A DNA stretch of 64,000 nucleotides from Cytauxzoon felis. Its lineage: Eukaryota; Apicomplexa; Aconoidasida; Piroplasmida; Theileriidae. Below the pieces are notes generated by a model, which was not told the DNA's origin, ran no database searches, and saw only the letters and a program-made list of their open reading frames with translations. Position 1 is the stretch's first letter. Each line of letters opens with the position of its first letter. This document shows, piece after piece, positions 1 to 64,000 of this stretch. The translations under genes were made by a program, and so were the position numbers. Where the stretch lies: assembly GCA_020283715.1 (NCBI GenBank), contig JAIQCW010000156.1, positions 106,853 through 170,852 of the forward strand, read 5' to 3'.

Positions 1-1
1 T

Positions 2-1765
2 TATTTTTATAATATATACTTCTGGGACGATTATGATTATAAATTGGTTGTTGTACAATATTACTTCACAATGTTCTTCCTCGCACTCACCGGCGGATTA
101 TGGACTTGGGATCAAGTGAAGCAAATGAATGAGAAAACAACATCATCAGATAGAACTGATAATTTAAATAATAAAGATCAGATTGATGCTACTAGTGTTG
201 AAATACAAATCAATCAGAATAATGAACAATATATCGCTGGTAGTAATACTGTTAAAGTCTTTTTGAAAAATAATGAACCCAAGTTTGGATATACACGTTT
301 TACACATAAAGTGAATGGGACTGGTGTTAATGAATATAAGAAGATTGGTACCGCTACATTTAAAAATAACAATCAACCAATAACTAAGCCTAAAGCTGGT
401 GAACCTGGTAGACGTGAAAATATTCAAGAAAGTGATGTTCATTATGTTCATGTGTATTACGCTAAGGTTAACAAGAAAGATGTACCACTTTTAATATGCG
501 TAGCCAAAGGTAGCAATACTACTCCTAATGTATGGACATATTATAAAAATGATACTCCAAATGATGAAAATAGTGTAAATTGGTCTGAAGAAGGTGGTCT
601 TACTGGTAAGAATCCTGATACAGATGGTAAAAATGATGTCTTAATGCATCTGGATAAATTAAATGATAAGGCAAATAGTCAAACTGTAATTCATATAGAG
701 AAGACAGACGCTATTGGTGTAAGTGGTGGTAGTTATACCACTGGTTCTCAAGGCACAACACAAATTACTGTTGCTAAGAAGGAGAACACCAGTGATATAA
801 CGGTCCCTTCGGGATATGTGGCATATGAACACAGTGGTAACGTTACTACTCCTAAATTCAAATTTAAAGGAATAGAATTGAAAGGATTTGAAGAAGCTAA
901 TCCAAATATTACTAATACTCAACCATTTAAAGTGTATTATGAAACAAAGGATACTGAGCATGAAAGGCCATTACTCGCATATTTTCAAATAACTACTGGA
1001 CAATCTACTAATTATAAATATTATGGAAAGGGTATGAAGAACTTCCAAATGAAATGGAGAGACCTGAAGATAACTGGTGCACCAGATCAGAATGAACTTA
1101 AAGGTTGTCTCGAAATGTTGTTGAATAGACAGGGTACTTTTAAAGAGTTGATTTGTTTCGATAACGGTGACCATTGGTCCCCAATTCTTATGTTATCGTT
1201 TTCGCTCGGAACCATTTATGCTTTTTACCCCACGATATCCCCATATTCTTTAATTGATCCTGAAAGGGCTGAAAAAATTGATTTATGGATTGCGGTTACA
1301 TGTGCAATACCCAACTTTGTATTGGCTATAATGGACATCTTAGAAGATAAAGGACATGGCCCAGGTGCTAGATGGGAGAATGACGGTGATGTAAAAAGAG
1401 AGTACTATCATTATGTATGGCTTATAGGAGGTGTTCCGTATTTGATTTGCCTATACGTATTCTTCACTACACTCCACTTTCCTGATGGTTGGATTGGTCG
1501 TCATGTGAAGGATAATTTATATGTCGTTGGATTTTTTGGTGTGACCTTCAATACAGTTCAGGAGCTTATGGAATCTACGGGATTTGGTGGCGGAGCTCAA
1601 CAGAGCCATGATGGCTTTGTAGGATCAATCAATCAGTTTAATGTATTATTAATGTTAATAACTTGTGTATGTACAATGTTCCCATGTGATGGGTATTTGA
1701 AGACATTAATATGGCATTGGAATATTTATAATTTCCACAATTCCTGCTGCTCATATCCTTTATAA
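2..1765 (+). CDS. Tpr/Tar-like multi-pass membrane protein, 5'-truncated by window edge, with large FAINT-like ectodomain insert
   Basis: The frame is open from base 2 without a start codon, so the 5' part lies outside the window. The visible start (YNIYFWDDYDYKL) aligns with the middle of the paralogues at 14975-16939 and 45056-46408. One hydrophobic segment is followed by a hydrophilic stretch of about 330 residues, then by the conserved segment SPILMLSFSLGTIYAFYP and further membrane helices. The insert holds two blocks with the pattern P-L-L-x-hydrophobic followed by YY, e.g. VPLLICVAKG and RPLLAYFQIT, which resemble the FAINT (DUF529) domain of secreted Theileria proteins. This is a family-level impression. 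Function is unknown; a surface or transporter-like role is inference. The gene appears to sit in an intron of the CHMP1-like gene that follows. Confidence 0.7.
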   Translation, partial: YFYNIYFWDDYDYKLVVVQYYFTMFFLALTGGLWTWDQVKQMNEKTTSSDRTDNLNNKDQIDATSVEIQINQNNEQYIAGSNTVKVFLKNNEPKFGYTRFTHKVNGTGVNEYKKIGTATFKNNNQPITKPKAGEPGRRENIQESDVHYVHVYYAKVNKKDVPLLICVAKGSNTTPNVWTYYKNDTPNDENSVNWSEEGGLTGKNPDTDGKNDVLMHLDKLNDKANSQTVIHIEKTDAIGVSGGSYTTGSQGTTQITVAKKENTSDITVPSGYVAYEHSGNVTTPKFKFKGIELKGFEEANPNITNTQPFKVYYETKDTEHERPLLAYFQITTGQSTNYKYYGKGMKNFQMKWRDLKITGAPDQNELKGCLEMLLNRQGTFKELICFDNGDHWSPILMLSFSLGTIYAFYPTISPYSLIDPERAEKIDLWIAVTCAIPNFVLAIMDILEDKGHGPGARWENDGDVKREYYHYVWLIGGVPYLICLYVFFTTLHFPDGWIGRHVKDNLYVVGFFGVTFNTVQELMESTGFGGGAQQSHDGFVGSINQFNVLLMLITCVCTMFPCDGYLKTLIWHWNIYNFHNSCCSYPL

Positions 1766-1812
1766 TTTTGTATACCCATCCTCTATAACATTTAATTATA
1801 CATTTTCTTTAG

Positions 1813-2160
1813 GTGACTGCGGATTTGAAGAAGGCGTTACCTCATTTGAATAAAATTGTAAAGTGTAAATCTATGGATAGTGTAGATGTTTTTAATAATT
1901 TGGAAAATATATTTGAAAATTTGGTGAGTTTTTAATTGAAAATTATATAATTTTTCTTAAAACAGGAGGTTCGTGAGACTTATGTGAATCAAATTGTAGA
2001 TTCTGAATCATCATACATGACGCCTATTGAAGAAATTGACACGTTAATTGCTAAAGTGGCAGAAGAGCATGCATTGGATGTTGGAGATTTACTATCAAGA
2101 ACGGGTGTTATTGTAACGCCTATAACTAATGCTAGTACCGCTACTAATCTCACCAAATGA
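1813..2160 (+). CDS. CHMP1: CHMP1-like ESCRT-III protein, 3' exons only
   Basis: Two exons, 1813-1923 and 1966-2160, join in phase 0 and end in TGA. They encode about 101 residues matching the C-terminal half of CHMP1/Did2: a VT..L start, then MDSVDVFNNLENIFENLEV, then a TPIEEIDTLIAKVAEEHALDV block. The family forms ESCRT-III filaments in multivesicular-body sorting and abscission. The first visible exon follows a good acceptor (pyrimidine-rich tract plus TTTAG at 1808-1812). No N-terminal half lies in the 47 bases between it and the upstream Tpr-like stop. The missing exons are therefore either left of the window, with the Tpr-like gene lying in their intron, or lost. A canonical C-terminal MIM1 motif is not obvious. 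Confidence 0.65.
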
Positions 2161-2426
2161 GTGGTTGTAGAGGATGTTCAAGGTTATCACATAATTTTAG
2201 AGAAGTTGACATATCATACACTTTTAAAATTTCTAAATGAATTTAATATCTATTTTATTATAAATTTGTTTAAATTAAGTAAATAATTATTATTTTATGT
2301 TTGTCTTCCATAGACATTGGGGGATGTTGCGATATATCCGTTGATTTATTGAATAAAATGTTTATTTGGTAATATTTATAAATTTGTAGTAATTTTTATA
2401 TTAAATCCTTCATTTCGTATAATAAA

Positions 2427-5400
2427 ATGTCGCTTCAGATGGGATTTACGAAAAAATTGGAATTGCGTACGGAGAAGGTGAAATGCGTGGATATACATCC
2501 AATGGAACCATGGGTAGCATCAGCAATGTATAATGGATCATGTACTATATATAACTATGTGACACAATCATTGGTAAAGAGGATAGATATATGTGATGTA
2601 CCATTGAGGACATGTAAATTTGTAGCTCATAAGCAATGGATATTGGCTGCGGGTGATAAAATGTGTATTTGGGTATATAATTATAATTCATTAGAAAAAT
2701 TGAATATAGTAGAAGGACATAAAGATTATGTAAGATCATTAGATGTACATTCAACATTACCATATGTTATAAGTTCATCTGATGATATGTCTATAATTTT
2801 ATGGAATATAGATAAGAATTGGGAAAAGGTAGCTATTTATGAAGGACATTCACATTATGTAATGATGGTTAAATGGAATCCAAAGGATATGCATTTATTT
2901 GCATCATGTTCATTAGATCGTACTATAATGTTTTGGGGATTACAAGAATCATCAACAGAACAACCTAAATCATTTTTTACATTAACTGGACATGAAAGAG
3001 GTGTAAATTGTATAGATTTTACTACAAATCCATCATATCCATATATAATATCTGGTTCTGATGATTGTACTATACGTGTATGGGATTATCAAACAAAATT
3101 ATGTTTTCAAGTATTAAAACAACATATAAAAGGTGTTACTAATGTATTATATCATCCAAGATTACCATTTATATTATCATGTAGTGAAGATGGTGATTTT
3201 AATATTTGGAATGCCAATTTATATAAAATTAAACGTTCCATTAATTATGGATATGGTAAATTATGGTCAATATCTAGTAGTAGTGTTGATACAGCTATTG
3301 CAAGTGATTCTGGTACATGTGTAATTCAATTAGCTGGAGATAAACCATTAGTATCTATGCATACAAATAAATTAGTAATGGTCAAATCTTCTGATATAAT
3401 GAGTTGTAATTTAAATTCTATCGATCCTAAATCTATTATACCCGGTCAACCATTATCTCTATCATTTAGAAATATCGGAAGTTGCGGTATGTCTATTATC
3501 ATTAATATTATTAATCTTTGTAGAATTCTTCCCACAAAATGTATCATATCATCCAAATGGACGCTTCATATGCCTCTATGGTGATTCCGAATTTATTATT
3601 TACACGTCACAGGTATGTACAACTATATTCCATTCCACATTATATTCCACTCTCCCATACATCTGAGGCCCAATCTACCTCTCTTTTCCACCTGAGGTTA
3701 CAACCACCTTTCCTTCGTCTTGCAGACAGCTCCTCTAATTACTTCCCCCTCCACTTCCCTGAGATCAGCTACGGGCTCCACTCGAGGTCAAATGACTACC
3801 TTCATCACCGCCACGATCTCCGGGAGTGGCTATACTCTTTAGAAATGACTAAATGAAGAAGCCTCCACGGCGAGTGGAACAGAGGTTGTAACCTCAGGTG
3901 GAAGTGGAAAATTGTTGTTATGTATTGATTTATATATATATATATATATTAGGGTATGAAATCGAAATGTTTTGGTAAGGCATCTCAATTGGTATGGTCA
4001 TTTGAGGGTGATTATGCTACATATGATGGTATTGAATTGAGTTTATATCATGATTTTGTTGTACGTGATGTAATGAAATTGGATGGTCCTATAGTTAGAT
4101 TATTTGGTGGTTATTTATTGAGTATATGTAATGAGAATTCAATAAGTTTTTATGATTGGTCTACATTGACATTATTGAATACTATTGATGATATTCATGT
4201 TGAAGGATTATGGTGGAATGAATCATCTAAGAAATTATCTATATCAACACCAACATCATGTTTTATATTAAAATATAATATAAATAATAATGAAGATGAA
4301 TCAAAATTATTTATATTAGAAAAAGAAATAATAGATCGTATAACAAGTGGTATATGGGCTATGGATACATTTATATATATAAATAGTTCATTACATTTAA
4401 ATTTATATATATGTGGTGTAATAGAAACATTAATATATTTAGATCGTCCTTTATATATAATTGGTTATTCAATTGAAACATCATTATTATATTTATCTGA
4501 TGATAATATATGTTGTTATATATTAGATTATAATTATTTAAAATTTCATTCATTAATATATAATGAATATAATGATAATGAATTACAATTATATTTAAAT
4601 AAATTATCACAAAATTTAAAAGAAAAAGCATCAAAATTATTAGAATCATTAGGTAAATATAATTTATCATTATATTGTACAAATGATCAAGATCGACAAT
4701 TCGAATTATATCTTAAATTAGGAAATATCAATAAATGTATCTCTATATTATCATCTAATGATAACTCTTCCAATAATTATAATAATATCACCATCAAAAA
4801 ATGGAAAATATTAGGTAATCATGCACTCAATAATAATGATTATCATAACGCAACCATCTGCTTCAAAAAATCCAATGATTTCACCAATCTACTACTCATC
4901 TATACAATCACAGGTATGTCTAACTCGAAGTACTGTACATACTTTCTTTTCCACTCCCCTCCACCGTTGGTCTTGCAGACAGCCTCCTCTATTTACTTCC
5001 CCCTCAAGTTCCCGTAGATCGCTTCCAGGTTCCACTTGAGGTTATAAACCTAATCTCGCTGAGATATGACTAAAGTGACGGAATTCATGTTCGTACGGAT
5101 ATACCAATTAATATAAATTGGAATTAAATGAGGTTTCTTGAATTCAATACAATCATTAAATTCCTTTTCAATGAAGTATTGACATTAATATTTCATTCAA
5201 TCGTCATTCCATAATCTTCATGAGTTTCCCCAGAAATTGAGGATTTCCTTCAAATTTTGAAGGTAAAAATGAAGTAGTGGAAGTCAGTGATGTAACCTCA
5301 AGTGGAGAACCTGGAAGCGATCTATGGAAGCTGGAAGGGGAAATATATAAAGAAGGCTCCACGCCTAGTGGGAAGACCTCATATGGAACGGCGAGTAGAA

Positions 5401-5976
5401 GATAAGGTCGATTTAACATCAGGTGTATTTATCTCCATATGAGAGAAATTTTGGTTATTTTAAATTAATGTATAGGTGATGTTGAAGGTATGAGATTATT
5501 GGGTAGAGATTCGAAGAAGAATGGTGTATTAAACATATCATTTATGTGTTATTACATGTTGAATGAGATTGAGGAATGTATAAATGTATGTTTATATTAC
5601 AATTTATATATAAATTATTTATACAATTAGATGTTACATCTAATGGGACGTCATAGTGAGGCTACAATTATGGCAAGATGTTATAAACCTTCAATTGTTG
5701 GAAAATCATTTGAAACTTGGAAACATAATTTTAAATCAAATGTAAGTCGTATATTTTAACAAGCTCACTTTATTAAATTTTCAGTTGAATGAATTATTAC
5801 CTGTTACAATAGATGAACAGACATTAAATTTAGAAAATTTATTAAATGAACGACTTAATACATTAGGATTCCCAAAATCTACCGATTATAAAGAATATAA
5901 AGATATCTTACACGTCGATTATAAAAATCTGCAAGATCAAACACAAATTAAACAAACTTGGAATGCCGGACTTTAA
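2427..5976 (+). CDS. COPB2: Coatomer subunit beta' (COPI)
   Basis: Six exons: 2427-3486, 3524-3612, 3953-4913, 5476-5585, 5631-5741, 5785-5976. All join in phase and give 840 residues, close to the family norm. The N-terminal 300 residues are WD40 repeats (e.g. SSDDMSIILWNI, SGSDDCTIRVWDY). They are followed by the coatomer WD-associated region (YGDSEFIIYTSQ, FGGYLLSI, FYDW) and the alpha-solenoid (RFELYLKLGNINKC). The protein is the COPI outer-coat subunit that binds dilysine cargo in Golgi-to-ER transport. Introns 2 (340 bp) and 3 (562 bp) carry dispersed modular repeats, while the other introns are 37-45 bp. The first ATG matches the usual beta-prime N-terminus. Confidence 0.95.
3688..3901 (-). 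repeat. Modular repeat element, intron 2 of COPB2
   Basis: This is a full-length copy, antisense to the host gene. Its ends form a perfect 18-bp inverted repeat: CCACCTGAGGTTACAACC at 3688 and its reverse complement ending at 3901. Inside are the TCTAATTACTTCCCCC / CTGAGATCAGCTACGGG core, the CCACTCGAGGTC spacer, the GCCACGATCTCCGGGAGTGGC core and the CCTCCACGGCGAGTGG module. It is the clearest example of the family's terminal inverted repeats. Confidence 0.9.
4948..5050 (-). repeat. Modular repeat half-element, COPB2 intron 3
   Basis: This half-copy carries the CTTGCAGACAGC module and the variant core whose sense strand reads DLRELEGEVNR (minus strand over about 4990-5030). It lies head-on to the half-element at 5275-5425, so the intron could fold into a long hairpin. 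Confidence 0.8.
5275..5425 (+). repeat. Modular repeat half-element, COPB2 intron 3, opposite orientation
   Basis: It carries AACCTCAAGTGG, the variant core CTGGAAGCGATCTATGGAAG and the module GGCTCCACGCCTAGTGGG. With the antisense half at 4948-5050 it forms an inverted pair separated by about 225 bp of ordinary AT-rich intron. Confidence 0.8.
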
Positions 5977-6079
5977 ATATAAAGCCAGCCTAATAACATG
6001 TTATTAATACTCGTTATATAAATACCGTCGCAGTTCCATACAAAGCATATCTCATCATATAGACACGGGGATATATGCT

Positions 6080-6347
6080 TGAGGTTACATATGTTCCACT
6101 TCCACCCGAGGTCCAATCCTACCTTCTTTCGTCTTGTAGACAGCTTCTTCTATTTACCTATCTCTAAAGAGCAAAGCCACTCCCAGAGATCGTGGAGGAA
6201 GTGATGATTGGACCTCATGTTGAACTGGACTACCTGGAAGCGATCTACGGAAGCTGGAAGGGGAAGTAAATAGAATAGCTGACGGCAGGACTAACCTCAG
6301 GTGGAGGCCACCACGGCAGTGGAACACTGGTTGTAACCTCGGATGGA
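6080..6347 (+). repeat. Modular repeat element between convergent COPB2 and bL35
   Basis: The 466-bp convergent gap 5977-6442 is largely occupied by this copy. It holds CCACCCGAGG, CTTGTAGACAGCT, the TATCTCTAAAGAGCAAAGCC core, the variant DLRKLEGEVNR core, AGCTGACGGCAGG, CCACCACGGCAGTGG and a closing TTGTAACCTCGGATGG. It is one of the few copies outside a gene. It may lie in either 3' UTR. Confidence 0.85.
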
Positions 6348-6442
6348 AATGAAAGTTAGTCAAGTAGTCCTATGTTCGTGAGTACAAAACTTTCTATCAT
6401 AAAGTATAATTGTTAATTGAGTATAATTTAAAATATTTACAA

Positions 6443-6862
6443 TCATCTATTATGTAAGACACTTTTAATTTTACGTATTATTCGTAATGATTTTACACAT
6501 ACTGGTCTCCTTAGTCGTGCCTTGGCACTTCTACATTTTTTACGTTGTAAATGATTTCTATTGGCTCTTTTATACATCAACTTCCCTGTAGATGTAATTT
6601 TAAATCTTTTAGCTACTGAATGATTAGTCTTTGGTTTAATTCTAAATTGACCAGCAGCTTTTATCTTTAATTTTACGCGTCTTCTGTCGAATAATCTCAA
6701 ATCATGTTTTAAAATTTGTCTATCACCAATTATATTTATTGGTATATGCGATATATATAGAAATTTATATTCTAAATCTGTACAATTCAATGAATTAATA
6801 TTTATACCATTCATCCATATGTTATAAATAAGCAAATTTAATATCAGTTTAAGTATTAACAT
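6443..6862 (-). CDS. Ribosomal protein bL35, organellar (probably apicoplast)
   Basis: A single exon encodes 139 residues. The C-terminal 65 residues match bacterial bL35: KTNHSVAKRFKITSTGKL, then HLQRKKCRSAKARLRR and a basic end. Bacterial bL35 has about 65 residues, so the N-terminal 70 residues are extra. They begin with a hydrophobic leader (MLILKLILNLLIYNIW), which fits a bipartite apicoplast signal. Mitochondrial import cannot be excluded. It acts in the 50S subunit of an organellar ribosome. The start is the first ATG of the frame. Confidence 0.88.
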   Translation of the reverse strand: MLILKLILNLLIYNIWMNGININSLNCTDLEYKFLYISHIPINIIGDRQILKHDLRLFDRRRVKLKIKAAGQFRIKPKTNHSVAKRFKITSTGKLMYKRANRNHLQRKKCRSAKARLRRPVCVKSLRIIRKIKSVLHNR

Positions 6863-7209
6863 TGATACATAAATTACACATTTTATGCGATGAATTTATA
6901 AATTACTAATATACAAATTTATATTTCATGAGTTTTAATAGGAATAAGTAATTACGTATACACTTTACAACGGCATAATTATGTGAGGATGTAAGTGTGT
7001 AAGATTCTAAGTGTATTGCCGGGATAATTCACTTCAATTGAATATTAAATCAAAATAATGTATTGTTTTGTGTATCTTAACGATTTTTTGAAAGTAAAAT
7101 CTTCAGATTGTATAGAATCTAATCCATAACACTATGTTGTCTATTCCCTTATAATCTATCATCTTTAGAGCAGTAAGAATGTATTCCCATTATCCGTGGA
7201 TATTCCCTT

Positions 7210-7250
7210 CTAAATACTTCCCCCTCCGCTTCCCTGAGATCAGCTACGGG
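7210..7250 (-). repeat. Core fragment of the modular repeat
   Basis: Only the 41-bp core TAAATACTTCCCCCTCCGCT / TCCCTGAGATCAGCTACGGG remains, without flanking modules. It shows that sub-modules can persist alone. Confidence 0.75.
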
Positions 7251-7327
7251 TATTCGAAACGAAGTACTGTTCTTTTTGTTGAGACTAATAAGTGTCATGT
7301 TTAATATAATAGTCTACATTAAAGGGG

Positions 7328-7375
7328 ACAAGCGTAGTTAATATTCAATATTATTGTATTAATATATACGCTTGT
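7328..7375. repeat. Short inverted repeat (hairpin)
   Basis: ACAAGCGTA at 7328-7336 and TACGCTTGT at 7367-7375 are exact reverse complements. They enclose a partly self-complementary AT-rich loop (TTAATA / TATTAA). No function is assigned. Confidence 0.4.
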
Positions 7376-7701
7376 GGAATTACATTCGATATGAGAGACC
7401 TCGGGATTTATTTTTTTAAATTTACAATATAGAACTCGTTTTAATAAAATTTGATACACTCAGTGTCCTTATCTATTTTATTAGTGTTGAAATTTAGAAT
7501 CAGCTATGTTTTGCTTAGAACAGTATGCTATAAACTCAAATGTGTACCTAAACGACCTATTAATGCAAATTATAAGTGCTATCATTAGTATATTAATTAA
7601 AATATTTGATAAATAAATAGTTTATGTTACTATTTGAGGTGTAAATAAATTAAACAATAATAGTAATTTTGAACATTAGCATACGGGAATCTTGTAGGAA
7701 A

Positions 7702-8496
7702 ATGGCTAGCCAAGGTTATAAGCAGTCATTAAATAATTTAACTTCAATTAGTGTTAATTATATTACAAAAGTGTTGATATTTTCCTTAATAATTTTTTTG
7801 TTTCCTATTCATGAGGTCTTTTCATTACAGCATAATCGTGACGATTACAACGATAATGAACCTCTAGTAGCTGACAATTTTCTAGATAATACATTCACTG
7901 GTGATACATTTGTGGTCCCTGCGCCTAAGAGTAATGAAGGTGAAGAAGAATACGATGATGAGGAAGATATTTTAAATTATAACGGAGCAGATGATAGTGA
8001 AGAAGATGAGGACGATGACGATGAAGACGATGAGGAAGTATTAACTTCAGATTTATATGAAGAAATGTACAATGTAACTGACGATCCAAATGAAAAAATG
8101 AGTAAAAGTCTATTAGAAACTGCTTCCAAAACTTCAGAAGATGAGTACACAAATGACGATAATGAAAAAAGTGAAAACACGGTGCCAAACTCAAAGGTTT
8201 CAAAATTAAAAGAATATTTAATGAAGGTTGGGGCTATTGACAAGGCCAAACGGGCTGCAAGGTATACTAGACAACAAGGTAAAGAGAAGCTGGAGAGTAT
8301 CAAAAGGAGGGCTCAGTCTATACCAAATAAATACAGGAGTATTAAACAGCATTTATCGAGGGGTGCCGCCTCTGATGATGAAGGGTCAAAGCCATCTAAA
8401 ATGAATAGTTTCAATAAATATATTAAAGATAAGGCCAGAAATTTGAAAAAGAATGTATCATCTTCTTACGAAGATTTAAAGCAAAAATGGGAGTGA
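7702..8496 (+). CDS. Secreted acidic low-complexity protein, unknown
   Basis: A single exon encodes 264 residues from the ATG at 7702. The frame is open upstream without another ATG. A hydrophobic segment at about residues 22-41 (KVLIFSLIIFLFPIHEVFSL) resembles a signal peptide or anchor with a longish n-region. It is followed by an acidic tract rich in Asp/Glu (about 75-115) and then a Lys/Arg-rich C-terminal half predicted helical or coiled. No family is recognised. The composition suits a secreted or parasitophorous-type protein. Function is unknown. Confidence 0.7.
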   Translation: MASQGYKQSLNNLTSISVNYITKVLIFSLIIFLFPIHEVFSLQHNRDDYNDNEPLVADNFLDNTFTGDTFVVPAPKSNEGEEEYDDEEDILNYNGADDSEEDEDDDDEDDEEVLTSDLYEEMYNVTDDPNEKMSKSLLETASKTSEDEYTNDDNEKSENTVPNSKVSKLKEYLMKVGAIDKAKRAARYTRQQGKEKLESIKRRAQSIPNKYRSIKQHLSRGAASDDEGSKPSKMNSFNKYIKDKARNLKKNVSSSYEDLKQKWE

Positions 8497-8817
8497 TTTA
8501 ATTAAATTATTATGGGTACGGGAAAGCTCTTTGTGTCTATCAATATTATAATGTAGTAAGGATTCCATTCAATTTCACCAAGATATAAAAAATTATTTGC
8601 ATTTTAAAATAACTATTGAAATTAAATATCTATAATGTGTATATTTATAATATATAGTTCTCTAGTGTATATTATTTTTTAGTTATTTGGATGGGGCATT
8701 GATTTATTTTTGTATTATTTCAGTTAATTTTAATCATGTAGCCCTTTCTGACGTAAGGCGAATATATAATTTATATTGATTTTTTTAATTTTATATATTT
8801 TATTTTAAATATCTATC
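8497..8817 (+). other. Intergenic, no gene seen
   Basis: This is AT-rich sequence between two plus-strand genes. No repeat element or convincing reading frame is seen; it presumably holds a terminator and promoter. Confidence 0.4.
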
Positions 8818-10468
8818 ATGTCTGTTCAAGAATCCCTCGATGAGATATCATCACTAAAATCTAATTCAATATCTAGTCCAACTAGATTGCGTCCTAATCC
8901 TGATAAGTGTCTTGCTAGAGTACCATCATTGTCAAGTAAGTTTATGTTATAAAGACTAATAATATTATATATTTATTTTAATTGATATATATTAATATTA
9001 ATTTAGAAATTGATGGTGTGGATTCGAGTGAATTAGATATATTGAATGATTGGTATAAGAAGAGTTGGTTATTGGTATATGAAAATGGTTTTTTAATGTC
9101 TGATATATTGATTGAAGACTTTACAAAATATATTGAGTTATGTTTATTATCGAACGTAGATTTGGAGAGGTTGGAATCGTATATATCAGTGCAGAAGTTA
9201 TTATATAATGGAATGAGAATACATTATAATGGTATGAATTTGGATAAAATATCCCAGGATAAGTTATTTCAAGATTATTATTATACATTACGTGAGAATC
9301 CAACAGCATTGAATTCATTGATAGTATTGTCTAATTTATTATGGTTGATGAAAAAATGTATGGATGATAGTTTTGCATTAACATGTTTAGTTGATGTGAT
9401 GTTACAGGCATATTTGGCTGCATTAGAGTCATTTATAGAATTGGATGGTGTAGTTATTATAAAGGATACAATAGATTATTTAGCTGTAAATAAAAGACTT
9501 AAAGATGTTACAAGTTATCTTATGAAATGTATGAATTTATTGGATAAACTTGATATATCATATAGGATATTACAAACATCAAAAATTGGTGTAACTATTA
9601 ATGGAATTGCTACATCTGGTCAGCATATAAAGCAAAAAATTGATTATGAATGTGGTAGTGATCAGGTTAAATTAAAAGCTACAAATTTAATTAAAAAATG
9701 GAAGGCGATTAGAGATGCATCATTACCATTAAGACATAATACTACACATAGTAATAATAATTCAGTTAACAATCGTGATGGTCATTTACAAAGGCGTGTA
9801 AAACAAACTATTAATGCTACACCACCTAATAGAAGTTTATCATCAATTAGTAATACTTCTCAAGAAAAAGAAGGATCATTTGTATTAGATATAATAAATA
9901 CAATGGTAGAGCAACGTGAAATTGAAAAAAGGAGAAAAATTGAAATAAGGAATTCACAAATGAATAGTAAATTTAAATTAAATAAATCATCTTCTAGATT
10001 AAGTTCAATGGATGGAATTAAACCATCTGATGATAAATTATATACAGCACATCAGGACTCATCAAATGATATTTCATCATCTATGGAATCAAAAGATGAA
10101 TCTTTTAAGGATTCTAATAGTCCTGATGAAAAGTCTAGTGAACTTGCATCATTAGTCAATTTCTTTAAAGAATATGCGGCTAATAATAATAATATAGAGG
10201 TTTGTTGAATTATTATCATCATTGTATATAATATTACAAATAGAATCGTAAAGATTATGCTCAAGAAAAGGTTAAAAAGAAAAGTAATAACTCTTCAGAT
10301 GATCAATCAGTTACTAGTGGGACATTACAATCAAACACATTATCACCTGGTACCATAAATACTCTATTATTAAACACAAATAATCATCCCAATTTACAAC
10401 GTAGTTCAACAAAATCACCAAATGGTGATGATGATTTAAATTCATCTCATATACCTCCATGGAAGTAG
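8818..10468 (+). CDS. TFIIS N-terminal-domain (TND) protein, unknown role
   Basis: Three exons, 8818-8935, 9007-10199 and 10244-10468, give 511 residues. A helical region of about 220 residues ends with a block like the TFIIS N-terminal/LW domain: LDISYRILQTSKIGVTING, then QVKLKATNLIKKWKAIRDAS, where the VKLKATNLIKKWK helix is diagnostic of the fold. The C-terminal half is low-complexity (Asn, Ser, Lys) and probably disordered. Related domains occur in TFIIS, Iws1, elongin A and Mediator Med26, so a role in transcription elongation is plausible but inferred. No TFIIS zinc ribbon is present, so it is not TFIIS itself. Confidence 0.7.
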
Positions 10469-10840
10469 TATCATTTTATTTATAGATGAATATAAACATT
10501 TAATTTATAATACGTTTAACATAGGAGTGAATTTTACAACATTTCATCTATAATCAAATGGTGATGATTTTAATATTTTTAAAACTTTAATAATATATAT
10601 TAATTTTATGTATTCTACTTAAGAAGGTCGGTGTATGTGGTACAGAAGTGTAGGTAAAAAGTATGTCTAGGATATATATTTGAAAATAGAATAGTATTCA
10701 TGAAATATATAATATTTTATTATTTAAATTAAATTTATCTTAATTAATTTCATCTAGAATCGATATTCTATAAGCCCATTCCCCACATTTATTATTTTAT
10801 TTATAATTAAGCCTAAAAACTCATTACATAGTACTAGTAT
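10469..10840 (+). other. Intergenic, no gene seen
   Basis: This is an AT-rich 372-bp gap between plus-strand genes. No element or RNA gene is recognised; it is the presumed promoter region of SHMT. Confidence 0.4.
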
Positions 10841-12577
10841 ATGCTAATAATTACTATAACACTGTATTTATTAATAACTTGTCTGTGCTGTGTTAATATT
10901 TTGTGTTTTAGCCTTCGTTGTATAAAGTCTGTTGTACATCCATTAAAAAACATCGGTTTAAAAATGTCCAATAATCGCCAGTTTCCATTATCAGATGAAC
11001 TACCATTGAAGGAGTTTGATCCTGAGGTATATAATTTGATACAATTGGAAACTTTACGTCAAAAACAATCGATTAATTTGATTGCATCTGAGGTAATTTA
11101 ATAAACATAACAATCGATCCATATCATTCAGAACTATATGAGTAAGGCTTGTATGGAGGTAGCAGGTAGTGTATTAAATAATAAATATACTGAAGGTTAT
11201 CCCGGCAAAAGATATTATGGTGGTTGTCAGTATTATGATGATATCGAAAGATTATGTATCAAGAGAGGTTTAAAAGCGTTTGGTTTAAATGAAGAAGATT
11301 GGGGTTTAAATGTACAACCTCTATCTGGCTCCCCTGCCAATTTATCCGTATATACGGCTTTATTACAGCCACATGATAAAATTTTAGGAATGTCTTTGGT
11401 AGCCGGTGGTCATATAACACATGGTTTCTATAATAAACAAAAAAAAGTATCCGCGTCTTCAATATTTTTTACGTCACTATCATATGGGCTTGATCCAAAA
11501 ACTGGACTTATAGACTACAACCAAGTTGAAGAACTCGCTAACAATTATTACCCAAAAATCATTATCGCTGGTGCCTCTTGCTATTCTAGGTATGTATATA
11601 AGGAAAGTGTTAATTGTCGTTGACAGTATTAGCTAACGTTATTAAATACTATTTTTCATCGAAAAATTTAATAGGTACATAGATTACAAGAGGTTTAGAG
11701 AAATTGCAGATTCTGTTGACGCTATATTAATGGCTGATATGTCACATATTGCTGGTATTATAGCGGCTGGATTACATCCATCTCCATTTGAATATTGTCA
11801 TATTGTAACATCAACTACTCACAAAACACTCAAAGGACCGAGATCTGGCATCGTTTTTTTTAATCGAAAACTTATACCAGATGCGGATGAAAAAATCAAT
11901 GGTGCCGTTTTCCCTGGTTTACAAGGCGGTCCACATAATGGAGCCATTGCATCTTTTGCTGTACAACTTCATCAGGTACGTTTGAATTAATTGTACATCA
12001 AGTTTGACGATTATATCTCATGTGTTGTGCATATATTCTCCACTAATATCATATCCATTACTCTTTAGATATCGAAACCAGAGTGGAAGGTTTATATGAA
12101 TAGCGTTGTGAACAATGCTCGTGCGTTAAGTGATGCGTTAATACGCAGGGGTATGGACGTATCCACAGGTGGTACCGACAACCATACAGTTATTGTTAAT
12201 TTGAAAAATCTCGGTATAACCGGTAGTAAATTCGAGCTTGTAGCCGAACGTGTCAATATATCGATAAGTAAAAGTACGGTAGTTGGTGATAAATCATCAG
12301 TTAACCCTTCCGGTATAAGGTTGGGTACACCATCTGTATCATCACGTGGAGCGCTACCGGAAGATATGGAATTTATAGCTGACCGTTTATGTGACGTCGC
12401 ACAACTTTGCATAAAACTTCAGGGTATTTTTTATATATAATTTTGACAATGTCTATTCAGAAAAATACGGAAAAAAAATTGGTCGATTTTAAGAAGGGAT
12501 TAGATGGTAACCAGGAGGTTGAAAAACTGAAGGAAGTCGTAGTAGAATGGATTAGTAAATTTCCACATGTATCTTGA
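10841..12577 (+). CDS. SHMT: Serine hydroxymethyltransferase with N-terminal leader
   Basis: Five exons, 10841-11092, 11132-11589, 11675-11975, 12069-12422 and 12461-12577, give about 493 residues. The enzyme interconverts serine plus THF with glycine plus 5,10-methylene-THF using PLP. Family blocks are [25 protein letters not shown] and the PLP-lysine region [16 protein letters not shown] hydrophobic leader of about 41 residues precedes a second Met (10964), at which a cytosolic isoform could start. The leader suggests targeting to an organelle. The last junction is odd: keeping frame requires a cut after CAG at 12422 (GG donor). The nearest GT (12424) would shift frame and hit a stop. Confidence 0.9.
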
Positions 12578-12776
12578 TGATTGTTTTAAGCTGATATTAT
12601 TAATTTGCATATTAGTTTGTATTTATGGAATCCCCTGTATGCTCCCCATAACGCCATTTTATTTATGGAATACACTGTTAATCATTGCGCATTAATTGTC
12701 TATATACATATATAATTCTAAATATCTGAGTGGTTGCGTATGATGTCGTATATATAAGTATTATTTTCTGTATTAA

Positions 12777-14375
<1,599 letters not shown>

Positions 14376-14475
14376 TAAACTAAAATAGACATAATGTTGT
14401 CGTTTATAATCTAATTGAATATATTTATTAATTTACATTTACAACATCATTTATAATTTCTACAATCAACACAGA

Positions 14476-17400
14476 TTATTGTTCTTCAAATATTCTTCTT
14501 ATGGCTTCATATATTACATGTCCCTTATCTGTATATTCAACGGTTTTATGCAAATGTTTTTTCCAAGTATTACAGAGATGTTTATAAATTGGCTGTAATA
14601 ATAAAATATGAAATATTTTATCAAAATACCTCAGATTTCAATGATAATAATTGTGCTATCATATACTCCTCCATATCTTCATTCGTTTGTCTAATAATTG
14701 TACAAAATACCTAAAAAATGATATTTAAATAACAAGTTAGAATATATTTTCAGCTCCTTCACTCAAAGTCCATCCTTGTCTCCACCTGAGGTCCAATCCT
14801 ACTCTCTTTTCCACTCGCCGTGGAGGCTTCTCTATTTACTTCACCCTCCGCTTCCCTGAGATCAGCTACTGCTAATCCACTTGAGATTAGAATCTCTGTT
14901 CTTAGGGGTTTCAATAATTATAGATTATGGAGTAATATTAGATTGTGGTGTAAATTAACCCCATATATCCAACATTACAACATTTGATAGCAATACTTAT
15001 AATAAATAACTTTTGTTAAACTTAAATATATATTGCCGGTAAACATGGTAATCATGCACGTGGTTAAAAACGTAAGTCCATTGAACTGTGATACCGCGCC
15101 GTTGAAATTATAATTTTGTTTTCCACCACCAGAAAAACCAATCGCTTCCAACCACTCCTCAACAACATTAAAAATATTACCGACAATACCAGCAACTATT
15201 AAATTGTTCTTTACATAACGCCCAATTAAACCTTCGGGGAAATGTAGGGTTCTAATGAACACATGGATGCATAGGATATAAGGGATAGCAAAAACCCATT
15301 GATAATGCCAATATTGTCTAGCCTTCCAATTTTCTCCACCAAATTCTGGGACACCACCTGGGCCATGCAATGTGTTACCGTCATTCACTGTATCCATGAC
15401 AGCAATGGCATATGTTGGTAATGTGGATACAAATTGAATCCATAAATCTATAGTCTTGCTCTTAAAAGGATCATCGACAAGAGAATACGGGGATATGGAA
15501 GGATAGAAGGCGTATACCGTACCCAAAGAAAATGCCAACATTAGTACAGGTGATAATTGCTGAGGGGTTGTAAATAAATCACCTATACCCGTATCGCGAC
15601 TTAGACCAACAGTCACTGCCGTATATACAATTAATCCAACAGAAATTCCAACCATCTTTGAAGATGCATGAGAAATTATCAAACCAATTATAACAGAAAC
15701 AATCGGTATACCAGCGATGAAGCCAACATAATAGAAAATTATATTGTAATATTGTTCCTGTAATATGCCTTGAAGTCTATTTTTATTATTTTCACCATTA
15801 GGGTGTTCATTCTCATCAAGTTTATCTGTTTCCGTAGCAGTAGGATTAGGTTTTGATGTTAATGCCCAATCAGTTTTATTCTCCAATGGCCATGTATATG
15901 GAGCATTAGGCTTATAGTATTTGTATGTACTCCCTAGTGATACACAAACTAATATCGGTATACCACCGAAATGGTATACATAGACGTAATGGACATCACC
16001 ACTGACACCACTTAAACTAACACTATCACCTCGATTTTTAAATTCTCGATTAGTACTGGTTATCTTCTTATATTTATGATTGCCATTGTTTTCGAATTTA
16101 AGAAAATAATGTGTATAAACTCGTATCGGATGCATTGGATGGTCACGAGTTTCCCATACAGAAACCTTTTCAGCATTAGTAGTACCAGTTTCTGTACCTG
16201 ATTGATATCCATTCGTTTTATCTATATGTATTTCAGCATTATCAATAGTTTCACCACTACCAGTGGCTTCACCACCCTTGGCCATACCAGGTTGATCAAC
16301 CACTAATGTCCCTGGTTTGCATTGCATTCCTTGATCTGCGGTCCATAGGATGGAAGCTGCAAACAATAAAATCATAGTGTACCAATATTGTACAATAACC
16401 AATTTATAATCTTAATCCTCCCAGTGATATATATTATACAATCCCTTATAGACATAATGTAGGATGAATGTAGCAAATCCTGATGAAGGCACACCAGCAC
16501 CATATAAAGATGAATTAAAATTGACACCGAATGTTAGATTGGAATATACACCATTTGCAAAGGTAATTAATAATATACTCCAATAGAACTGATCAAAGTA
16601 ACCAAAATCTCCACCGGATATAAAGGTTATAAATGAAATAACCGATGATAAAAACATTGACCACACACCTAATATAGACAAGGCTCTATTTATAATTTTA
16701 TACTTAAATGTAGCATCATTCATCCATGTTATAACATTTACTAATAGTGATGACATCAAACTAGTTAGTTCCATAGGGTTGTGGATCTTGTAGATAAAAA
16801 GGCTTACCGTAGGCATGGGTAAATGAAATCTCTTTAATACATGTGGAGCACAAGCCATAGCGATACGATGCGGGGTTAACATGATGAATCCAGCAAAGAA
16901 CATAGCAGTCTTAGCTAAAGGACCAAATGGGTCAGCCATTTTATAACAATATCCTTATCTCCATTTTTAGTTTATTCCAAATTATCCCCCTCCCCCGTCA
17001 TTTAAAGAAATAATATAAAGAATATAATTCCAGACTTTTTTGTTATCGCAACCTTCAACGATATTGGAGATAATAAGAATTGGACATCAGTGGATTGCCC
17101 GTAGTTGATCTCAGGGAAGCGAAGGGGGAAGTAAATAGAGAAGCTGACGGTAAGACGAAGTGAGTAGGATTGGACTTCAGGTGGAGATGTCTCTGCAAGA
17201 GAATGCGAGGTTGTAACCTCAGGTGGTGACAATGTGAAGAAAATGATAAATTTTAAAGGAAGTGGGTTTATAAACGCACCGTAGTTAGGAATATGAGTGT
17301 TGATTTATCTTTTAAGTCTTCTCGTTTTAAAAATCTTAGAATTGTAAGTAGTAGAATTTTTTCAATAACCTGTGATTTTCTAAGATCCAATTTCGAAAAA

Positions 17401-20400
17401 CGTACGAGTGTTGTAAAGTAAATACCAAAGATTTCAGCCTTTTCTTCAATTAAATAATTTACATTTTGTAAATTAACCAATACCACACTAACTAATGAAC
17501 GCTTATAACGTTTACCAAGACTCATTGGTAATCTGTAAATATAATAATGAAATAAGTCCCATCTACATATAATCATAAAATTATATCTTCAATATTCGCC
17601 TCCACCTGAGGTCGTCTTGCAGACAGCTTCCTCTATTTACTTCCCCCTCCGCTTCCCTGAGATCAGCTATGGGTAGTCCACTTGAGGTCCAATCACTAAC
17701 TTCGCCACGATCTCTGGGAGTGGCATCACCCTTCAGGGATATATAATTGGAAGAGGCCTCCACGGCGAGTGGAACAGTGGTTGTAACCTCAGGCGGAGAC
17801 GAGCTCTCTACAAGAGGGACAGATGTGGAATGGACCTCATGCGGAAGATATTCAGGACGTATGAGATGAAAAAATGGTATAACTCAACTATAGTAAAATA
17901 TACCTGCATAATGATTTGGTAATTTCTAAATAGTATGGGTTATATATTTTTTCGGCCAATAATGTTTTGATTATTGTACTTATAACTTCTGGTAGCTAAG
18001 AATTGATTTATAAAATATAAATGATATTAAATTAACCTTTTTCGTCTTGATACCTAATTCTGTTATCCTTTCTACAGCATGAATGGGACTTTGTGCAGCT
18101 GCTATAGCAACAAATGTAGACTTTTGACAATTTGAATGAAGGCTATTAAATTGATATAAAATCAAATTTAATAAATCATACCCTAGTTTTATAGCTCTTT
18201 TCAATAATAAGGGAGTAGAATCTATACTTTTATTATTGTTATCATCAGTTAAAATTAATGAATTTTCATTCATTTTTTCTAGAATTATACTTGCAGATAA
18301 TTTTCCAAGCATAAATTCTTCTCTAAATGATAAGAATTTTTCCCAAATTATACATTGTCTATCAATAGTTTCTGAGGATAATACATTCTCAACCATGTTT
18401 CTATATATTAATAAAAGAAGTTAGAGATGAATTAATAATTAAAAATAGTCTACATACTTAAGAAAATCGAAATTCTCAAGAGATTTCTTAGTCTTTGATA
18501 ATTTAAATGATTCAATTTCTTGTTCAATAAATCTTAAACGACCTACAAATGAATGTATTTTATAGGAAAAATCACCTCAAATAAAACTTACTTTTACTTA
18601 AATCGCCATAGACATCTTTATATTGTACAATTAAACCAGTCAAATAATTCAATACTTCAGTAAATGATTCATTACTATAATCCCTTATTAAATAACCTAA
18701 AATTATATTATCAACCAATATTCGTTGTAGTATCACATCAACATCTTCCGCATGAGGTCCACTCCACCGATCGTTCCACCTCCACCTGAAGTTACATCTT
18801 TATCTTCCACTCGCCGTGGTGGCGTTCTCTATTCACTTCCCCTTCCAGCTCCCGTAGATCGCTTCCAGGTTCCACTTGAGGTCAAATCACAACTTCAACC
18901 TGCGCCACGATCTCCGGGAGTGGCTCTACTCTTTAGAGATATATAAATAGAGAAGGCCACCACGGCGAGTGGAAGATAAGGATGTAACCTCAGGTAGAGT
19001 TCTATTAGATATAATTAGGATGGGTATATAGAGACCTATATATGGACAACTCAATTGGTATTTTCATTTACATGATGTCATTAACATACCATTATGTTTG
19101 AGTAATGTGATTAATAATTGTGCGATATGATCATTGAGTCCATTTTTGGAGATTAATTTCATTATATTAAAAATGAAGTCTACTTGAATCATTTTAAAGT
19201 GTAATAATGCTGAAAATGATAATAGACAGTTCCTATATATGAATTGTATATGAAATATTAAATTTCAATTTACCTTATAATTAGTTTAAAGTCATTTTGA
19301 TCTTCGGTATTATTATTAAGACAATCGAGTCCATCCAACATTAAGTTATAAATTTTAAAAGAAAATATATACCCAACCTGTAAAGTAATGGAGGATTAAT
19401 AAGTTTAAGAACAAACATTAATTCCTATAGAATTAGATAAGATTGTAATTAATGCAGTTTGTATTGTTACTAAAGAAACTACAGAATTCAAATCTTTTAT
19501 GCTCATCTCAATTATACTATCAGATAAATCACATAATAAATCATCAACTTTAGATTTAACTTTATTCTCATCAACACCATCCTATAGGATAAATTATTAA
19601 ATTACTAATAAAACAATACAATTTTCAATAAATCTTTATAAAAATTAATCATTTCACGTGAAATTATAGGAAAATTCCCTTCTGATAAACGATTTGCATA
19701 ACCAATTTGAACTCTTTTTAATGACTCATATAATTCTTTTTGTAATACTAAATTACAATTATTGAAGATTAATCAAGTTTACAACATACAAACCTTTATT
19801 TCTTTTCTTCTTTTGTACATTTTCTTCATCATTTGGTAGGGAAAATCGTACCTTCTTTTTCTTATAAACATTTATGTTGTTTTCAGATGATTCTGTATCT
19901 TCATCATCCCCATTGCATGGAGCTTCTCCACCTGAGGTCGTCTTGCAGACAGCTTCTCTATTTAGTTTCCCCTTCGCTTCCCTGAGATCAGCTGCGGGTA
20001 GTCCACTTGAGGTCCAATCACTAACTTCGCCACGATCTCTGGGAGTGGCATCACCCTTCAGGGATATATAATTGGAAGAGCTGACGGCAGGACTAACCTC
20101 AGGTGGAGAACTGTCTGCAGAATATTTATTTGATGAAGAATATCCATTAAAAGAATCGAAGTCATCATCTTTCAAAATAGTACTTTTGTCATCGATATTG
20201 GTAATATTAGATAAAAAGTCTAAAAAATCTTCGTCGAAACCATCATTCAAAAATTCTGATCGCAATTCTTGAAATAAATCGACCTTTCCAGGTTTAACAC
20301 CTTTACCTTTTCTACCCTTCAATAGTTGACGTTCTAAATATTCAATCTCTAGATCATCTACAGATTTATCTGTTTTATATTTATCTACTGTACTTCCTTC

Positions 20401-20667
20401 TGATTCGTTGATATTTTCATCCGATTCAATTTCATTTTCATCCACATTCATAACATCAGATGATGAACTAGATTTGTGCCTCTTAAGCCACTCCAATTTC
20501 TTCCTGTGTTTCTCTGTCTTTGCCCTTTTACGCTCTAATTTCCTCTTCATTTTTCTAGTTTTACCTAATTTACTACCATATCTACCCTCATTTGTGGTAG
20601 AGTCCATTGTATTATAAATTACATTAGCCATACGACGTTTAGGAACTCTGTTGACATTAGCCTCCAT
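14476..20667 (-). CDS. NOM1: NOM1/Sgd1-like nucleolar MIF4G + MA3 protein
   Basis: Twelve exons on the minus strand: 19794-20667, 19620-19747, 19417-19581, 19274-19377, 19090-19232, 18592-18744, 18458-18542, 18037-18400, 17904-17995, 17280-17562, 14630-14710, 14476-14592. They give 862 residues with every phase matching. The order is a basic coiled N-terminus (KLERKRAKTEKHRKKLEWL), an acidic region, MIF4G at about 295-520 (LSEGNFPIISREMINFYKD; LLHFKMIQVDFIFNIMK) and MA3 at about 550-860 (LLAEKIYNPYYLEITKSLC). NOM1/Sgd1 acts in 40S biogenesis with an eIF4A-type helicase. Exon 1 contains an in-frame modular repeat (residues about 188-247), introns 5 and 9 carry repeats, and intron 10 (2.57 kb) encloses a Tpr-like gene. 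The acceptor of exon 6 lies within repeat sequence. Confidence 0.82.
14782..14892 (-). repeat. Modular repeat half-element, left flank of nested Tpr-like gene
   Basis: It begins with CCACCTGAGGTCCAATCC and carries CCACTCGCCGTGGAGGC, TCTATTTACTTCACCCTCCG and CTGAGATCAGCTAC. It ends near CCACTTGAG, lacking the second core. It is the mirror image of the half-element at 17081-17226 on the other side of the nested gene. Confidence 0.85.
14975..16939 (-). pseudogene. Tpr/Tar-like membrane protein gene interrupted by one in-frame stop, nested in NOM1 intron 10
   Basis: The reading frame runs unchanged from the ATG at 16939 to a TAA at 14975-14977, except for a single TAA codon on the minus strand at 16412-16414. 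Paralogues have a residue here: Tyr in the copy at 2-1765, Phe in 45056-46408. The upstream part (175 residues) has the family N-terminus FIMLTPHRIAMACAPHV. The downstream part has a hydrophilic insert with VHYVYVYHFGGIPILVCVS (FAINT-like), an extra hydrophobic stretch, then SPVLMLAFSLGTVYAFYP and more helices. Either it is a recent pseudogene, or the stop is read through, polymorphic or a sequencing error. It keeps the upstream family motif at 16971-16998. Confidence 0.85.
16971..16998 (-). promoter_or_regulatory. Conserved G-rich upstream motif of Tpr-like genes
   Basis: The minus strand reads ACGGGGGAGGGGGATAATTT followed by GGAATAAA, 31 bp before the ATG at 16939. Nearly the same string precedes the Tpr-like genes at 45056 and 55888 at a similar distance. 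It could be a core promoter, an initiator or a conserved 5' UTR. Confidence 0.65.
17081..17226 (+). repeat. Modular repeat half-element, right flank of nested Tpr-like gene
   Basis: It carries CCGTAGTTGATCTCAGGGAA, GGGGGAAGTAAATAGAG, AGCTGACGGTAAGAC, GTAGGATTGGACTTCAGGTGG and a closing TAACCTCAGGTGG. It is inverted relative to 14782-14892, so the nested gene sits between two mirror-image half-elements. Confidence 0.85.
17602..17852 (-). repeat. Modular repeat element, NOM1 intron 9
   Basis: This is a nearly complete copy in the sense orientation of the host gene. Its minus-strand frame is still open ([34 protein letters not shown]) although it lies in an intron. It ends with CCTCAGGCGG and an extra stretch containing GGACCTCATGCGGAAGAT. 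Confidence 0.88.
18742..18996 (-). repeat. Modular repeat element, NOM1 intron 5, reaching the exon 6 acceptor
   Basis: It is sense to the host, with the variant core reading DLRELEG and the CCACTCGCCGTGGTGG module. The minus-strand end GGACCTCATGCGGAAGAT is also found at 17833-17850. Its AAG serves as the only phase-compatible 3' splice site of exon 6, so the element extends to, or past, the exon boundary. Confidence 0.8.
19928..20106 (-). repeat. Modular repeat translated in frame inside NOM1 exon 1
   Basis: The terminal modules CCACCTGAGG and CCTCAGGTGG bound a 179-bp insert with no stop in the NOM1 frame. It encodes [41 protein letters not shown] and CKTTSGG. It lies in a low-complexity acidic region just before a basic tail. 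Confidence 0.92.
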
Positions 20668-21403
20668 ATTCACGAACCAATGATTTTATATAAAATAAGA
20701 TTAATTATTATAACATCTACAGATAGAACACATGTTGATAAATATTAAATAAAACTACATTTAATTTTTAATAACTATAAATATATTTATCGTGTAATTA
20801 TGTGATGTAATTAAGACGTAAATAAATTAAATATTAAAAATAATAGGTTACAACCTTATTAATAATCTAGACAGTTGATATTCAAAAAAATTCCAAATTA
20901 AATCATATGATAACATGAATCAACTATTATAAAATGGAACAATAGTGATACAAAAGGAGACCCATTAGATTTAATAATGTTTCATATATTGAAATAACTA
21001 TTTGTAGTTAATTATAATTTCGATGTGTTTCATATCCCCAATATAGCTTTAATGTCTAATATTACTATCCCCATGGAATCTTTAATTATGTATGTAATAG
21101 GAAGAATGGTAAAAAATCAATATCACATGAATGTATATTAATATATGAAGACAATAAATTTATTGTAATAATACAAATGTGTTTATATTATTATAAATTT
21201 GTACTTGGTGTTTACACATTTAGTGGGAAAGTGGTAAACAATATTAGATTCCTTAATAAATTTTAATACAGCCATTTTATAGAATAAATGTCGTGTTATT
21301 AATCGATTAATTATAACACATTTATATTTTTTTAACGTCTATGACATTATTTATCGACTGAGATGTGGGTAATGTCGTAATTTTTATTACATTGGCTTTA
21401 AAT
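20668..21403. other. Divergent intergenic region
   Basis: These 736 bp lie between the divergent NOM1-like and PREX genes. The sequence is very AT-rich with short simple repeats. I see no gene, element or RNA; both promoters are presumably here. Confidence 0.4.
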
Positions 21404-24400
21404 ATGTTAACATTATTGATTGGACATATTAATTATTTCCCAATCATCATTGATCGGCCATCGTTTAATCGCAGGAGATGTTGTATTCTTACATTAATTA
21501 TATTGTATATCATAATTAGCTGTAGAATAAGATTGCGCAGTCATAGTGTTCAATGTATTGAAATAAAGGGGATTGATCCCTCGAAATTTTGTAACAACAT
21601 ATGGAAGAGTACTAGAAAGTTGGTATTGGATGGTGTAAACATGTATAAACCGATCTATAGGAGAAGATTTCCGAGGTATCGCAGTAATAATGTTGCAATT
21701 ACAAACTCTGTAAAGCTGGGAAGTAGGAACTATATTGATACTAGAACAGCCTTAGGCGATTATGGTTTTATTAGTGGTGTTTTGAGTTCCTCTAACTCAT
21801 CTTTGGTGTATAGTAAAGAATTTACAAAAGATGGGCCAATATGTCCACTAAAATATGAAAATGTTAAGAATAATAGCGTATTTGCTTATTCTTCTCATGA
21901 GAATTTGATGAGTTATCCATATGCTGTATCTGGAGATGTATATAATAGTGGTATAGGTACAATGATACCAACGCAACAACAGGGTGTAGTTGTGGGTGGC
22001 GATTATAATACGTTTGTTTCCCATCACTATCGCATAATGACGGATGATATAGTTGATTATTTGCGTAGGAAGAAGATTGAATACATGGAATCTCCTGTGA
22101 AGTTTACGTTAAAGTTTTGTCCATTTTGTCCGCCGCATCGTTTTAAGTCAGATAATCTATACAAACATGAAATATTTAAGAATTCAGGTAACTCATATTG
22201 TCATAGATGTGGTTATAGAGGTAGTTTATTTGATTTTAAGGCGCATATGGGTGATTTACCCAGTGGTTTGATAGATGAAGTGAGTGGTTTACCATATGGT
22301 ACGAATCCTTTTGCCCCTATGAAAATTAGTGATAATGAGCCACAATTGAGTATAGTTAATATATCTCAATATGAAAACAATCTTTATAATGTTGAGGAAT
22401 ATAGAGTTGTATTGGATTATTTGACAAAGACTCGTGGTATATCTATAGAAACATTAAGAAAGTATAGGGTTGGTGCGGGTGAATTTAAATTTAATTGTTC
22501 TGGTTCTGCTTCTGTTGTTGATAAATGTGTTGTGTTTCCATGGTTAATGGCTAAAGATAGTAGTGTAAGTAATTCAGAATTAATAGTTAATAGAGTAAAA
22601 GTTCGTAGTATAACTGAAAAATCAAGAATGAAACTTATACCACGTGGTGGTCGTTGGGGTATGTTTGGTGAGCATTTATTGCCGGATATATTGAATAGTA
22701 AGGATAAATCTATTGTATTATCAGAGGGTGAATTTGATGCTATGAGTATATATCAATCTACTGGTAAAATAGCATTATCATTACCCAATGGTTCAAATTC
22801 TTTACCTATAGCTTTATTACCTAGGCTAGAGAAATTGGATAATATATATTTATGGATGGATTTTGATTCTGCTGGTCAAGGTGGCGTATCACATTTTTCC
22901 AATAAATTGGGTATGCAACGTACAAAAATTGTCAGAGATATAAGTGAAAAATCTAATGATATTAATGGTGAACCGATTTTAGGTCCTAAAGATGCCAATG
23001 AATGTTTATTAAGTGGCAAAGATATAATGAAATATTTAGATAGTTCATCACCATTAAGTCATTCTCAGATATTAAATTTTAATGATATACGTCAATCTGT
23101 ATTGGATGAATTAGCTAATCCTGGTGCAACATCTGGTATAGAGAGTTTAACATTGCCTGGTTTATCTAAACTATTAAAAGGGCATAGAAGAGGTGAATTA
23201 TCTGTATGGACTGGTAGTACTGGTAGTGGAAAGACAACGTTATTATCGCAATTATCTATTGACTATTGTGTACAAGGTGTAAGTACCCTTTGGGGTTCAT
23301 TTGAGATTAATAATGTGCGTTTAGCAAAAACTATGTTACGTCAATTTAGTGGTAAAAATTTAGAGCACAATATCGAGGATTTTAATTATTATGCCGACAA
23401 ATTTAGTGAATTACCATTAAGATTTATGAAGTTCCATGGTTCAACATCTATAGATCAGGTCATAGATGCTATGGATTATGCTGTTTATGTATATGATGTC
23501 CGTCATATTATAATTGATAATTTGCAATTTATGTTAAGTGGTCAGAATAATAAATCAAGTGATTTATGGGATTTACAAAATAGTGCTATAGAAAAGTTTA
23601 GAAGATTTGCTACCAATAAGAATGTACATGTATCATTAGTAGTACATCCACGTAAAGAGGCTGATGGTACATTATTAGGTTTATCAAGTGTATTTGGTTC
23701 TGTTAAATCTACTCAAGAAGCTGATAATGTTTTAATTTTACAGAATGTTGCAGGTGAAAATCGTTGTATTGATGTTAAAAAAAATAGATTTGCTGGTAGA
23801 TTAGGTAGAGTTACATTTGTATTTGATCCTATAAGTTTAACTGCGGAAGAAATAACAGCATCAGAATTCGTTAATGATACCACATTAGTAGAGAATTCTA
23901 AAAAATCCAATAATATTAGAACCCCAATTACTAATACAAATAATATAAGTAGAGGTTCTAGATTAATGTCATCATATAGAGCAAATAGTGCTGAAACAAT
24001 ATCAGGGAATAGGAATGAGATAAATAAAGGAGGTTCCACCATGAATACAAATAATATGCTCCGTATAAATAATTCAAATATAGCTCCTTATTCCACTAAG
24101 CGTTCAACAGATGATCCGATAATAAATTCTTCAAATTTAAATAGCCCTAAAGATAAATCTATTACACAAACTTCATCGCACACAGCAGATATCGTAGAAG
24201 AGAAGGGGGAATTAAATAGAGATGACACTAAGGCGAGTGGAATATCTGGACAGTCACTTGTAGATAACCATAACACCATAGGTCGTCTTGCAGATGGTTT
24301 TCCATCGCATATTACAACACCTGTTTCAAAGACTTCCACCTTAGGTCCTGCCGTCAGCTCTTCCAATTACGTATCCCTAAAGGGTGAAGCCACTCCCGGA

Positions 24401-27400
24401 GATCGTGGCAGGGGTGGAGGTAGTGAGGATGTAACCTCAAGTGGAACTTCATGTAGAGGAGAAGTTGGAGTGGATAGACCTCAGGTTGGTGAAGATGGTA
24501 TTGTTGTGTCCCCTAATGAAACAGTATTGGATCAAAATAATGAATCCCCACATTTAAAAACTTATAGTGTAGATGGGGAAAATTCACCCCATAATTCTGA
24601 TGCTAGTATTAATAAACCTGTGGTTAAACGTTCGGGTAGGCCTAAGAAACAGAAGAAAGTTGATGAAGATACTGGTCCTATTGAACGTATAACTATGCGT
24701 GGTATAACTATAACAAGGAAATCAAGTATAAAAGAATATCGTGATTTTATAAAGAAGAATAGATTGGGTGAGACTATTAAAACGGCAGGTAAAGGTATAT
24801 TAAAGGACGAAATATATAATAAGATTAAAGATAATGTACCGCCGTCATGTATAATAAGGGGTGATTTAGATTTGAAATCATCATCAGATCATCCATTTGG
24901 TTTATCTACAACAAAGCCATTATTAACATTGGTTAATAGAGATGTCAAATTGATTAGAGATTATGATCATTTTTCTAAACGTCAATTGCATAAAATGTCT
25001 ATGTTATTTGACAAACCATTATTACAATTAAATGAACCTAATAGTATTGGTAGTATAAATTTACCAGTATATATGATTGATGATGTTAAATCTGATCCAT
25101 TATTAGCTAATGGTATAATATATATTAAAGATGATATATTATTAAATAAGGTTGAACCATTATTTAATGATATTAATATGTATGCAATTGATATTGAAAC
25201 TACTGGACTTGATTTTAGAAGTGATAATATACGTTTATTACAATTATCTACACCAGATCAACCATCTGTTATTATAGATTTTAAATATTTTAATAAGGAT
25301 ACTTTATTAAATTGTAATTGGTTAAATAGATTATTTGGTAATAAAGATATAACAGCTATATTACATAATGGTAAATTTGATATAAATTTTTTAACGTATT
25401 ATGGTTTTAATATTTCATGTAAATTATTTGATACAATGATTGCAGCAAAATTATTAAGTGGTTTTAGATTTAATATTAGTTGTAAATTAAGTAGTGTAGC
25501 TGAACGTTATTATAATTTAATTATGGATAAGTCACAACAATTCTCAGATTGGTCATTAACACCATTATTTGAAGATCAAATACTTTATGCATCTAGAGAT
25601 TCTAATATATTATTACCATTATATATAATTTTAAAAGAAAAATTAAATAATGAAGAACTTGATACCATAGCTGATATAGAATTTAAATGTTTATTAGCTG
25701 TTTCTGCTATGGAATCCAATGGTATTAAAGTTAATATAGAAAAATTACATCAGTTACAAGATGAACTAAATATAGAACATAATATTGCAGCTAAAAAATT
25801 AGGTGATGCATTAGGAGTAGATAGTATCACTTTCAATTTCAATTCACAAAAATTAGTATTAGCTGCATTACAAAAATTAGGAGTCATGGATAGAACCAAA
25901 AGATCAATCATTTCTGATACATCAGAACAAACACTTTCCAGAAATACCAACCATCCAGCAATCATCGCATTAAGAGAATATAGAAAAACAAATAAAGCAG
26001 TAACCGCATTCACACTCAAAATTCCAAATCATATCAGCAAAGATACAGGTTTGTCTGAATGTAATCTATTATCTATCTTCATTCCGACATTTGCTTCATG
26101 TGAGATCCAACCCACCTCTTTTAGTCCTGCCGTCAGCTCTTCACCTGAGGTCTTTCCACTAGGCGTGGTGCCTCTTCTATTTAGTTATCCCTACGCCTAC
26201 CATATGTCGGCTTCGGGTGTGTCGCCACGATCTCTGGGAGTGGCTCTACTCTTTAGAGATAAGTAAATGGAAGAGGCCTCCACGGCGAGTGGAATGAGAC
26301 GATTTCATGTGGAATGGAGAGTACGAATGTAACCTCAGGTAGAGTTATTGAATGTAAATTTAACTAGATAAATTCTAATATACCTTTTTATTTGTTATAA
26401 ATATTCTAATTAATTATATTTTAATACAGGTCGAATTTATCCTAACTTCAATCAATGTGGCGCAGAGAGTGGTCGATTTAGTTGTGACAATCCAAATTTG
26501 CAGCAGATCCCACGTGATTCAAAGTTTAGGGAATGTTTTGTAGCTGAAGAAGGATATAAATTTGTAATCGCAGATTTTTCACAAATAGAGCTTCGTATAG
26601 CTGCTGATATAGCAGAAGATGTTCGTATGATTGAAGCATATAATAAAGTGAGTTTATTGCAATTTTACATGTAAATATAATCATTTTTCAGGGTACCGAT
26701 TTACATTCTTTAACTGCCAGTATTATCAAGCGTACGTTTAATTGTTCATCTTTAAAATATTTTTTAGAAAAGGATATTAGTGAGGTAACAAAAGAAGAAC
26801 GGCAATTGGCCAAAGCTGTAAATTTTGGTCTCATTTTCGGAATGTCACTTTCAGGATTTAGGATATATGCAGAAACCGGATACAATACCAAATTATCATT
26901 AAATGAAGCCAAGGAGGTATATCTTTCATTCTTTAAAAACTTTAAAGGTATTACACAATGGCATAATCGCATGAAAGTAAGTTTATTTAAGATCAATGTT
27001 AAACCTTTATCCTTTATATAATTTTGAAATGATTGTTATTATACCAATTTATTATTATAGGAGGAGAGACCCACAAAAGTGAGAACATTAAGTGGTAGAT
27101 TATCTATATTTGACTCGTTTTCATTTACGAGATCATTGAATTATCCAGTTCAGGTGAGTTATCGGGTTATTTGTTGTAAAATTAATCTAGGGTACATCTG
27201 CTGATATAACAAAAGAAACAATGGCTAACTTGGTAGATAGGGTAAAACCGATTAACGGTAGAATAATAATGTGTATACACGATGAAATTATACTAGAAGT
27301 ACCAGAAAAACATGCAAAAGAGGTAATTTGATTAAATTACATGAATAAATGTAATAGGGTTTGGATATATTAATTAATACAATGCAAGAAGCCGGTAAAA

Positions 27401-27465
27401 AATTCATGAAACATGTACCATGCGTGGCTGTTGGAAGCATTGGGGATAGTTGGGCCGAAAAGTAG
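21404..27465 (+). CDS. PREX: Apicoplast DNA replication polyprotein PREX (primase-helicase-exonuclease-polymerase)
   Basis: Six exons, 21404-26048, 26430-26647, 26692-26976, 27061-27153, 27191-27322 and 27358-27465, give 1826 residues. Domains in order: primase zinc finger with two CxxC pairs at about 239-264; Toprim (SEGEFDAM about 440, DFDSAG about 485); Twinkle/T7-type helicase with P-loop GSTGSGKTT about 603; a 3'-5' exonuclease (DIETTGLD about 1263); and family A polymerase (DNPNLQQIPR, DFSQIELRIAAD, KAVNFGLIFGMS, CIHDEIILE). It replicates the apicoplast genome. The start is the first in-frame ATG; the hydrophobic stretch at about 28-40 may be the signal peptide. An in-frame modular repeat lies in the linker between helicase and exonuclease, and intron 1 carries another. 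Confidence 0.95.
24206..24490 (+). repeat. Modular repeat translated in frame inside PREX exon 1
   Basis: This copy is degenerate. It starts near GAAGGGGGAATTAAATAGAG and has its best-preserved part at 24338-24450, encoding [23 protein letters not shown] and DVTSSG in the PREX frame. It occupies residues about 935-1029, in the Ser/Asn-rich linker between the helicase and exonuclease domains. Confidence 0.85.
26105..26340 (-). repeat. Modular repeat element, PREX intron 1
   Basis: It is antisense to PREX. It contains CTGCCGTCAGCTCTT, CACCTGAGGTCTTTCCACTA, GGCGTGGTGCC, a diverged first core, the GCCACGATCTCTGGGAGTGG core, CCTCCACGGCGAGTGG and TAACCTCAGG. Confidence 0.88.
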
Positions 27466-27643
27466 TGTCGATTGTACAACCCACTGAGATTTATATGCTA
27501 CACATCAAGCATGTGGATTACATCATAAAGGTGACACATTTTTTTTAGTATAAACTACTACCATGTATTGTGGTTGTAATAAAATAACAATACCTTGTAA
27601 ATGGAATTGTAATAGTAATATATTTTATTAAATTTTTACAATA

Positions 27644-28783
27644 TTATAATGTGTTTAGTTTATGCCATGCGTCTTGCAGGGATTGTGTAATTAGTTCAGA
27701 TTCTAATTTCCTTTGCCAAGTTGATGTTTTTTGTTTATCTGGATGACATACAAGTAATGCGCATCTATAAATTAAAAAAATATGTTAATAAAACTCACTT
27801 GTAATATTTTTTTATAGATTCACAATCACCAATTAGCAAACTCATCGGCATTGGATTCCATGAAACATCATCCCACAAAATCTAAAGTAAACTAGATTAA
27901 AAATTAAATTATAACAACCGACATTGTTGAGTGTGGATAATAATGTTCTTATATCCTTCAGTTTATCACCATTTGTATGTGACCACAATCTTATCCTATT
28001 ACAAATTTCTTCACTTTCTTCTTTATTCAATCCCGATTCATCCAATGACAAATTGCATCTTTTGTCTTCAAAATTGAAGAAATCATCGTCAAAGTCATAT
28101 TTCTTTACATCCACTTTATCAACTTCATCATTAATATCTTCATTTTGGTTAAACCTAGCATCTACACATGGTGATGGCATATCCCAAATATTAACGTTTG
28201 AAGATAGTACATCATCATTGTCTAATTCATTATTTAACCCATCGATATTTCCAGTATTCGAATAATCCTTATAAGCAGCATTGGTCAATGAATCATTCTG
28301 CAACAGATCAATACCGTTTAATTTACTATCTATTTTGGAAACGTTAGAACTAAAAAATAATATCTTTATCCTTATAGAATTATTTATAATTGGCAGAGAA
28401 TGGGTATGATCACTAACAAATACCCAAATATGTCTAACATCTCTGGAATTATTCATATCGTTATAATCACACCTTATTAAAGCATTTGTATTTAGAATAT
28501 GGTTGTTGCTATCAAATTTCTTTAAAGAATCAGTGTTTATGTCATGCGATTTAAATATACCACCAGTATATTGTTCAATGGTCGATAATACAAAGACATT
28601 TACATTAAATTTATAAGAACATGGCAAATATTTAATACTATTAAGTATATTTGTTGTATTGTTGATATTTTTATTAATTATTGTACAATTATAATCATTA
28701 TCATTATATACATTAACTTCATTAATTCCGTTTGGATATATTATCCTGTAAAAAACTAGTAATTTATCATCATCATTCTCCAT
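27644..28783 (-). CDS. Auxilin-like J-domain protein
   Basis: Three minus-strand exons, 27923-28783, 27799-27881 and 27644-27764, give 354 residues. The C-terminal 85 residues form an auxilin/GAK-type J domain: IRTLLSTLNN, ILWDDVSWNPM, the HPD signature in LVCHPDKQK, and a closing LQDAWHKLNTL. Auxilins recruit Hsc70 to uncoat clathrin vesicles. The N-terminal 270 residues are Asn/Asp-rich. Several WDxP/DF-like short motifs (IWDMPSP, DFDDDFFNFED) could be clathrin/AP2-binding, though that is speculative. Exon 1 ends at AAT/GTCGGT. Confidence 0.82.
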
Positions 28784-28975
28784 TTTATTAGCTGTGTGTT
28801 ACAATTAAATTATCGCCACCAACAAATCCTTTTTTTTAGCGTGGTGTATCATATGGTCCCATATATATTCAATACCCATTATATATGTAATTGTTTTTTA
28901 CATATTCGAATATATGATAATTTATGGAATCCTTTTGATAATTTTTAAGATTTTATTAAATGTGTGAACATTAAG

Positions 28976-30687
28976 ATGTCGAAAGTATTTGATCATAAGA
29001 CAGTTGATGTATCTAGTGATGATGAAGACGATGAAAGGATGACATTGGAAACAAAATTTGATCGTCTTGTAAGTAGGCATAGGAAATTTACACGTCAATT
29101 CGATAAAAATATGGAAATGTGTTGTGGTCGTCTAAGTAACCTGATGCATCGAAACATAAATAATCTAACTATAAAGGTACTTAATAGTGTATTTAATATA
29201 AATTTATCTGCATCGAATCTAAAGAATATGGAAAGCAAATATGATGACTGTTCATTATGTCCAAATGTAAAGCATGCTCCTGTGGCTAATAGGAGTGATT
29301 TAAATAAAATCACCATAGATTTAAACGATTCTAGAAACATGGATGTTCTCAGCACACCTCTAAATTATATTAAATCACAAGTTTTCATACTATCGCCGAA
29401 TATATTATCACCTAATAATTTATTAGGTGCCAATGCAGGAAATGATGATGGAAGTTCAAGTTCTACAGAGTCTGATGATGATAATACTACTACTAATAAT
29501 AATAATATAAAGAACAAAAATGATAGTGCAGATGGTAAGTATTGTAATACTATTGTTATTATCAATTTAATACAGATTACTTCGTATTTTTTGTAAATAA
29601 AAATAACAATCCTCTCAATAAACTAGAGGTAATAATAACTGCGTACAAATGGCTAAGAAATAAATCAAATACAATCGTACCATCATTAAAAACATATTTC
29701 GTTAGCCTTGGTATCACAATATTTCAATGGATTATATTCATTATTTCAATCACATTATACAATACTCCAGAAACTCCAACCAAAGGTTAGATACACTAAC
29801 TATCTGTAGGCTAAAATTTTCACATATGTCTGGTACCTCTATTCAACCATCTTTGAAGACTTCTTCCAATTACCTATCTCTAAAGAGTAGAGCCACTCCC
29901 GGAGATCGTGGCGGTGAGGAAGGTATGTATTGGACCTCAAGTGGAAGTGGACTACCCGCAGCTGATCTCAGGGAAGCGAAGGGGGAGGTAAATAGAAGAA
30001 GTCTTTAAGGATTAAAAATAGAGGATTTGAAGCGAACTATATGTTCTTCTATTTTAATAAAATAATACAAAACCTTCAGGTGTTGATGATAGGATATTTG
30101 GTGTATTTAGTGGTTCATTATTGAGAGATAAATTATCGTTACATAGAATAGTGAGCTCGGCTTTTTTTCACAATTCATTGGGTCATTTGATTATAAGCAC
30201 AATGATGCATTTTAGATTTAGTTCTGTATTTGAATCAGTACATGGTGTAGTATTAACCTTACTGATGTATTTCATATGTTCCGCATATGGCATGATTGGT
30301 GTATCATGGTGTATACCTGATGTATTACAGGCTAATGGCATGGCTGGTGACTGGGGTATAGCAGGAGCATTATTGAGCAGGTTATTTGTATTCCCCTACT
30401 TGTTTAGTAGGGAATATCAGCATATAACAAACTTATTTGTCAGTTATATGTGTTTATTTTTTCTTAAAACTATCGGAAAAGGAAGTGAAATTGTTGTATC
30501 AACACATTTATTAAGTGCAATATGTGGGTTTTGTATTGGTACATTAATTAATACAAGATTAAGGGGTGACAATAGTTGTAGTCTAAATAACATTGTTATA
30601 GATTTTTTATGTTCGTTTATATTATTGGCTGTACCAATATCATCAATATTTTTATTATTTATCGCTAACAATACATATATTAAATGA
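28976..30687 (+). CDS. Rhomboid-like membrane protein, probably catalytically inactive
   Basis: Three exons, 28976-29534, 29576-29785 and 30080-30687, give 458 residues. A polar N-terminal cytosolic region (about 200 residues, Asn/Asp-rich end) is followed by a membrane segment (FVSLGITIFQWIIFIISITL) and a rhomboid core: SSAFFHNSLGHLI, then ANGMAGDWGIAGALLS, then STHLLSAICGFCIG. The rhomboid GxSG motif appears as GMAG, so the catalytic Ser seems replaced by Ala. The second catalytic His (STH) is kept. Active rhomboids cleave adhesins in apicomplexans; this one more likely binds without cleaving. Intron 2 carries a modular repeat. Confidence 0.7.
29848..30012 (+). repeat. Modular repeat element, rhomboid-like gene intron 2
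   Basis: It is sense to the host, with both cores intact and open ([33 protein letters not shown]). Its ends differ from the family norm: CTTTGAAGACTTCTTC and GAAGAAGTCTTTAAGG form a different imperfect inverted repeat of about 14 bp. This suggests terminal modules can be exchanged. Confidence 0.85.
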
Positions 30688-31021
30688 TAATGTATTGTAA
30701 AACGTTGGGGTATGTTGTGATTGTGACAGATCTCAATGTGATCACCAACATTTTGATTGTCTTTATAAAAAATTATTCACTATTAAATTTATTTTAAGTC
30801 CAACTCTAATTTATTACCTTTTTAATATTCAAATATTTATTATTTTCATATTTATTAGTATCCATTAGGAATGAGAGATACCAGGTAGTATATAGCTCAT
30901 CCATTGATACAGGATTCTATATATTTAAAGTATCATTTGTAATTTTTATATTTATAAATTACAACCAATTATATTCCAACCGTTTAGTAATGTCTAATTA
31001 TGCTTTAATGGATATTTGCTA
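30688..31021 (+). other. Intergenic, no gene seen
   Basis: These 334 bp are AT-rich with no recognised element. A short frame starting at 30990 (ATG TCT AAT) closes after about 10 codons and is not counted. Confidence 0.4.
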
Positions 31022-33153
31022 ATGGATAGAAATATATTAATAGATGATAAAGGTAATGAATTAGGGTATGGAACTACATCGCAAAATTTAAAGACAATAA
31101 ATGCTATCGGTATAATTAAAGGTTATAATAATTTTAATGAAAAACTGAGAAGTATACCAGATAGCATTAAAAAGAAGTATTTAAAAATTATAAATAGCCA
31201 CTTTGATTATGCTAAAAAGCAATTTATATCCATATTATGGGCATATCTTGATTTAAATGACGAAAAACTTATTAATTATAATTTATTTGATTTATTATTC
31301 AGCAATTGCAATGATAAATGTAATTTATTTGACTTATATATTGATAAACCAAAATTTAATAGCATTAAACAAAATGAAATCAATAAAATTGATTTATTTC
31401 CGGCATCGTCAATTGATGATGAATTAAAGATTGATTATACATACATAAATGATTATAATAATGAATTGAATAGATTAAATTGTAACAATAGTATGGATAT
31501 TATTTTAAAGACAAACTGCGAGAATTTTTTTTAAAACGCATGGATTAACAATAAAAATTAGAAAGTTACCACTAGATTATAACTGCTATAATAATAAAAG
31601 GCTTAAAAATAATAGCTTAAATTTCCCATCATATCACTTTATTTCAAGGCAACGTAGACACATGTTCGAACAAATCATGAGATCAAGAACATTCCTAGAC
31701 ACTAGATACAATAGTTGTAACGAAATGAGGAATTCAAAATCACCATTCTCACTCTTCGAACTACATCCAAATATACTTAATTACTTTAAAGAACTCAAAG
31801 ACGATATAGATGATCCAGAATTCTCAGGTATGTTAACCACCTGAATGAATTAGAAATGATTAATAGTTGTACAACCAATGAATTACTTTCATTTTCTTCA
31901 CATCTTTTCTCAACGTTCCACCTGAGGTCTTTCCACTAGGCGTGGCGCCTCTTGTATTCAGTTCCCCCTTCGCTTCCCTGAGATCAGCTGCGGGTAATTT
32001 ACTTGAGGTCCAATCCATACCTTTGCCACGATCTCTGGGAGTGGCTCCACCCTTTAGGGATATGTAAATAGAGAATGCCTCCACGGCGAGTGGAAAGACC
32101 TCAAGTGGAACTGCAATGGGAAAGGAATGTGATCTCAATGAGTAGAAACAATAATTTATCTGAATAATAAATGACATTTTCATATTAATATATTTAGGTT
32201 TGTACGTGTCATTAACCACAGATGGTTTTGCATCGAGTAGCGAATTGGGCATTGTTAGTCGTACAAAGACGGTTGCGTGGTGCCTGGTTGAATTAATGAC
32301 TAATAATGAGAGATGTCTAAAGTGTTTATGGGTGCATCCACTATTATCAGCTGTTTCTTGCACAAATTTATTAATGGCATTTTTGCCATATATTATATTA
32401 ACATCATTTTCTATGCGCCCATCAAATATCGACTTAAGATATTCCACAAAATTATTTTATGTATGGCTTAATGACTTTGATATGTTCCCAAGACAAGCGT
32501 TGATTTTATTAACAAGTATGAAAAGATTTGGTCTTATTAAACATTATGATAATAAAGATGAATCATTAAAAGTAATAAGTCATGCAGATGCTGGAATACA
32601 AGATGAAGAATGTTATTGTTATTCTAAAGCAGATTGGGAAGATATCGACCAAGTCATTGTTGGATGCACTGAACAACTAATGTTTAATCTTATACCAAAA
32701 TGGATCAAATTAATCAAAACAAATTGTACCCATCTAATAGAAGATATAGACAAACTAATGTCAAACGTGCCATCTGCCAAAACTAAAGAATCGCACAATG
32801 AAATCAAATTTGCAGAATTCACCGGATTAGAACACACAGAAATACGGGTTAGTTTTTAAATATAACACTGGATATTTACTGCTGTTCCATTGAGGCAAGC
32901 CGACTTAAATGGAACAGTAGGAGAAATATCTGGAACTCTTGGTGTGCTACACAATCAAAAACGTTTTATATAACTTTTATAGGATTTATTGATGTACTTG
33001 TATGGTTCCCGTTGGAAATATCGCTTAAAGATAAAGACTGTAAAATTAGGTAAAGTGGAATCTGATGGTTATTTAACACGTGATGATTATATTACATCCT
33101 CAAATGAACGTGAAAACAGAAGGAAGAGAAGAGAAATGCAATCATTACAGTAA
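31022..33153 (+). CDS. Unknown conserved-looking protein with apparent frameshift at a T8 run
   Basis: Three exons are proposed: 31022-31827, 32198-32847, 32983-33153. The product is about 541 residues if the shift is bridged. Exon 1 stays in frame to the T8 run at 31525-31532, where the frame closes. The frame continues one base over, open to the donor at 31828, and then matches the phase of exon 2. The C-terminus is basic (ENRRKRREMQ). No family is recognised. The middle exon is hydrophobic and Cys-containing (LMTNNERCLKCLWVHPLL) and could be helical. One T fewer in the run would give a continuous frame, so a homopolymer error, a fresh mutation or slippage are all possible. Intron 1 holds a modular repeat. 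Confidence 0.55.
31917..32112 (-). repeat. Modular repeat element, intron 1 of unknown gene
   Basis: It is antisense to the host. It has CCACCTGAGGTCTTTCCACTA, GGCGTGGCGCC, both cores (CTGAGATCAGCTGCGGG; GCCACGATCTCTGGGAGTGG), CCTCCACGGCGAGTGG and a closing GACCTCAAGTGG. Confidence 0.88.
32882..32917. repeat. Perfect short inverted repeat in intron 2
   Basis: CTGTTCCATT and AATGGAACAG are exact reverse complements around a 16-base spacer. TTCCATTGAGG resembles the TTCCACTTGAGG module of the dispersed repeat, so this may be a decayed copy. Confidence 0.4.
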
Positions 33154-33504
33154 ATCCTTTAGTAATAATATTTAATTTCTTAAATCAATATATACAATAA
33201 ATTATGGAATATATTTAACAATAGTCGGTGTAATTTCGAAATTTCCTCAGATGAATATAGTGAAGTGATGAATGGTAATATGAGAGAATTACCTTTAATA
33301 TCAACAAGCCACTGAGGATTAGTTAAATTTCCATCTTTTCTGATATTGTGAATTATCGATCATTGTTGTATATGTATGGGAGATGTCATTAAAGGAGGAA
33401 TACACGGTGAGTATAGAGATCTCTGAAATTGAAATTAGAGCCAATACCCCCGTAATAAATAAATCTTTAAGATTTTCCATGAATTGAATGCATAAAACTA
33501 TAAA
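33154..33504. other. Convergent intergenic region
   Basis: This gap lies between the stop of the unknown plus-strand gene and the stop of the minus-strand dUTPase. No gene or repeat element is seen. Confidence 0.4.
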
Positions 33505-34055
33505 TCATCTACCGGTTGATCCAAATCCCTTATCTCCACGTTCTGTCACATCCAGATCGTCTGTAAGCTGTAGAAGTGTAATTATAGGTACAATAATGTT
33601 AATATGAATTAATACCTCAAATTTAATTCCCTCACCGCCATATGATACCATTTGCGCCAACCTATCACCTCTTTTAACGGTATAAGGGAAAGTTTTAATG
33701 TTGTCAAGCATTAATATTACATCACCTCTATATTGTGCATCGATTACACCAACTAAAATTATAAGTATAAAATTGAATATATAAATAATATACCACAATT
33801 CGCCAATCTTAATGGTGTCTTAGATATGCTACTCCTGGGATACAATAGCCATCCTACTGGTTTGCCTAGAACTCCATTGTCTTTTGATTTGTATGCAGCT
33901 ACTTGTAGACCTAAACTAACAGGCTTCGTTTCACCTGGTTCTATGGTAACATCTTCAGAGCAAAATAAGTCCAAACCGCAATCACCATCATAAAATGACT
34001 TATGATTGGTATAAAAATCCTTAACGCTATCAACGGCTTTTAACAATACATACAT
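33505..34055 (-). CDS. DUT: dUTP pyrophosphatase (trimeric dUTPase)
   Basis: Three minus-strand exons, 33794-34055, 33616-33752 and 33505-33567, give 153 residues. All five dUTPase motifs are visible in order: DCGLDLFCSEDV; GWLLYPRSSIS; VGVIDAQYRGDV across the first junction; GDRLAQMV; and RGDKGFGSTG at the C-terminus. The enzyme hydrolyses dUTP to dUMP and PPi, keeping uracil out of DNA and feeding dTMP synthesis. The start is the ATG at 34053-34055; the frame runs slightly further upstream without another ATG. Length is typical of the family. Confidence 0.95.
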
Positions 34056-34220
34056 GGTTATCAATTATTATGAAAAATACACTATAAGACAACATACGAC
34101 GTCACCTTCTACACACTATAATGCATCACATGGAAGAAAAACTTAATGTATAGTAGATGAAAATATATATTACAAAAAATTAAAGCAATATTTAAATATT
34201 GTACATAAGGAGGAAATTTT

Positions 34221-35301
<1,081 letters not shown>

Positions 35302-35447
35302 TATATATTTTAATATTAATTGGTTGATTTACACATATTTAATCATACATTGATGAGATTGTTGGGAATCCAATCTGTATATAGAGGGAGGATAACATGT
35401 ATTTAGAATAAAATTAATTAATTTAAAAAATAAATTGAAATACAAAA

Positions 35448-35785
35448 ATGTCTAGTAAAAAGGATTCTCAGGTATTTTTATTATTAAATTCTATTTCTAT
35501 ATATATAGACTGTACCAACAGCTCCATTGAATCCTAAACCATTCCTAACTAACCTAGCAGGTAAACTAGTAATTGTTAAATTGAAATGGGGAATGGAATA
35601 TAAAGGTAAATAGAATTGATAAAATAGTTATCATTGTATGTATAGGGGTATTAAAATCATTCGATAGTTATATGAATCTACAATTAGAAGATGTAGAAGA
35701 ATGGGAAAATGGTACTATAAAAGGTAAATTAGGCGGTGAAATACTAATTAGATGTAACAATATGCTATATATAAGAGAAAGCTAA
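35448..35785 (+). CDS. SNRPF: Small nuclear ribonucleoprotein SmF
   Basis: Three exons, 35448-35471, 35509-35605 and 35646-35785, give 86 residues, the expected length for SmF. Sm1 and Sm2 motifs are clear: [36 protein letters not shown], then [15 protein letters not shown]. It is part of the heptameric Sm ring of the spliceosomal U snRNPs. It fits an intron-rich genome and carries two tiny introns itself. Confidence 0.95.
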
Positions 35786-35846
35786 TAATATAAATATCAT
35801 AATATAAACAAATATCGCCAAATTATTATTAATTTTATATTCATTA

Positions 35847-37432
35847 TTATAATAATATTTCATCATGTATAAAAGTATATGATTTTATTGTATTTGATGA
35901 TGGTGAAAATATAAACCTTAATGCTAATGATTGAAATACACTGTTACCCCAAAAATTTGAATAATTCAAATTTACATAAATATTCTGATCCTTACTAAAA
36001 AATACACCAAATTTTATATCATCTGTAACCTTATTCTCAACAACTAATTCGCATTTCCTTAAAAAAACATGTTATTATGTCTTGAATAAAAACATACTTT
36101 GTCATTGGATATATTATTGGAGTTATTGCGAAATCCTTATTCCTGAATATCAAACTAGCTTTGCCATCAAATTTATTAAATTTATCAATCACCAATTCCA
36201 TTTTTGGAACAACATCAATATTTTTGCCATAAATCTCAAACAAATTTTCAAGATTTTGTACCAATTCTAATGTTTTTTTCTCTAGATAATTGTATTGGTC
36301 GTACAGATGTAAATACATACCATCATTTGTATTATATGATGTTCCCATCAATAAATTGCGATAACGAAATATAAAATCCAATCTCTTCACAAAATCCAAC
36401 GTATCCAACCTAAAAGATTTCAAGCCAGTATTGAAACCTATAAAATAATTTATCATTAATTTAATTAAGGAAATCTGAAAATTAACACAATTCTCTTGCA
36501 GACAGTTATTCACCTGATGTTACAACCTTACTTCCCTCCTGCAGAGAGCTCTTCTATTTAGTTGTCCCTCCGCTTCCCTGAGATCAGCTACGGGTTCTCC
36601 ACTTCCACTTGAGGTCCAATCACTACACTTCTGCCACGATCTCCGGGAGTGGCTCTACTCTTTAGAGATAGGTAAATAGAAAAGGCCACCACGGCAAGTG
36701 GAAAGAAGAGTTGGATTGGACCTCAGGTGGAAAAGCTCCATGCAATGGAAGATGAAAAAGTATGTGATAATACATATCAATGGGTACAAGTTCGTTTATT
36801 TCACTAAACTACGTTGTAATTATACCTTCTAATGTGACGTTGATGGTTTTAGGTATATCTAGTAGCAAACTTGATGATAGAGATGAGTGATATCCGAGTT
36901 TGATCTAAGTGTGTATGTATAAAAGAAATTAATAAAACACACAGTATATTCTAATGATAATTCATTATATTTAGAAAATTGATAAAGTAAATCTTTATCT
37001 TCAAGTTTTGAAGTAATATTATTAGGTTTTTGTACTAAATTATCATTATATACATTATCTTTATGATCATCTGATTGTCTAATTACACAATCTACTACAA
37101 AGTTATCAAAATCACATTTTTTCCTAATCTAAAAGTATATTATTGTCATGATATAATGATTTTACATCTTCAACATACATCAAATTTGTGTAATGTATTA
37201 TATGGCAGTGAGGATACGGAATCCAGTACACTCTTGAATTGATTATTAGTTTTCTGAAATACATTTTGAATATTTGCTTTATTAGTATTAACATTCTATA
37301 TAAATTGATGTTAAATGAGTTAAAATTATTATCGGATAGAAAGTATGATGTAATTTAAGGAAGAAAACATACCTTTGTATTCATACCATTAATAAATGGT
37401 ATAGATAACAATAAATATATATACAACAACAT
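35847..37432 (-). CDS. Signal-peptide-bearing protein of unknown function
   Basis: Six minus-strand exons, 37373-37432, 37179-37295, 36943-37128, 36826-36904, 36098-36437 and 35847-36057, give 330 residues with all phases matching. The first 16 residues (MLLYIYLLLSIPFING) are a classical signal peptide, so the protein enters the ER or, with a transit peptide, the apicoplast. The body is polar and Asn/Lys-rich. The C-terminal 110 residues alternate hydrophobic and polar residues (YVNLNYSNFWGNSVF), suggesting beta structure. A chloroplast-like outer-membrane beta-barrel was considered, but no family is certain. Intron 4 carries a modular repeat. Confidence 0.6.
36511..36740 (-). repeat. Modular repeat element in intron 4 of secreted unknown
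   Basis: It is sense to the minus-strand host. It has CACCTGATGTTACAACC, both cores, the CCACTTGAGGTCCAATCACTA spacer, a GCCACCACGGCAAGTGG module and a closing GGATTGGACCTCAGGTGG. Confidence 0.88.
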
Positions 37433-37703
37433 ATTTTTTATATTAATATTATAATAAATAATTAAAAATAAATTGTAATGTGTAGGATTCTTATAAATTT
37501 ATCAGCATTAAATACACTTTATCATCTGTTGTCTAATTTATACATTAAAGCCTTTGTGTAATAACAGATTCTATTTAAATATATATTAAGCATACCAATA
37601 TCATTTTATATGTAATATATATGTATCAGTATACCATAAATTATCAAAGAAGTATAATATAATTCTGTGTGGTGCTTTATAATATAGACAAATATAAGTA
37701 TAA

Positions 37704-40397
37704 TCATTCAATTAAATTAATATAGGTTTTTACATTATCACTTATAGATACTTTATTATTCTCTTCTAGATTCATTAATTTTTCTAATAATTTTAATGTT
37801 ACTTTATATGTCTTATCCGATTTTACATCAATGTCCATACACTCGACATCATCCATACTCATGCCCAAACTTCCAATATAGCCCTCAAATTTTTTAACGT
37901 TCTTATCATTCATTAATAATATTGACGTTCCATCATTCATACCCCTGTAATTATCAGTAATCATAAATTGAAAGTAGTAATCACTCCACTCGAGGTCCAA
38001 TCCAACTCTTATTCCACTCAGCATGGAGCCTCTCCACCTGAGGTCTTCCACTAGCCGTGGTGGCCTTCTTATTTAGTTATCCCTCCGCTTCCCTGAGATC
38101 AGCTGCGGGTTCCACTTGAGGTCCAATCACTATACTCCCGCCACGATCTCTGGGAGTGGCTATACTCTTTAGAGATAGGTAATTAGAAGAGCTGACGGCA
38201 GGACTGACCTCAGGTGGAGAGGCTCCACGCCTAGTGGAAAGACAGGTAGAACGGCGAGTAGTAATGAATAACTGTAATTATGTCTGTATGACATGGTAGT
38301 ACATGATCTCCTCGATGCGTTTATTGTACTTGTAATATAATTACCTTGCGGTTCTTCCTATACGATGTATATAAGTTGATAATTTATTTGGAAAGTTATA
38401 ATTGATGACTAGTTTGGTATTTAATAAATTTAGACCTCTAGATACTAAATCGGTACATATTAAGCATGATTTTGGTTTATTTCTATATTGAATTGATGAA
38501 TTATAAATAAAAATGATAATGTACTAACATATATTTTTTTATTATAATATTCCTTTCACTTTGGGAATAATTTGAATTAAATTCGTAAAAATTAAAATCA
38601 TAATCACTAAAAAAAATAAGATGAGTTGAAGAATAATAAGAATCAACAAACGATTTATAAAAATAAATTTCTAATATGCGATACAATTCATGAGATATTA
38701 ATCTTCTATTACAGAAAATTAATATATTCCCTATAATATAATGATTAAATATAATAATAAATATACCATTATTTTTAATATTAAAGAATTTTTTAATTAA
38801 TTCGATTAATATTGGAATTTTATAACGTTTAGATGTTAAAATATATTTTTGTTTAAGATTAACAGGTAATTTATATATTAATTCTATATATTATAAAGTA
38901 TAATATAAATTTAAATAATAAATTATACCTTGTTTAACTAATATTGGTCTATTTAATTTTAATAATTCAAATTCTGATGATTTATTTGGTACAGTTGCTG
39001 ATATTACTGAAAATTAATTATAATAAATAAAAAAAATATATAATCAACAAACATATTTTTTGTGTTGAATTGTTATTAATTTGTGTTAATAAATTAATCC
39101 AATTATAATAAGATTGTTTTAATAGTATATCAACTTCATCAATAACAATCCATTTTATAGTATTAAAATTAATAGATTTATTATTATCAAATGAATCTAT
39201 AAGAATTAAATATATAACCCGATAGAGATCTACAAGAACTTGAAAGATAACTAAATAGAGAATCCACATCTAATGGAGATATTATAGATCCACATGAAGT
39301 TACAGCCTCTATTCCCACTAGGCATGGAGCCTCTCCACCCGAGGTTAGTCCTGCCGTCAGCTCTCCACCTGAGGTTACAACCACTGTTCCACTCGCCGTG
39401 GAGGCTTCTTCATTTAGTCATCTCTAAAGAGTATAGCCACTCCCAGAGATCGTGGCGATGAGGAGGTAGTGATTGGACCTCAAGTGGAATACCCGTAGCT
39501 GATCTCAGGGAAGCGGAGGGGGAACTAAATAGAGAAGGCCACCACGGCAGTGGAAGAAGAGTTGGATTGGACCTCAGGTAAAGAGGATGTAAATTCTGAC
39601 AAATCCTCACGTAACTGCTTTATAATTACAAAGGTAATTTTGTATGTGTTTTTAACTTACAATTAAAATGATTGATGAATCTATTTGGTGTTGAAATTAG
39701 TATTTGTGGTTTATTATTTAATATATCGTTATGATCTTTATTGAATGATTTATTACCATAACAATATATTGCCTGATTATGTATTATTTATAAATAGTGT
39801 CATGAAACTAACGTTCAATGTATAACCACCTTTAATGTTATATACTAATGGATCGTCATTAATGAACCATGAACAAGTATCGTAGATTTGATTGATTAAT
39901 TCTCTACCGGGTGCGATTATTAGACATGATAATACATTTACTATAAGTAATAATAAGATTAGATATATAATTTCTAATTAGCTAACATACATTTATTATG
40001 TACAATATTATTAATTATTGGTAATAGATAACATAGAGTCTTCCCTTGACCTAATTGAACATATAGAGGAAGAGATTAAATTCATTACCAGTTGGTGATG
40101 TAATTATATAATCTGATAATGTAATTGAATATTGATCAAGAATTTTATTATTATTTAATATTAATGGTATAATACTCTCTTGTACTATTAATAATGATAA
40201 GATTAATTAATTAATATTAATATACCAGGATATAATTTATTTATACCTTTATTCTTTATTATTAATCTTATATATTCATTTATATTCCATTCTTTTAACA
40301 AATCATCACTACTCTTATTACTATTTATATCATTATATACATATAATCTATATGACCATAGTGGATTAACTCTTGTTATATTACTTTCAACATTCAT
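37704..40397 (-). CDS. DEAD-box RNA helicase (Dbp6/DDX51-like)
   Basis: Eleven minus-strand exons: 40226-40397, 40089-40184, 39991-40050, 39813-39940, 39661-39772, 39196-39053, 38929-39006, 38767-38883, 38529-38730, 38345-38482, 37704-37944. They give 495 residues. Helicase motifs in order: I SPTGQGKT (formed across a splice), Ia APGRELINQ, STPNRF, II VIDEVD (Val instead of Ala in DEAD), III SAT, IV ILIFCNRR, V TDLVSRGLNL, VI YIHRIGRTAR. Dbp6/DDX51 acts in 60S ribosome assembly; the subfamily assignment is tentative. Introns 5 and 10 carry modular repeats, the latter splitting the Arg of motif VI. Confidence 0.88.
37986..38262 (-). repeat. Modular repeat element, helicase intron 10
   Basis: It is sense to the host. 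Several modules are doubled (CCACTCGAGGTCCAATCC, CACTCAGCATGGAGCC, CCACCTGAGGTCTTCCACTA, GCCGTGGTGGCC) around both cores. It closes with AGCTGACGGCAGG, ACCTCAGGTGG and GGCTCCACGCCTAGTGG. The doubled modules suggest nested insertion. Confidence 0.88.
39224..39590 (+). repeat. Modular repeat element, helicase intron 5
   Basis: It is antisense to the host. The complete copy runs from about 39315 (GGCATGGAGCC, CCACCCGAGG, CTGCCGTCAGCTC, CCACTCGCCGTGGAGGC, both cores) to a GATTGGACCTCAGG end near 39577. It is preceded by a diverged piece at 39224-39260 (AACTAAATAGAG). Confidence 0.85.
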
Positions 40398-40701
40398 TTA
40401 TAATAAATTTATTATAATGGAATGTAGATTGTTGCAAAATAATATAAGATATGTGGGATGTGTTATAGTGTATATAATGTAATGAGCCCACATTATAATA
40501 AATTTTCAACTTCATGTATAAAATTTTTTTTCTTATATATAAATAGATAGGAAAATTCTTACATCCCTCCTTCTATTTTCAATTCATGTAATTAAATTTC
40601 AATCTATTAATAATGTATATAAATTTTAATTTTAAATAAAAAAATATTATTATAAATAATATTTAATGATTGTTAATTTAATTTTAATATGAATATAAAT
40701 T
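40398..40701. other. Divergent intergenic region (helicase / Sec24)
   Basis: This 304-bp region is extremely AT-rich with no element. It presumably holds both promoters. Confidence 0.4.
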
Positions 40702-43700
40702 ATGGAGGATAAGAATTTGAATAATGTAGAAGTGATGGCTAAGAATCCATTCATGAATCCATTTGTATCAAATGTTGATGATAATAAATCATCTAATACG
40801 GTTATAAAAAATGAAATTAATATACCAAATAGTTTACAATCAAGTCCAACAATTGATAAATCTGTACCAAATGTAATATCGGATAATAATATACAGTTGA
40901 ATTATTTAGATTTAGGTCCATATAGTGATGATGGTAAAAAATATATTAATAGAGAATTAGAAAAACAAATATTTACATATGGTCCATATATTCCCAGTAA
41001 AATAGAACATTCACAAATTCCAAGACCATTATTACCATTATCAAAATTATCATCCCATAATATAGTATATGAAACATGTAATATAATTGGTAATATTCCT
41101 ACATTTGGTAATTATAAAGTTATAGATAATGGTTATTGTAATCCTATATATATAACACCAACATTAAATGAAGTACCTATATTTGGTGATAGTTTAAAGA
41201 ATATAAAATTACCATTCGGTCTAATTATACAACCATTCGCCGAAAATGTTGATTATAATATACCTTTAATAGATTCCAAATCAACATCAGATAATGATAT
41301 TGAGATAATTAGATGCTCAAAATGTGGAGCTTATTATAATTTTGGTATGTTAAATAAAAATAGAATTGATTTAATAATTTGTAATTTATGTGATTCAAAT
41401 ATAACTGTAACAACACAACAGTTGAATTTATTATATAAAATTAAAGAAGATATGGTAGATGATGCATCTAAACTACCCTCAATATTAAAAGGTAGTATAG
41501 ATTATGTAGCGCCATTACATTATTATTATAAAAAAAATACAAATGATATTAATGCAAGATTAAATATAAGGAAAAGTATTAATGGATTAATTGAAAATGT
41601 AACTGGGATCGCCAATAAATTAAAATCTATACGTAAAAGCAAAGTAATTTATGATAGTTATGGTAGTAGTACACATGATAATGATGATGATATCAATAGA
41701 CAATTTAATCTATTAGAAATAACTGATTCTAAGGAACCATTGAATGAAAATCTTAAAAATATACCAGCATATGTATTCATTATCGAATCTACTGCACCTG
41801 CAAATAATATACGTTAGTTAAATCGAAAAAAAAATTTATCATATATATCCATTTTTAGGCCTAAAAAATTGTGTTATAAGTGCAATTAGACAAGCTGTAA
41901 ATGATTGTAAAAATAATAGGATAAAGTTTTGTGTAATCACATATGATTGTATCGTCTATTTATATCCAGTCGTCAATAATAATGTAAATGTCCACATGGT
42001 CACTGATATAGATGAAATGTTCACACCCTCAAGTTTCAAAGATATATTTATTGAAGTCAGTAATGATGATTTCAAATTAAAATCTACGGAATCCGCACAA
42101 TCTGAAGTTAACTCTACCGAGAGTTATACAAACACTGCTACACCTGAGGTTATAAACTTGTCTTCCACTAGGAGTGATGCCTCTCCACTTGAGGTCCAAT
42201 CCACTTCCTTACCACTCGCCGTGGAGGCCTCTTCCAATTACCTATCTCTAAAAAGTAAAGCCACTCCCGGAGATCGTGGCGATGATGATGTTAGTGATTG
42301 GACCTCAAGTGCAAGTGGACTACCCGCAGCTGATCTCAGGGAAGCGGAGGGGGAAGTAAATAGAGAGGCCACCACGGCGAGTGGAATGGAGAGTCGGATT
42401 GTAACCTCAGGTGGAACTCCTAGTGTAAGAGGAAAGACATCGGATAGAGGATCTTCTAATAAAATTGATGTTGATAAATATTTGGATAGGATATTATCGG
42501 CGCCACCAGTCCTTATAGGTTCTCAGAATTGTTCTACTACAGCATTGGGTATGGCAATACGTATATTGAGTGATGCAGGTGTATGTGGTACAATAAAATT
42601 ATTTTGTACTGGTACACCTGATGTAGGTTATGGTAAAATAAATAATTTAAATGTTAAAGATTCATTTACATTAGATGATGATCAAAAGTTATATTATGAT
42701 TCATTAATACAATTATGTTATGATAATGGTATATCTGTTGATATATATTTATGCCCTATATGTGATATAATACCAGGTTATTTATCCATACAATATATAA
42801 CACAACAAACATGTGGTCAATGTTATAATTTTCCATATTTTGATTGTAATACAGATTATATAAAAATATATAAAGATATATTAAGATTATTTACAGTAGA
42901 ATGTGGTTATAATTGTGAATTGAGAATAAGATGCTCTAAAAATGTTTATATTAATGAAATATTATGTCCATTTAATAATTCTAGAGCAATATTAAGTAAT
43001 TATATATTGAAATTACCAAAATTAAGTCCAGATACTTCAATAGCATTCATATTAGGATTAAATGATCTTATTGATGATAGAAATGATATTTTTATACAAA
43101 CTGCATGTATGTATAATCATTCATTTACAGGTTATAAACTTATTAGAGTACATACAGCTATTATTAAATCTACAACATCAATAAATCAAATTTTCAAAAG
43201 TGCAAATAGTGATGCATTAATTAATATTTATTCTAGATTATTAGCATATAAATTCATTAAAACCGGAACATTTGATAAAAAATATATACTCGGTAATATT
43301 GTAGAAACACTCTCATCATATAGACATATTTGCGCACCATCTACACCAAATAATCAACTAATATTACCAGATAATCTCAAATTATTACCCGCATCCATCA
43401 ATTCACTCTTCAAATATGATGTAAGTTTTAACCCGATAAATATTTCAACTCTCCACCGAGGTTACAGTCTTGTCTTTCCACTCGCCATTCCACTTTAGGT
43501 CCTGCCGTCAGCTCTTCTATTTACCTATCTCTAAAGAGTATAGCCACTCCCAGAGATCGTGGGAATGAAGAGTAGTACTGGACCTCAAGTGGAACCTGGA
43601 AGCGATCTACGGGAGCTGGAAGGGGAAGTAAATAGAAGAGCTGTCTGCAAGACAACCTTAGGTGGAACGCCTAGTGGAATGGAAGGTGGAAGTGGAGTTA

Positions 43701-44377
43701 AGACTTTAACTTCAGTCGTAATGTCTAGTTGACAGGACATTGGTTCTATCCGCATATCTATGGGATAGCCTTTTGAAATAATACTTTTATATTTAAATTA
43801 ACATTTCTTTTTTTAGATTACTGTTGAACATGGTTATATATTTATTCAAAAGTTATTGAGGACTTTATTAGCTCCGGTTAAGGAAACTGCTTATACATAT
43901 GTAAGAACTTATTGTGTTTATCGTGCATTGTATGATGAAAATGTTAATGTGCCCGACAATGGTTGGAAGTTCAATCCTGTGTTGGTACCATCATCATGTT
44001 CATATATATATAGTGATGGTATGTATATAATGGATGATGGTACCGTACTTGTACTCTATTTTGGACCGCATGTTAAATGGGGTCTATTACAAGAGTTATT
44101 TGGTGAAGATTTAAAATTAACAGAAAGGAACTTTAATAAATTATTATTAACTGATACACCAACCAGTAATAACTTAAATAGCGTAATTGAAAGAATTAGG
44201 GATATACATGTTGGTACACAATATCTACCACTAAAAATTATACCATATACCGCCAAAAATTCAAGAACAATCAAAACGCTACTATTAGAAGATGAAATCT
44301 TAGATGAACCAACATACGTTAACTTTTTAGTTAAATTACATAAACTAATTAAACAAACATGTGATAATCTTATCTAA
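40702..44377 (+). CDS. SEC24: COPII coat protein Sec24
   Basis: Three exons, 40702-41812, 41859-43420 and 43817-44377, give 1077 residues. The order is typical: a disordered Asn-rich N-terminus, IPRPLLP-type linker, LPFGLIIQPFAE, the zinc finger RCSKCGAYYNF / ICNLC at about 203-227, the trunk (YVFIIEST), a beta/helical region and the gelsolin-like C-terminus. Sec24 selects cargo for ER exit vesicles with Sec23. Residues about 465-556, inside the trunk region between VNSTESYT and TSDRGSS, are an in-frame modular repeat. Intron 2 (396 bp) carries another copy. Confidence 0.92.
42141..42414 (+). repeat. Modular repeat translated in frame inside Sec24 exon 2
   Basis: It is bounded by CACCTGAGGTTATAA and TTGTAACCTCAGGTGG, 274 bp with no stop in the Sec24 frame. 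It encodes [55 protein letters not shown] and VTSGG. It is the longest exonic copy and contains three tail modules. Confidence 0.93.
43451..43690 (+). repeat. Modular repeat element, Sec24 intron 2
   Basis: It is sense to the host. It combines the CTATCTCTAAAGAGTATAGCC core, the variant DLRELEGEVNR core, GAGCTGTCTGCAAGAC and an ACCTTAGGTGG end. Unlike the exonic copy, its coding frame has a stop (GAAGAGTAG after DRG). Confidence 0.88.
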
Positions 44378-44475
44378 AATATCTTAACATATATATTACC
44401 CAACTACCCCACAATGCGTGATTAAGTAAGATCAATTAAATTCCCGTAGCGGTCGTGATGAGTAGTAATTCTATT

Positions 44476-44591
44476 GTATCCAGCTCTTCTATTTATCTAT
44501 TTCTAAATGGTAGAGTCAGTTCTGGAGATCGCGTATTATACAGAACAATTTACGGAACACCGGGGGAAATAATTAAAATAGTTGAATGCAA
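44476..44591 (+). repeat. Degenerate modular repeat
   Basis: Recognisable parts are CCAGCTCTTCTATTTATCTA, TTCTAAATGGTAGAGTCAG, TTCTGGAGATCGCG and ACACCGGGGGAAATAATTAA. It is the most diverged copy and lies 5' of a Tpr-like gene. Confidence 0.6.
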
Positions 44592-45000
44592 TAGAGAGAT
44601 ACATACATAATAAAGGTTACATTGCTAGTATAATACGTATTTTGAAATTGTAATTATGTTACCCTAATTTTTATCTTATATATAATTATCATGCTATTCT
44701 CTATCAATGTGGGGCGATTTTTCAGACACTATTAATTTTTCCTGTAAAATATACATTTACCATGTATTTATATTAAAATGACTGGAAATAATATTTAATT
44801 TGGTAACAACATTTATAATATAAAGCAAAATAATGCTAATTATATTTATCAACGTTATCACTAAGTATCAGTTTAATTATAATAAATATATTATCACATA
44901 AAATTAAGTAACAATATTTTAACAACAGTATTCACTTGTAATCAGTTCGTTAAACATATTATAGTAATTTTAGTTACAATTATGTCAATAATTTTAAATA

Positions 45001-45027
45001 ACGGGGGAGAGGGATAATTGGAATAAA
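45001..45027 (+). promoter_or_regulatory. Conserved G-rich upstream motif of Tpr-like genes
   Basis: ACGGGGGAGAGGGATAATTG followed by GAATAAA ends 28 bp before the ATG at 45056. It matches the motif at 16971-16998 and, more loosely, the one at 55927-55948. In a region this AT-rich such a G-run is conspicuous. Confidence 0.65.
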
Positions 45028-45055
45028 GAAAAAATGGAACCAACCATATGTTAAA

Positions 45056-46408
45056 ATGACTACTCCTCATGAAAATCCAGCTCTATGTAAGGTTGCTATG
45101 TTTCTTGCTGGATTTATTATGCTCACTCCTCACAGAATTGCTATGACTTGTGCTCCACATGTATTGAAGCGTTATCATCTCCCTCCGGAGGTTGTTGGTC
45201 TTTTCATTTATAAAATACATAATCCTATGGAACTCTCAAATTTATTCACCATGTTTTTTGCAAATCTTGTAACATGGATGAATGATGATACATTTAAGTA
45301 TAAAATTCTTAATAGGGCCTTGTCTATATTAGGTGTATGGTTAATGTTTATATCATCGGTCATTTCATTTATAATTTTTAAATCCGGTGGTGATTTCGGT
45401 TACTTTGATAAATTTTATTGGAGTATCATATTTATTTCGTTTACCAATGGTATTTTTTCCAACCTTTGTTTTGGCGTTAATTACAATTCATCATTATATG
45501 GAGCAGGTGTTCCTTCTTCTGGATTTTTCACGTTTTTCCTCCATAAATATTGTAAGTGGTTATCTGTTAGATTTGATTGGGAAGATTTTGATCACTCCAT
45601 TTTAATGATTCAATTTTGGGTGACAATAATTACCTTGGGGATAACAGCCATCCTATGGTCAGTAGACATTGGAATGGATTTTGGTGATAATGCCAATGAA
45701 CGTGGTAATCAGGGTATCCTAAGATTGTTTACCACTTATGCGGTTACTGCTGATCTAGGCAATGCTGATAAGATTAGTCATATTTGCGATTGGTCGCCTA
45801 TAGGCATGTTGGCTGCATCTTTGGGGACGGTTTATTTTTTCTATCCTTCCATAAGTCCATATCAATTGGTGGACTCTGATGTTGGAAAGAAAATTGATTT
45901 ATGGGTTCAATTTACAGCTGCTATTCCAAACTTTGCGGTAGCACTGTTGGATTTAATTGGAGAAGAAGTTGGGCCTAGCGGTAAATCATGGACTGTCACT
46001 GAATCTTGGTATTGGCAACTATCATGGATGGCTATAATACCTTATTTAACCTGTATTTATATATTTCTATCATTCATGCATTATCCCGAAGGGTTTTTTG
46101 GTAAACATATGAAGAGTAAGAAATGGGTTGTATATATAGTCTGTATAACTTTCAACTTCTTTCAAGAATGGTTAGAATCCATAGGATTCGCAGGAGCGGG
46201 CGCGCAAATACAAGACAATGCTGAAGAAGGTACAGGTAAACCATTTGATGTAGGTGGTCAAAGAACTGGTAAAATAAATTTCGCAGCTGGTGCATTCAAC
46301 GATGATATTGCTGTATTTAATGTTTTATTAACGATTACTATCGTGAACATATCCATAATTATCGGCTATTTAATCAGAAACATTCGTGAAAGTTTTTGCG
46401 ATGCATAA
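45056..46408 (+). CDS. Tpr/Tar-like multi-pass membrane protein, intact
   Basis: A single intronless exon encodes 450 residues and is the best complete family member here. It has about nine or ten hydrophobic segments. Conserved blocks are FIMLTPHRIAMTCAPHVLKR, LFIYKIHNPMEL, GVNYNSSLYGAGVPSSGFF, LGTVYFFYPSISPYQLVD and EWLESIGFAGAGAQ. The loop that is greatly expanded in the copies at 2 and 14975 is only about 45 residues here (after ILWSVDIGMDF). I associate the family with Theileria Tpr/Tar proteins from general resemblance. Its biochemical function is unknown; a transporter-like fold is possible. Confidence 0.75.
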   Translation: MTTPHENPALCKVAMFLAGFIMLTPHRIAMTCAPHVLKRYHLPPEVVGLFIYKIHNPMELSNLFTMFFANLVTWMNDDTFKYKILNRALSILGVWLMFISSVISFIIFKSGGDFGYFDKFYWSIIFISFTNGIFSNLCFGVNYNSSLYGAGVPSSGFFTFFLHKYCKWLSVRFDWEDFDHSILMIQFWVTIITLGITAILWSVDIGMDFGDNANERGNQGILRLFTTYAVTADLGNADKISHICDWSPIGMLAASLGTVYFFYPSISPYQLVDSDVGKKIDLWVQFTAAIPNFAVALLDLIGEEVGPSGKSWTVTESWYWQLSWMAIIPYLTCIYIFLSFMHYPEGFFGKHMKSKKWVVYIVCITFNFFQEWLESIGFAGAGAQIQDNAEEGTGKPFDVGGQRTGKINFAAGAFNDDIAVFNVLLTITIVNISIIIGYLIRNIRESFCDA

Positions 46409-46945
46409 CATAAAATTTATACCATATATACTATTAGACACTAATTACCAACTTAATATAATACTACCATCATTTACTCATAAATAATTATGGTGGTATC
46501 TTCTGATAAATTTCATCATATATGGAAAGGTATACCTCTATGTATATGTATTACTCATCTGAGATTCTTAATTTTTAATGTATCAATTTTGAACTTAACA
46601 TCAATATAAGACTAAATTTACTCAAGATTTTCTATTTCTGATTACACATTTGGAAATAATTCATGTTCTATTATAAATTCCAAACTTCCACCGGAAGGTG
46701 TAAGGATCGATGACTCTAACTTGGTACAATCCATATTGAGCTCAATGTTATAATGTTTAATTAAAATATTAAAAATTTCCTTTGTGGAATTTTGCATTTT
46801 ATACGTATTATTAAATATCTACTTGTAGACATGTTCATGCTAAGATGTGCATGTAATGGACACATTGTTCAGTTCACTCAATCCTAATGTTTTATTAAAC
46901 AACAAACCTGTATATTAAAATGGATGATTTTAAATTTTCGTAATA
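46409..46945. other. Intergenic region with one small candidate reading frame
   Basis: These 537 bp follow the Tpr-like gene. The only candidate is the 51-codon minus-strand frame at 46642-46797. No modular repeat is seen. Confidence 0.4.
46642..46797 (-). CDS. Candidate small protein (51 aa), uncertain
   Basis: ATG at 46795-46797, TAA at 46642-46644. The product is hydrophilic with a composition less AT-biased than the flanks (contains MDCTKLESSILTPSGGSLEF). No family is recognised. It could be a small single-exon gene or chance. Confidence 0.3.
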   Translation of the reverse strand: MQNSTKEIFNILIKHYNIELNMDCTKLESSILTPSGGSLEFIIEHELFPNV

Positions 46946-48583
46946 ATGAGTGTACATCTGGCCGGTAAGATTGCTAGGAACGCTTGCTGTAGGAGTGCGG
47001 AGGTATGTCTATATGAGTGTACCAAGCGTTTCATGAAATCATTACCTGTACCATCGGATTATGAGCCTTTAGGTTTGTATTGTTATGAATAATGATATTT
47101 ATTGTAAATTTTTATATTTATAGCATCAATTTTTTATTATTCTGGTATACATAACCATAGGGAATTTCAATTATTGGTAGATATATCCGACATTGAGAGT
47201 GATTTTTTAAAGAAGAAAGTATGCATAGAATTGGAAAGTGGTTCGACAACTTCAACAGCTACTAGTGAGTTTATTGTTTGATGATGGATTTATATTTTAT
47301 AAAATCTTCTACCTTAGGTATACCAATATCATCAACTGGTACTGTAACTAATATCGGTAGTAGAGCCTCTATAAGGATAAAGCAATGCGATTCTAATTTG
47401 AAGATTACAGTATATAGAAAACATGTCTTAACAAAAACTGTTTTGGCTCAGTTAACATTTAATATAGTAAAGGATATATTAGATTTGGATTTCCCTAAGA
47501 AAAAATGGTATTGTTTATAAAACTCTATATTAACTCCTTTATTCTTAGGTATACCTTAATGAATAACTATGGTATAGTAGGAAGAATGAAAATCTCATTC
47601 TATAAAAGTGTGTTTGATATTTTAATACATTATAAATCTTTAGTCGATACAATACAAAATATCGCCGACTCTCTCGTCTTACAACAGGCTCTACTCTGTG
47701 CCAATGAATATATCGCCTCCGGAATCGATATCAAATTAGATGTATGTCCTACAATATCTAGTCTTAGACACTACATGCATTCTTCCACATGAAGTTACTT
47801 CTACCAATAATACAATCCAACTCGCCTCCACCGTTGGTCCTGCCGTCAGCTCTTCTATTTACCTCCCCCTCCGCTTTCCTGAGATCAGCTACGGGTAGTC
47901 CACTTGAGGTCCAATCACTATACATCTGCCACGATCTCTGGGAGTGGCTTTACTCTTTAGAGATAGGTAATTGGAAGAGCCTCCACGGCGAGTGGAAGAA
48001 GTGTTGGATTGGACCTCGAGTAGAGAACTGACGGCATATGGAAGAACGTTTCACATAGATTATATTTATATTATGTATATTTATATAGGTGATTAATCAT
48101 GATATAATGCTTGAGGCTGAGAAATTAATGTTATTTTCATATGCGATAGAGGGACCGTTGATAACGAAAAATAATAATGCATCTCAAATGAGATATGTAA
48201 AATCGGTGCAACATCGTGGTAAATTTAATTGAATAAAGATATTTTAATATTTAGGATCATGGTATTGGCGTTTTTGGAATTCTAAAATTGAATGTAGAGA
48301 TAATTTAAAACCTGAACTATCTATACCTATATTGAGTATAAGCACGGTTCTTAAACATCCTACAGATTATTCATTATTTTATATTAAGTATTATTCAAAG
48401 ACTGGTTCACATGACTTGATTTTAAAGACTGTAGATAGAAATAGAGATATATGGACAGATGCATTATTTTTATTTATTGAAATTGTATGTTTAACATAAT
48501 AATAAGCATAAATAATAAATTAGGTGCGGAGATATCTTGAACATTTTGACAATTTCGATGCATTACAGGAGTACAAAATATAA
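46946..48583 (+). CDS. Protein with C2-like and PH-like regions, unknown role
   Basis: Seven exons: 46946-47072, 47124-47264, 47318-47507, 47549-47741, 48089-48218, 48255-48484, 48524-48583. They give 356 residues with all phases consistent. The N-terminal part contains beta-rich segments reminiscent of a C2 fold ([30 protein letters not shown]). The C-terminal 130 residues resemble a PH-like domain: [46 protein letters not shown]. Such proteins usually bind membranes through lipids. Both assignments are by pattern only and need a profile search. Intron 4 (347 bp) carries a modular repeat. Confidence 0.6.
47783..48040 (-). repeat. Modular repeat element, intron 4 of C2/PH-like gene
   Basis: It is antisense to the host. 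It has CCACATGAAGTTACTTCTAC, CTGCCGTCAGCTCTT, both cores, the CCACTTGAGGTCCAATCACTA spacer, CCTCCACGGCGAGTGG and GGATTGGACCTCGAGTAG. Confidence 0.88.
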
Positions 48584-48810
48584 ATGTAAGGATTAATAAC
48601 AATTTAAATATGTAATGAAGTTTAAATATTCAATTTGAAAGTAATGAAGAGATTTTTTTTAAAGAATAAAATAAATAAAAGATTTATAGAATGAAGTAAA
48701 ATAATCTAATAATTCTCTTTAATTTTAATTTTATAAATTTTTATATTGGCATGTGATTTATAGAATCTTTGGTGTGGTGTAGTGGATTTGAGATTATTAA
48801 TATTTATAAA

Positions 48811-50860
48811 ATGGAAACATCACGTAAATCTTTAAGGAATAATAAAACTGTTAAGTTTGGTTTAGTATCAGTATCGAATTCTGATAAATCAGGTACGAAT
48901 GAAACACGTTGTCGTACATTGATGCGCAAAATATCGCAAAATAATATATGGAAGGTAATTATTATTAATTGATTGAATTATTAAATGTATAGAATCGTAA
49001 AATAGAAGAGGTGCCAAAAGAATTATTAAATGTGCTTGAGCCTAATGATTTTGGTATACATTCTAATTTGAGTGAATCTCAGAGGGTATGTTTTATTAAT
49101 TTTAATAATAATATTTTTATTTTTATAGTCTCATTTAATAAATACAATTTATGGTAGTGATGAAAATTATAGAAATTATGCAAAGGATCGTGATAATGCG
49201 GTATGTACATGAGATTTATGTAAAGAATTCATTATAACTACAGGATGAAAATATAAGATTAACAGAGGAAGATTTAGATGGTGATTGTTATTTTCCAAAG
49301 GATGGATATGATTACGAGCAGCATTTAGCCGTCATTAATCCGAAGAACTTTATACCAATTGATAATAGTGTCGACGTTGAAGATTGTAAGTCCACCATAT
49401 TTCTAATATAATTTATTTATCATTTATATAGTTGAAATTGATGATCATAAACATTTCCCTGGATTACCAAATGATGGAACAATTACTGGAAAAATTGATG
49501 ACCATTCTCACACCCTGGATGTAGATGCTAAGTGTAAGTTGCTTAGTATTTTAATTTAACTTTATTAGATGATGATTTATTTGATGATGGTGATGATGTT
49601 GAGTTGTTAGATGATGATTTCGTAATTCAAGCCTCAAATGAAGAATTACCAACTGTAGATGAAAATACTTTATTATGGGGAAATTACAAACCAATTATAC
49701 CATACACATATAATGTACAACAATTTGACATTGATGATACATCCAAGAATGGACCAATAGAAACAGATCCACCATTCTCACTTGATTATAACCTAGGTCA
49801 TACATCTACATATCCTCCTGAACATAATCTTGCAAAGAGCCCTTCTCTACCTGAGGTTAGTCCTGCCGTCAGTTCTTCCAATTACCTTCCCGTAAACGGT
49901 ATAGCCACTCCCAGAGATCGTGGCGAAAGTGAGGGTGGTGATGCAAGTAGAGCTAAGGATGTAACATCAGGTGGAATACCCGCAGCTGATCTCAGGGAAG
50001 CGGAGGGGGAAGTAAATAGAAGAGCTGACGGCAGGAATGTAACCTCAGGTGGAAAGGAAATGGACAATTTAATATCTGACAGGATATATGATGTAGATTC
50101 TTCTGTAAAAACCTTAGATGTAACTTCTACAATATTTGAGGATGTTAAATTAAAGTATGGTGAAAATTATTATAGAAAGGATCAAATGGTATTTGAACCA
50201 GTGATATCTAAACAATCTAAGGAGATATTGAATCCAACTGGTGATGTATATGTAGATTTAGATCAACCAGTTACTGATGAATCGTATGAAGAAGATGAGG
50301 AATTAAGTGATTATGAATCAGATAAATGGTATTTATTGAGATTATTTCGTTTGATTAAATAATTAATTATATAGGGATGTAGAAACTGTATTAACTACTT
50401 ATACTAATAATACTAATCATCCTAGGGTAATAGTATTGGATAAAATTAAAAGTACACTTAAAAAGAGGTAATTTTTATATGTTTTAAACTTTTATATAAT
50501 TTATTTATAGTAACCATTCCACTAGAAATCGTAATATGGATGGAATTGATATCATTCAATTACCAGAGGTTTGAATTTTTCTTATACTTTTTATATATAG
50601 AATACATCAATCTATAGGTTATAACAGAAAGGAGGAAGGATGAGACTATAGAAGAGAAGAAGGCAAGAAAGGCATCAGTAAAAAATGCCAAGGCTATGAT
50701 TCTACAATTAAAGAGAGATAATAAAGATGCTTTAAAGGTTAATTGTAGTATGTTACTTTATCTTTATTTAATATTATAGGCTGCTAAAAAGAAAAATACA
50801 TTACAAAATTCTAGGGGTAATTATGATGTTACTGATGGAGTTCGTTATTTAAAATTATAA
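48811..50860 (+). CDS. LTV1: Ribosome biogenesis factor LTV1
   Basis: Ten exons: 48811-48954, 48993-49085, 49129-49200, 49244-49385, 49432-49533, 49569-50328, 50375-50467, 50511-50568, 50618-50737, 50780-50860. They give 554 residues. LTV1 features: an early [20 protein letters not shown] block, acidic [10 protein letters not shown], the [13 protein letters not shown] segment, [18 protein letters not shown], and a basic coiled end ([20 protein letters not shown]). LTV1 helps assemble and export pre-40S particles. An in-frame modular repeat occupies residues about 278-347, between the acidic region and the [11 protein letters not shown] segment. Confidence 0.88.
49848..50056 (+). repeat. Modular repeat translated in frame inside LTV1 exon 6
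   Basis: It runs from TACCTGAGGTTAGTCCTGCC to GTAACCTCAGGTGG, 209 bp with no stop in the LTV1 frame. It encodes [50 protein letters not shown] and VTSGG. The two cores are joined by an extra GATGTAACATCAGGTGGA in place of the usual WTSSG spacer. Confidence 0.93.
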
Positions 50861-50924
50861 TCTTGTAGAAAATTAAACATATAATTTAATTTTTATTTTC
50901 TAATGTATAATTTTATTATTGTTC

Positions 50925-51798
50925 ATGCTTAAATCATTTTATTTACTATCACGTAGTATACGTGGTTCATTCCACGAAGGTCCTATAGATCCATTTGCAA
51001 AAGTACAATGGTATAATTAATTTTTAATGATTAAATATTTAGATATAGGGTTTCTAGACCGTTTTTAAAGAAAAATATGCCATCTATATCACCATTGGCT
51101 GATCCACATTGTAGTTTGGGTGCTATTACACATGTAGATGCAACTACTGGTAATTGGCATATAATAGACGCGGCAAATAAAGTAATAATATGAATATTTA
51201 TATCAATTAATACTCTTATAGACTGTTGGTAGTATCGCATCTCATATATCAATATTACTTCAAGGGAAACATTTACCTACATATGATCCTACTAAATTGA
51301 GTGGTGATTCTATTATAGTTGTAAATGCTGTAAGATTAGTAATGAACGGACATACATGGGATACAAAAGTGTATAAATTTCATAGAAAGTGTTAGTTGAT
51401 AAATGTTTATTAAATAAAATTAATTTCAACCTTTTAAATTTAGCACATCCTAAAGGACCGAAAATTGTTACAGCAAAAACAATAATGGCAAAGAATCCAT
51501 CAATGATTGTAAGGAACTTTGAGTTGATTTTTATATAGTTTCTATTTTATAGTTGAATTTAGCAGTAAAGAGAATGTTACCGCGTAACAAATTAAGACCT
51601 TTATGGTATAGGTGAGTATATAATCATTTCCTTAATCATTCAATCTATAGGAAATTATTTGTATATGGAGGTGCTATACATCCACATTGGAATATACCAC
51701 AAGTAGTAGTACCAGCAAATAGTGATAGGGGCAAAAGAGAATATAACGAAACAATCGTAGAACCAACACAATCATGTTATACTTTATATCCAATTTAA
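50925..51798 (+). CDS. MRPL13: Mitochondrial (or apicoplast) ribosomal protein uL13
   Basis: Six exons, 50925-51010, 51049-51181, 51222-51390, 51444-51508, 51553-51611 and 51651-51798, give 219 residues. Bacterial-type uL13 signatures: [77 protein letters not shown] and [12 protein letters not shown]. An N-terminal extension of about 50 residues beginning [14 protein letters not shown] looks like a mitochondrial presequence. The exon 2 acceptor at 51047-51048 is chosen because the one at 51041-51042 would create a stop. Confidence 0.93.
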
Positions 51799-51862
51799 TG
51801 GAATTTTTAATTTTTTAAATCCATCTCTATGATTATATTCTCTATACGAACTGATAATAATT

Positions 51863-52378
51863 ATGAGTGTAGGCACTGTTATAAAGGTGGACATTGTTGA
51901 TGAATCTATGCCAGATTCTTATTATCCAGAGGTTAGATTAAATGATATGATGACTATATTGGAATTAAAGGAGAAGTTATACCTGAAAACAGGTATAGAA
52001 CCATCTTTAATGTCATTATATGCTCTTGATCCATCAAATGAAGCAGCTGATCCAATACATTTAAATGATAATGTAAAATTCATATCAAACTTTGGTATAA
52101 AATCGGGTTATTCTATAAGAATAAAGTCAAATGAAGGAGGTTCTAGTAACCTCAGCGTTGAAGACACAATCGAACCATCTATAAAGACAACAAATTTAAT
52201 GAATACAAATCCCAAATTATATCAACATTATGTTAAACAACTTGAAACATGTAATGATGATTTAAATGAATCGAATTTTGAAAAGTATAAAATGAGTGAT
52301 GAAGATTATGAAAAGAGAAGTAACACATTAAAGAAATTCATACAAAATGTTAGAGAAGGTAGAGAGAAGACATTATAA
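51863..52378 (+). CDS. TBCB: TBCB-like ubiquitin-fold protein without a CAP-Gly domain
   Basis: A single exon encodes 171 residues. The N-terminal 85 residues look like the ubiquitin-like domain of tubulin folding cofactor B (VRLNDMMTILELKEKLYLKT, MSLYALDP). Residues about 145-165 match the TBCB linker (YKMSDEDYEKRSNTLKKFIQ). TBCB normally continues into a CAP-Gly domain of about 80 residues that binds the tubulin tail. Here a TAA closes the frame at 52376-52378, and I find no CAP-Gly coding in the next 300 bp. It may be a genuine short form, or the CAP-Gly domain may be encoded elsewhere. Confidence 0.7.
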   Translation: MSVGTVIKVDIVDESMPDSYYPEVRLNDMMTILELKEKLYLKTGIEPSLMSLYALDPSNEAADPIHLNDNVKFISNFGIKSGYSIRIKSNEGGSSNLSVEDTIEPSIKTTNLMNTNPKLYQHYVKQLETCNDDLNESNFEKYKMSDEDYEKRSNTLKKFIQNVREGREKTL

Positions 52379-52679
52379 ACTGGACATTAGATGAAAGAAT
52401 CTGTATGATTCCCCGGTAAATATATAAATGCAGCAATGATAATATTTTAATATACTTTAATATATATAATTATTTAAAATGCGATGAAAATTATACAAAA
52501 TTATGAGAGATGAAGAAAATTCCTTAAACTTTTTCCTCATTTGTCCCTTCATATATTAGAGAGAAATTATTTCTTTCATGTCTACACGTTGGGGTGATGA
52601 TAATTCCATATGTTATAATGATGATCTTTAATTACTTTTGGTTTAAATATTCTATAAAAAATCTATACATTTCATTTTC
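52379..52679 (+). other. Intergenic, no gene seen
   Basis: This AT-rich gap was searched for a CAP-Gly exon belonging to the TBCB-like gene; none was found. No repeat element is present. Confidence 0.4.
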
Positions 52680-54278
52680 ATGAGAATATCCATCTTAAAT
52701 TTTTTATTAATACGAGATATCGCAATGAATGATTATGACAATCGTAATATACATTTAAAAAACAAGAAGAAGAATGTAAAGAAGAATAAAGAATCTATAA
52801 CAAGTTGGTTTAACTAAATAGCGTTCGATTTTATAAATTACTTTTATAGAAGGTCTCAAGAGTCAAGATTCTGATTTAGGTGATAAAAAGTTATCAATCG
52901 TTCAATTATTCAAGGATATACCGCAGGTATGATGTTACATCATACATTTCAAACTAATACTTGTTATAGAAGATACCTTTTATGGGTAGACCGCAAAGTT
53001 TTACAACATCTGTGGCATTACCTGTATCTCTGGTTGAAAATATACAGGTTTGTATGGAGTAATAATTATAAATTTATCATTTTATATTTAGACTGATGAA
53101 TTAAGAGCGTATGTAGTAGGTAATATATCAAGAATATTGACAATTTATGGTATAAATGAAGTTGTATTATATAATGACTTGGGTATATTTATATTAAACA
53201 CTTTTATTAATCATAATACTACATTAAGGTACTGATGGTAGTAAATGGATGGAATATTTCGCATTAAATTTACGTTTTTTAGAAACACCACAATATTTAA
53301 GACGTTTTTTATTTCCAATGAATTATAGTAATTTGATTCCCCATTTTTAAATTATAATCACTATTAGATTTAAAATATACAGGATTACAAAATCCTATTG
53401 ATGCACCACATCATTTACGTTCTTATGAATGGTTACCATATAGGTATTTATAATAATTGGTTTTACAGTGATGAATATATTAATTATAGAGATGGAGTAA
53501 TTAAATTGTACAAAGGTCTCTCATTAAATGATGATATATATGTTAATTGTGGTTCATTTGGTACAATTAAAGTATTAAATCCAAATGCCATTGTAGATTT
53601 ATATAATATCACACTAAATGATATTAATGATGATGAATATCAAAGAGTTACTATAAGATTAAATCCAAACTGTAAAAAATTATGGAAAAATGATAATAAT
53701 AATATTTTATCTGGTTATCTAGTTTCTCCAGATGAACCACTATCTCTAGCTGGTATGTAAATTATGGGGGAAAATATAAATTGTGGGCACTGATTTTTAT
53801 TAATAAGAGGTTTAAATATATAAAGGATTTGCACTATATTTGATATTTTACCCCAGTCTCCCCATATTTCATATTTTCCTCCAATTATTCATAATTTATT
53901 GTAATTTTTAGGTATTTACTGGGGTTATATAGTTAGAGAGGTTGATGATTATAGTAATGTATTTATAAACTGTCCATTTAATGAAGATGGCGTATACGAT
54001 TATAAAATTGGTACAAGTGAACATGGTGAAGTATATAAATCAGGTAAAGTGATACCAAAGTATAAGTAAGTTATAAAAGTTAAGAGTCATATAATCTAAG
54101 GAATTTATTGATTGTATTTGGACCAATAAATGGACTTGAATCGCAAAAACTAAATCCTAATGAAATATTCGATCAATATTTAAATTTCTGCCCATTACAA
54201 AAATCAAGAACTATAAGAACAGAAGAAGCATTAACAATTTGTTTATCACTATTACAATTCACATCACCACATTTATAA
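52680..54278 (+). CDS. SPOUT1: SPOUT-family RNA methyltransferase (SPOUT1/C9orf114 type)
   Basis: Nine exons: 52680-52803, 52850-52926, 52970-53047, 53092-53182, 53229-53327, 53368-53443, 53490-53752, 53912-54065, 54101-54278. They give 379 residues. Hallmarks: GRPQSFTTSVALPVSLVENI, AYVVGNISRILTIYGINEVV, CPQYLRR-type ETPQYLRRFLFP, GLQNPIDAPHHLR, YVNCGSFGTIKV, YWGYIVREVDD, KIGTSEHGE and the C-terminal SRTIRTEEAL. The family folds as an alpha/beta-knot methyltransferase acting on RNA; human SPOUT1 is also CENP-32. A second in-frame ATG at 52725 is an alternative start. Confidence 0.93.
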
Positions 54279-54357
54279 CCAAAAACTAATTTAACACTAT
54301 AAACCTCGCGATGTTATTCTTCCCAAAGATTTCTGATAAATGCTCTCTTCCAATGCA

Positions 54358-54463
54358 TCCACCCAAAGTCCTGCCGTCAGCTCCTCCACCTGAGGTCTTT
54401 CCACTAGGCGTGGTGCCTCTTCTATTTAGTTGTCCCTCCGCTTCCCTGAGATCAGCTACGGGT
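54358..54463 (-). repeat. Modular repeat half-element next to a Tpr-like gene
   Basis: It holds CTGCCGTCAGCTCCTCCACC, CTGAGGTCTTTCCACTAGGC, GTGGTGCC, TCTATTTAGTTGTCCCTCCG and CTGAGATCAGCTACGGG, then stops: the second core is missing. It lies 91 bp beyond the 3' end of the Tpr-like gene at 54554-55888 and resembles the half-elements around 14975-16939. Confidence 0.85.
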
Positions 54464-54553
54464 GATTTGAAGTAGTTATGTGGTGATATAGTTCTAGTTA
54501 TCCCATAATATTATATTTACACATTAAATGATATCATTAACAATTTTCAATAT

Positions 54554-55888
54554 TTATGTTGGAGACATGGGTATGTTTATTATTGAATAAAACAACACTC
54601 CATTAAATTGACCGACAGCACCGTTGTACATCATCCATTTTTCAGTACTTTGTTTTCCAGCTCCGGAAAATGAGACTCCCTCCATTAATTCTTCTACGGT
54701 ATTGAATATTATCGGGATAATCCATAATAATTTCGGTCTGCTGTAAATAAATTTTGAGATTCGTCCCTCAGGAAAGTGGAGGATTGAAATGAAAATGTGC
54801 ATGCAGATCATGTATGGAATACCAGAAATCCAACCAATTAAATGCCACCACCATCTTTTACCCTTGGTTCCAGCGGCATTAGGATTCCAGTTTTTGGGAT
54901 TATCATCACCACCTGTTCCTCCAGGCCCTAATCTATGTTGATGATCAGTTGCATTATCAACTTCATCCAATACGGCTATTAATAGTGTGGGTATAGATGA
55001 AATGACGACAATCCATAAATCAATTTGCTCTGCAGTATTCCAATCTACAAACTGGTATGGAGATATTGATGGATAAAAGGCGTAGACTGTTCCGAGACTA
55101 AAGGCCAACATCAAGACTGGTGACCATTGATTAATAGCTATATCAGAAGGAGTGAATAGTTCTGTTATATTAGAGTTTCCAGGTATCGGCTTACTAAACT
55201 GACAGCATTGATCAAAGGTCCACCAACCAGCTGTAAATAGCAGTGAAATATTAATCCAAAAAATTTGTTTCTCAACTATAGAATAATCAAAATCATCCCA
55301 CATTCTAACTTTAGAAACCCATACACATATCTTATGGAATACGAAGGTAAAGAAACCAGATAATGGTAGGCCGGCTCCATACAGAGCTGAATTGAAATTT
55401 GTACCAAAGGCATAACTGGAAAATAAACCGTTGCATAGTGTAATTAATATAATAAACCAATAGAATTGATCAAAATGACCGTAATCATCACCTGTAACAA
55501 AGAAGATATATGCCAATACACAGCTGAAGAACATGGCCCATATGAATATACAGGATAACACTCTTTTACTCTTGGATTTAGGACCTGCATTCTGACCAGA
55601 TTCACTGGCCCATTGATCTATTATTAATGTCATTATGGTTGATAATAACTGCCCTATGAAACTCGCTAATTCCATAGGATTATGGACCTTGTAGATGAAA
55701 AGAGGGACAACTGATGGCGGTAAGTGAAACCTTGCAACTACATGATTAGCGCATAATATAGCTATACGATGAGGAGTAAGCATGATTAGACCTGCCAAAA
55801 ACATGGATAACTTATGACGGAATACAGCTCCCGCATTATCAGTCCACTTATTTAGATCCCCTGGTTCCAATGGTTCAGTGAATCCCAT
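54554..55888 (-). CDS. Tpr/Tar-like multi-pass membrane protein
   Basis: A single minus-strand exon encodes 444 residues. It shares with its paralogues LIMLTPHRIAILCANHV, LFIYKVHNPMELASFI, GTNFNSALYGAGLPLSGFF, SPVLMLAFSLGTVYAFYP, SPYQFVD and a closing EELMEGVSFSGAGKQ. About ten membrane segments are likely. The variable loop after WWTFDQCCQF is only about 30 residues. An Asn/Gly-rich loop (GPGGTGGDDNPKNW) precedes the last helices, as in other members. The gene is intergenic, converging on SPOUT1, and has the conserved upstream motif at 55927-55948. Confidence 0.75.
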   Translation of the reverse strand: MGFTEPLEPGDLNKWTDNAGAVFRHKLSMFLAGLIMLTPHRIAILCANHVVARFHLPPSVVPLFIYKVHNPMELASFIGQLLSTIMTLIIDQWASESGQNAGPKSKSKRVLSCIFIWAMFFSCVLAYIFFVTGDDYGHFDQFYWFIILITLCNGLFSSYAFGTNFNSALYGAGLPLSGFFTFVFHKICVWVSKVRMWDDFDYSIVEKQIFWINISLLFTAGWWTFDQCCQFSKPIPGNSNITELFTPSDIAINQWSPVLMLAFSLGTVYAFYPSISPYQFVDWNTAEQIDLWIVVISSIPTLLIAVLDEVDNATDHQHRLGPGGTGGDDNPKNWNPNAAGTKGKRWWWHLIGWISGIPYMICMHIFISILHFPEGRISKFIYSRPKLLWIIPIIFNTVEELMEGVSFSGAGKQSTEKWMMYNGAVGQFNGVLFYSIINIPMSPT

Positions 55889-55926
55889 CTTCCTTTATCC
55901 TATTTGTAATGACTCCATATTCCCTT

Positions 55927-55948
55927 CCATCAAATTATCCCCTCCCGT
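55927..55948 (-). promoter_or_regulatory. Conserved G-rich upstream motif of Tpr-like genes
   Basis: The minus strand reads ACGGGAGGGGATAATTTGAT GG, 38 bp before the ATG at 55888. It is shorter in its G-run than the copies at 16971 and 45001 but shares GGGGATAATTTG. Confidence 0.55.
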
Positions 55949-56129
55949 TGTAAGGAAATAATACTATATATTCCATGATAATCCTCTTGATAATATAACC
56001 AAGTTATATGAGAACGACTATGTTTGTAAGAGAAACAAATAAAACTATTTCTAAAGAGGTCATAGCTTAGAATGAGCCTTAATGAGATGTATAGGTATAT
56101 GACGAGAATATATAAATTTGTGTATTAGA

Positions 56130-58812
56130 TTAGATAGAGAGTGTATCTTTTAGTGTCATATCGATTTTGAGTGCATAATGGTCCGAGAGCGTGACCAACA
56201 TAACCATATCGTAATTGGAGAATACAGAGAGTAGACACCCACATGTGGGTCCGTTGCGATTAACCATAACTGTTGGATTTCTGAAAAGTATTTCACTTGT
56301 TTTGGGAGCATAATCTGCAAGTGTTCCAGCAATGGCTGTTGGCGGTAGAAATATATAATCACATCTTAATCCATTGCATCCCGCATGTGGCCCAATTTTA
56401 TTGAGTGGGTTTTCTGGATCCCAAGTATATTCTTTGACGCGTCTTTTAATACTCCACCAGTGTAATTTTCTAATTTTACCGTCCATTGTCCTATGTTTAC
56501 CTGAAATCACAAATAAATTTCTTGAAGTCTTTTCAATCTCAGTAATATTATCCAAATCTTCTCTATGTGTACCAAGTGTTCGCGAACTACCCAAGTCTTG
56601 TGCAGCAGCACTACCTTTTCGTACCTTAAATACACCACTAGATACTAATTTATATTCTTTTGTAAAATCCTCATATTCCGATGGATCAAGCGGTACTTTT
56701 GTACTAATTCTTGTTTTAAAACGTCTAAAAATTCTTTTGCTGCGTGTAGTTAATCTTACACCATCCGATGTTCTATATTTATGAAATCTCACTCTACGTA
56801 ATGTGATACGTCCACCAACTCTATCACTTGGTGGACTTATACTTGAACTAGATATAACTGAAGAACTTTCTACAGGAAGTAACCCATTTCTAACCAATGA
56901 ACTTGTATTTCTAAATTGACTGTTGTTTCCATTAGATCTATTAAGTGTGAAATTTTCTGCAGGGGCACGACCCATCGGGGTAGCCCTACGAGTAGGTGAC
57001 AAAGAGGAGTTTACTTCAATGTTAGAACCATTGGCCTCTGTGACTTTACAATTTAAAGGTAAATAAATGGAAGAGTTAAGATGATCTGGAGTAAAAGGGT
57101 CATTAGAAAGTGGACATATCTTTAATGAAGTGAGACCATTTTCAATTGAATTTAATTCTGCATTGGATGGGATATATTTATTACCATCATCTAATATATC
57201 TGGGGCTATATTCTGCCATTGACTTTTATCACTTCTCCTTTTAAAACATGCACCGAAACATCCAACTTTTTTCTTTGGCTCTGATACAAATGATCTAGTA
57301 GGCGAATATAAACCTCTATTATTATGGATGGATTTATTATACCCTGAATTATTATTATGTATTGATGTTTGTGATGAAAACAAATTATCTATAGACAATG
57401 ACTTTATACGTCCTGGACCATTATTTTCTAATAATAATTCTGTGCCAGTTTCTAAAGTATCACGCGTAACTTCTAATTTTTTTGTTTTAACCCTTTTCCT
57501 AGCTATAACATATGAATCTATCCATCCACGTTCAGTAAAATATGTATAATTCGATGCACATGTATTGGGTGCTGCGTTTAAATCGCCGATAATTATGGGG
57601 ATAAATCCCTTCATAGCTGTTTCTTCAGTCTTTGCTATTAATTGTTTAACTTCCCTTAATCTTAATTCTTCAACATGTCTGGATTCAGGATTTATACTAG
57701 CGGATGCCATGTGCATATTATAAAAAGCAACTTGACCAATGGTCGGTATATTAACTAATATCTCTAAAAATCCTTTATTAGCAAACATGGCTTCCAAATA
57801 CGTAATCTCCTTCCATGGATGAAATTTTGCAGCAATTATGGGGTACTTACTCAAAAATAATAAACCACTATGAAACATCTTTACACCCAATCTAGAATTT
57901 CTTTTAACAACGGTGTTGCTTTCTGCAAATAATGATACCATCTCATCGGTAGGTAAATAATCATCACGTGCTAAATATAATAATATTTATACATAAATTG
58001 TACTTCACTACCAGAGCCAATTCCCTCATATAGTACACCCGATCTGAAGTCACATCGTCATCTCCACCACACGAGGTCGTTTTGCAGACAGCTCTCCACC
58101 TGAGGTCCATCCTGCCGTCAGCTCTTTTAATTACCTCCCCCTCAAACTCCCGTAGATCGTTCTCAGGTATTCCACTTGAGGTCCAATGACTATACTTCGG
58201 CCACGATCTCTGGGAGTGGCTTTACTCTTTAGAGATAGGTAATTAGAAGAGCCGTCTGCAGGACCTACGGTGGTTGTAACCTCAGGTGGAGAGCTGTCTG
58301 CAAGATCAACGGTGGATGCGAGTGGAATAAAGGTTGGACATACAGTAGAGGTAACCTCAGGTAGGATGTATTTGGGATTAACAAGTCCAAGAATAAGGAT
58401 GGATTCTCAATGAAACAATCTACAAGTATTAAAACAAACCTGCATATGGATACAGATCAATTAGTTCTTTGATGATGAATCGTGCGTGCTCTGTAGAGTA
58501 TACTTCTTGTAATGCTACAAAATCTGCATTAGCTTCTCTAAGATTATCAGGTATGTGTTTGACCCTTTTATGTGTGAATGGTGGATTTTGGTATACACCT
58601 ATACCGAATAATTTAACTTCTAAAAGTCCTGTATTGAATGTTAGCATTGAAAACGAATCTAATCTGACATCAGCTTCACGGAATGTAGATAACGAAGATG
58701 TTCTAAATGATTCTATAGTATACGATTCAAAATTATCTTGCTTTTCTAGAGTTAGTTGTGGTACAACCACATCATCTGTATCCGCCCTCAATGCACATTC
58801 AAACATTTCCAT
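56130..58812 (-). CDS. Endonuclease/exonuclease/phosphatase-fold protein (sphingomyelinase-like)
   Basis: Two minus-strand exons, 58440-58812 and 56130-57970, give 737 residues. EEP-fold motifs: LTFNTGL, ADFVALQEVYS (metal-binding Glu), NMHMASAS, IIIGDLNAAPNT and the C-terminal TLSDHYAL with the catalytic Asp-His pair. Spacing resembles neutral sphingomyelinases and related phospholipases, but substrate cannot be read from sequence. Between GDLNAAPNT and the C-terminal motifs lies an insertion of roughly 350 residues, Ser/Arg/Lys-rich and probably disordered. Intron 1 (469 bp) carries a modular repeat. The start is the first ATG of the open frame. Confidence 0.8.
58062..58365 (-). repeat. Modular repeat element, intron of EEP-fold gene
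   Basis: It is sense to the host. Terminal modules are doubled (CCACACGAGGTCGTTTTGCA, CCACCTGAGGTCC, CTGCCGTCAGCTCTT). The core is a third variant whose sense strand reads DLREFEGEV. It closes with AACCTCAGGTGG, AGCTGTCTGCAAGA and GATGCGAGTGG. Confidence 0.88.
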
Positions 58813-59920
58813 ATTCAACAGAACTACTGCCAAACTCCATTAGAATTAAAAATGGAAACAGGTGGGTCAATTTTTTTATTTATAATACACAAATATCGAT
58901 TTTATGCAAACCAAATACAGGTGCAATTCGATAAAACTTTTTGTACACTCTATAAAATCGATTAATAAATTATGAAAATTAAATTTTATATCCAATATTA
59001 ATTCTATTAATGATAACAAACTTTTTAAAGAAACGATCAAACTTCATATAAATTATTGCAAATAACGAAATTTAAAACTTTATAATTAATAAATCTAGGG
59101 TCACTTTGCATCAAATACAAATATAAATGTACCATTATGTATAAATCAACAATAATAGCACATAGTAAATCACATATGTAATATGTGTAACAATAAATTC
59201 TGAATACAATATCTATGTAGTTAAATTAGTTAATTAAATCTATAATTAGACAAATTAAAAAATATATACGATAAGAGCGATATATAATAATAAGTTTACA
59301 ATGAACAATTCTGATTAGATAAATATTTTTAAAAAATAAATCAATATAAATCAATTTAAACCTTTAAATCATACACAAACAAATATCGACTTTTACGATA
59401 CCATCGCAAAATTTCTTAAATACAAATACCAACTAATATGATGAGCTATGATAACCATACCCATTATTTAACAACACCAAACAATGGAATGCAGCAATGT
59501 GCAATTTAAGTAAAAGATATTCAAATAACCAGAAAATATTCTAATTAAATTGATATCAATGTTCATTAATACTAAATTAGGTAATTTGAGGTGAGGAAGC
59601 AAATAGCAGAAATTAAGAAGTTATCACAGATATATAGCAATACACAGTAAATAATATACATAAATAGACAAATAATAATCGTACTATTATTATAACTATA
59701 TAAATTCATGTAATTTGATTTTATATTGAAAAACTAAGTATATCCTAGGTATATATAATATAGGCAAAATATATAACATAGGGTCCGTATATAAAATACA
59801 AAATACTGATTTAATACACGTACAAGACTACAACTAACATATAATTAATTAAAAGGATTCATGATATCATTTCCCCATATGATTTTGTAATACTTATAGC
59901 TACATCCAATTAATTATGTA
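58813..59920. other. Divergent intergenic region, 1.1 kb
   Basis: This is the longest gene-free stretch, between the EEP-fold gene and the M1 aminopeptidase. It is very AT-rich and has no modular repeat. I see no tRNA cloverleaf or convincing reading frame. Confidence 0.45.
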
Positions 59921-62900
59921 ATGTATGTATGTTATACAACGGTAGTATTGATAAATGTAGCTATTATATACTTAATTATAAATTTTGATATATTTCCATG
60001 CTTAAGTACTATTGGAGTTAGTTTATCATCCAGAAAGATTCTATACAACGACACAAATCATATGTCTAAAAGAATATTACCATTTAATAGTTTTTTATGG
60101 TTAATATCTAGAACTAAATCTATCGATAAAAAATTTATTACCAAATATAGAGAATATTCTTGTATACCCAGATACAGGGCTTTAACTTATTTAAATTATA
60201 GTTCATATAGTCCTATTGGCTCTATAAATATTAATAATACTAGGTTATTATCTACAATGTCATCTACCTCTACTGAGACAAAGACGGAGGCTCCAAGTGT
60301 AACCTTAAAACCATTAAAGGAGCACGTTGAGATATTTCGTAAGGATTACAAACCACCATTATTTGACATTGAGCATGTCTATTTGGATTTTAAGTTATCT
60401 GATACTGAGACAAATGTAACGGCTGAATTAGTAATGCGTAGGAAACCCAATACAACTCCGGGTAATTTAGTTCTAAACGGTGACGAACTGGAATGTAAAT
60501 CTGTATTTGTAGATGGTGTAGAACTTAGGAAGACAGCAGTTAATGGATACAGTCTGGATATCGAAGGAAATTTAACGATACCTGCATCATTCTTACCCCC
60601 AGATTCAACTAGAACGTTTTTAGTTAAAACTTCAGTAATTATTAATCCTACTGCAAATTTGAAGTTGATGGGTTTGTATAAAAGTCGTAAATTGTTTTGT
60701 ACGCAATGTGAACCACATGGATTTCGTAGAATGACATATTTTTTGGATCGTCCTGATGTTATGTCTAGTTTTAAAGTTCGTGTTGAGGCTAACAAAAAGG
60801 AGTACCCCGTCCTATTATCTAACGGTAATAGAGTTGAGGAAGGTTCATTAGATGACGGATCCCATTATGCTATATTTGTTGATCCATTCCCTAAACCATG
60901 TTATTTATTTGCTTTAGTAGCTGGGGATTTGAGTTCTATATCATCTACATATCGTACGATGTCAGGTCGTGATGTTAAAATTCAGATATCAGCTGAAGCA
61001 GAGGATTGTGATAAATTACATTGGGCACTTGAAAGTGTAATAAAGGCGATGAAGTGGGATGAAGAAGCATATGGTCGTGAGTATGATCTAGGTGAATTCC
61101 ATATTGTATCTGTTAGTGATTTTAATTTTGGCGCAATGGAAAATAAAGGTTTAAATATATTTAATACTGCTGTATTATTAGCTGATCTTAATACAACAAC
61201 AGATTCAGAGTTTACACGAATAACAAGAGTAGTTGGACATGAATACTTTCATAATTGGACTGGTAATCGTGTAACATGCAGAGATTGGTTCCAATTAACA
61301 TTGAAAGAAGGATTAACTGTTTTCAGGGATTCAGAATTTGGTTGTGCTGTCAGTTCAAAATTATTAAATCGTATTAAGGATGTACGATATTTAATGTCAA
61401 AACAATTCGCAGAAGATGCTGGACCAATGGCACACCCGATAAGACCGGAAAGTTATATATCTGTAGATAATTTCTATACATCAACAGTATATGACAAGGG
61501 ATCATTTGTAATTGGAATGTATAAAGTATTGTTAGGCGAGGATGGCTTCCGAAAAGGTATGGATTTATATTTTGAACGCCATGACCATCAAGCAGTTTCA
61601 TGTGATGATTTCAGAGCTGCCATGGCTGATGCCAACAATAAAGATCTCACACAATTCGAAAATTGGTATACACAGGTATGTATATCCTGTAAAGATTTGT
61701 CATTAACTTCCAATGTCCTGCCGTCAGCTCTTCTATTTACTTCCCCCTCCGCTTCCCTGAGATCAGCTACGGGTTCTCCACTTGAGGTCAATGACTACAC
61801 TTCTGCCACGATCTCCGGGAGTGGCATTACTCTTTAGAGATAGGTAAATAGAAGAGGCACCACGCCTAGTGGAAAGACCTCAGGTGGAGAAGAGCTGACG
61901 GCAGGACGAAGAGATGTTGTCCGTTGGTAGAGGTAACCTACGGTGGAGGCGAGTGGGAAGAGAGAATCTAACCCGAGTGTAATATGGATAGTTGCAAAGG
62001 ATGATAACTTTCGGTCCACTATTTTCATTATGGTTGCTGTTTTAATATATTTGTATTTCTATATAAAATTATTTATAGGCTGGTACACCAACATTAGAAG
62101 TATTAGAATCGGGTCGCGTAGGTAATTCATATCGTTTAAAGATTAAACAAAGTACTCCACCAACACCAAGACAGCCTGTTAAATTACCATTCCATATACC
62201 TGTTGTTATTGGATTAGTTGGTAAAGAATCTAAGAGGGATATTGTTGGTACAAAAGTATTGGAATTGACTAAAGAAGTTCAAGAATTTGCTATTGAGAAC
62301 ATAACTGAGGATTGTGTATTATCATTTAATCGTAATTTTTCTGCTCCAGTTAAAGTTAAACATGAATTAACGGATGATGAATTATTATTTTTGATGGTAT
62401 ATGATACAGATGAGCTTAATAGATGGAATTCTGCTCAAACAATATTAAGTAAATTAATATTAAATAGAGTTAGTGATATGTCATATAAAATTAGTAAATT
62501 ATATTTGGATGCATTTAAGACTTTATTAAATATTGATATGTCATATGATCAAAAGGCATTATGTTTAACATTACCAGATACAGATATATTATCATCACAG
62601 ATGAGACCATACGATCCAGAATTATTACATAAAGCATTAAGATCAGTTGAAATAGAATTATCAGATCTATTTTATAATGATTTATTATCATTATATAATG
62701 AATTGAAACCTAATAATAACGATAATTATAATTTAGATAAAGATTCTATGGCTAATAGATTATTGAGAAATACATTATTATCATATTTATCCTCACGTAG
62801 AGATTTAAAATCTGTTGAATTATGTTTAAATCATTATCATGAATCTAAATATTTAAATGATAAATATTATGCATTCATGAAATTATTACATATGGACTTT

Positions 62901-63344
62901 ACAAATAAAGAAGATATTATATTAGACTTCTATAATTATGCCAATGGTAATCCACTAGCTATTGACAAATGGTTTGTAGCACAAGCATTATCTGAATCAG
63001 ATGATTGTTTAGATAGATTAATTAGTTTAACTAAACATAATGATTTTTCAATAACTAATCCTAATAGATTTAATTCTCTAATAACCTCATTCAGCTATGG
63101 TGTAAAATTCCATGATATCAATGGTCGTGGTTATCAACTATTAACAGATTTTATATTACAAGTCGATAAAATTAATCCACAAATATCATCCAGATGCTGT
63201 TCATCTCTATTAAGATTCTCCATCTTTGATGAAACCAGAAAAAATCTAATGATTAAAGAAATCAATAAATTATACAATACACCAAACATTTCACCAAATC
63301 TTTATGAAGTTACTAAAAAAGCTTTGGAATTCAATAAAAAATAA
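59921..63344 (+). CDS. M1-family alanyl aminopeptidase
   Basis: Two exons, 59921-61675 and 62079-63344, give 1006 residues. A hydrophobic leader and basic region (about 110 residues) precede the M1 fold. The exopeptidase motif GAMEN is at about 404. The zinc motif HEYFH is at 440-444, with the third ligand Glu in LKEGLTVF at about 463, an 18-residue gap as expected. The C-terminal helical domain follows. PfA-M1-type enzymes release N-terminal residues from peptides, including those from digested host protein. The leader may route it to the ER, apicoplast or vacuole. The intron (403 bp) carries a modular repeat. Confidence 0.95.
61714..61961 (-). repeat. Modular repeat element, aminopeptidase intron
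   Basis: It is antisense to the host. It has CTGCCGTCAGCTCTT, both cores, GGCACCACGCCTAGTGG, GACCTCAGGTGGAG, AGAGCTGACGGCAGG and a diverged GTAACCTACGGTGG end. Confidence 0.88.
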
Positions 63345-63390
63345 TTATTTATACAATAGATTACCCGAAATACCTTTTGAATAAAATTTC

Positions 63391-63562
63391 GCCTACGGCG
63401 CGTCCAATCCAACTCTTTTCGTCCTGCCGTCATCTCTCCACTTGAAGTCCAATCCAACTCTTCATTCCACTAGGTGTGGAGCCTCTTCTATTTACCTCCC
63501 TCTAAAGAGTATAGCCACTCCCGGAGATCGTGGCGATGGTAAGTTATTACCTCAAGTGTATT
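63391..63562 (+). repeat. Modular repeat half-element before Tpr-like remnant
   Basis: It carries CTGCCGTC, two CCAATCCAACTCTT-type spacers, CCACTAGGTGTGGAGCC and one core (CTCTAAAGAGTATAGCCACTC, CGGAGATCGTGGC). The DLREAEG core is absent. It lies about 90 bp from the Tpr-like remnant. Confidence 0.82.
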
Positions 63563-63652
63563 TTTGCGGACGACGAATGGAGGTTAATGTTCATAATGGA
63601 ATTGAAAAGATGAAGTTACTTGTTTAAAATTTTCAATGATATCTATTATTAA

Positions 63653-63850
63653 TCATGAATTAGGGGGTATGTAAATATATAAATCACAGAAGTATAGGGT
63701 AATGGAAAACCATTGATAATGCCAATGAAGCCTCTTTATTTCATTACCATCCACCCATTTATCACCTGGACCTATTCTAATAGAATTAAAACACCAGGTA
63801 CAATTATATAAATGTGGATTAGATGGAATTTTAATGTTATAATGGTTCAT
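63653..63850 (-). pseudogene. Remnant of a Tpr-like gene
   Basis: The minus strand encodes a short piece with GPGDKW, then LHWHYQW, matching the GPGG...YWHYQW loop-helix segment of the paralogues. The similarity continues for a few residues only in another frame, so there is a frameshift just after HYQW. No other family block is found up to the window end. The first part of the open frame shows no similarity. Confidence 0.6.
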
Positions 63851-64000
63851 TTCAATATAATGCAGTAATTTATAAACTTAATTTAGACATGTATAATATG
63901 GGGTAATTTATTATAGTACAAATTGAAGTATACTAACTATATTATACTTATAACAAACTACTCTATACATTTATTAATATTCTTAGAATCTACTACTATC

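Follow-up and report, generated by a model that had tools for sequence, protein, structure and literature searches.

A dispersed hairpin repeat in the nuclear genome of Cytauxzoon felis persists in exons in a single, apparently translated reading frame

Segments shared by four unrelated genes of Cytauxzoon felis (NOM1-like, PREX, Sec24 and the LTV1 region) are members of one dispersed repeat family, very probably a non-autonomous, GC-rich nuclear hairpin mosaic that is purged from exons except in one open reading frame, in which it would be translated. Copies would land roughly at random and, outside exons, would be tolerated in both orientations and drift. Within an exon, a copy would survive only in sense orientation, in the one open frame and with a length that keeps the frame of the host; transcription and translation would then add some 50 to 185 residues to the host protein. 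Because genic copies keep a single, stop-avoiding orientation and frame, many ordinary proteins appear to carry translated repeat DNA.

The family was sampled in two contigs (244 kb of the 8.6 Mb genome), which include the window, the stretch of 64 kb to which coordinates refer unless a contig is named. The sample contained 88 copies, comprising 23,795 nt (270 bp on average) or 9.8% of the sequence, at a density of about one per 2.8 kb; 26 of them fell within the window. Their GC content was 47.8%, compared with 29.0% for the sequence background. By extrapolation, the whole genome would hold about 3,000 copies. An exact search with the core 20-mer gave 2,351 occurrences genome-wide (1,143 + 1,208) and none for its reversed control, placing the family far above chance expectation. 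The contigs that carry the copies are 170,852 and 122,558 bases long, and the neighbouring genes are of nuclear type and contain introns; the copies are thus not in mitochondrial DNA. Searches of the window returned no Rfam family at gathering scores and no tRNA (ARAGORN), and no title or abstract among openly licensed papers described this element. PREX, base composition and genome size mark the host as apicomplexan. Neither a published 18S primer for C. felis nor the RLB-F2 primer matched the assembly with one mismatch or fewer, and rRNA may therefore be missing from it.

The initial annotation had reported an element within exons of the four genes, and all four copies were recovered at these places (Table 1), each free of stops in one shared frame of the coding strand. 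The motif AADLREA(K/E)G, which had been assigned to three of them, was likewise confirmed; the diverged PREX copy, which has no H/I module after its core, carries only a diverged counterpart (TADIVEEKGELNR) on the other side of that core. Of the gene names, Sec24 and PREX stood, the latter through Pfam and through PDB matches to Twinkle helicase and the plastid replication-repair enzyme, while LTV1 and NOM1 found no support in Pfam (joined ORFs included) or in the PDB. The proposed location of the inserts in linkers between folded domains applied to PREX but not to Sec24, where the insert breaks the Sec23/24 trunk region. No homologues of the Sec24 protein were found in a large protein database. 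The NOM1-like copy was called exonic from its open frame (538 nt upstream and 119 nt downstream) and not by the flank test described below.

Table 1. Copies of the repeat and associated features in the 64 kb window (names of the NOM1-like and LTV1 genes unverified).
Position	Strand	Feature	Remark
3642..3919	-	Antisense copy between two ORFs of COPA/B-like gene	
4922..5425	.	Second element type	Two half matches, 4922-5067 and 5192-5425
6078..6353	+	Copy	Non-exonic by flank test
7174..7278	-	Partial copy	Non-exonic by flank test
14766..14972	-	Partial copy	Non-exonic by flank test
17040..17226	+	Partial copy	Non-exonic by flank test
17566..17876	-	Copy	Non-exonic by flank test
18726..19043	-	Copy	Non-exonic by flank test
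19881..20147	-	Exonic element, NOM1-like, ORF 19759-20685(-)	Modules A-C-D-E-F-a-H-J-c-a
20029..20049	-	F core of NOM1-like copy, GCCACTCCCAGAGATCGTGGC	Read ATPRDRG
20054..20063	-	E hairpin of NOM1-like copy	CCCT-GA-AGGG class
24177..24494	+	Exonic element in PREX, between helicase and exonuclease-polymerase parts	Two-sided homology
24389..24409	+	F core of PREX copy	Read ATPGDRG
26086..26355	-	Antisense copy overlapping 3' end of PREX open frame	
29819..30010	+	Copy	Non-exonic by flank test
31895..32147	-	Copy open in own frame at ORF end (309 nt upstream, 32 downstream)	Non-exonic by flank test
36488..36805	-	Copy	Non-exonic by flank test
37976..38290	-	Copy	Non-exonic by flank test
39289..39589	+	Copy	Non-exonic by flank test
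42129..42455	+	Exonic element inside Sec24 trunk region	Sec24A homology either side, upstream weak; fold z −6.59
42260..42280	+	F core of Sec24 copy	Read ATPGDRG
43441..43712	+	Copy wholly within Sec24 intron 43421-43816	Intron read by eye
44480..44533	+	Short fragment	
47771..48050	-	Copy	Non-exonic by flank test
49534-49568 and 50329-50374	+	Inferred introns flanking LTV1-region exon	Coding scores
49569..50328	+	Inferred exon around LTV1-region element	Coding scores
49777..50071	+	Exonic element, exon called LTV1; long inverted repeat	Fold z −6.93
49890..49899	+	E hairpin of LTV1-region copy	CCGT-AA-ACGG class
49904..49924	+	F core of LTV1-region copy	Read ATPRDRG
54354..54481	-	Partial copy	Non-exonic by flank test
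58042..58365	-	Copy	Non-exonic by flank test
61691..61974	-	Antisense copy overlapping end of first peptidase M1 ORF	
63400..63614	+	Copy	Non-exonic by flank test

Exonic copies were defined from 150 nt on each side, with the element itself left unused, by means of a coding model trained on the same 244 kb after masking of the elements. Both flanks were coding and stop-free for 11 of the 88 copies, which fell in 11 ORFs; the remaining 77 were not exonic by this test, and in no case were both flanks coding but in different frames. All 11 copies were in sense orientation (called by the core in nine and by other modules in two), kept the frame of the host and contained no internal stop, and were thus present in frame in unrelated protein genes. 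The two core-less copies used the same frame as the rest, and one of them reads SDLRELEGEVNK. Among core-bearing copies, the ATP frame was open in 9/9 flank-defined exonic copies as opposed to 12/58 others (Fisher p = 7e-6). Two further copies, C94:89348 (RIO1) and C94:119881 (NOM1-like), counted as exonic solely on the basis of an open frame; in all 11 core-bearing copies called exonic, each of the other five frames contained at least one stop. Copy C4:10658, which had passed a looser flank threshold, had a stop in its flank and six inside, and was rejected at the final threshold.

The spacing of modules followed the same rule. The distance from the core to the GATCT of module H or I was a multiple of three in all ten measurable exonic copies (60 to 117 nt; eight of the ten flank-defined), compared with phases of 22, 12 and 11 in 45 other copies (Fisher p = 0.003). 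The 22 in-phase cases among the latter exceed one third (p = 0.02), and this class may therefore hold unrecognised exons. Homology in one frame on both sides of the insert was detected for PREX, for RIO1, in which two copies precede the conserved C-terminal end, and for Sec24, with a weak upstream part. The initial annotation had read the inserts as translated in frame; the flank test, the two-sided homology and the in-phase modules all support translation of the exonic copies as part of the host protein, as predicted from the DNA sequence.

When insertion was modelled at random, both flanks were coding in one frame at 2,100 of 6,000 points. Exonic survivors were predicted to make up 8.2% of copies if one frame in six is tolerated and 15.2% if two are; the observed share was 12.5% (binomial p = 0.11 against 8.2%). 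Extrapolation from the 11 copies, a single sample of two contigs, gives roughly 390 exonic copies genome-wide. Of 3,671 candidates across the genome, the 150 with the best match were examined, and 83 of these fell within stop-free frames spanning 250 codons or more.

In a full copy, short hairpin cassettes together form an imperfect inverted repeat. The left half runs from module A through one of the alternative small hairpins B, C or T, then D and hairpin E, to core F, which is nearly invariant among copies; a variable spacer is followed by the mirror half, composed of H or I, J, b or c, and a. With at most two mismatches allowed, 52 of the 64 core-bearing copies had A on the left of the core, 48 had a on its right and 43 had both, so that the copies have terminal inverted repeats in common, as expected of MITEs. 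The palindromic, hairpin-forming character was reflected in predicted folding (z of −6.93, −6.59 and −3.77 in three of the four exonic copies first noted), while the PREX copy had no extra folding energy (z = −0.70).

Covariation was evaluated for the E and F hairpins of 62 copies and pointed to E as the hairpin that covaries between copies. Cells changed on both sides numbered 29, compared with 7.4 in shuffles, and the covariation score was 0.173 compared with 0.076, a value as high being reached in 0 of 500 shuffles. Two of the five measures did not exceed the shuffles; pairs with both sides changed numbered 3 (2.0 in shuffles, with 68/500 as high) and further pair types 7 (7.1 in shuffles). 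Alleles of the left and right arms matched in 9 of 46 cases, with 7.9 expected, and since this arm-arm test was negative, no claim is made for selection on the long stem of the inverted repeat. Cassette alleles reassort with little linkage: p exceeded 0.05 for 14 of 15 module pairs and was 0.047 for the other one. At short range, D and E were linked, with TTCAC preceding 5/8 CCGT hairpins and 0/54 others. The cassettes are probably reassorted as copies recombine or undergo gene conversion with one another.

An improbable alternative is that the element serves the host, such as by marking transcript ends or acting as a signal in replication or chromatin, with the exonic copies as by-products. 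The high density, the near-invariant core and the covarying hairpin would agree with such a role, but copies occurred on either strand, some within ORFs, some at ORF ends and some in the gaps between ORFs.

Loss of the exonic copies from the protein, by splicing or by ribosomal bypass, is unlikely. Splicing would make them unrecognised introns akin to introner-like elements; the ends of the element do resemble splice sites (CCTGAG/GT and ACCTCAG/G), and at least one copy, in Sec24, does sit in an intron. However, an intron needs neither an open frame nor a length divisible by three, whereas every flank-defined copy is open and frame-keeping and only about a fifth of the other core-bearing copies are open. 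Moreover, the ends of the Sec24 intron (GTAAGT and TTTTTTTAG) lie outside the element, which in this one case, judged by eye, does not supply the splice sites. The 36 inferred introns had a median length of 55.5 nt; because the search was restricted to AT-rich, element-free introns of 32-110 nt, it is blind to introns made of the element. Taken with these points, the intron reading carries little probability.

It is very unlikely that the family represents an old coding repeat or protein domain whose scattered remains are the non-coding copies. Across 44 long non-exonic copies, stops were indeed scarcest in the frame that the proteins use (2.8 per copy, with an expectation of 5.26 and values of 3.1-6.3 for the five remaining frames); two antisense frames had only 3.1 and 3.5 stops, so that stop density alone singles out one frame only weakly. 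Against an old domain stand the large majority of copies that are not flank-defined as exonic and a conservation that tracks hairpin pairing rather than peptide, the peptides LSLKS, LSLKG and LPVNG corresponding to three hairpin forms. It is hardly credible that ribosomes hop over copies kept in the mRNA, as with the Magnusiomyces mitochondrial GC clusters that provide a precedent for bypass (PMC8811140, as excerpted): strong hairpins are predicted within coding sequence, but skipped segments should require neither the open frame nor the in-phase modules that were observed.

Beyond the preferred reading of a hairpin mosaic tolerated in one frame, a tentative and rather doubtful extension is that the element has adapted to coding, its low-stop frame being kept as exonic copies breed, with coding and non-coding copies trading cassettes by recombination. 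On this view, the inserts in several hundred unrelated proteins of the genome would undergo concerted evolution as selfish nucleic acid; hairpin pairing would shape them, and the only constraint would be an open frame.

Several known systems are similar in part. Rickettsia palindromic elements are described, in an excerpted account (PMC10969869), as short palindromic repeats forming in-frame fusions in unrelated protein genes, each encoding an ORF, with 44 integrations in R. conorii. The likeness to them originally proposed held for the way of working, namely short palindromes in frame inside unrelated protein genes, and not for membership of that sequence family, known here by its description: the present host has PREX and introns. 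Among prokaryote contigs, the exact core 20-mer had one match, in a Gemmatimonadetes MAG. Unlike the bacterial elements, the C. felis element is eukaryotic, a mosaic of reassorting hairpin cassettes and, by extrapolation, present in thousands of copies. Yeast mitochondrial GC clusters are equally close. The excerpted source (PMC8811140) describes them as GC-rich palindromes, mostly intergenic, some in frame in a protein gene (var1), and links them to recombination and gene conversion. Both systems are GC-rich palindromic clusters in AT-rich DNA, some of them in frame, but the C. felis element is nuclear, averages 270 bp and is estimated to occur in some hundreds of exons. Volvox palindromic repeats and sponge mitochondrial repetitive hairpin elements are likewise proliferating hairpins of selfish appearance; according to the excerpted reports (PMC2670323, PMC2800124), those are organellar and lie mainly in non-coding DNA, and the Volvox copies in the nucleus were regarded as inert transfers.

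With MITEs and foldback elements, the family has in common inverted repeats, shared ends, high copy number and the lack of coding capacity of its own. It differs in that no target-site duplication was evident by eye in the flanks of the 88 copies and no transposase was found; its freely reassorting internal cassettes would not be expected from simple master-copy descent. In the genome, a search for the integrase domain rve gave 0 matches, as did one for Transposase_1 (mariner), for which the controls were likewise silent. Two RVT_1 matches on contig C56 adjoin a telomerase RNA-binding domain, all within one open frame of 1,010 codons, and represent telomerase; no other reverse transcriptase was found in the genome. 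Comparison of one paralogous gene pair yielded nothing usable as an empty site. The element is presumably mobile.

Selfish hairpin DNA that survives in proteins has already been described for Rickettsia and yeast mitochondria; a nuclear case, accounting for about 10% of a compact genome and estimated to include a few hundred insertions in frame, would allow measurement of the tolerance of proteins for translated inserts, of the spread of hairpin DNA without a recognised enzyme and of module reassortment among thousands of dispersed copies. A major class of element could also have escaped repeat surveys of Apicomplexa. The excerpted text of one survey of 64 genomes (PMC9141347) lists no transposable elements in C. 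felis, T. parva, T. annulata or T. orientalis, reports LINE-like elements in T. equi and some Babesia, states that all MITE candidates were removed, and describes nothing like the hairpin element. The window also contains a second element type (4922..5425), which has the same arms as the other copies and a different centre.

The four named exonic copies, in the genes for a NOM1-like protein, PREX, Sec24 and LTV1 (NOM1 and LTV1 being putative names), were read directly from the DNA and translated in the three frames of the coding strand. The initial annotation had described one element read in a common frame in all of them, and this observation is correct: SSNY(I/V/L) and ATP(G/R)DRG were present in one coding-strand frame in all four copies, each was stop-free in that shared frame, and AADLREA(K/E)G was found in three, with the PREX copy carrying the diverged TADIVEEKGELNR in its place.

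The family was searched with nhmmer, using first the four copies and next their relatives as queries. The detailed sample comprised 244 kb of the 8.62 Mb genome, i.e. the window and 18 stretches (L001–L018) of contigs C94 and C4. It contained 88 copies, which covered 23.8 kb (9.8%) and had a GC content of 47.8%, compared to 29.0% outside the copies; 26 of them lay in the window, including two that are halves of one second-type element. Scaling up gives a genome total of about 3,100 copies. The core GCCACTCCCRGAGATCGTGG, which is read as ATP(G/R)DRG, had 1,143 exact matches on one strand of the whole genome and 1,208 on the other, with no occurrence of the reversed control. Exact searches of viral and prokaryote contigs gave no core match and a single core match, respectively. 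Flanks of different copies gave 45 matches, and the 40 described here were overlaps of neighbouring flanks, second-type centres and a small remainder of short or repeat matches, so that the copies look scattered singly rather than as segmental duplicates. A 73% match over 158 nt between the downstream flank of C4:7732-7998 (in L011) and the upstream flank of window 17040-17226 possibly reflects another dispersed repeat or gene family. Window 16414-17006 and 44993-45587 are related gene copies in inverted orientation (75% identical over ~600 nt) that bear no relation to the element.

Exonic copies were defined by their flanks, with the sequence of the element ignored. After elements had been masked, a codon score was trained on open reading frames 300 codons or longer and used to rate the 150 nt on either side of every element; a copy was called exonic when both flanks scored above 4 and were stop-free; intronic and intergenic copies were pooled as non-exonic. 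Eleven of the 88 elements qualified, spread over 11 open reading frames. All 11 were sense to the coding strand, had both flanks in the same frame and were stop-free inside. The core was present in nine, and the two core-less copies read the same frame, one as SDLRELEGEVNK. At a looser score threshold C4:10658 also appeared exonic, but with one stop in the flank and six within the element it was judged a false positive. The ATP-defined core frame was open in 9/9 flank-defined copies versus 12/58 of the remaining core copies (p = 7e-6). With the inclusion of two copies that were called by their open frame, which makes the count partly circular, the figures were 11/11 versus 10/56 (p = 3e-7). 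The distance from the core to GATCT (module H or I) was a multiple of three in all 10 measurable exonic copies (60 to 117 nt; eight of them flank-defined) versus 22/45 others. For the 11 exonic copies that bear a core, whether called by flanks or by open frame, every other frame was interrupted by at least one stop. The protein frame averaged 2.8 stops per copy across 44 long non-exonic copies, compared to 3.1 to 6.3 in the other five frames and 5.26 per frame expected from base composition; two antisense frames, at 3.1 and 3.5, came close to it. This low-stop frame may be an accident or an adaptation.

If copies inserted at random and survived in exons in one frame of six, 8.2% would be expected to be exonic; the observed fraction was 12.5% (p = 0.11). 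The pattern can be accounted for without targeting to linkers. A genome-wide protein search with the LTV1-region insert yielded 3,671 candidates, and the best 150, a set biased towards open copies that includes the query itself and some same-frame pairs, were scored. Among these 150, the surrounding open frame was 250 codons or longer for 84, with the match stop-free in 83 of them, and reached 1,000 codons for 27.

Covariation was analysed in 62 of the 64 core copies, leaving out one that crossed the boundary of an analysed stretch and one without an E region. In the E and F hairpins, 29 cells were changed on both sides versus 7.4 in shuffles, all 29 of them in E, and 97.7% of cells were paired, versus 92.5% when shuffled and 35–54% with the partner slid. 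Two of five covariation measures were no higher than in shuffles in these 62 copies; pairs changed on both sides numbered 3 versus 2.0, and further pair types 7 versus 7.1. A genome-wide pattern for E with the outer and inner pair fixed and two middle pairs free found 2,097 places, the first 100 of which, including C4 copies already in the detailed sample, comprised CTCT/AGAG (75), CCGT/ACGG (17), CCCT/AGGG (2) and others (6). Since the peptide varies along with the E hairpin (LSLKS, LPVNG, LSLKG), what is kept is the pairing and not the peptide.

In core orientation and our own module letters, the modules of a full copy run A-(B, C or T)-D-E-F-spacer-a-(H or I)-J-(b or c)-a, and many copies have extra arm units. 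The ends are A (TCCACCTGAGGT) and a (ACCTCAGGTGGA); among the 64 core copies, A was found on the left in 52, a on the right in 48 and both in 43. The arms pair with each other in predicted folds, with z-scores of -6.93 (LTV1-region copy), -6.59 (Sec24), -3.77 (NOM1-like) and only -0.70 for the diverged PREX copy. A second type of element has a nearly symmetric centre resembling an ATCTCG..CGAGAT hairpin.

Second-type elements in the window and on contig C4
Sequence	Positions	Description
Window	4922-5425	Arms common to main type, centre different
C4	35283-35796	Same arms, other centre
C4	46474-46985	Same arms, other centre
C4	61982-62493	Same arms, other centre

Left-arm and right-arm hairpin alleles were the same in 9/46 copies (7.9 expected, p = 0.40), and 14 of 15 pairs of six module markers were without association at p < 0.05 (43 to 62 copies per pair; remaining pair, p = 0.047). 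Therefore, the arms do not covary as one long stem and the copies do not form clear linked subfamilies. Linkage was seen at short range, with TTCAC directly preceding E in 5/8 CCGT hairpins and 0/54 of the other two classes. Cassettes would reassort through recombination or gene conversion between copies, which we infer as the simplest cause. The module order is rearranged in C94:78590-78823 and C94:90713-90932 (H-d-b ahead of C-D-F; f-e-d-c-a joined to B-D-E-F), which suggests recombination within or between elements.

Both genome matches to reverse transcriptase proved to be telomerase and were rejected as an enzyme for the element. The genome search found no rve integrase, and a mariner-type search gave no matches, with its controls silent too. 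The element had been likened to Rickettsia palindromic elements, a parallel that holds for the way of working and fails for membership, the organism being different (PMC10969869, as far as the available part of that source goes). It likewise works similarly to the GC clusters of yeast mitochondria, for which the available part of the source reports in-frame insertions in var1 and recombination, but differs in host compartment (PMC8811140). We would therefore liken it to both by mode of action only and not count it as a member of either, since neither the organism nor the host compartment matches. For C. felis, T. parva, T. annulata and T. orientalis, the accessible part of a survey of such elements across Apicomplexa lists no element, and the survey discarded its MITE candidates (PMC9141347).

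PREX matches Twinkle helicase at residues 388-827 and the plastid replication-repair enzyme at 1237-1578 (PDB), and the insert (938-1044) lies in the same open frame as both. The assignment of the host to Apicomplexa is based on PREX and on the character of the genome. The RIO1 gene (L009:7682-9847) contains two exonic elements, placed after the kinase domain and before the conserved C terminus (inserts at residues 352-402 and 555-681). In a PDB RIO1 chain the kinase part is matched by residues 95-322 and the C-terminal end by 658-721; this second stretch overlaps the end of the second insert, but the conserved RKNKIPKH is located beyond the insert. Sec24 matches Sec24A at residues 234-532 and weakly (1.7 bits) at 30-71, with a gap of 162 residues between these parts versus 30 in the Sec24A chain and the insert at 102-211. 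Pfam identified a domain in three of the eight exonic open reading frames outside the window (LCCL, Noc2, RIO1). Antisense elements at window 26086-26355 (PREX) and 61691-61974 (peptidase M1) each overlap an open frame at its 3' end. The protein domains continue downstream of, or are incomplete at, these ends; both copies probably lie at exon-intron borders. A Sec24 intron (window 43421-43816, ~396 nt), read by eye, consists mostly of element; other introns were predicted from coding scores, with AT-content limits and up to 110 nt only. In the small sample from C94, some exonic copies lie in proteins of the ribosome-biogenesis type (RIO1, Noc2; putative NOM1 and LTV1).
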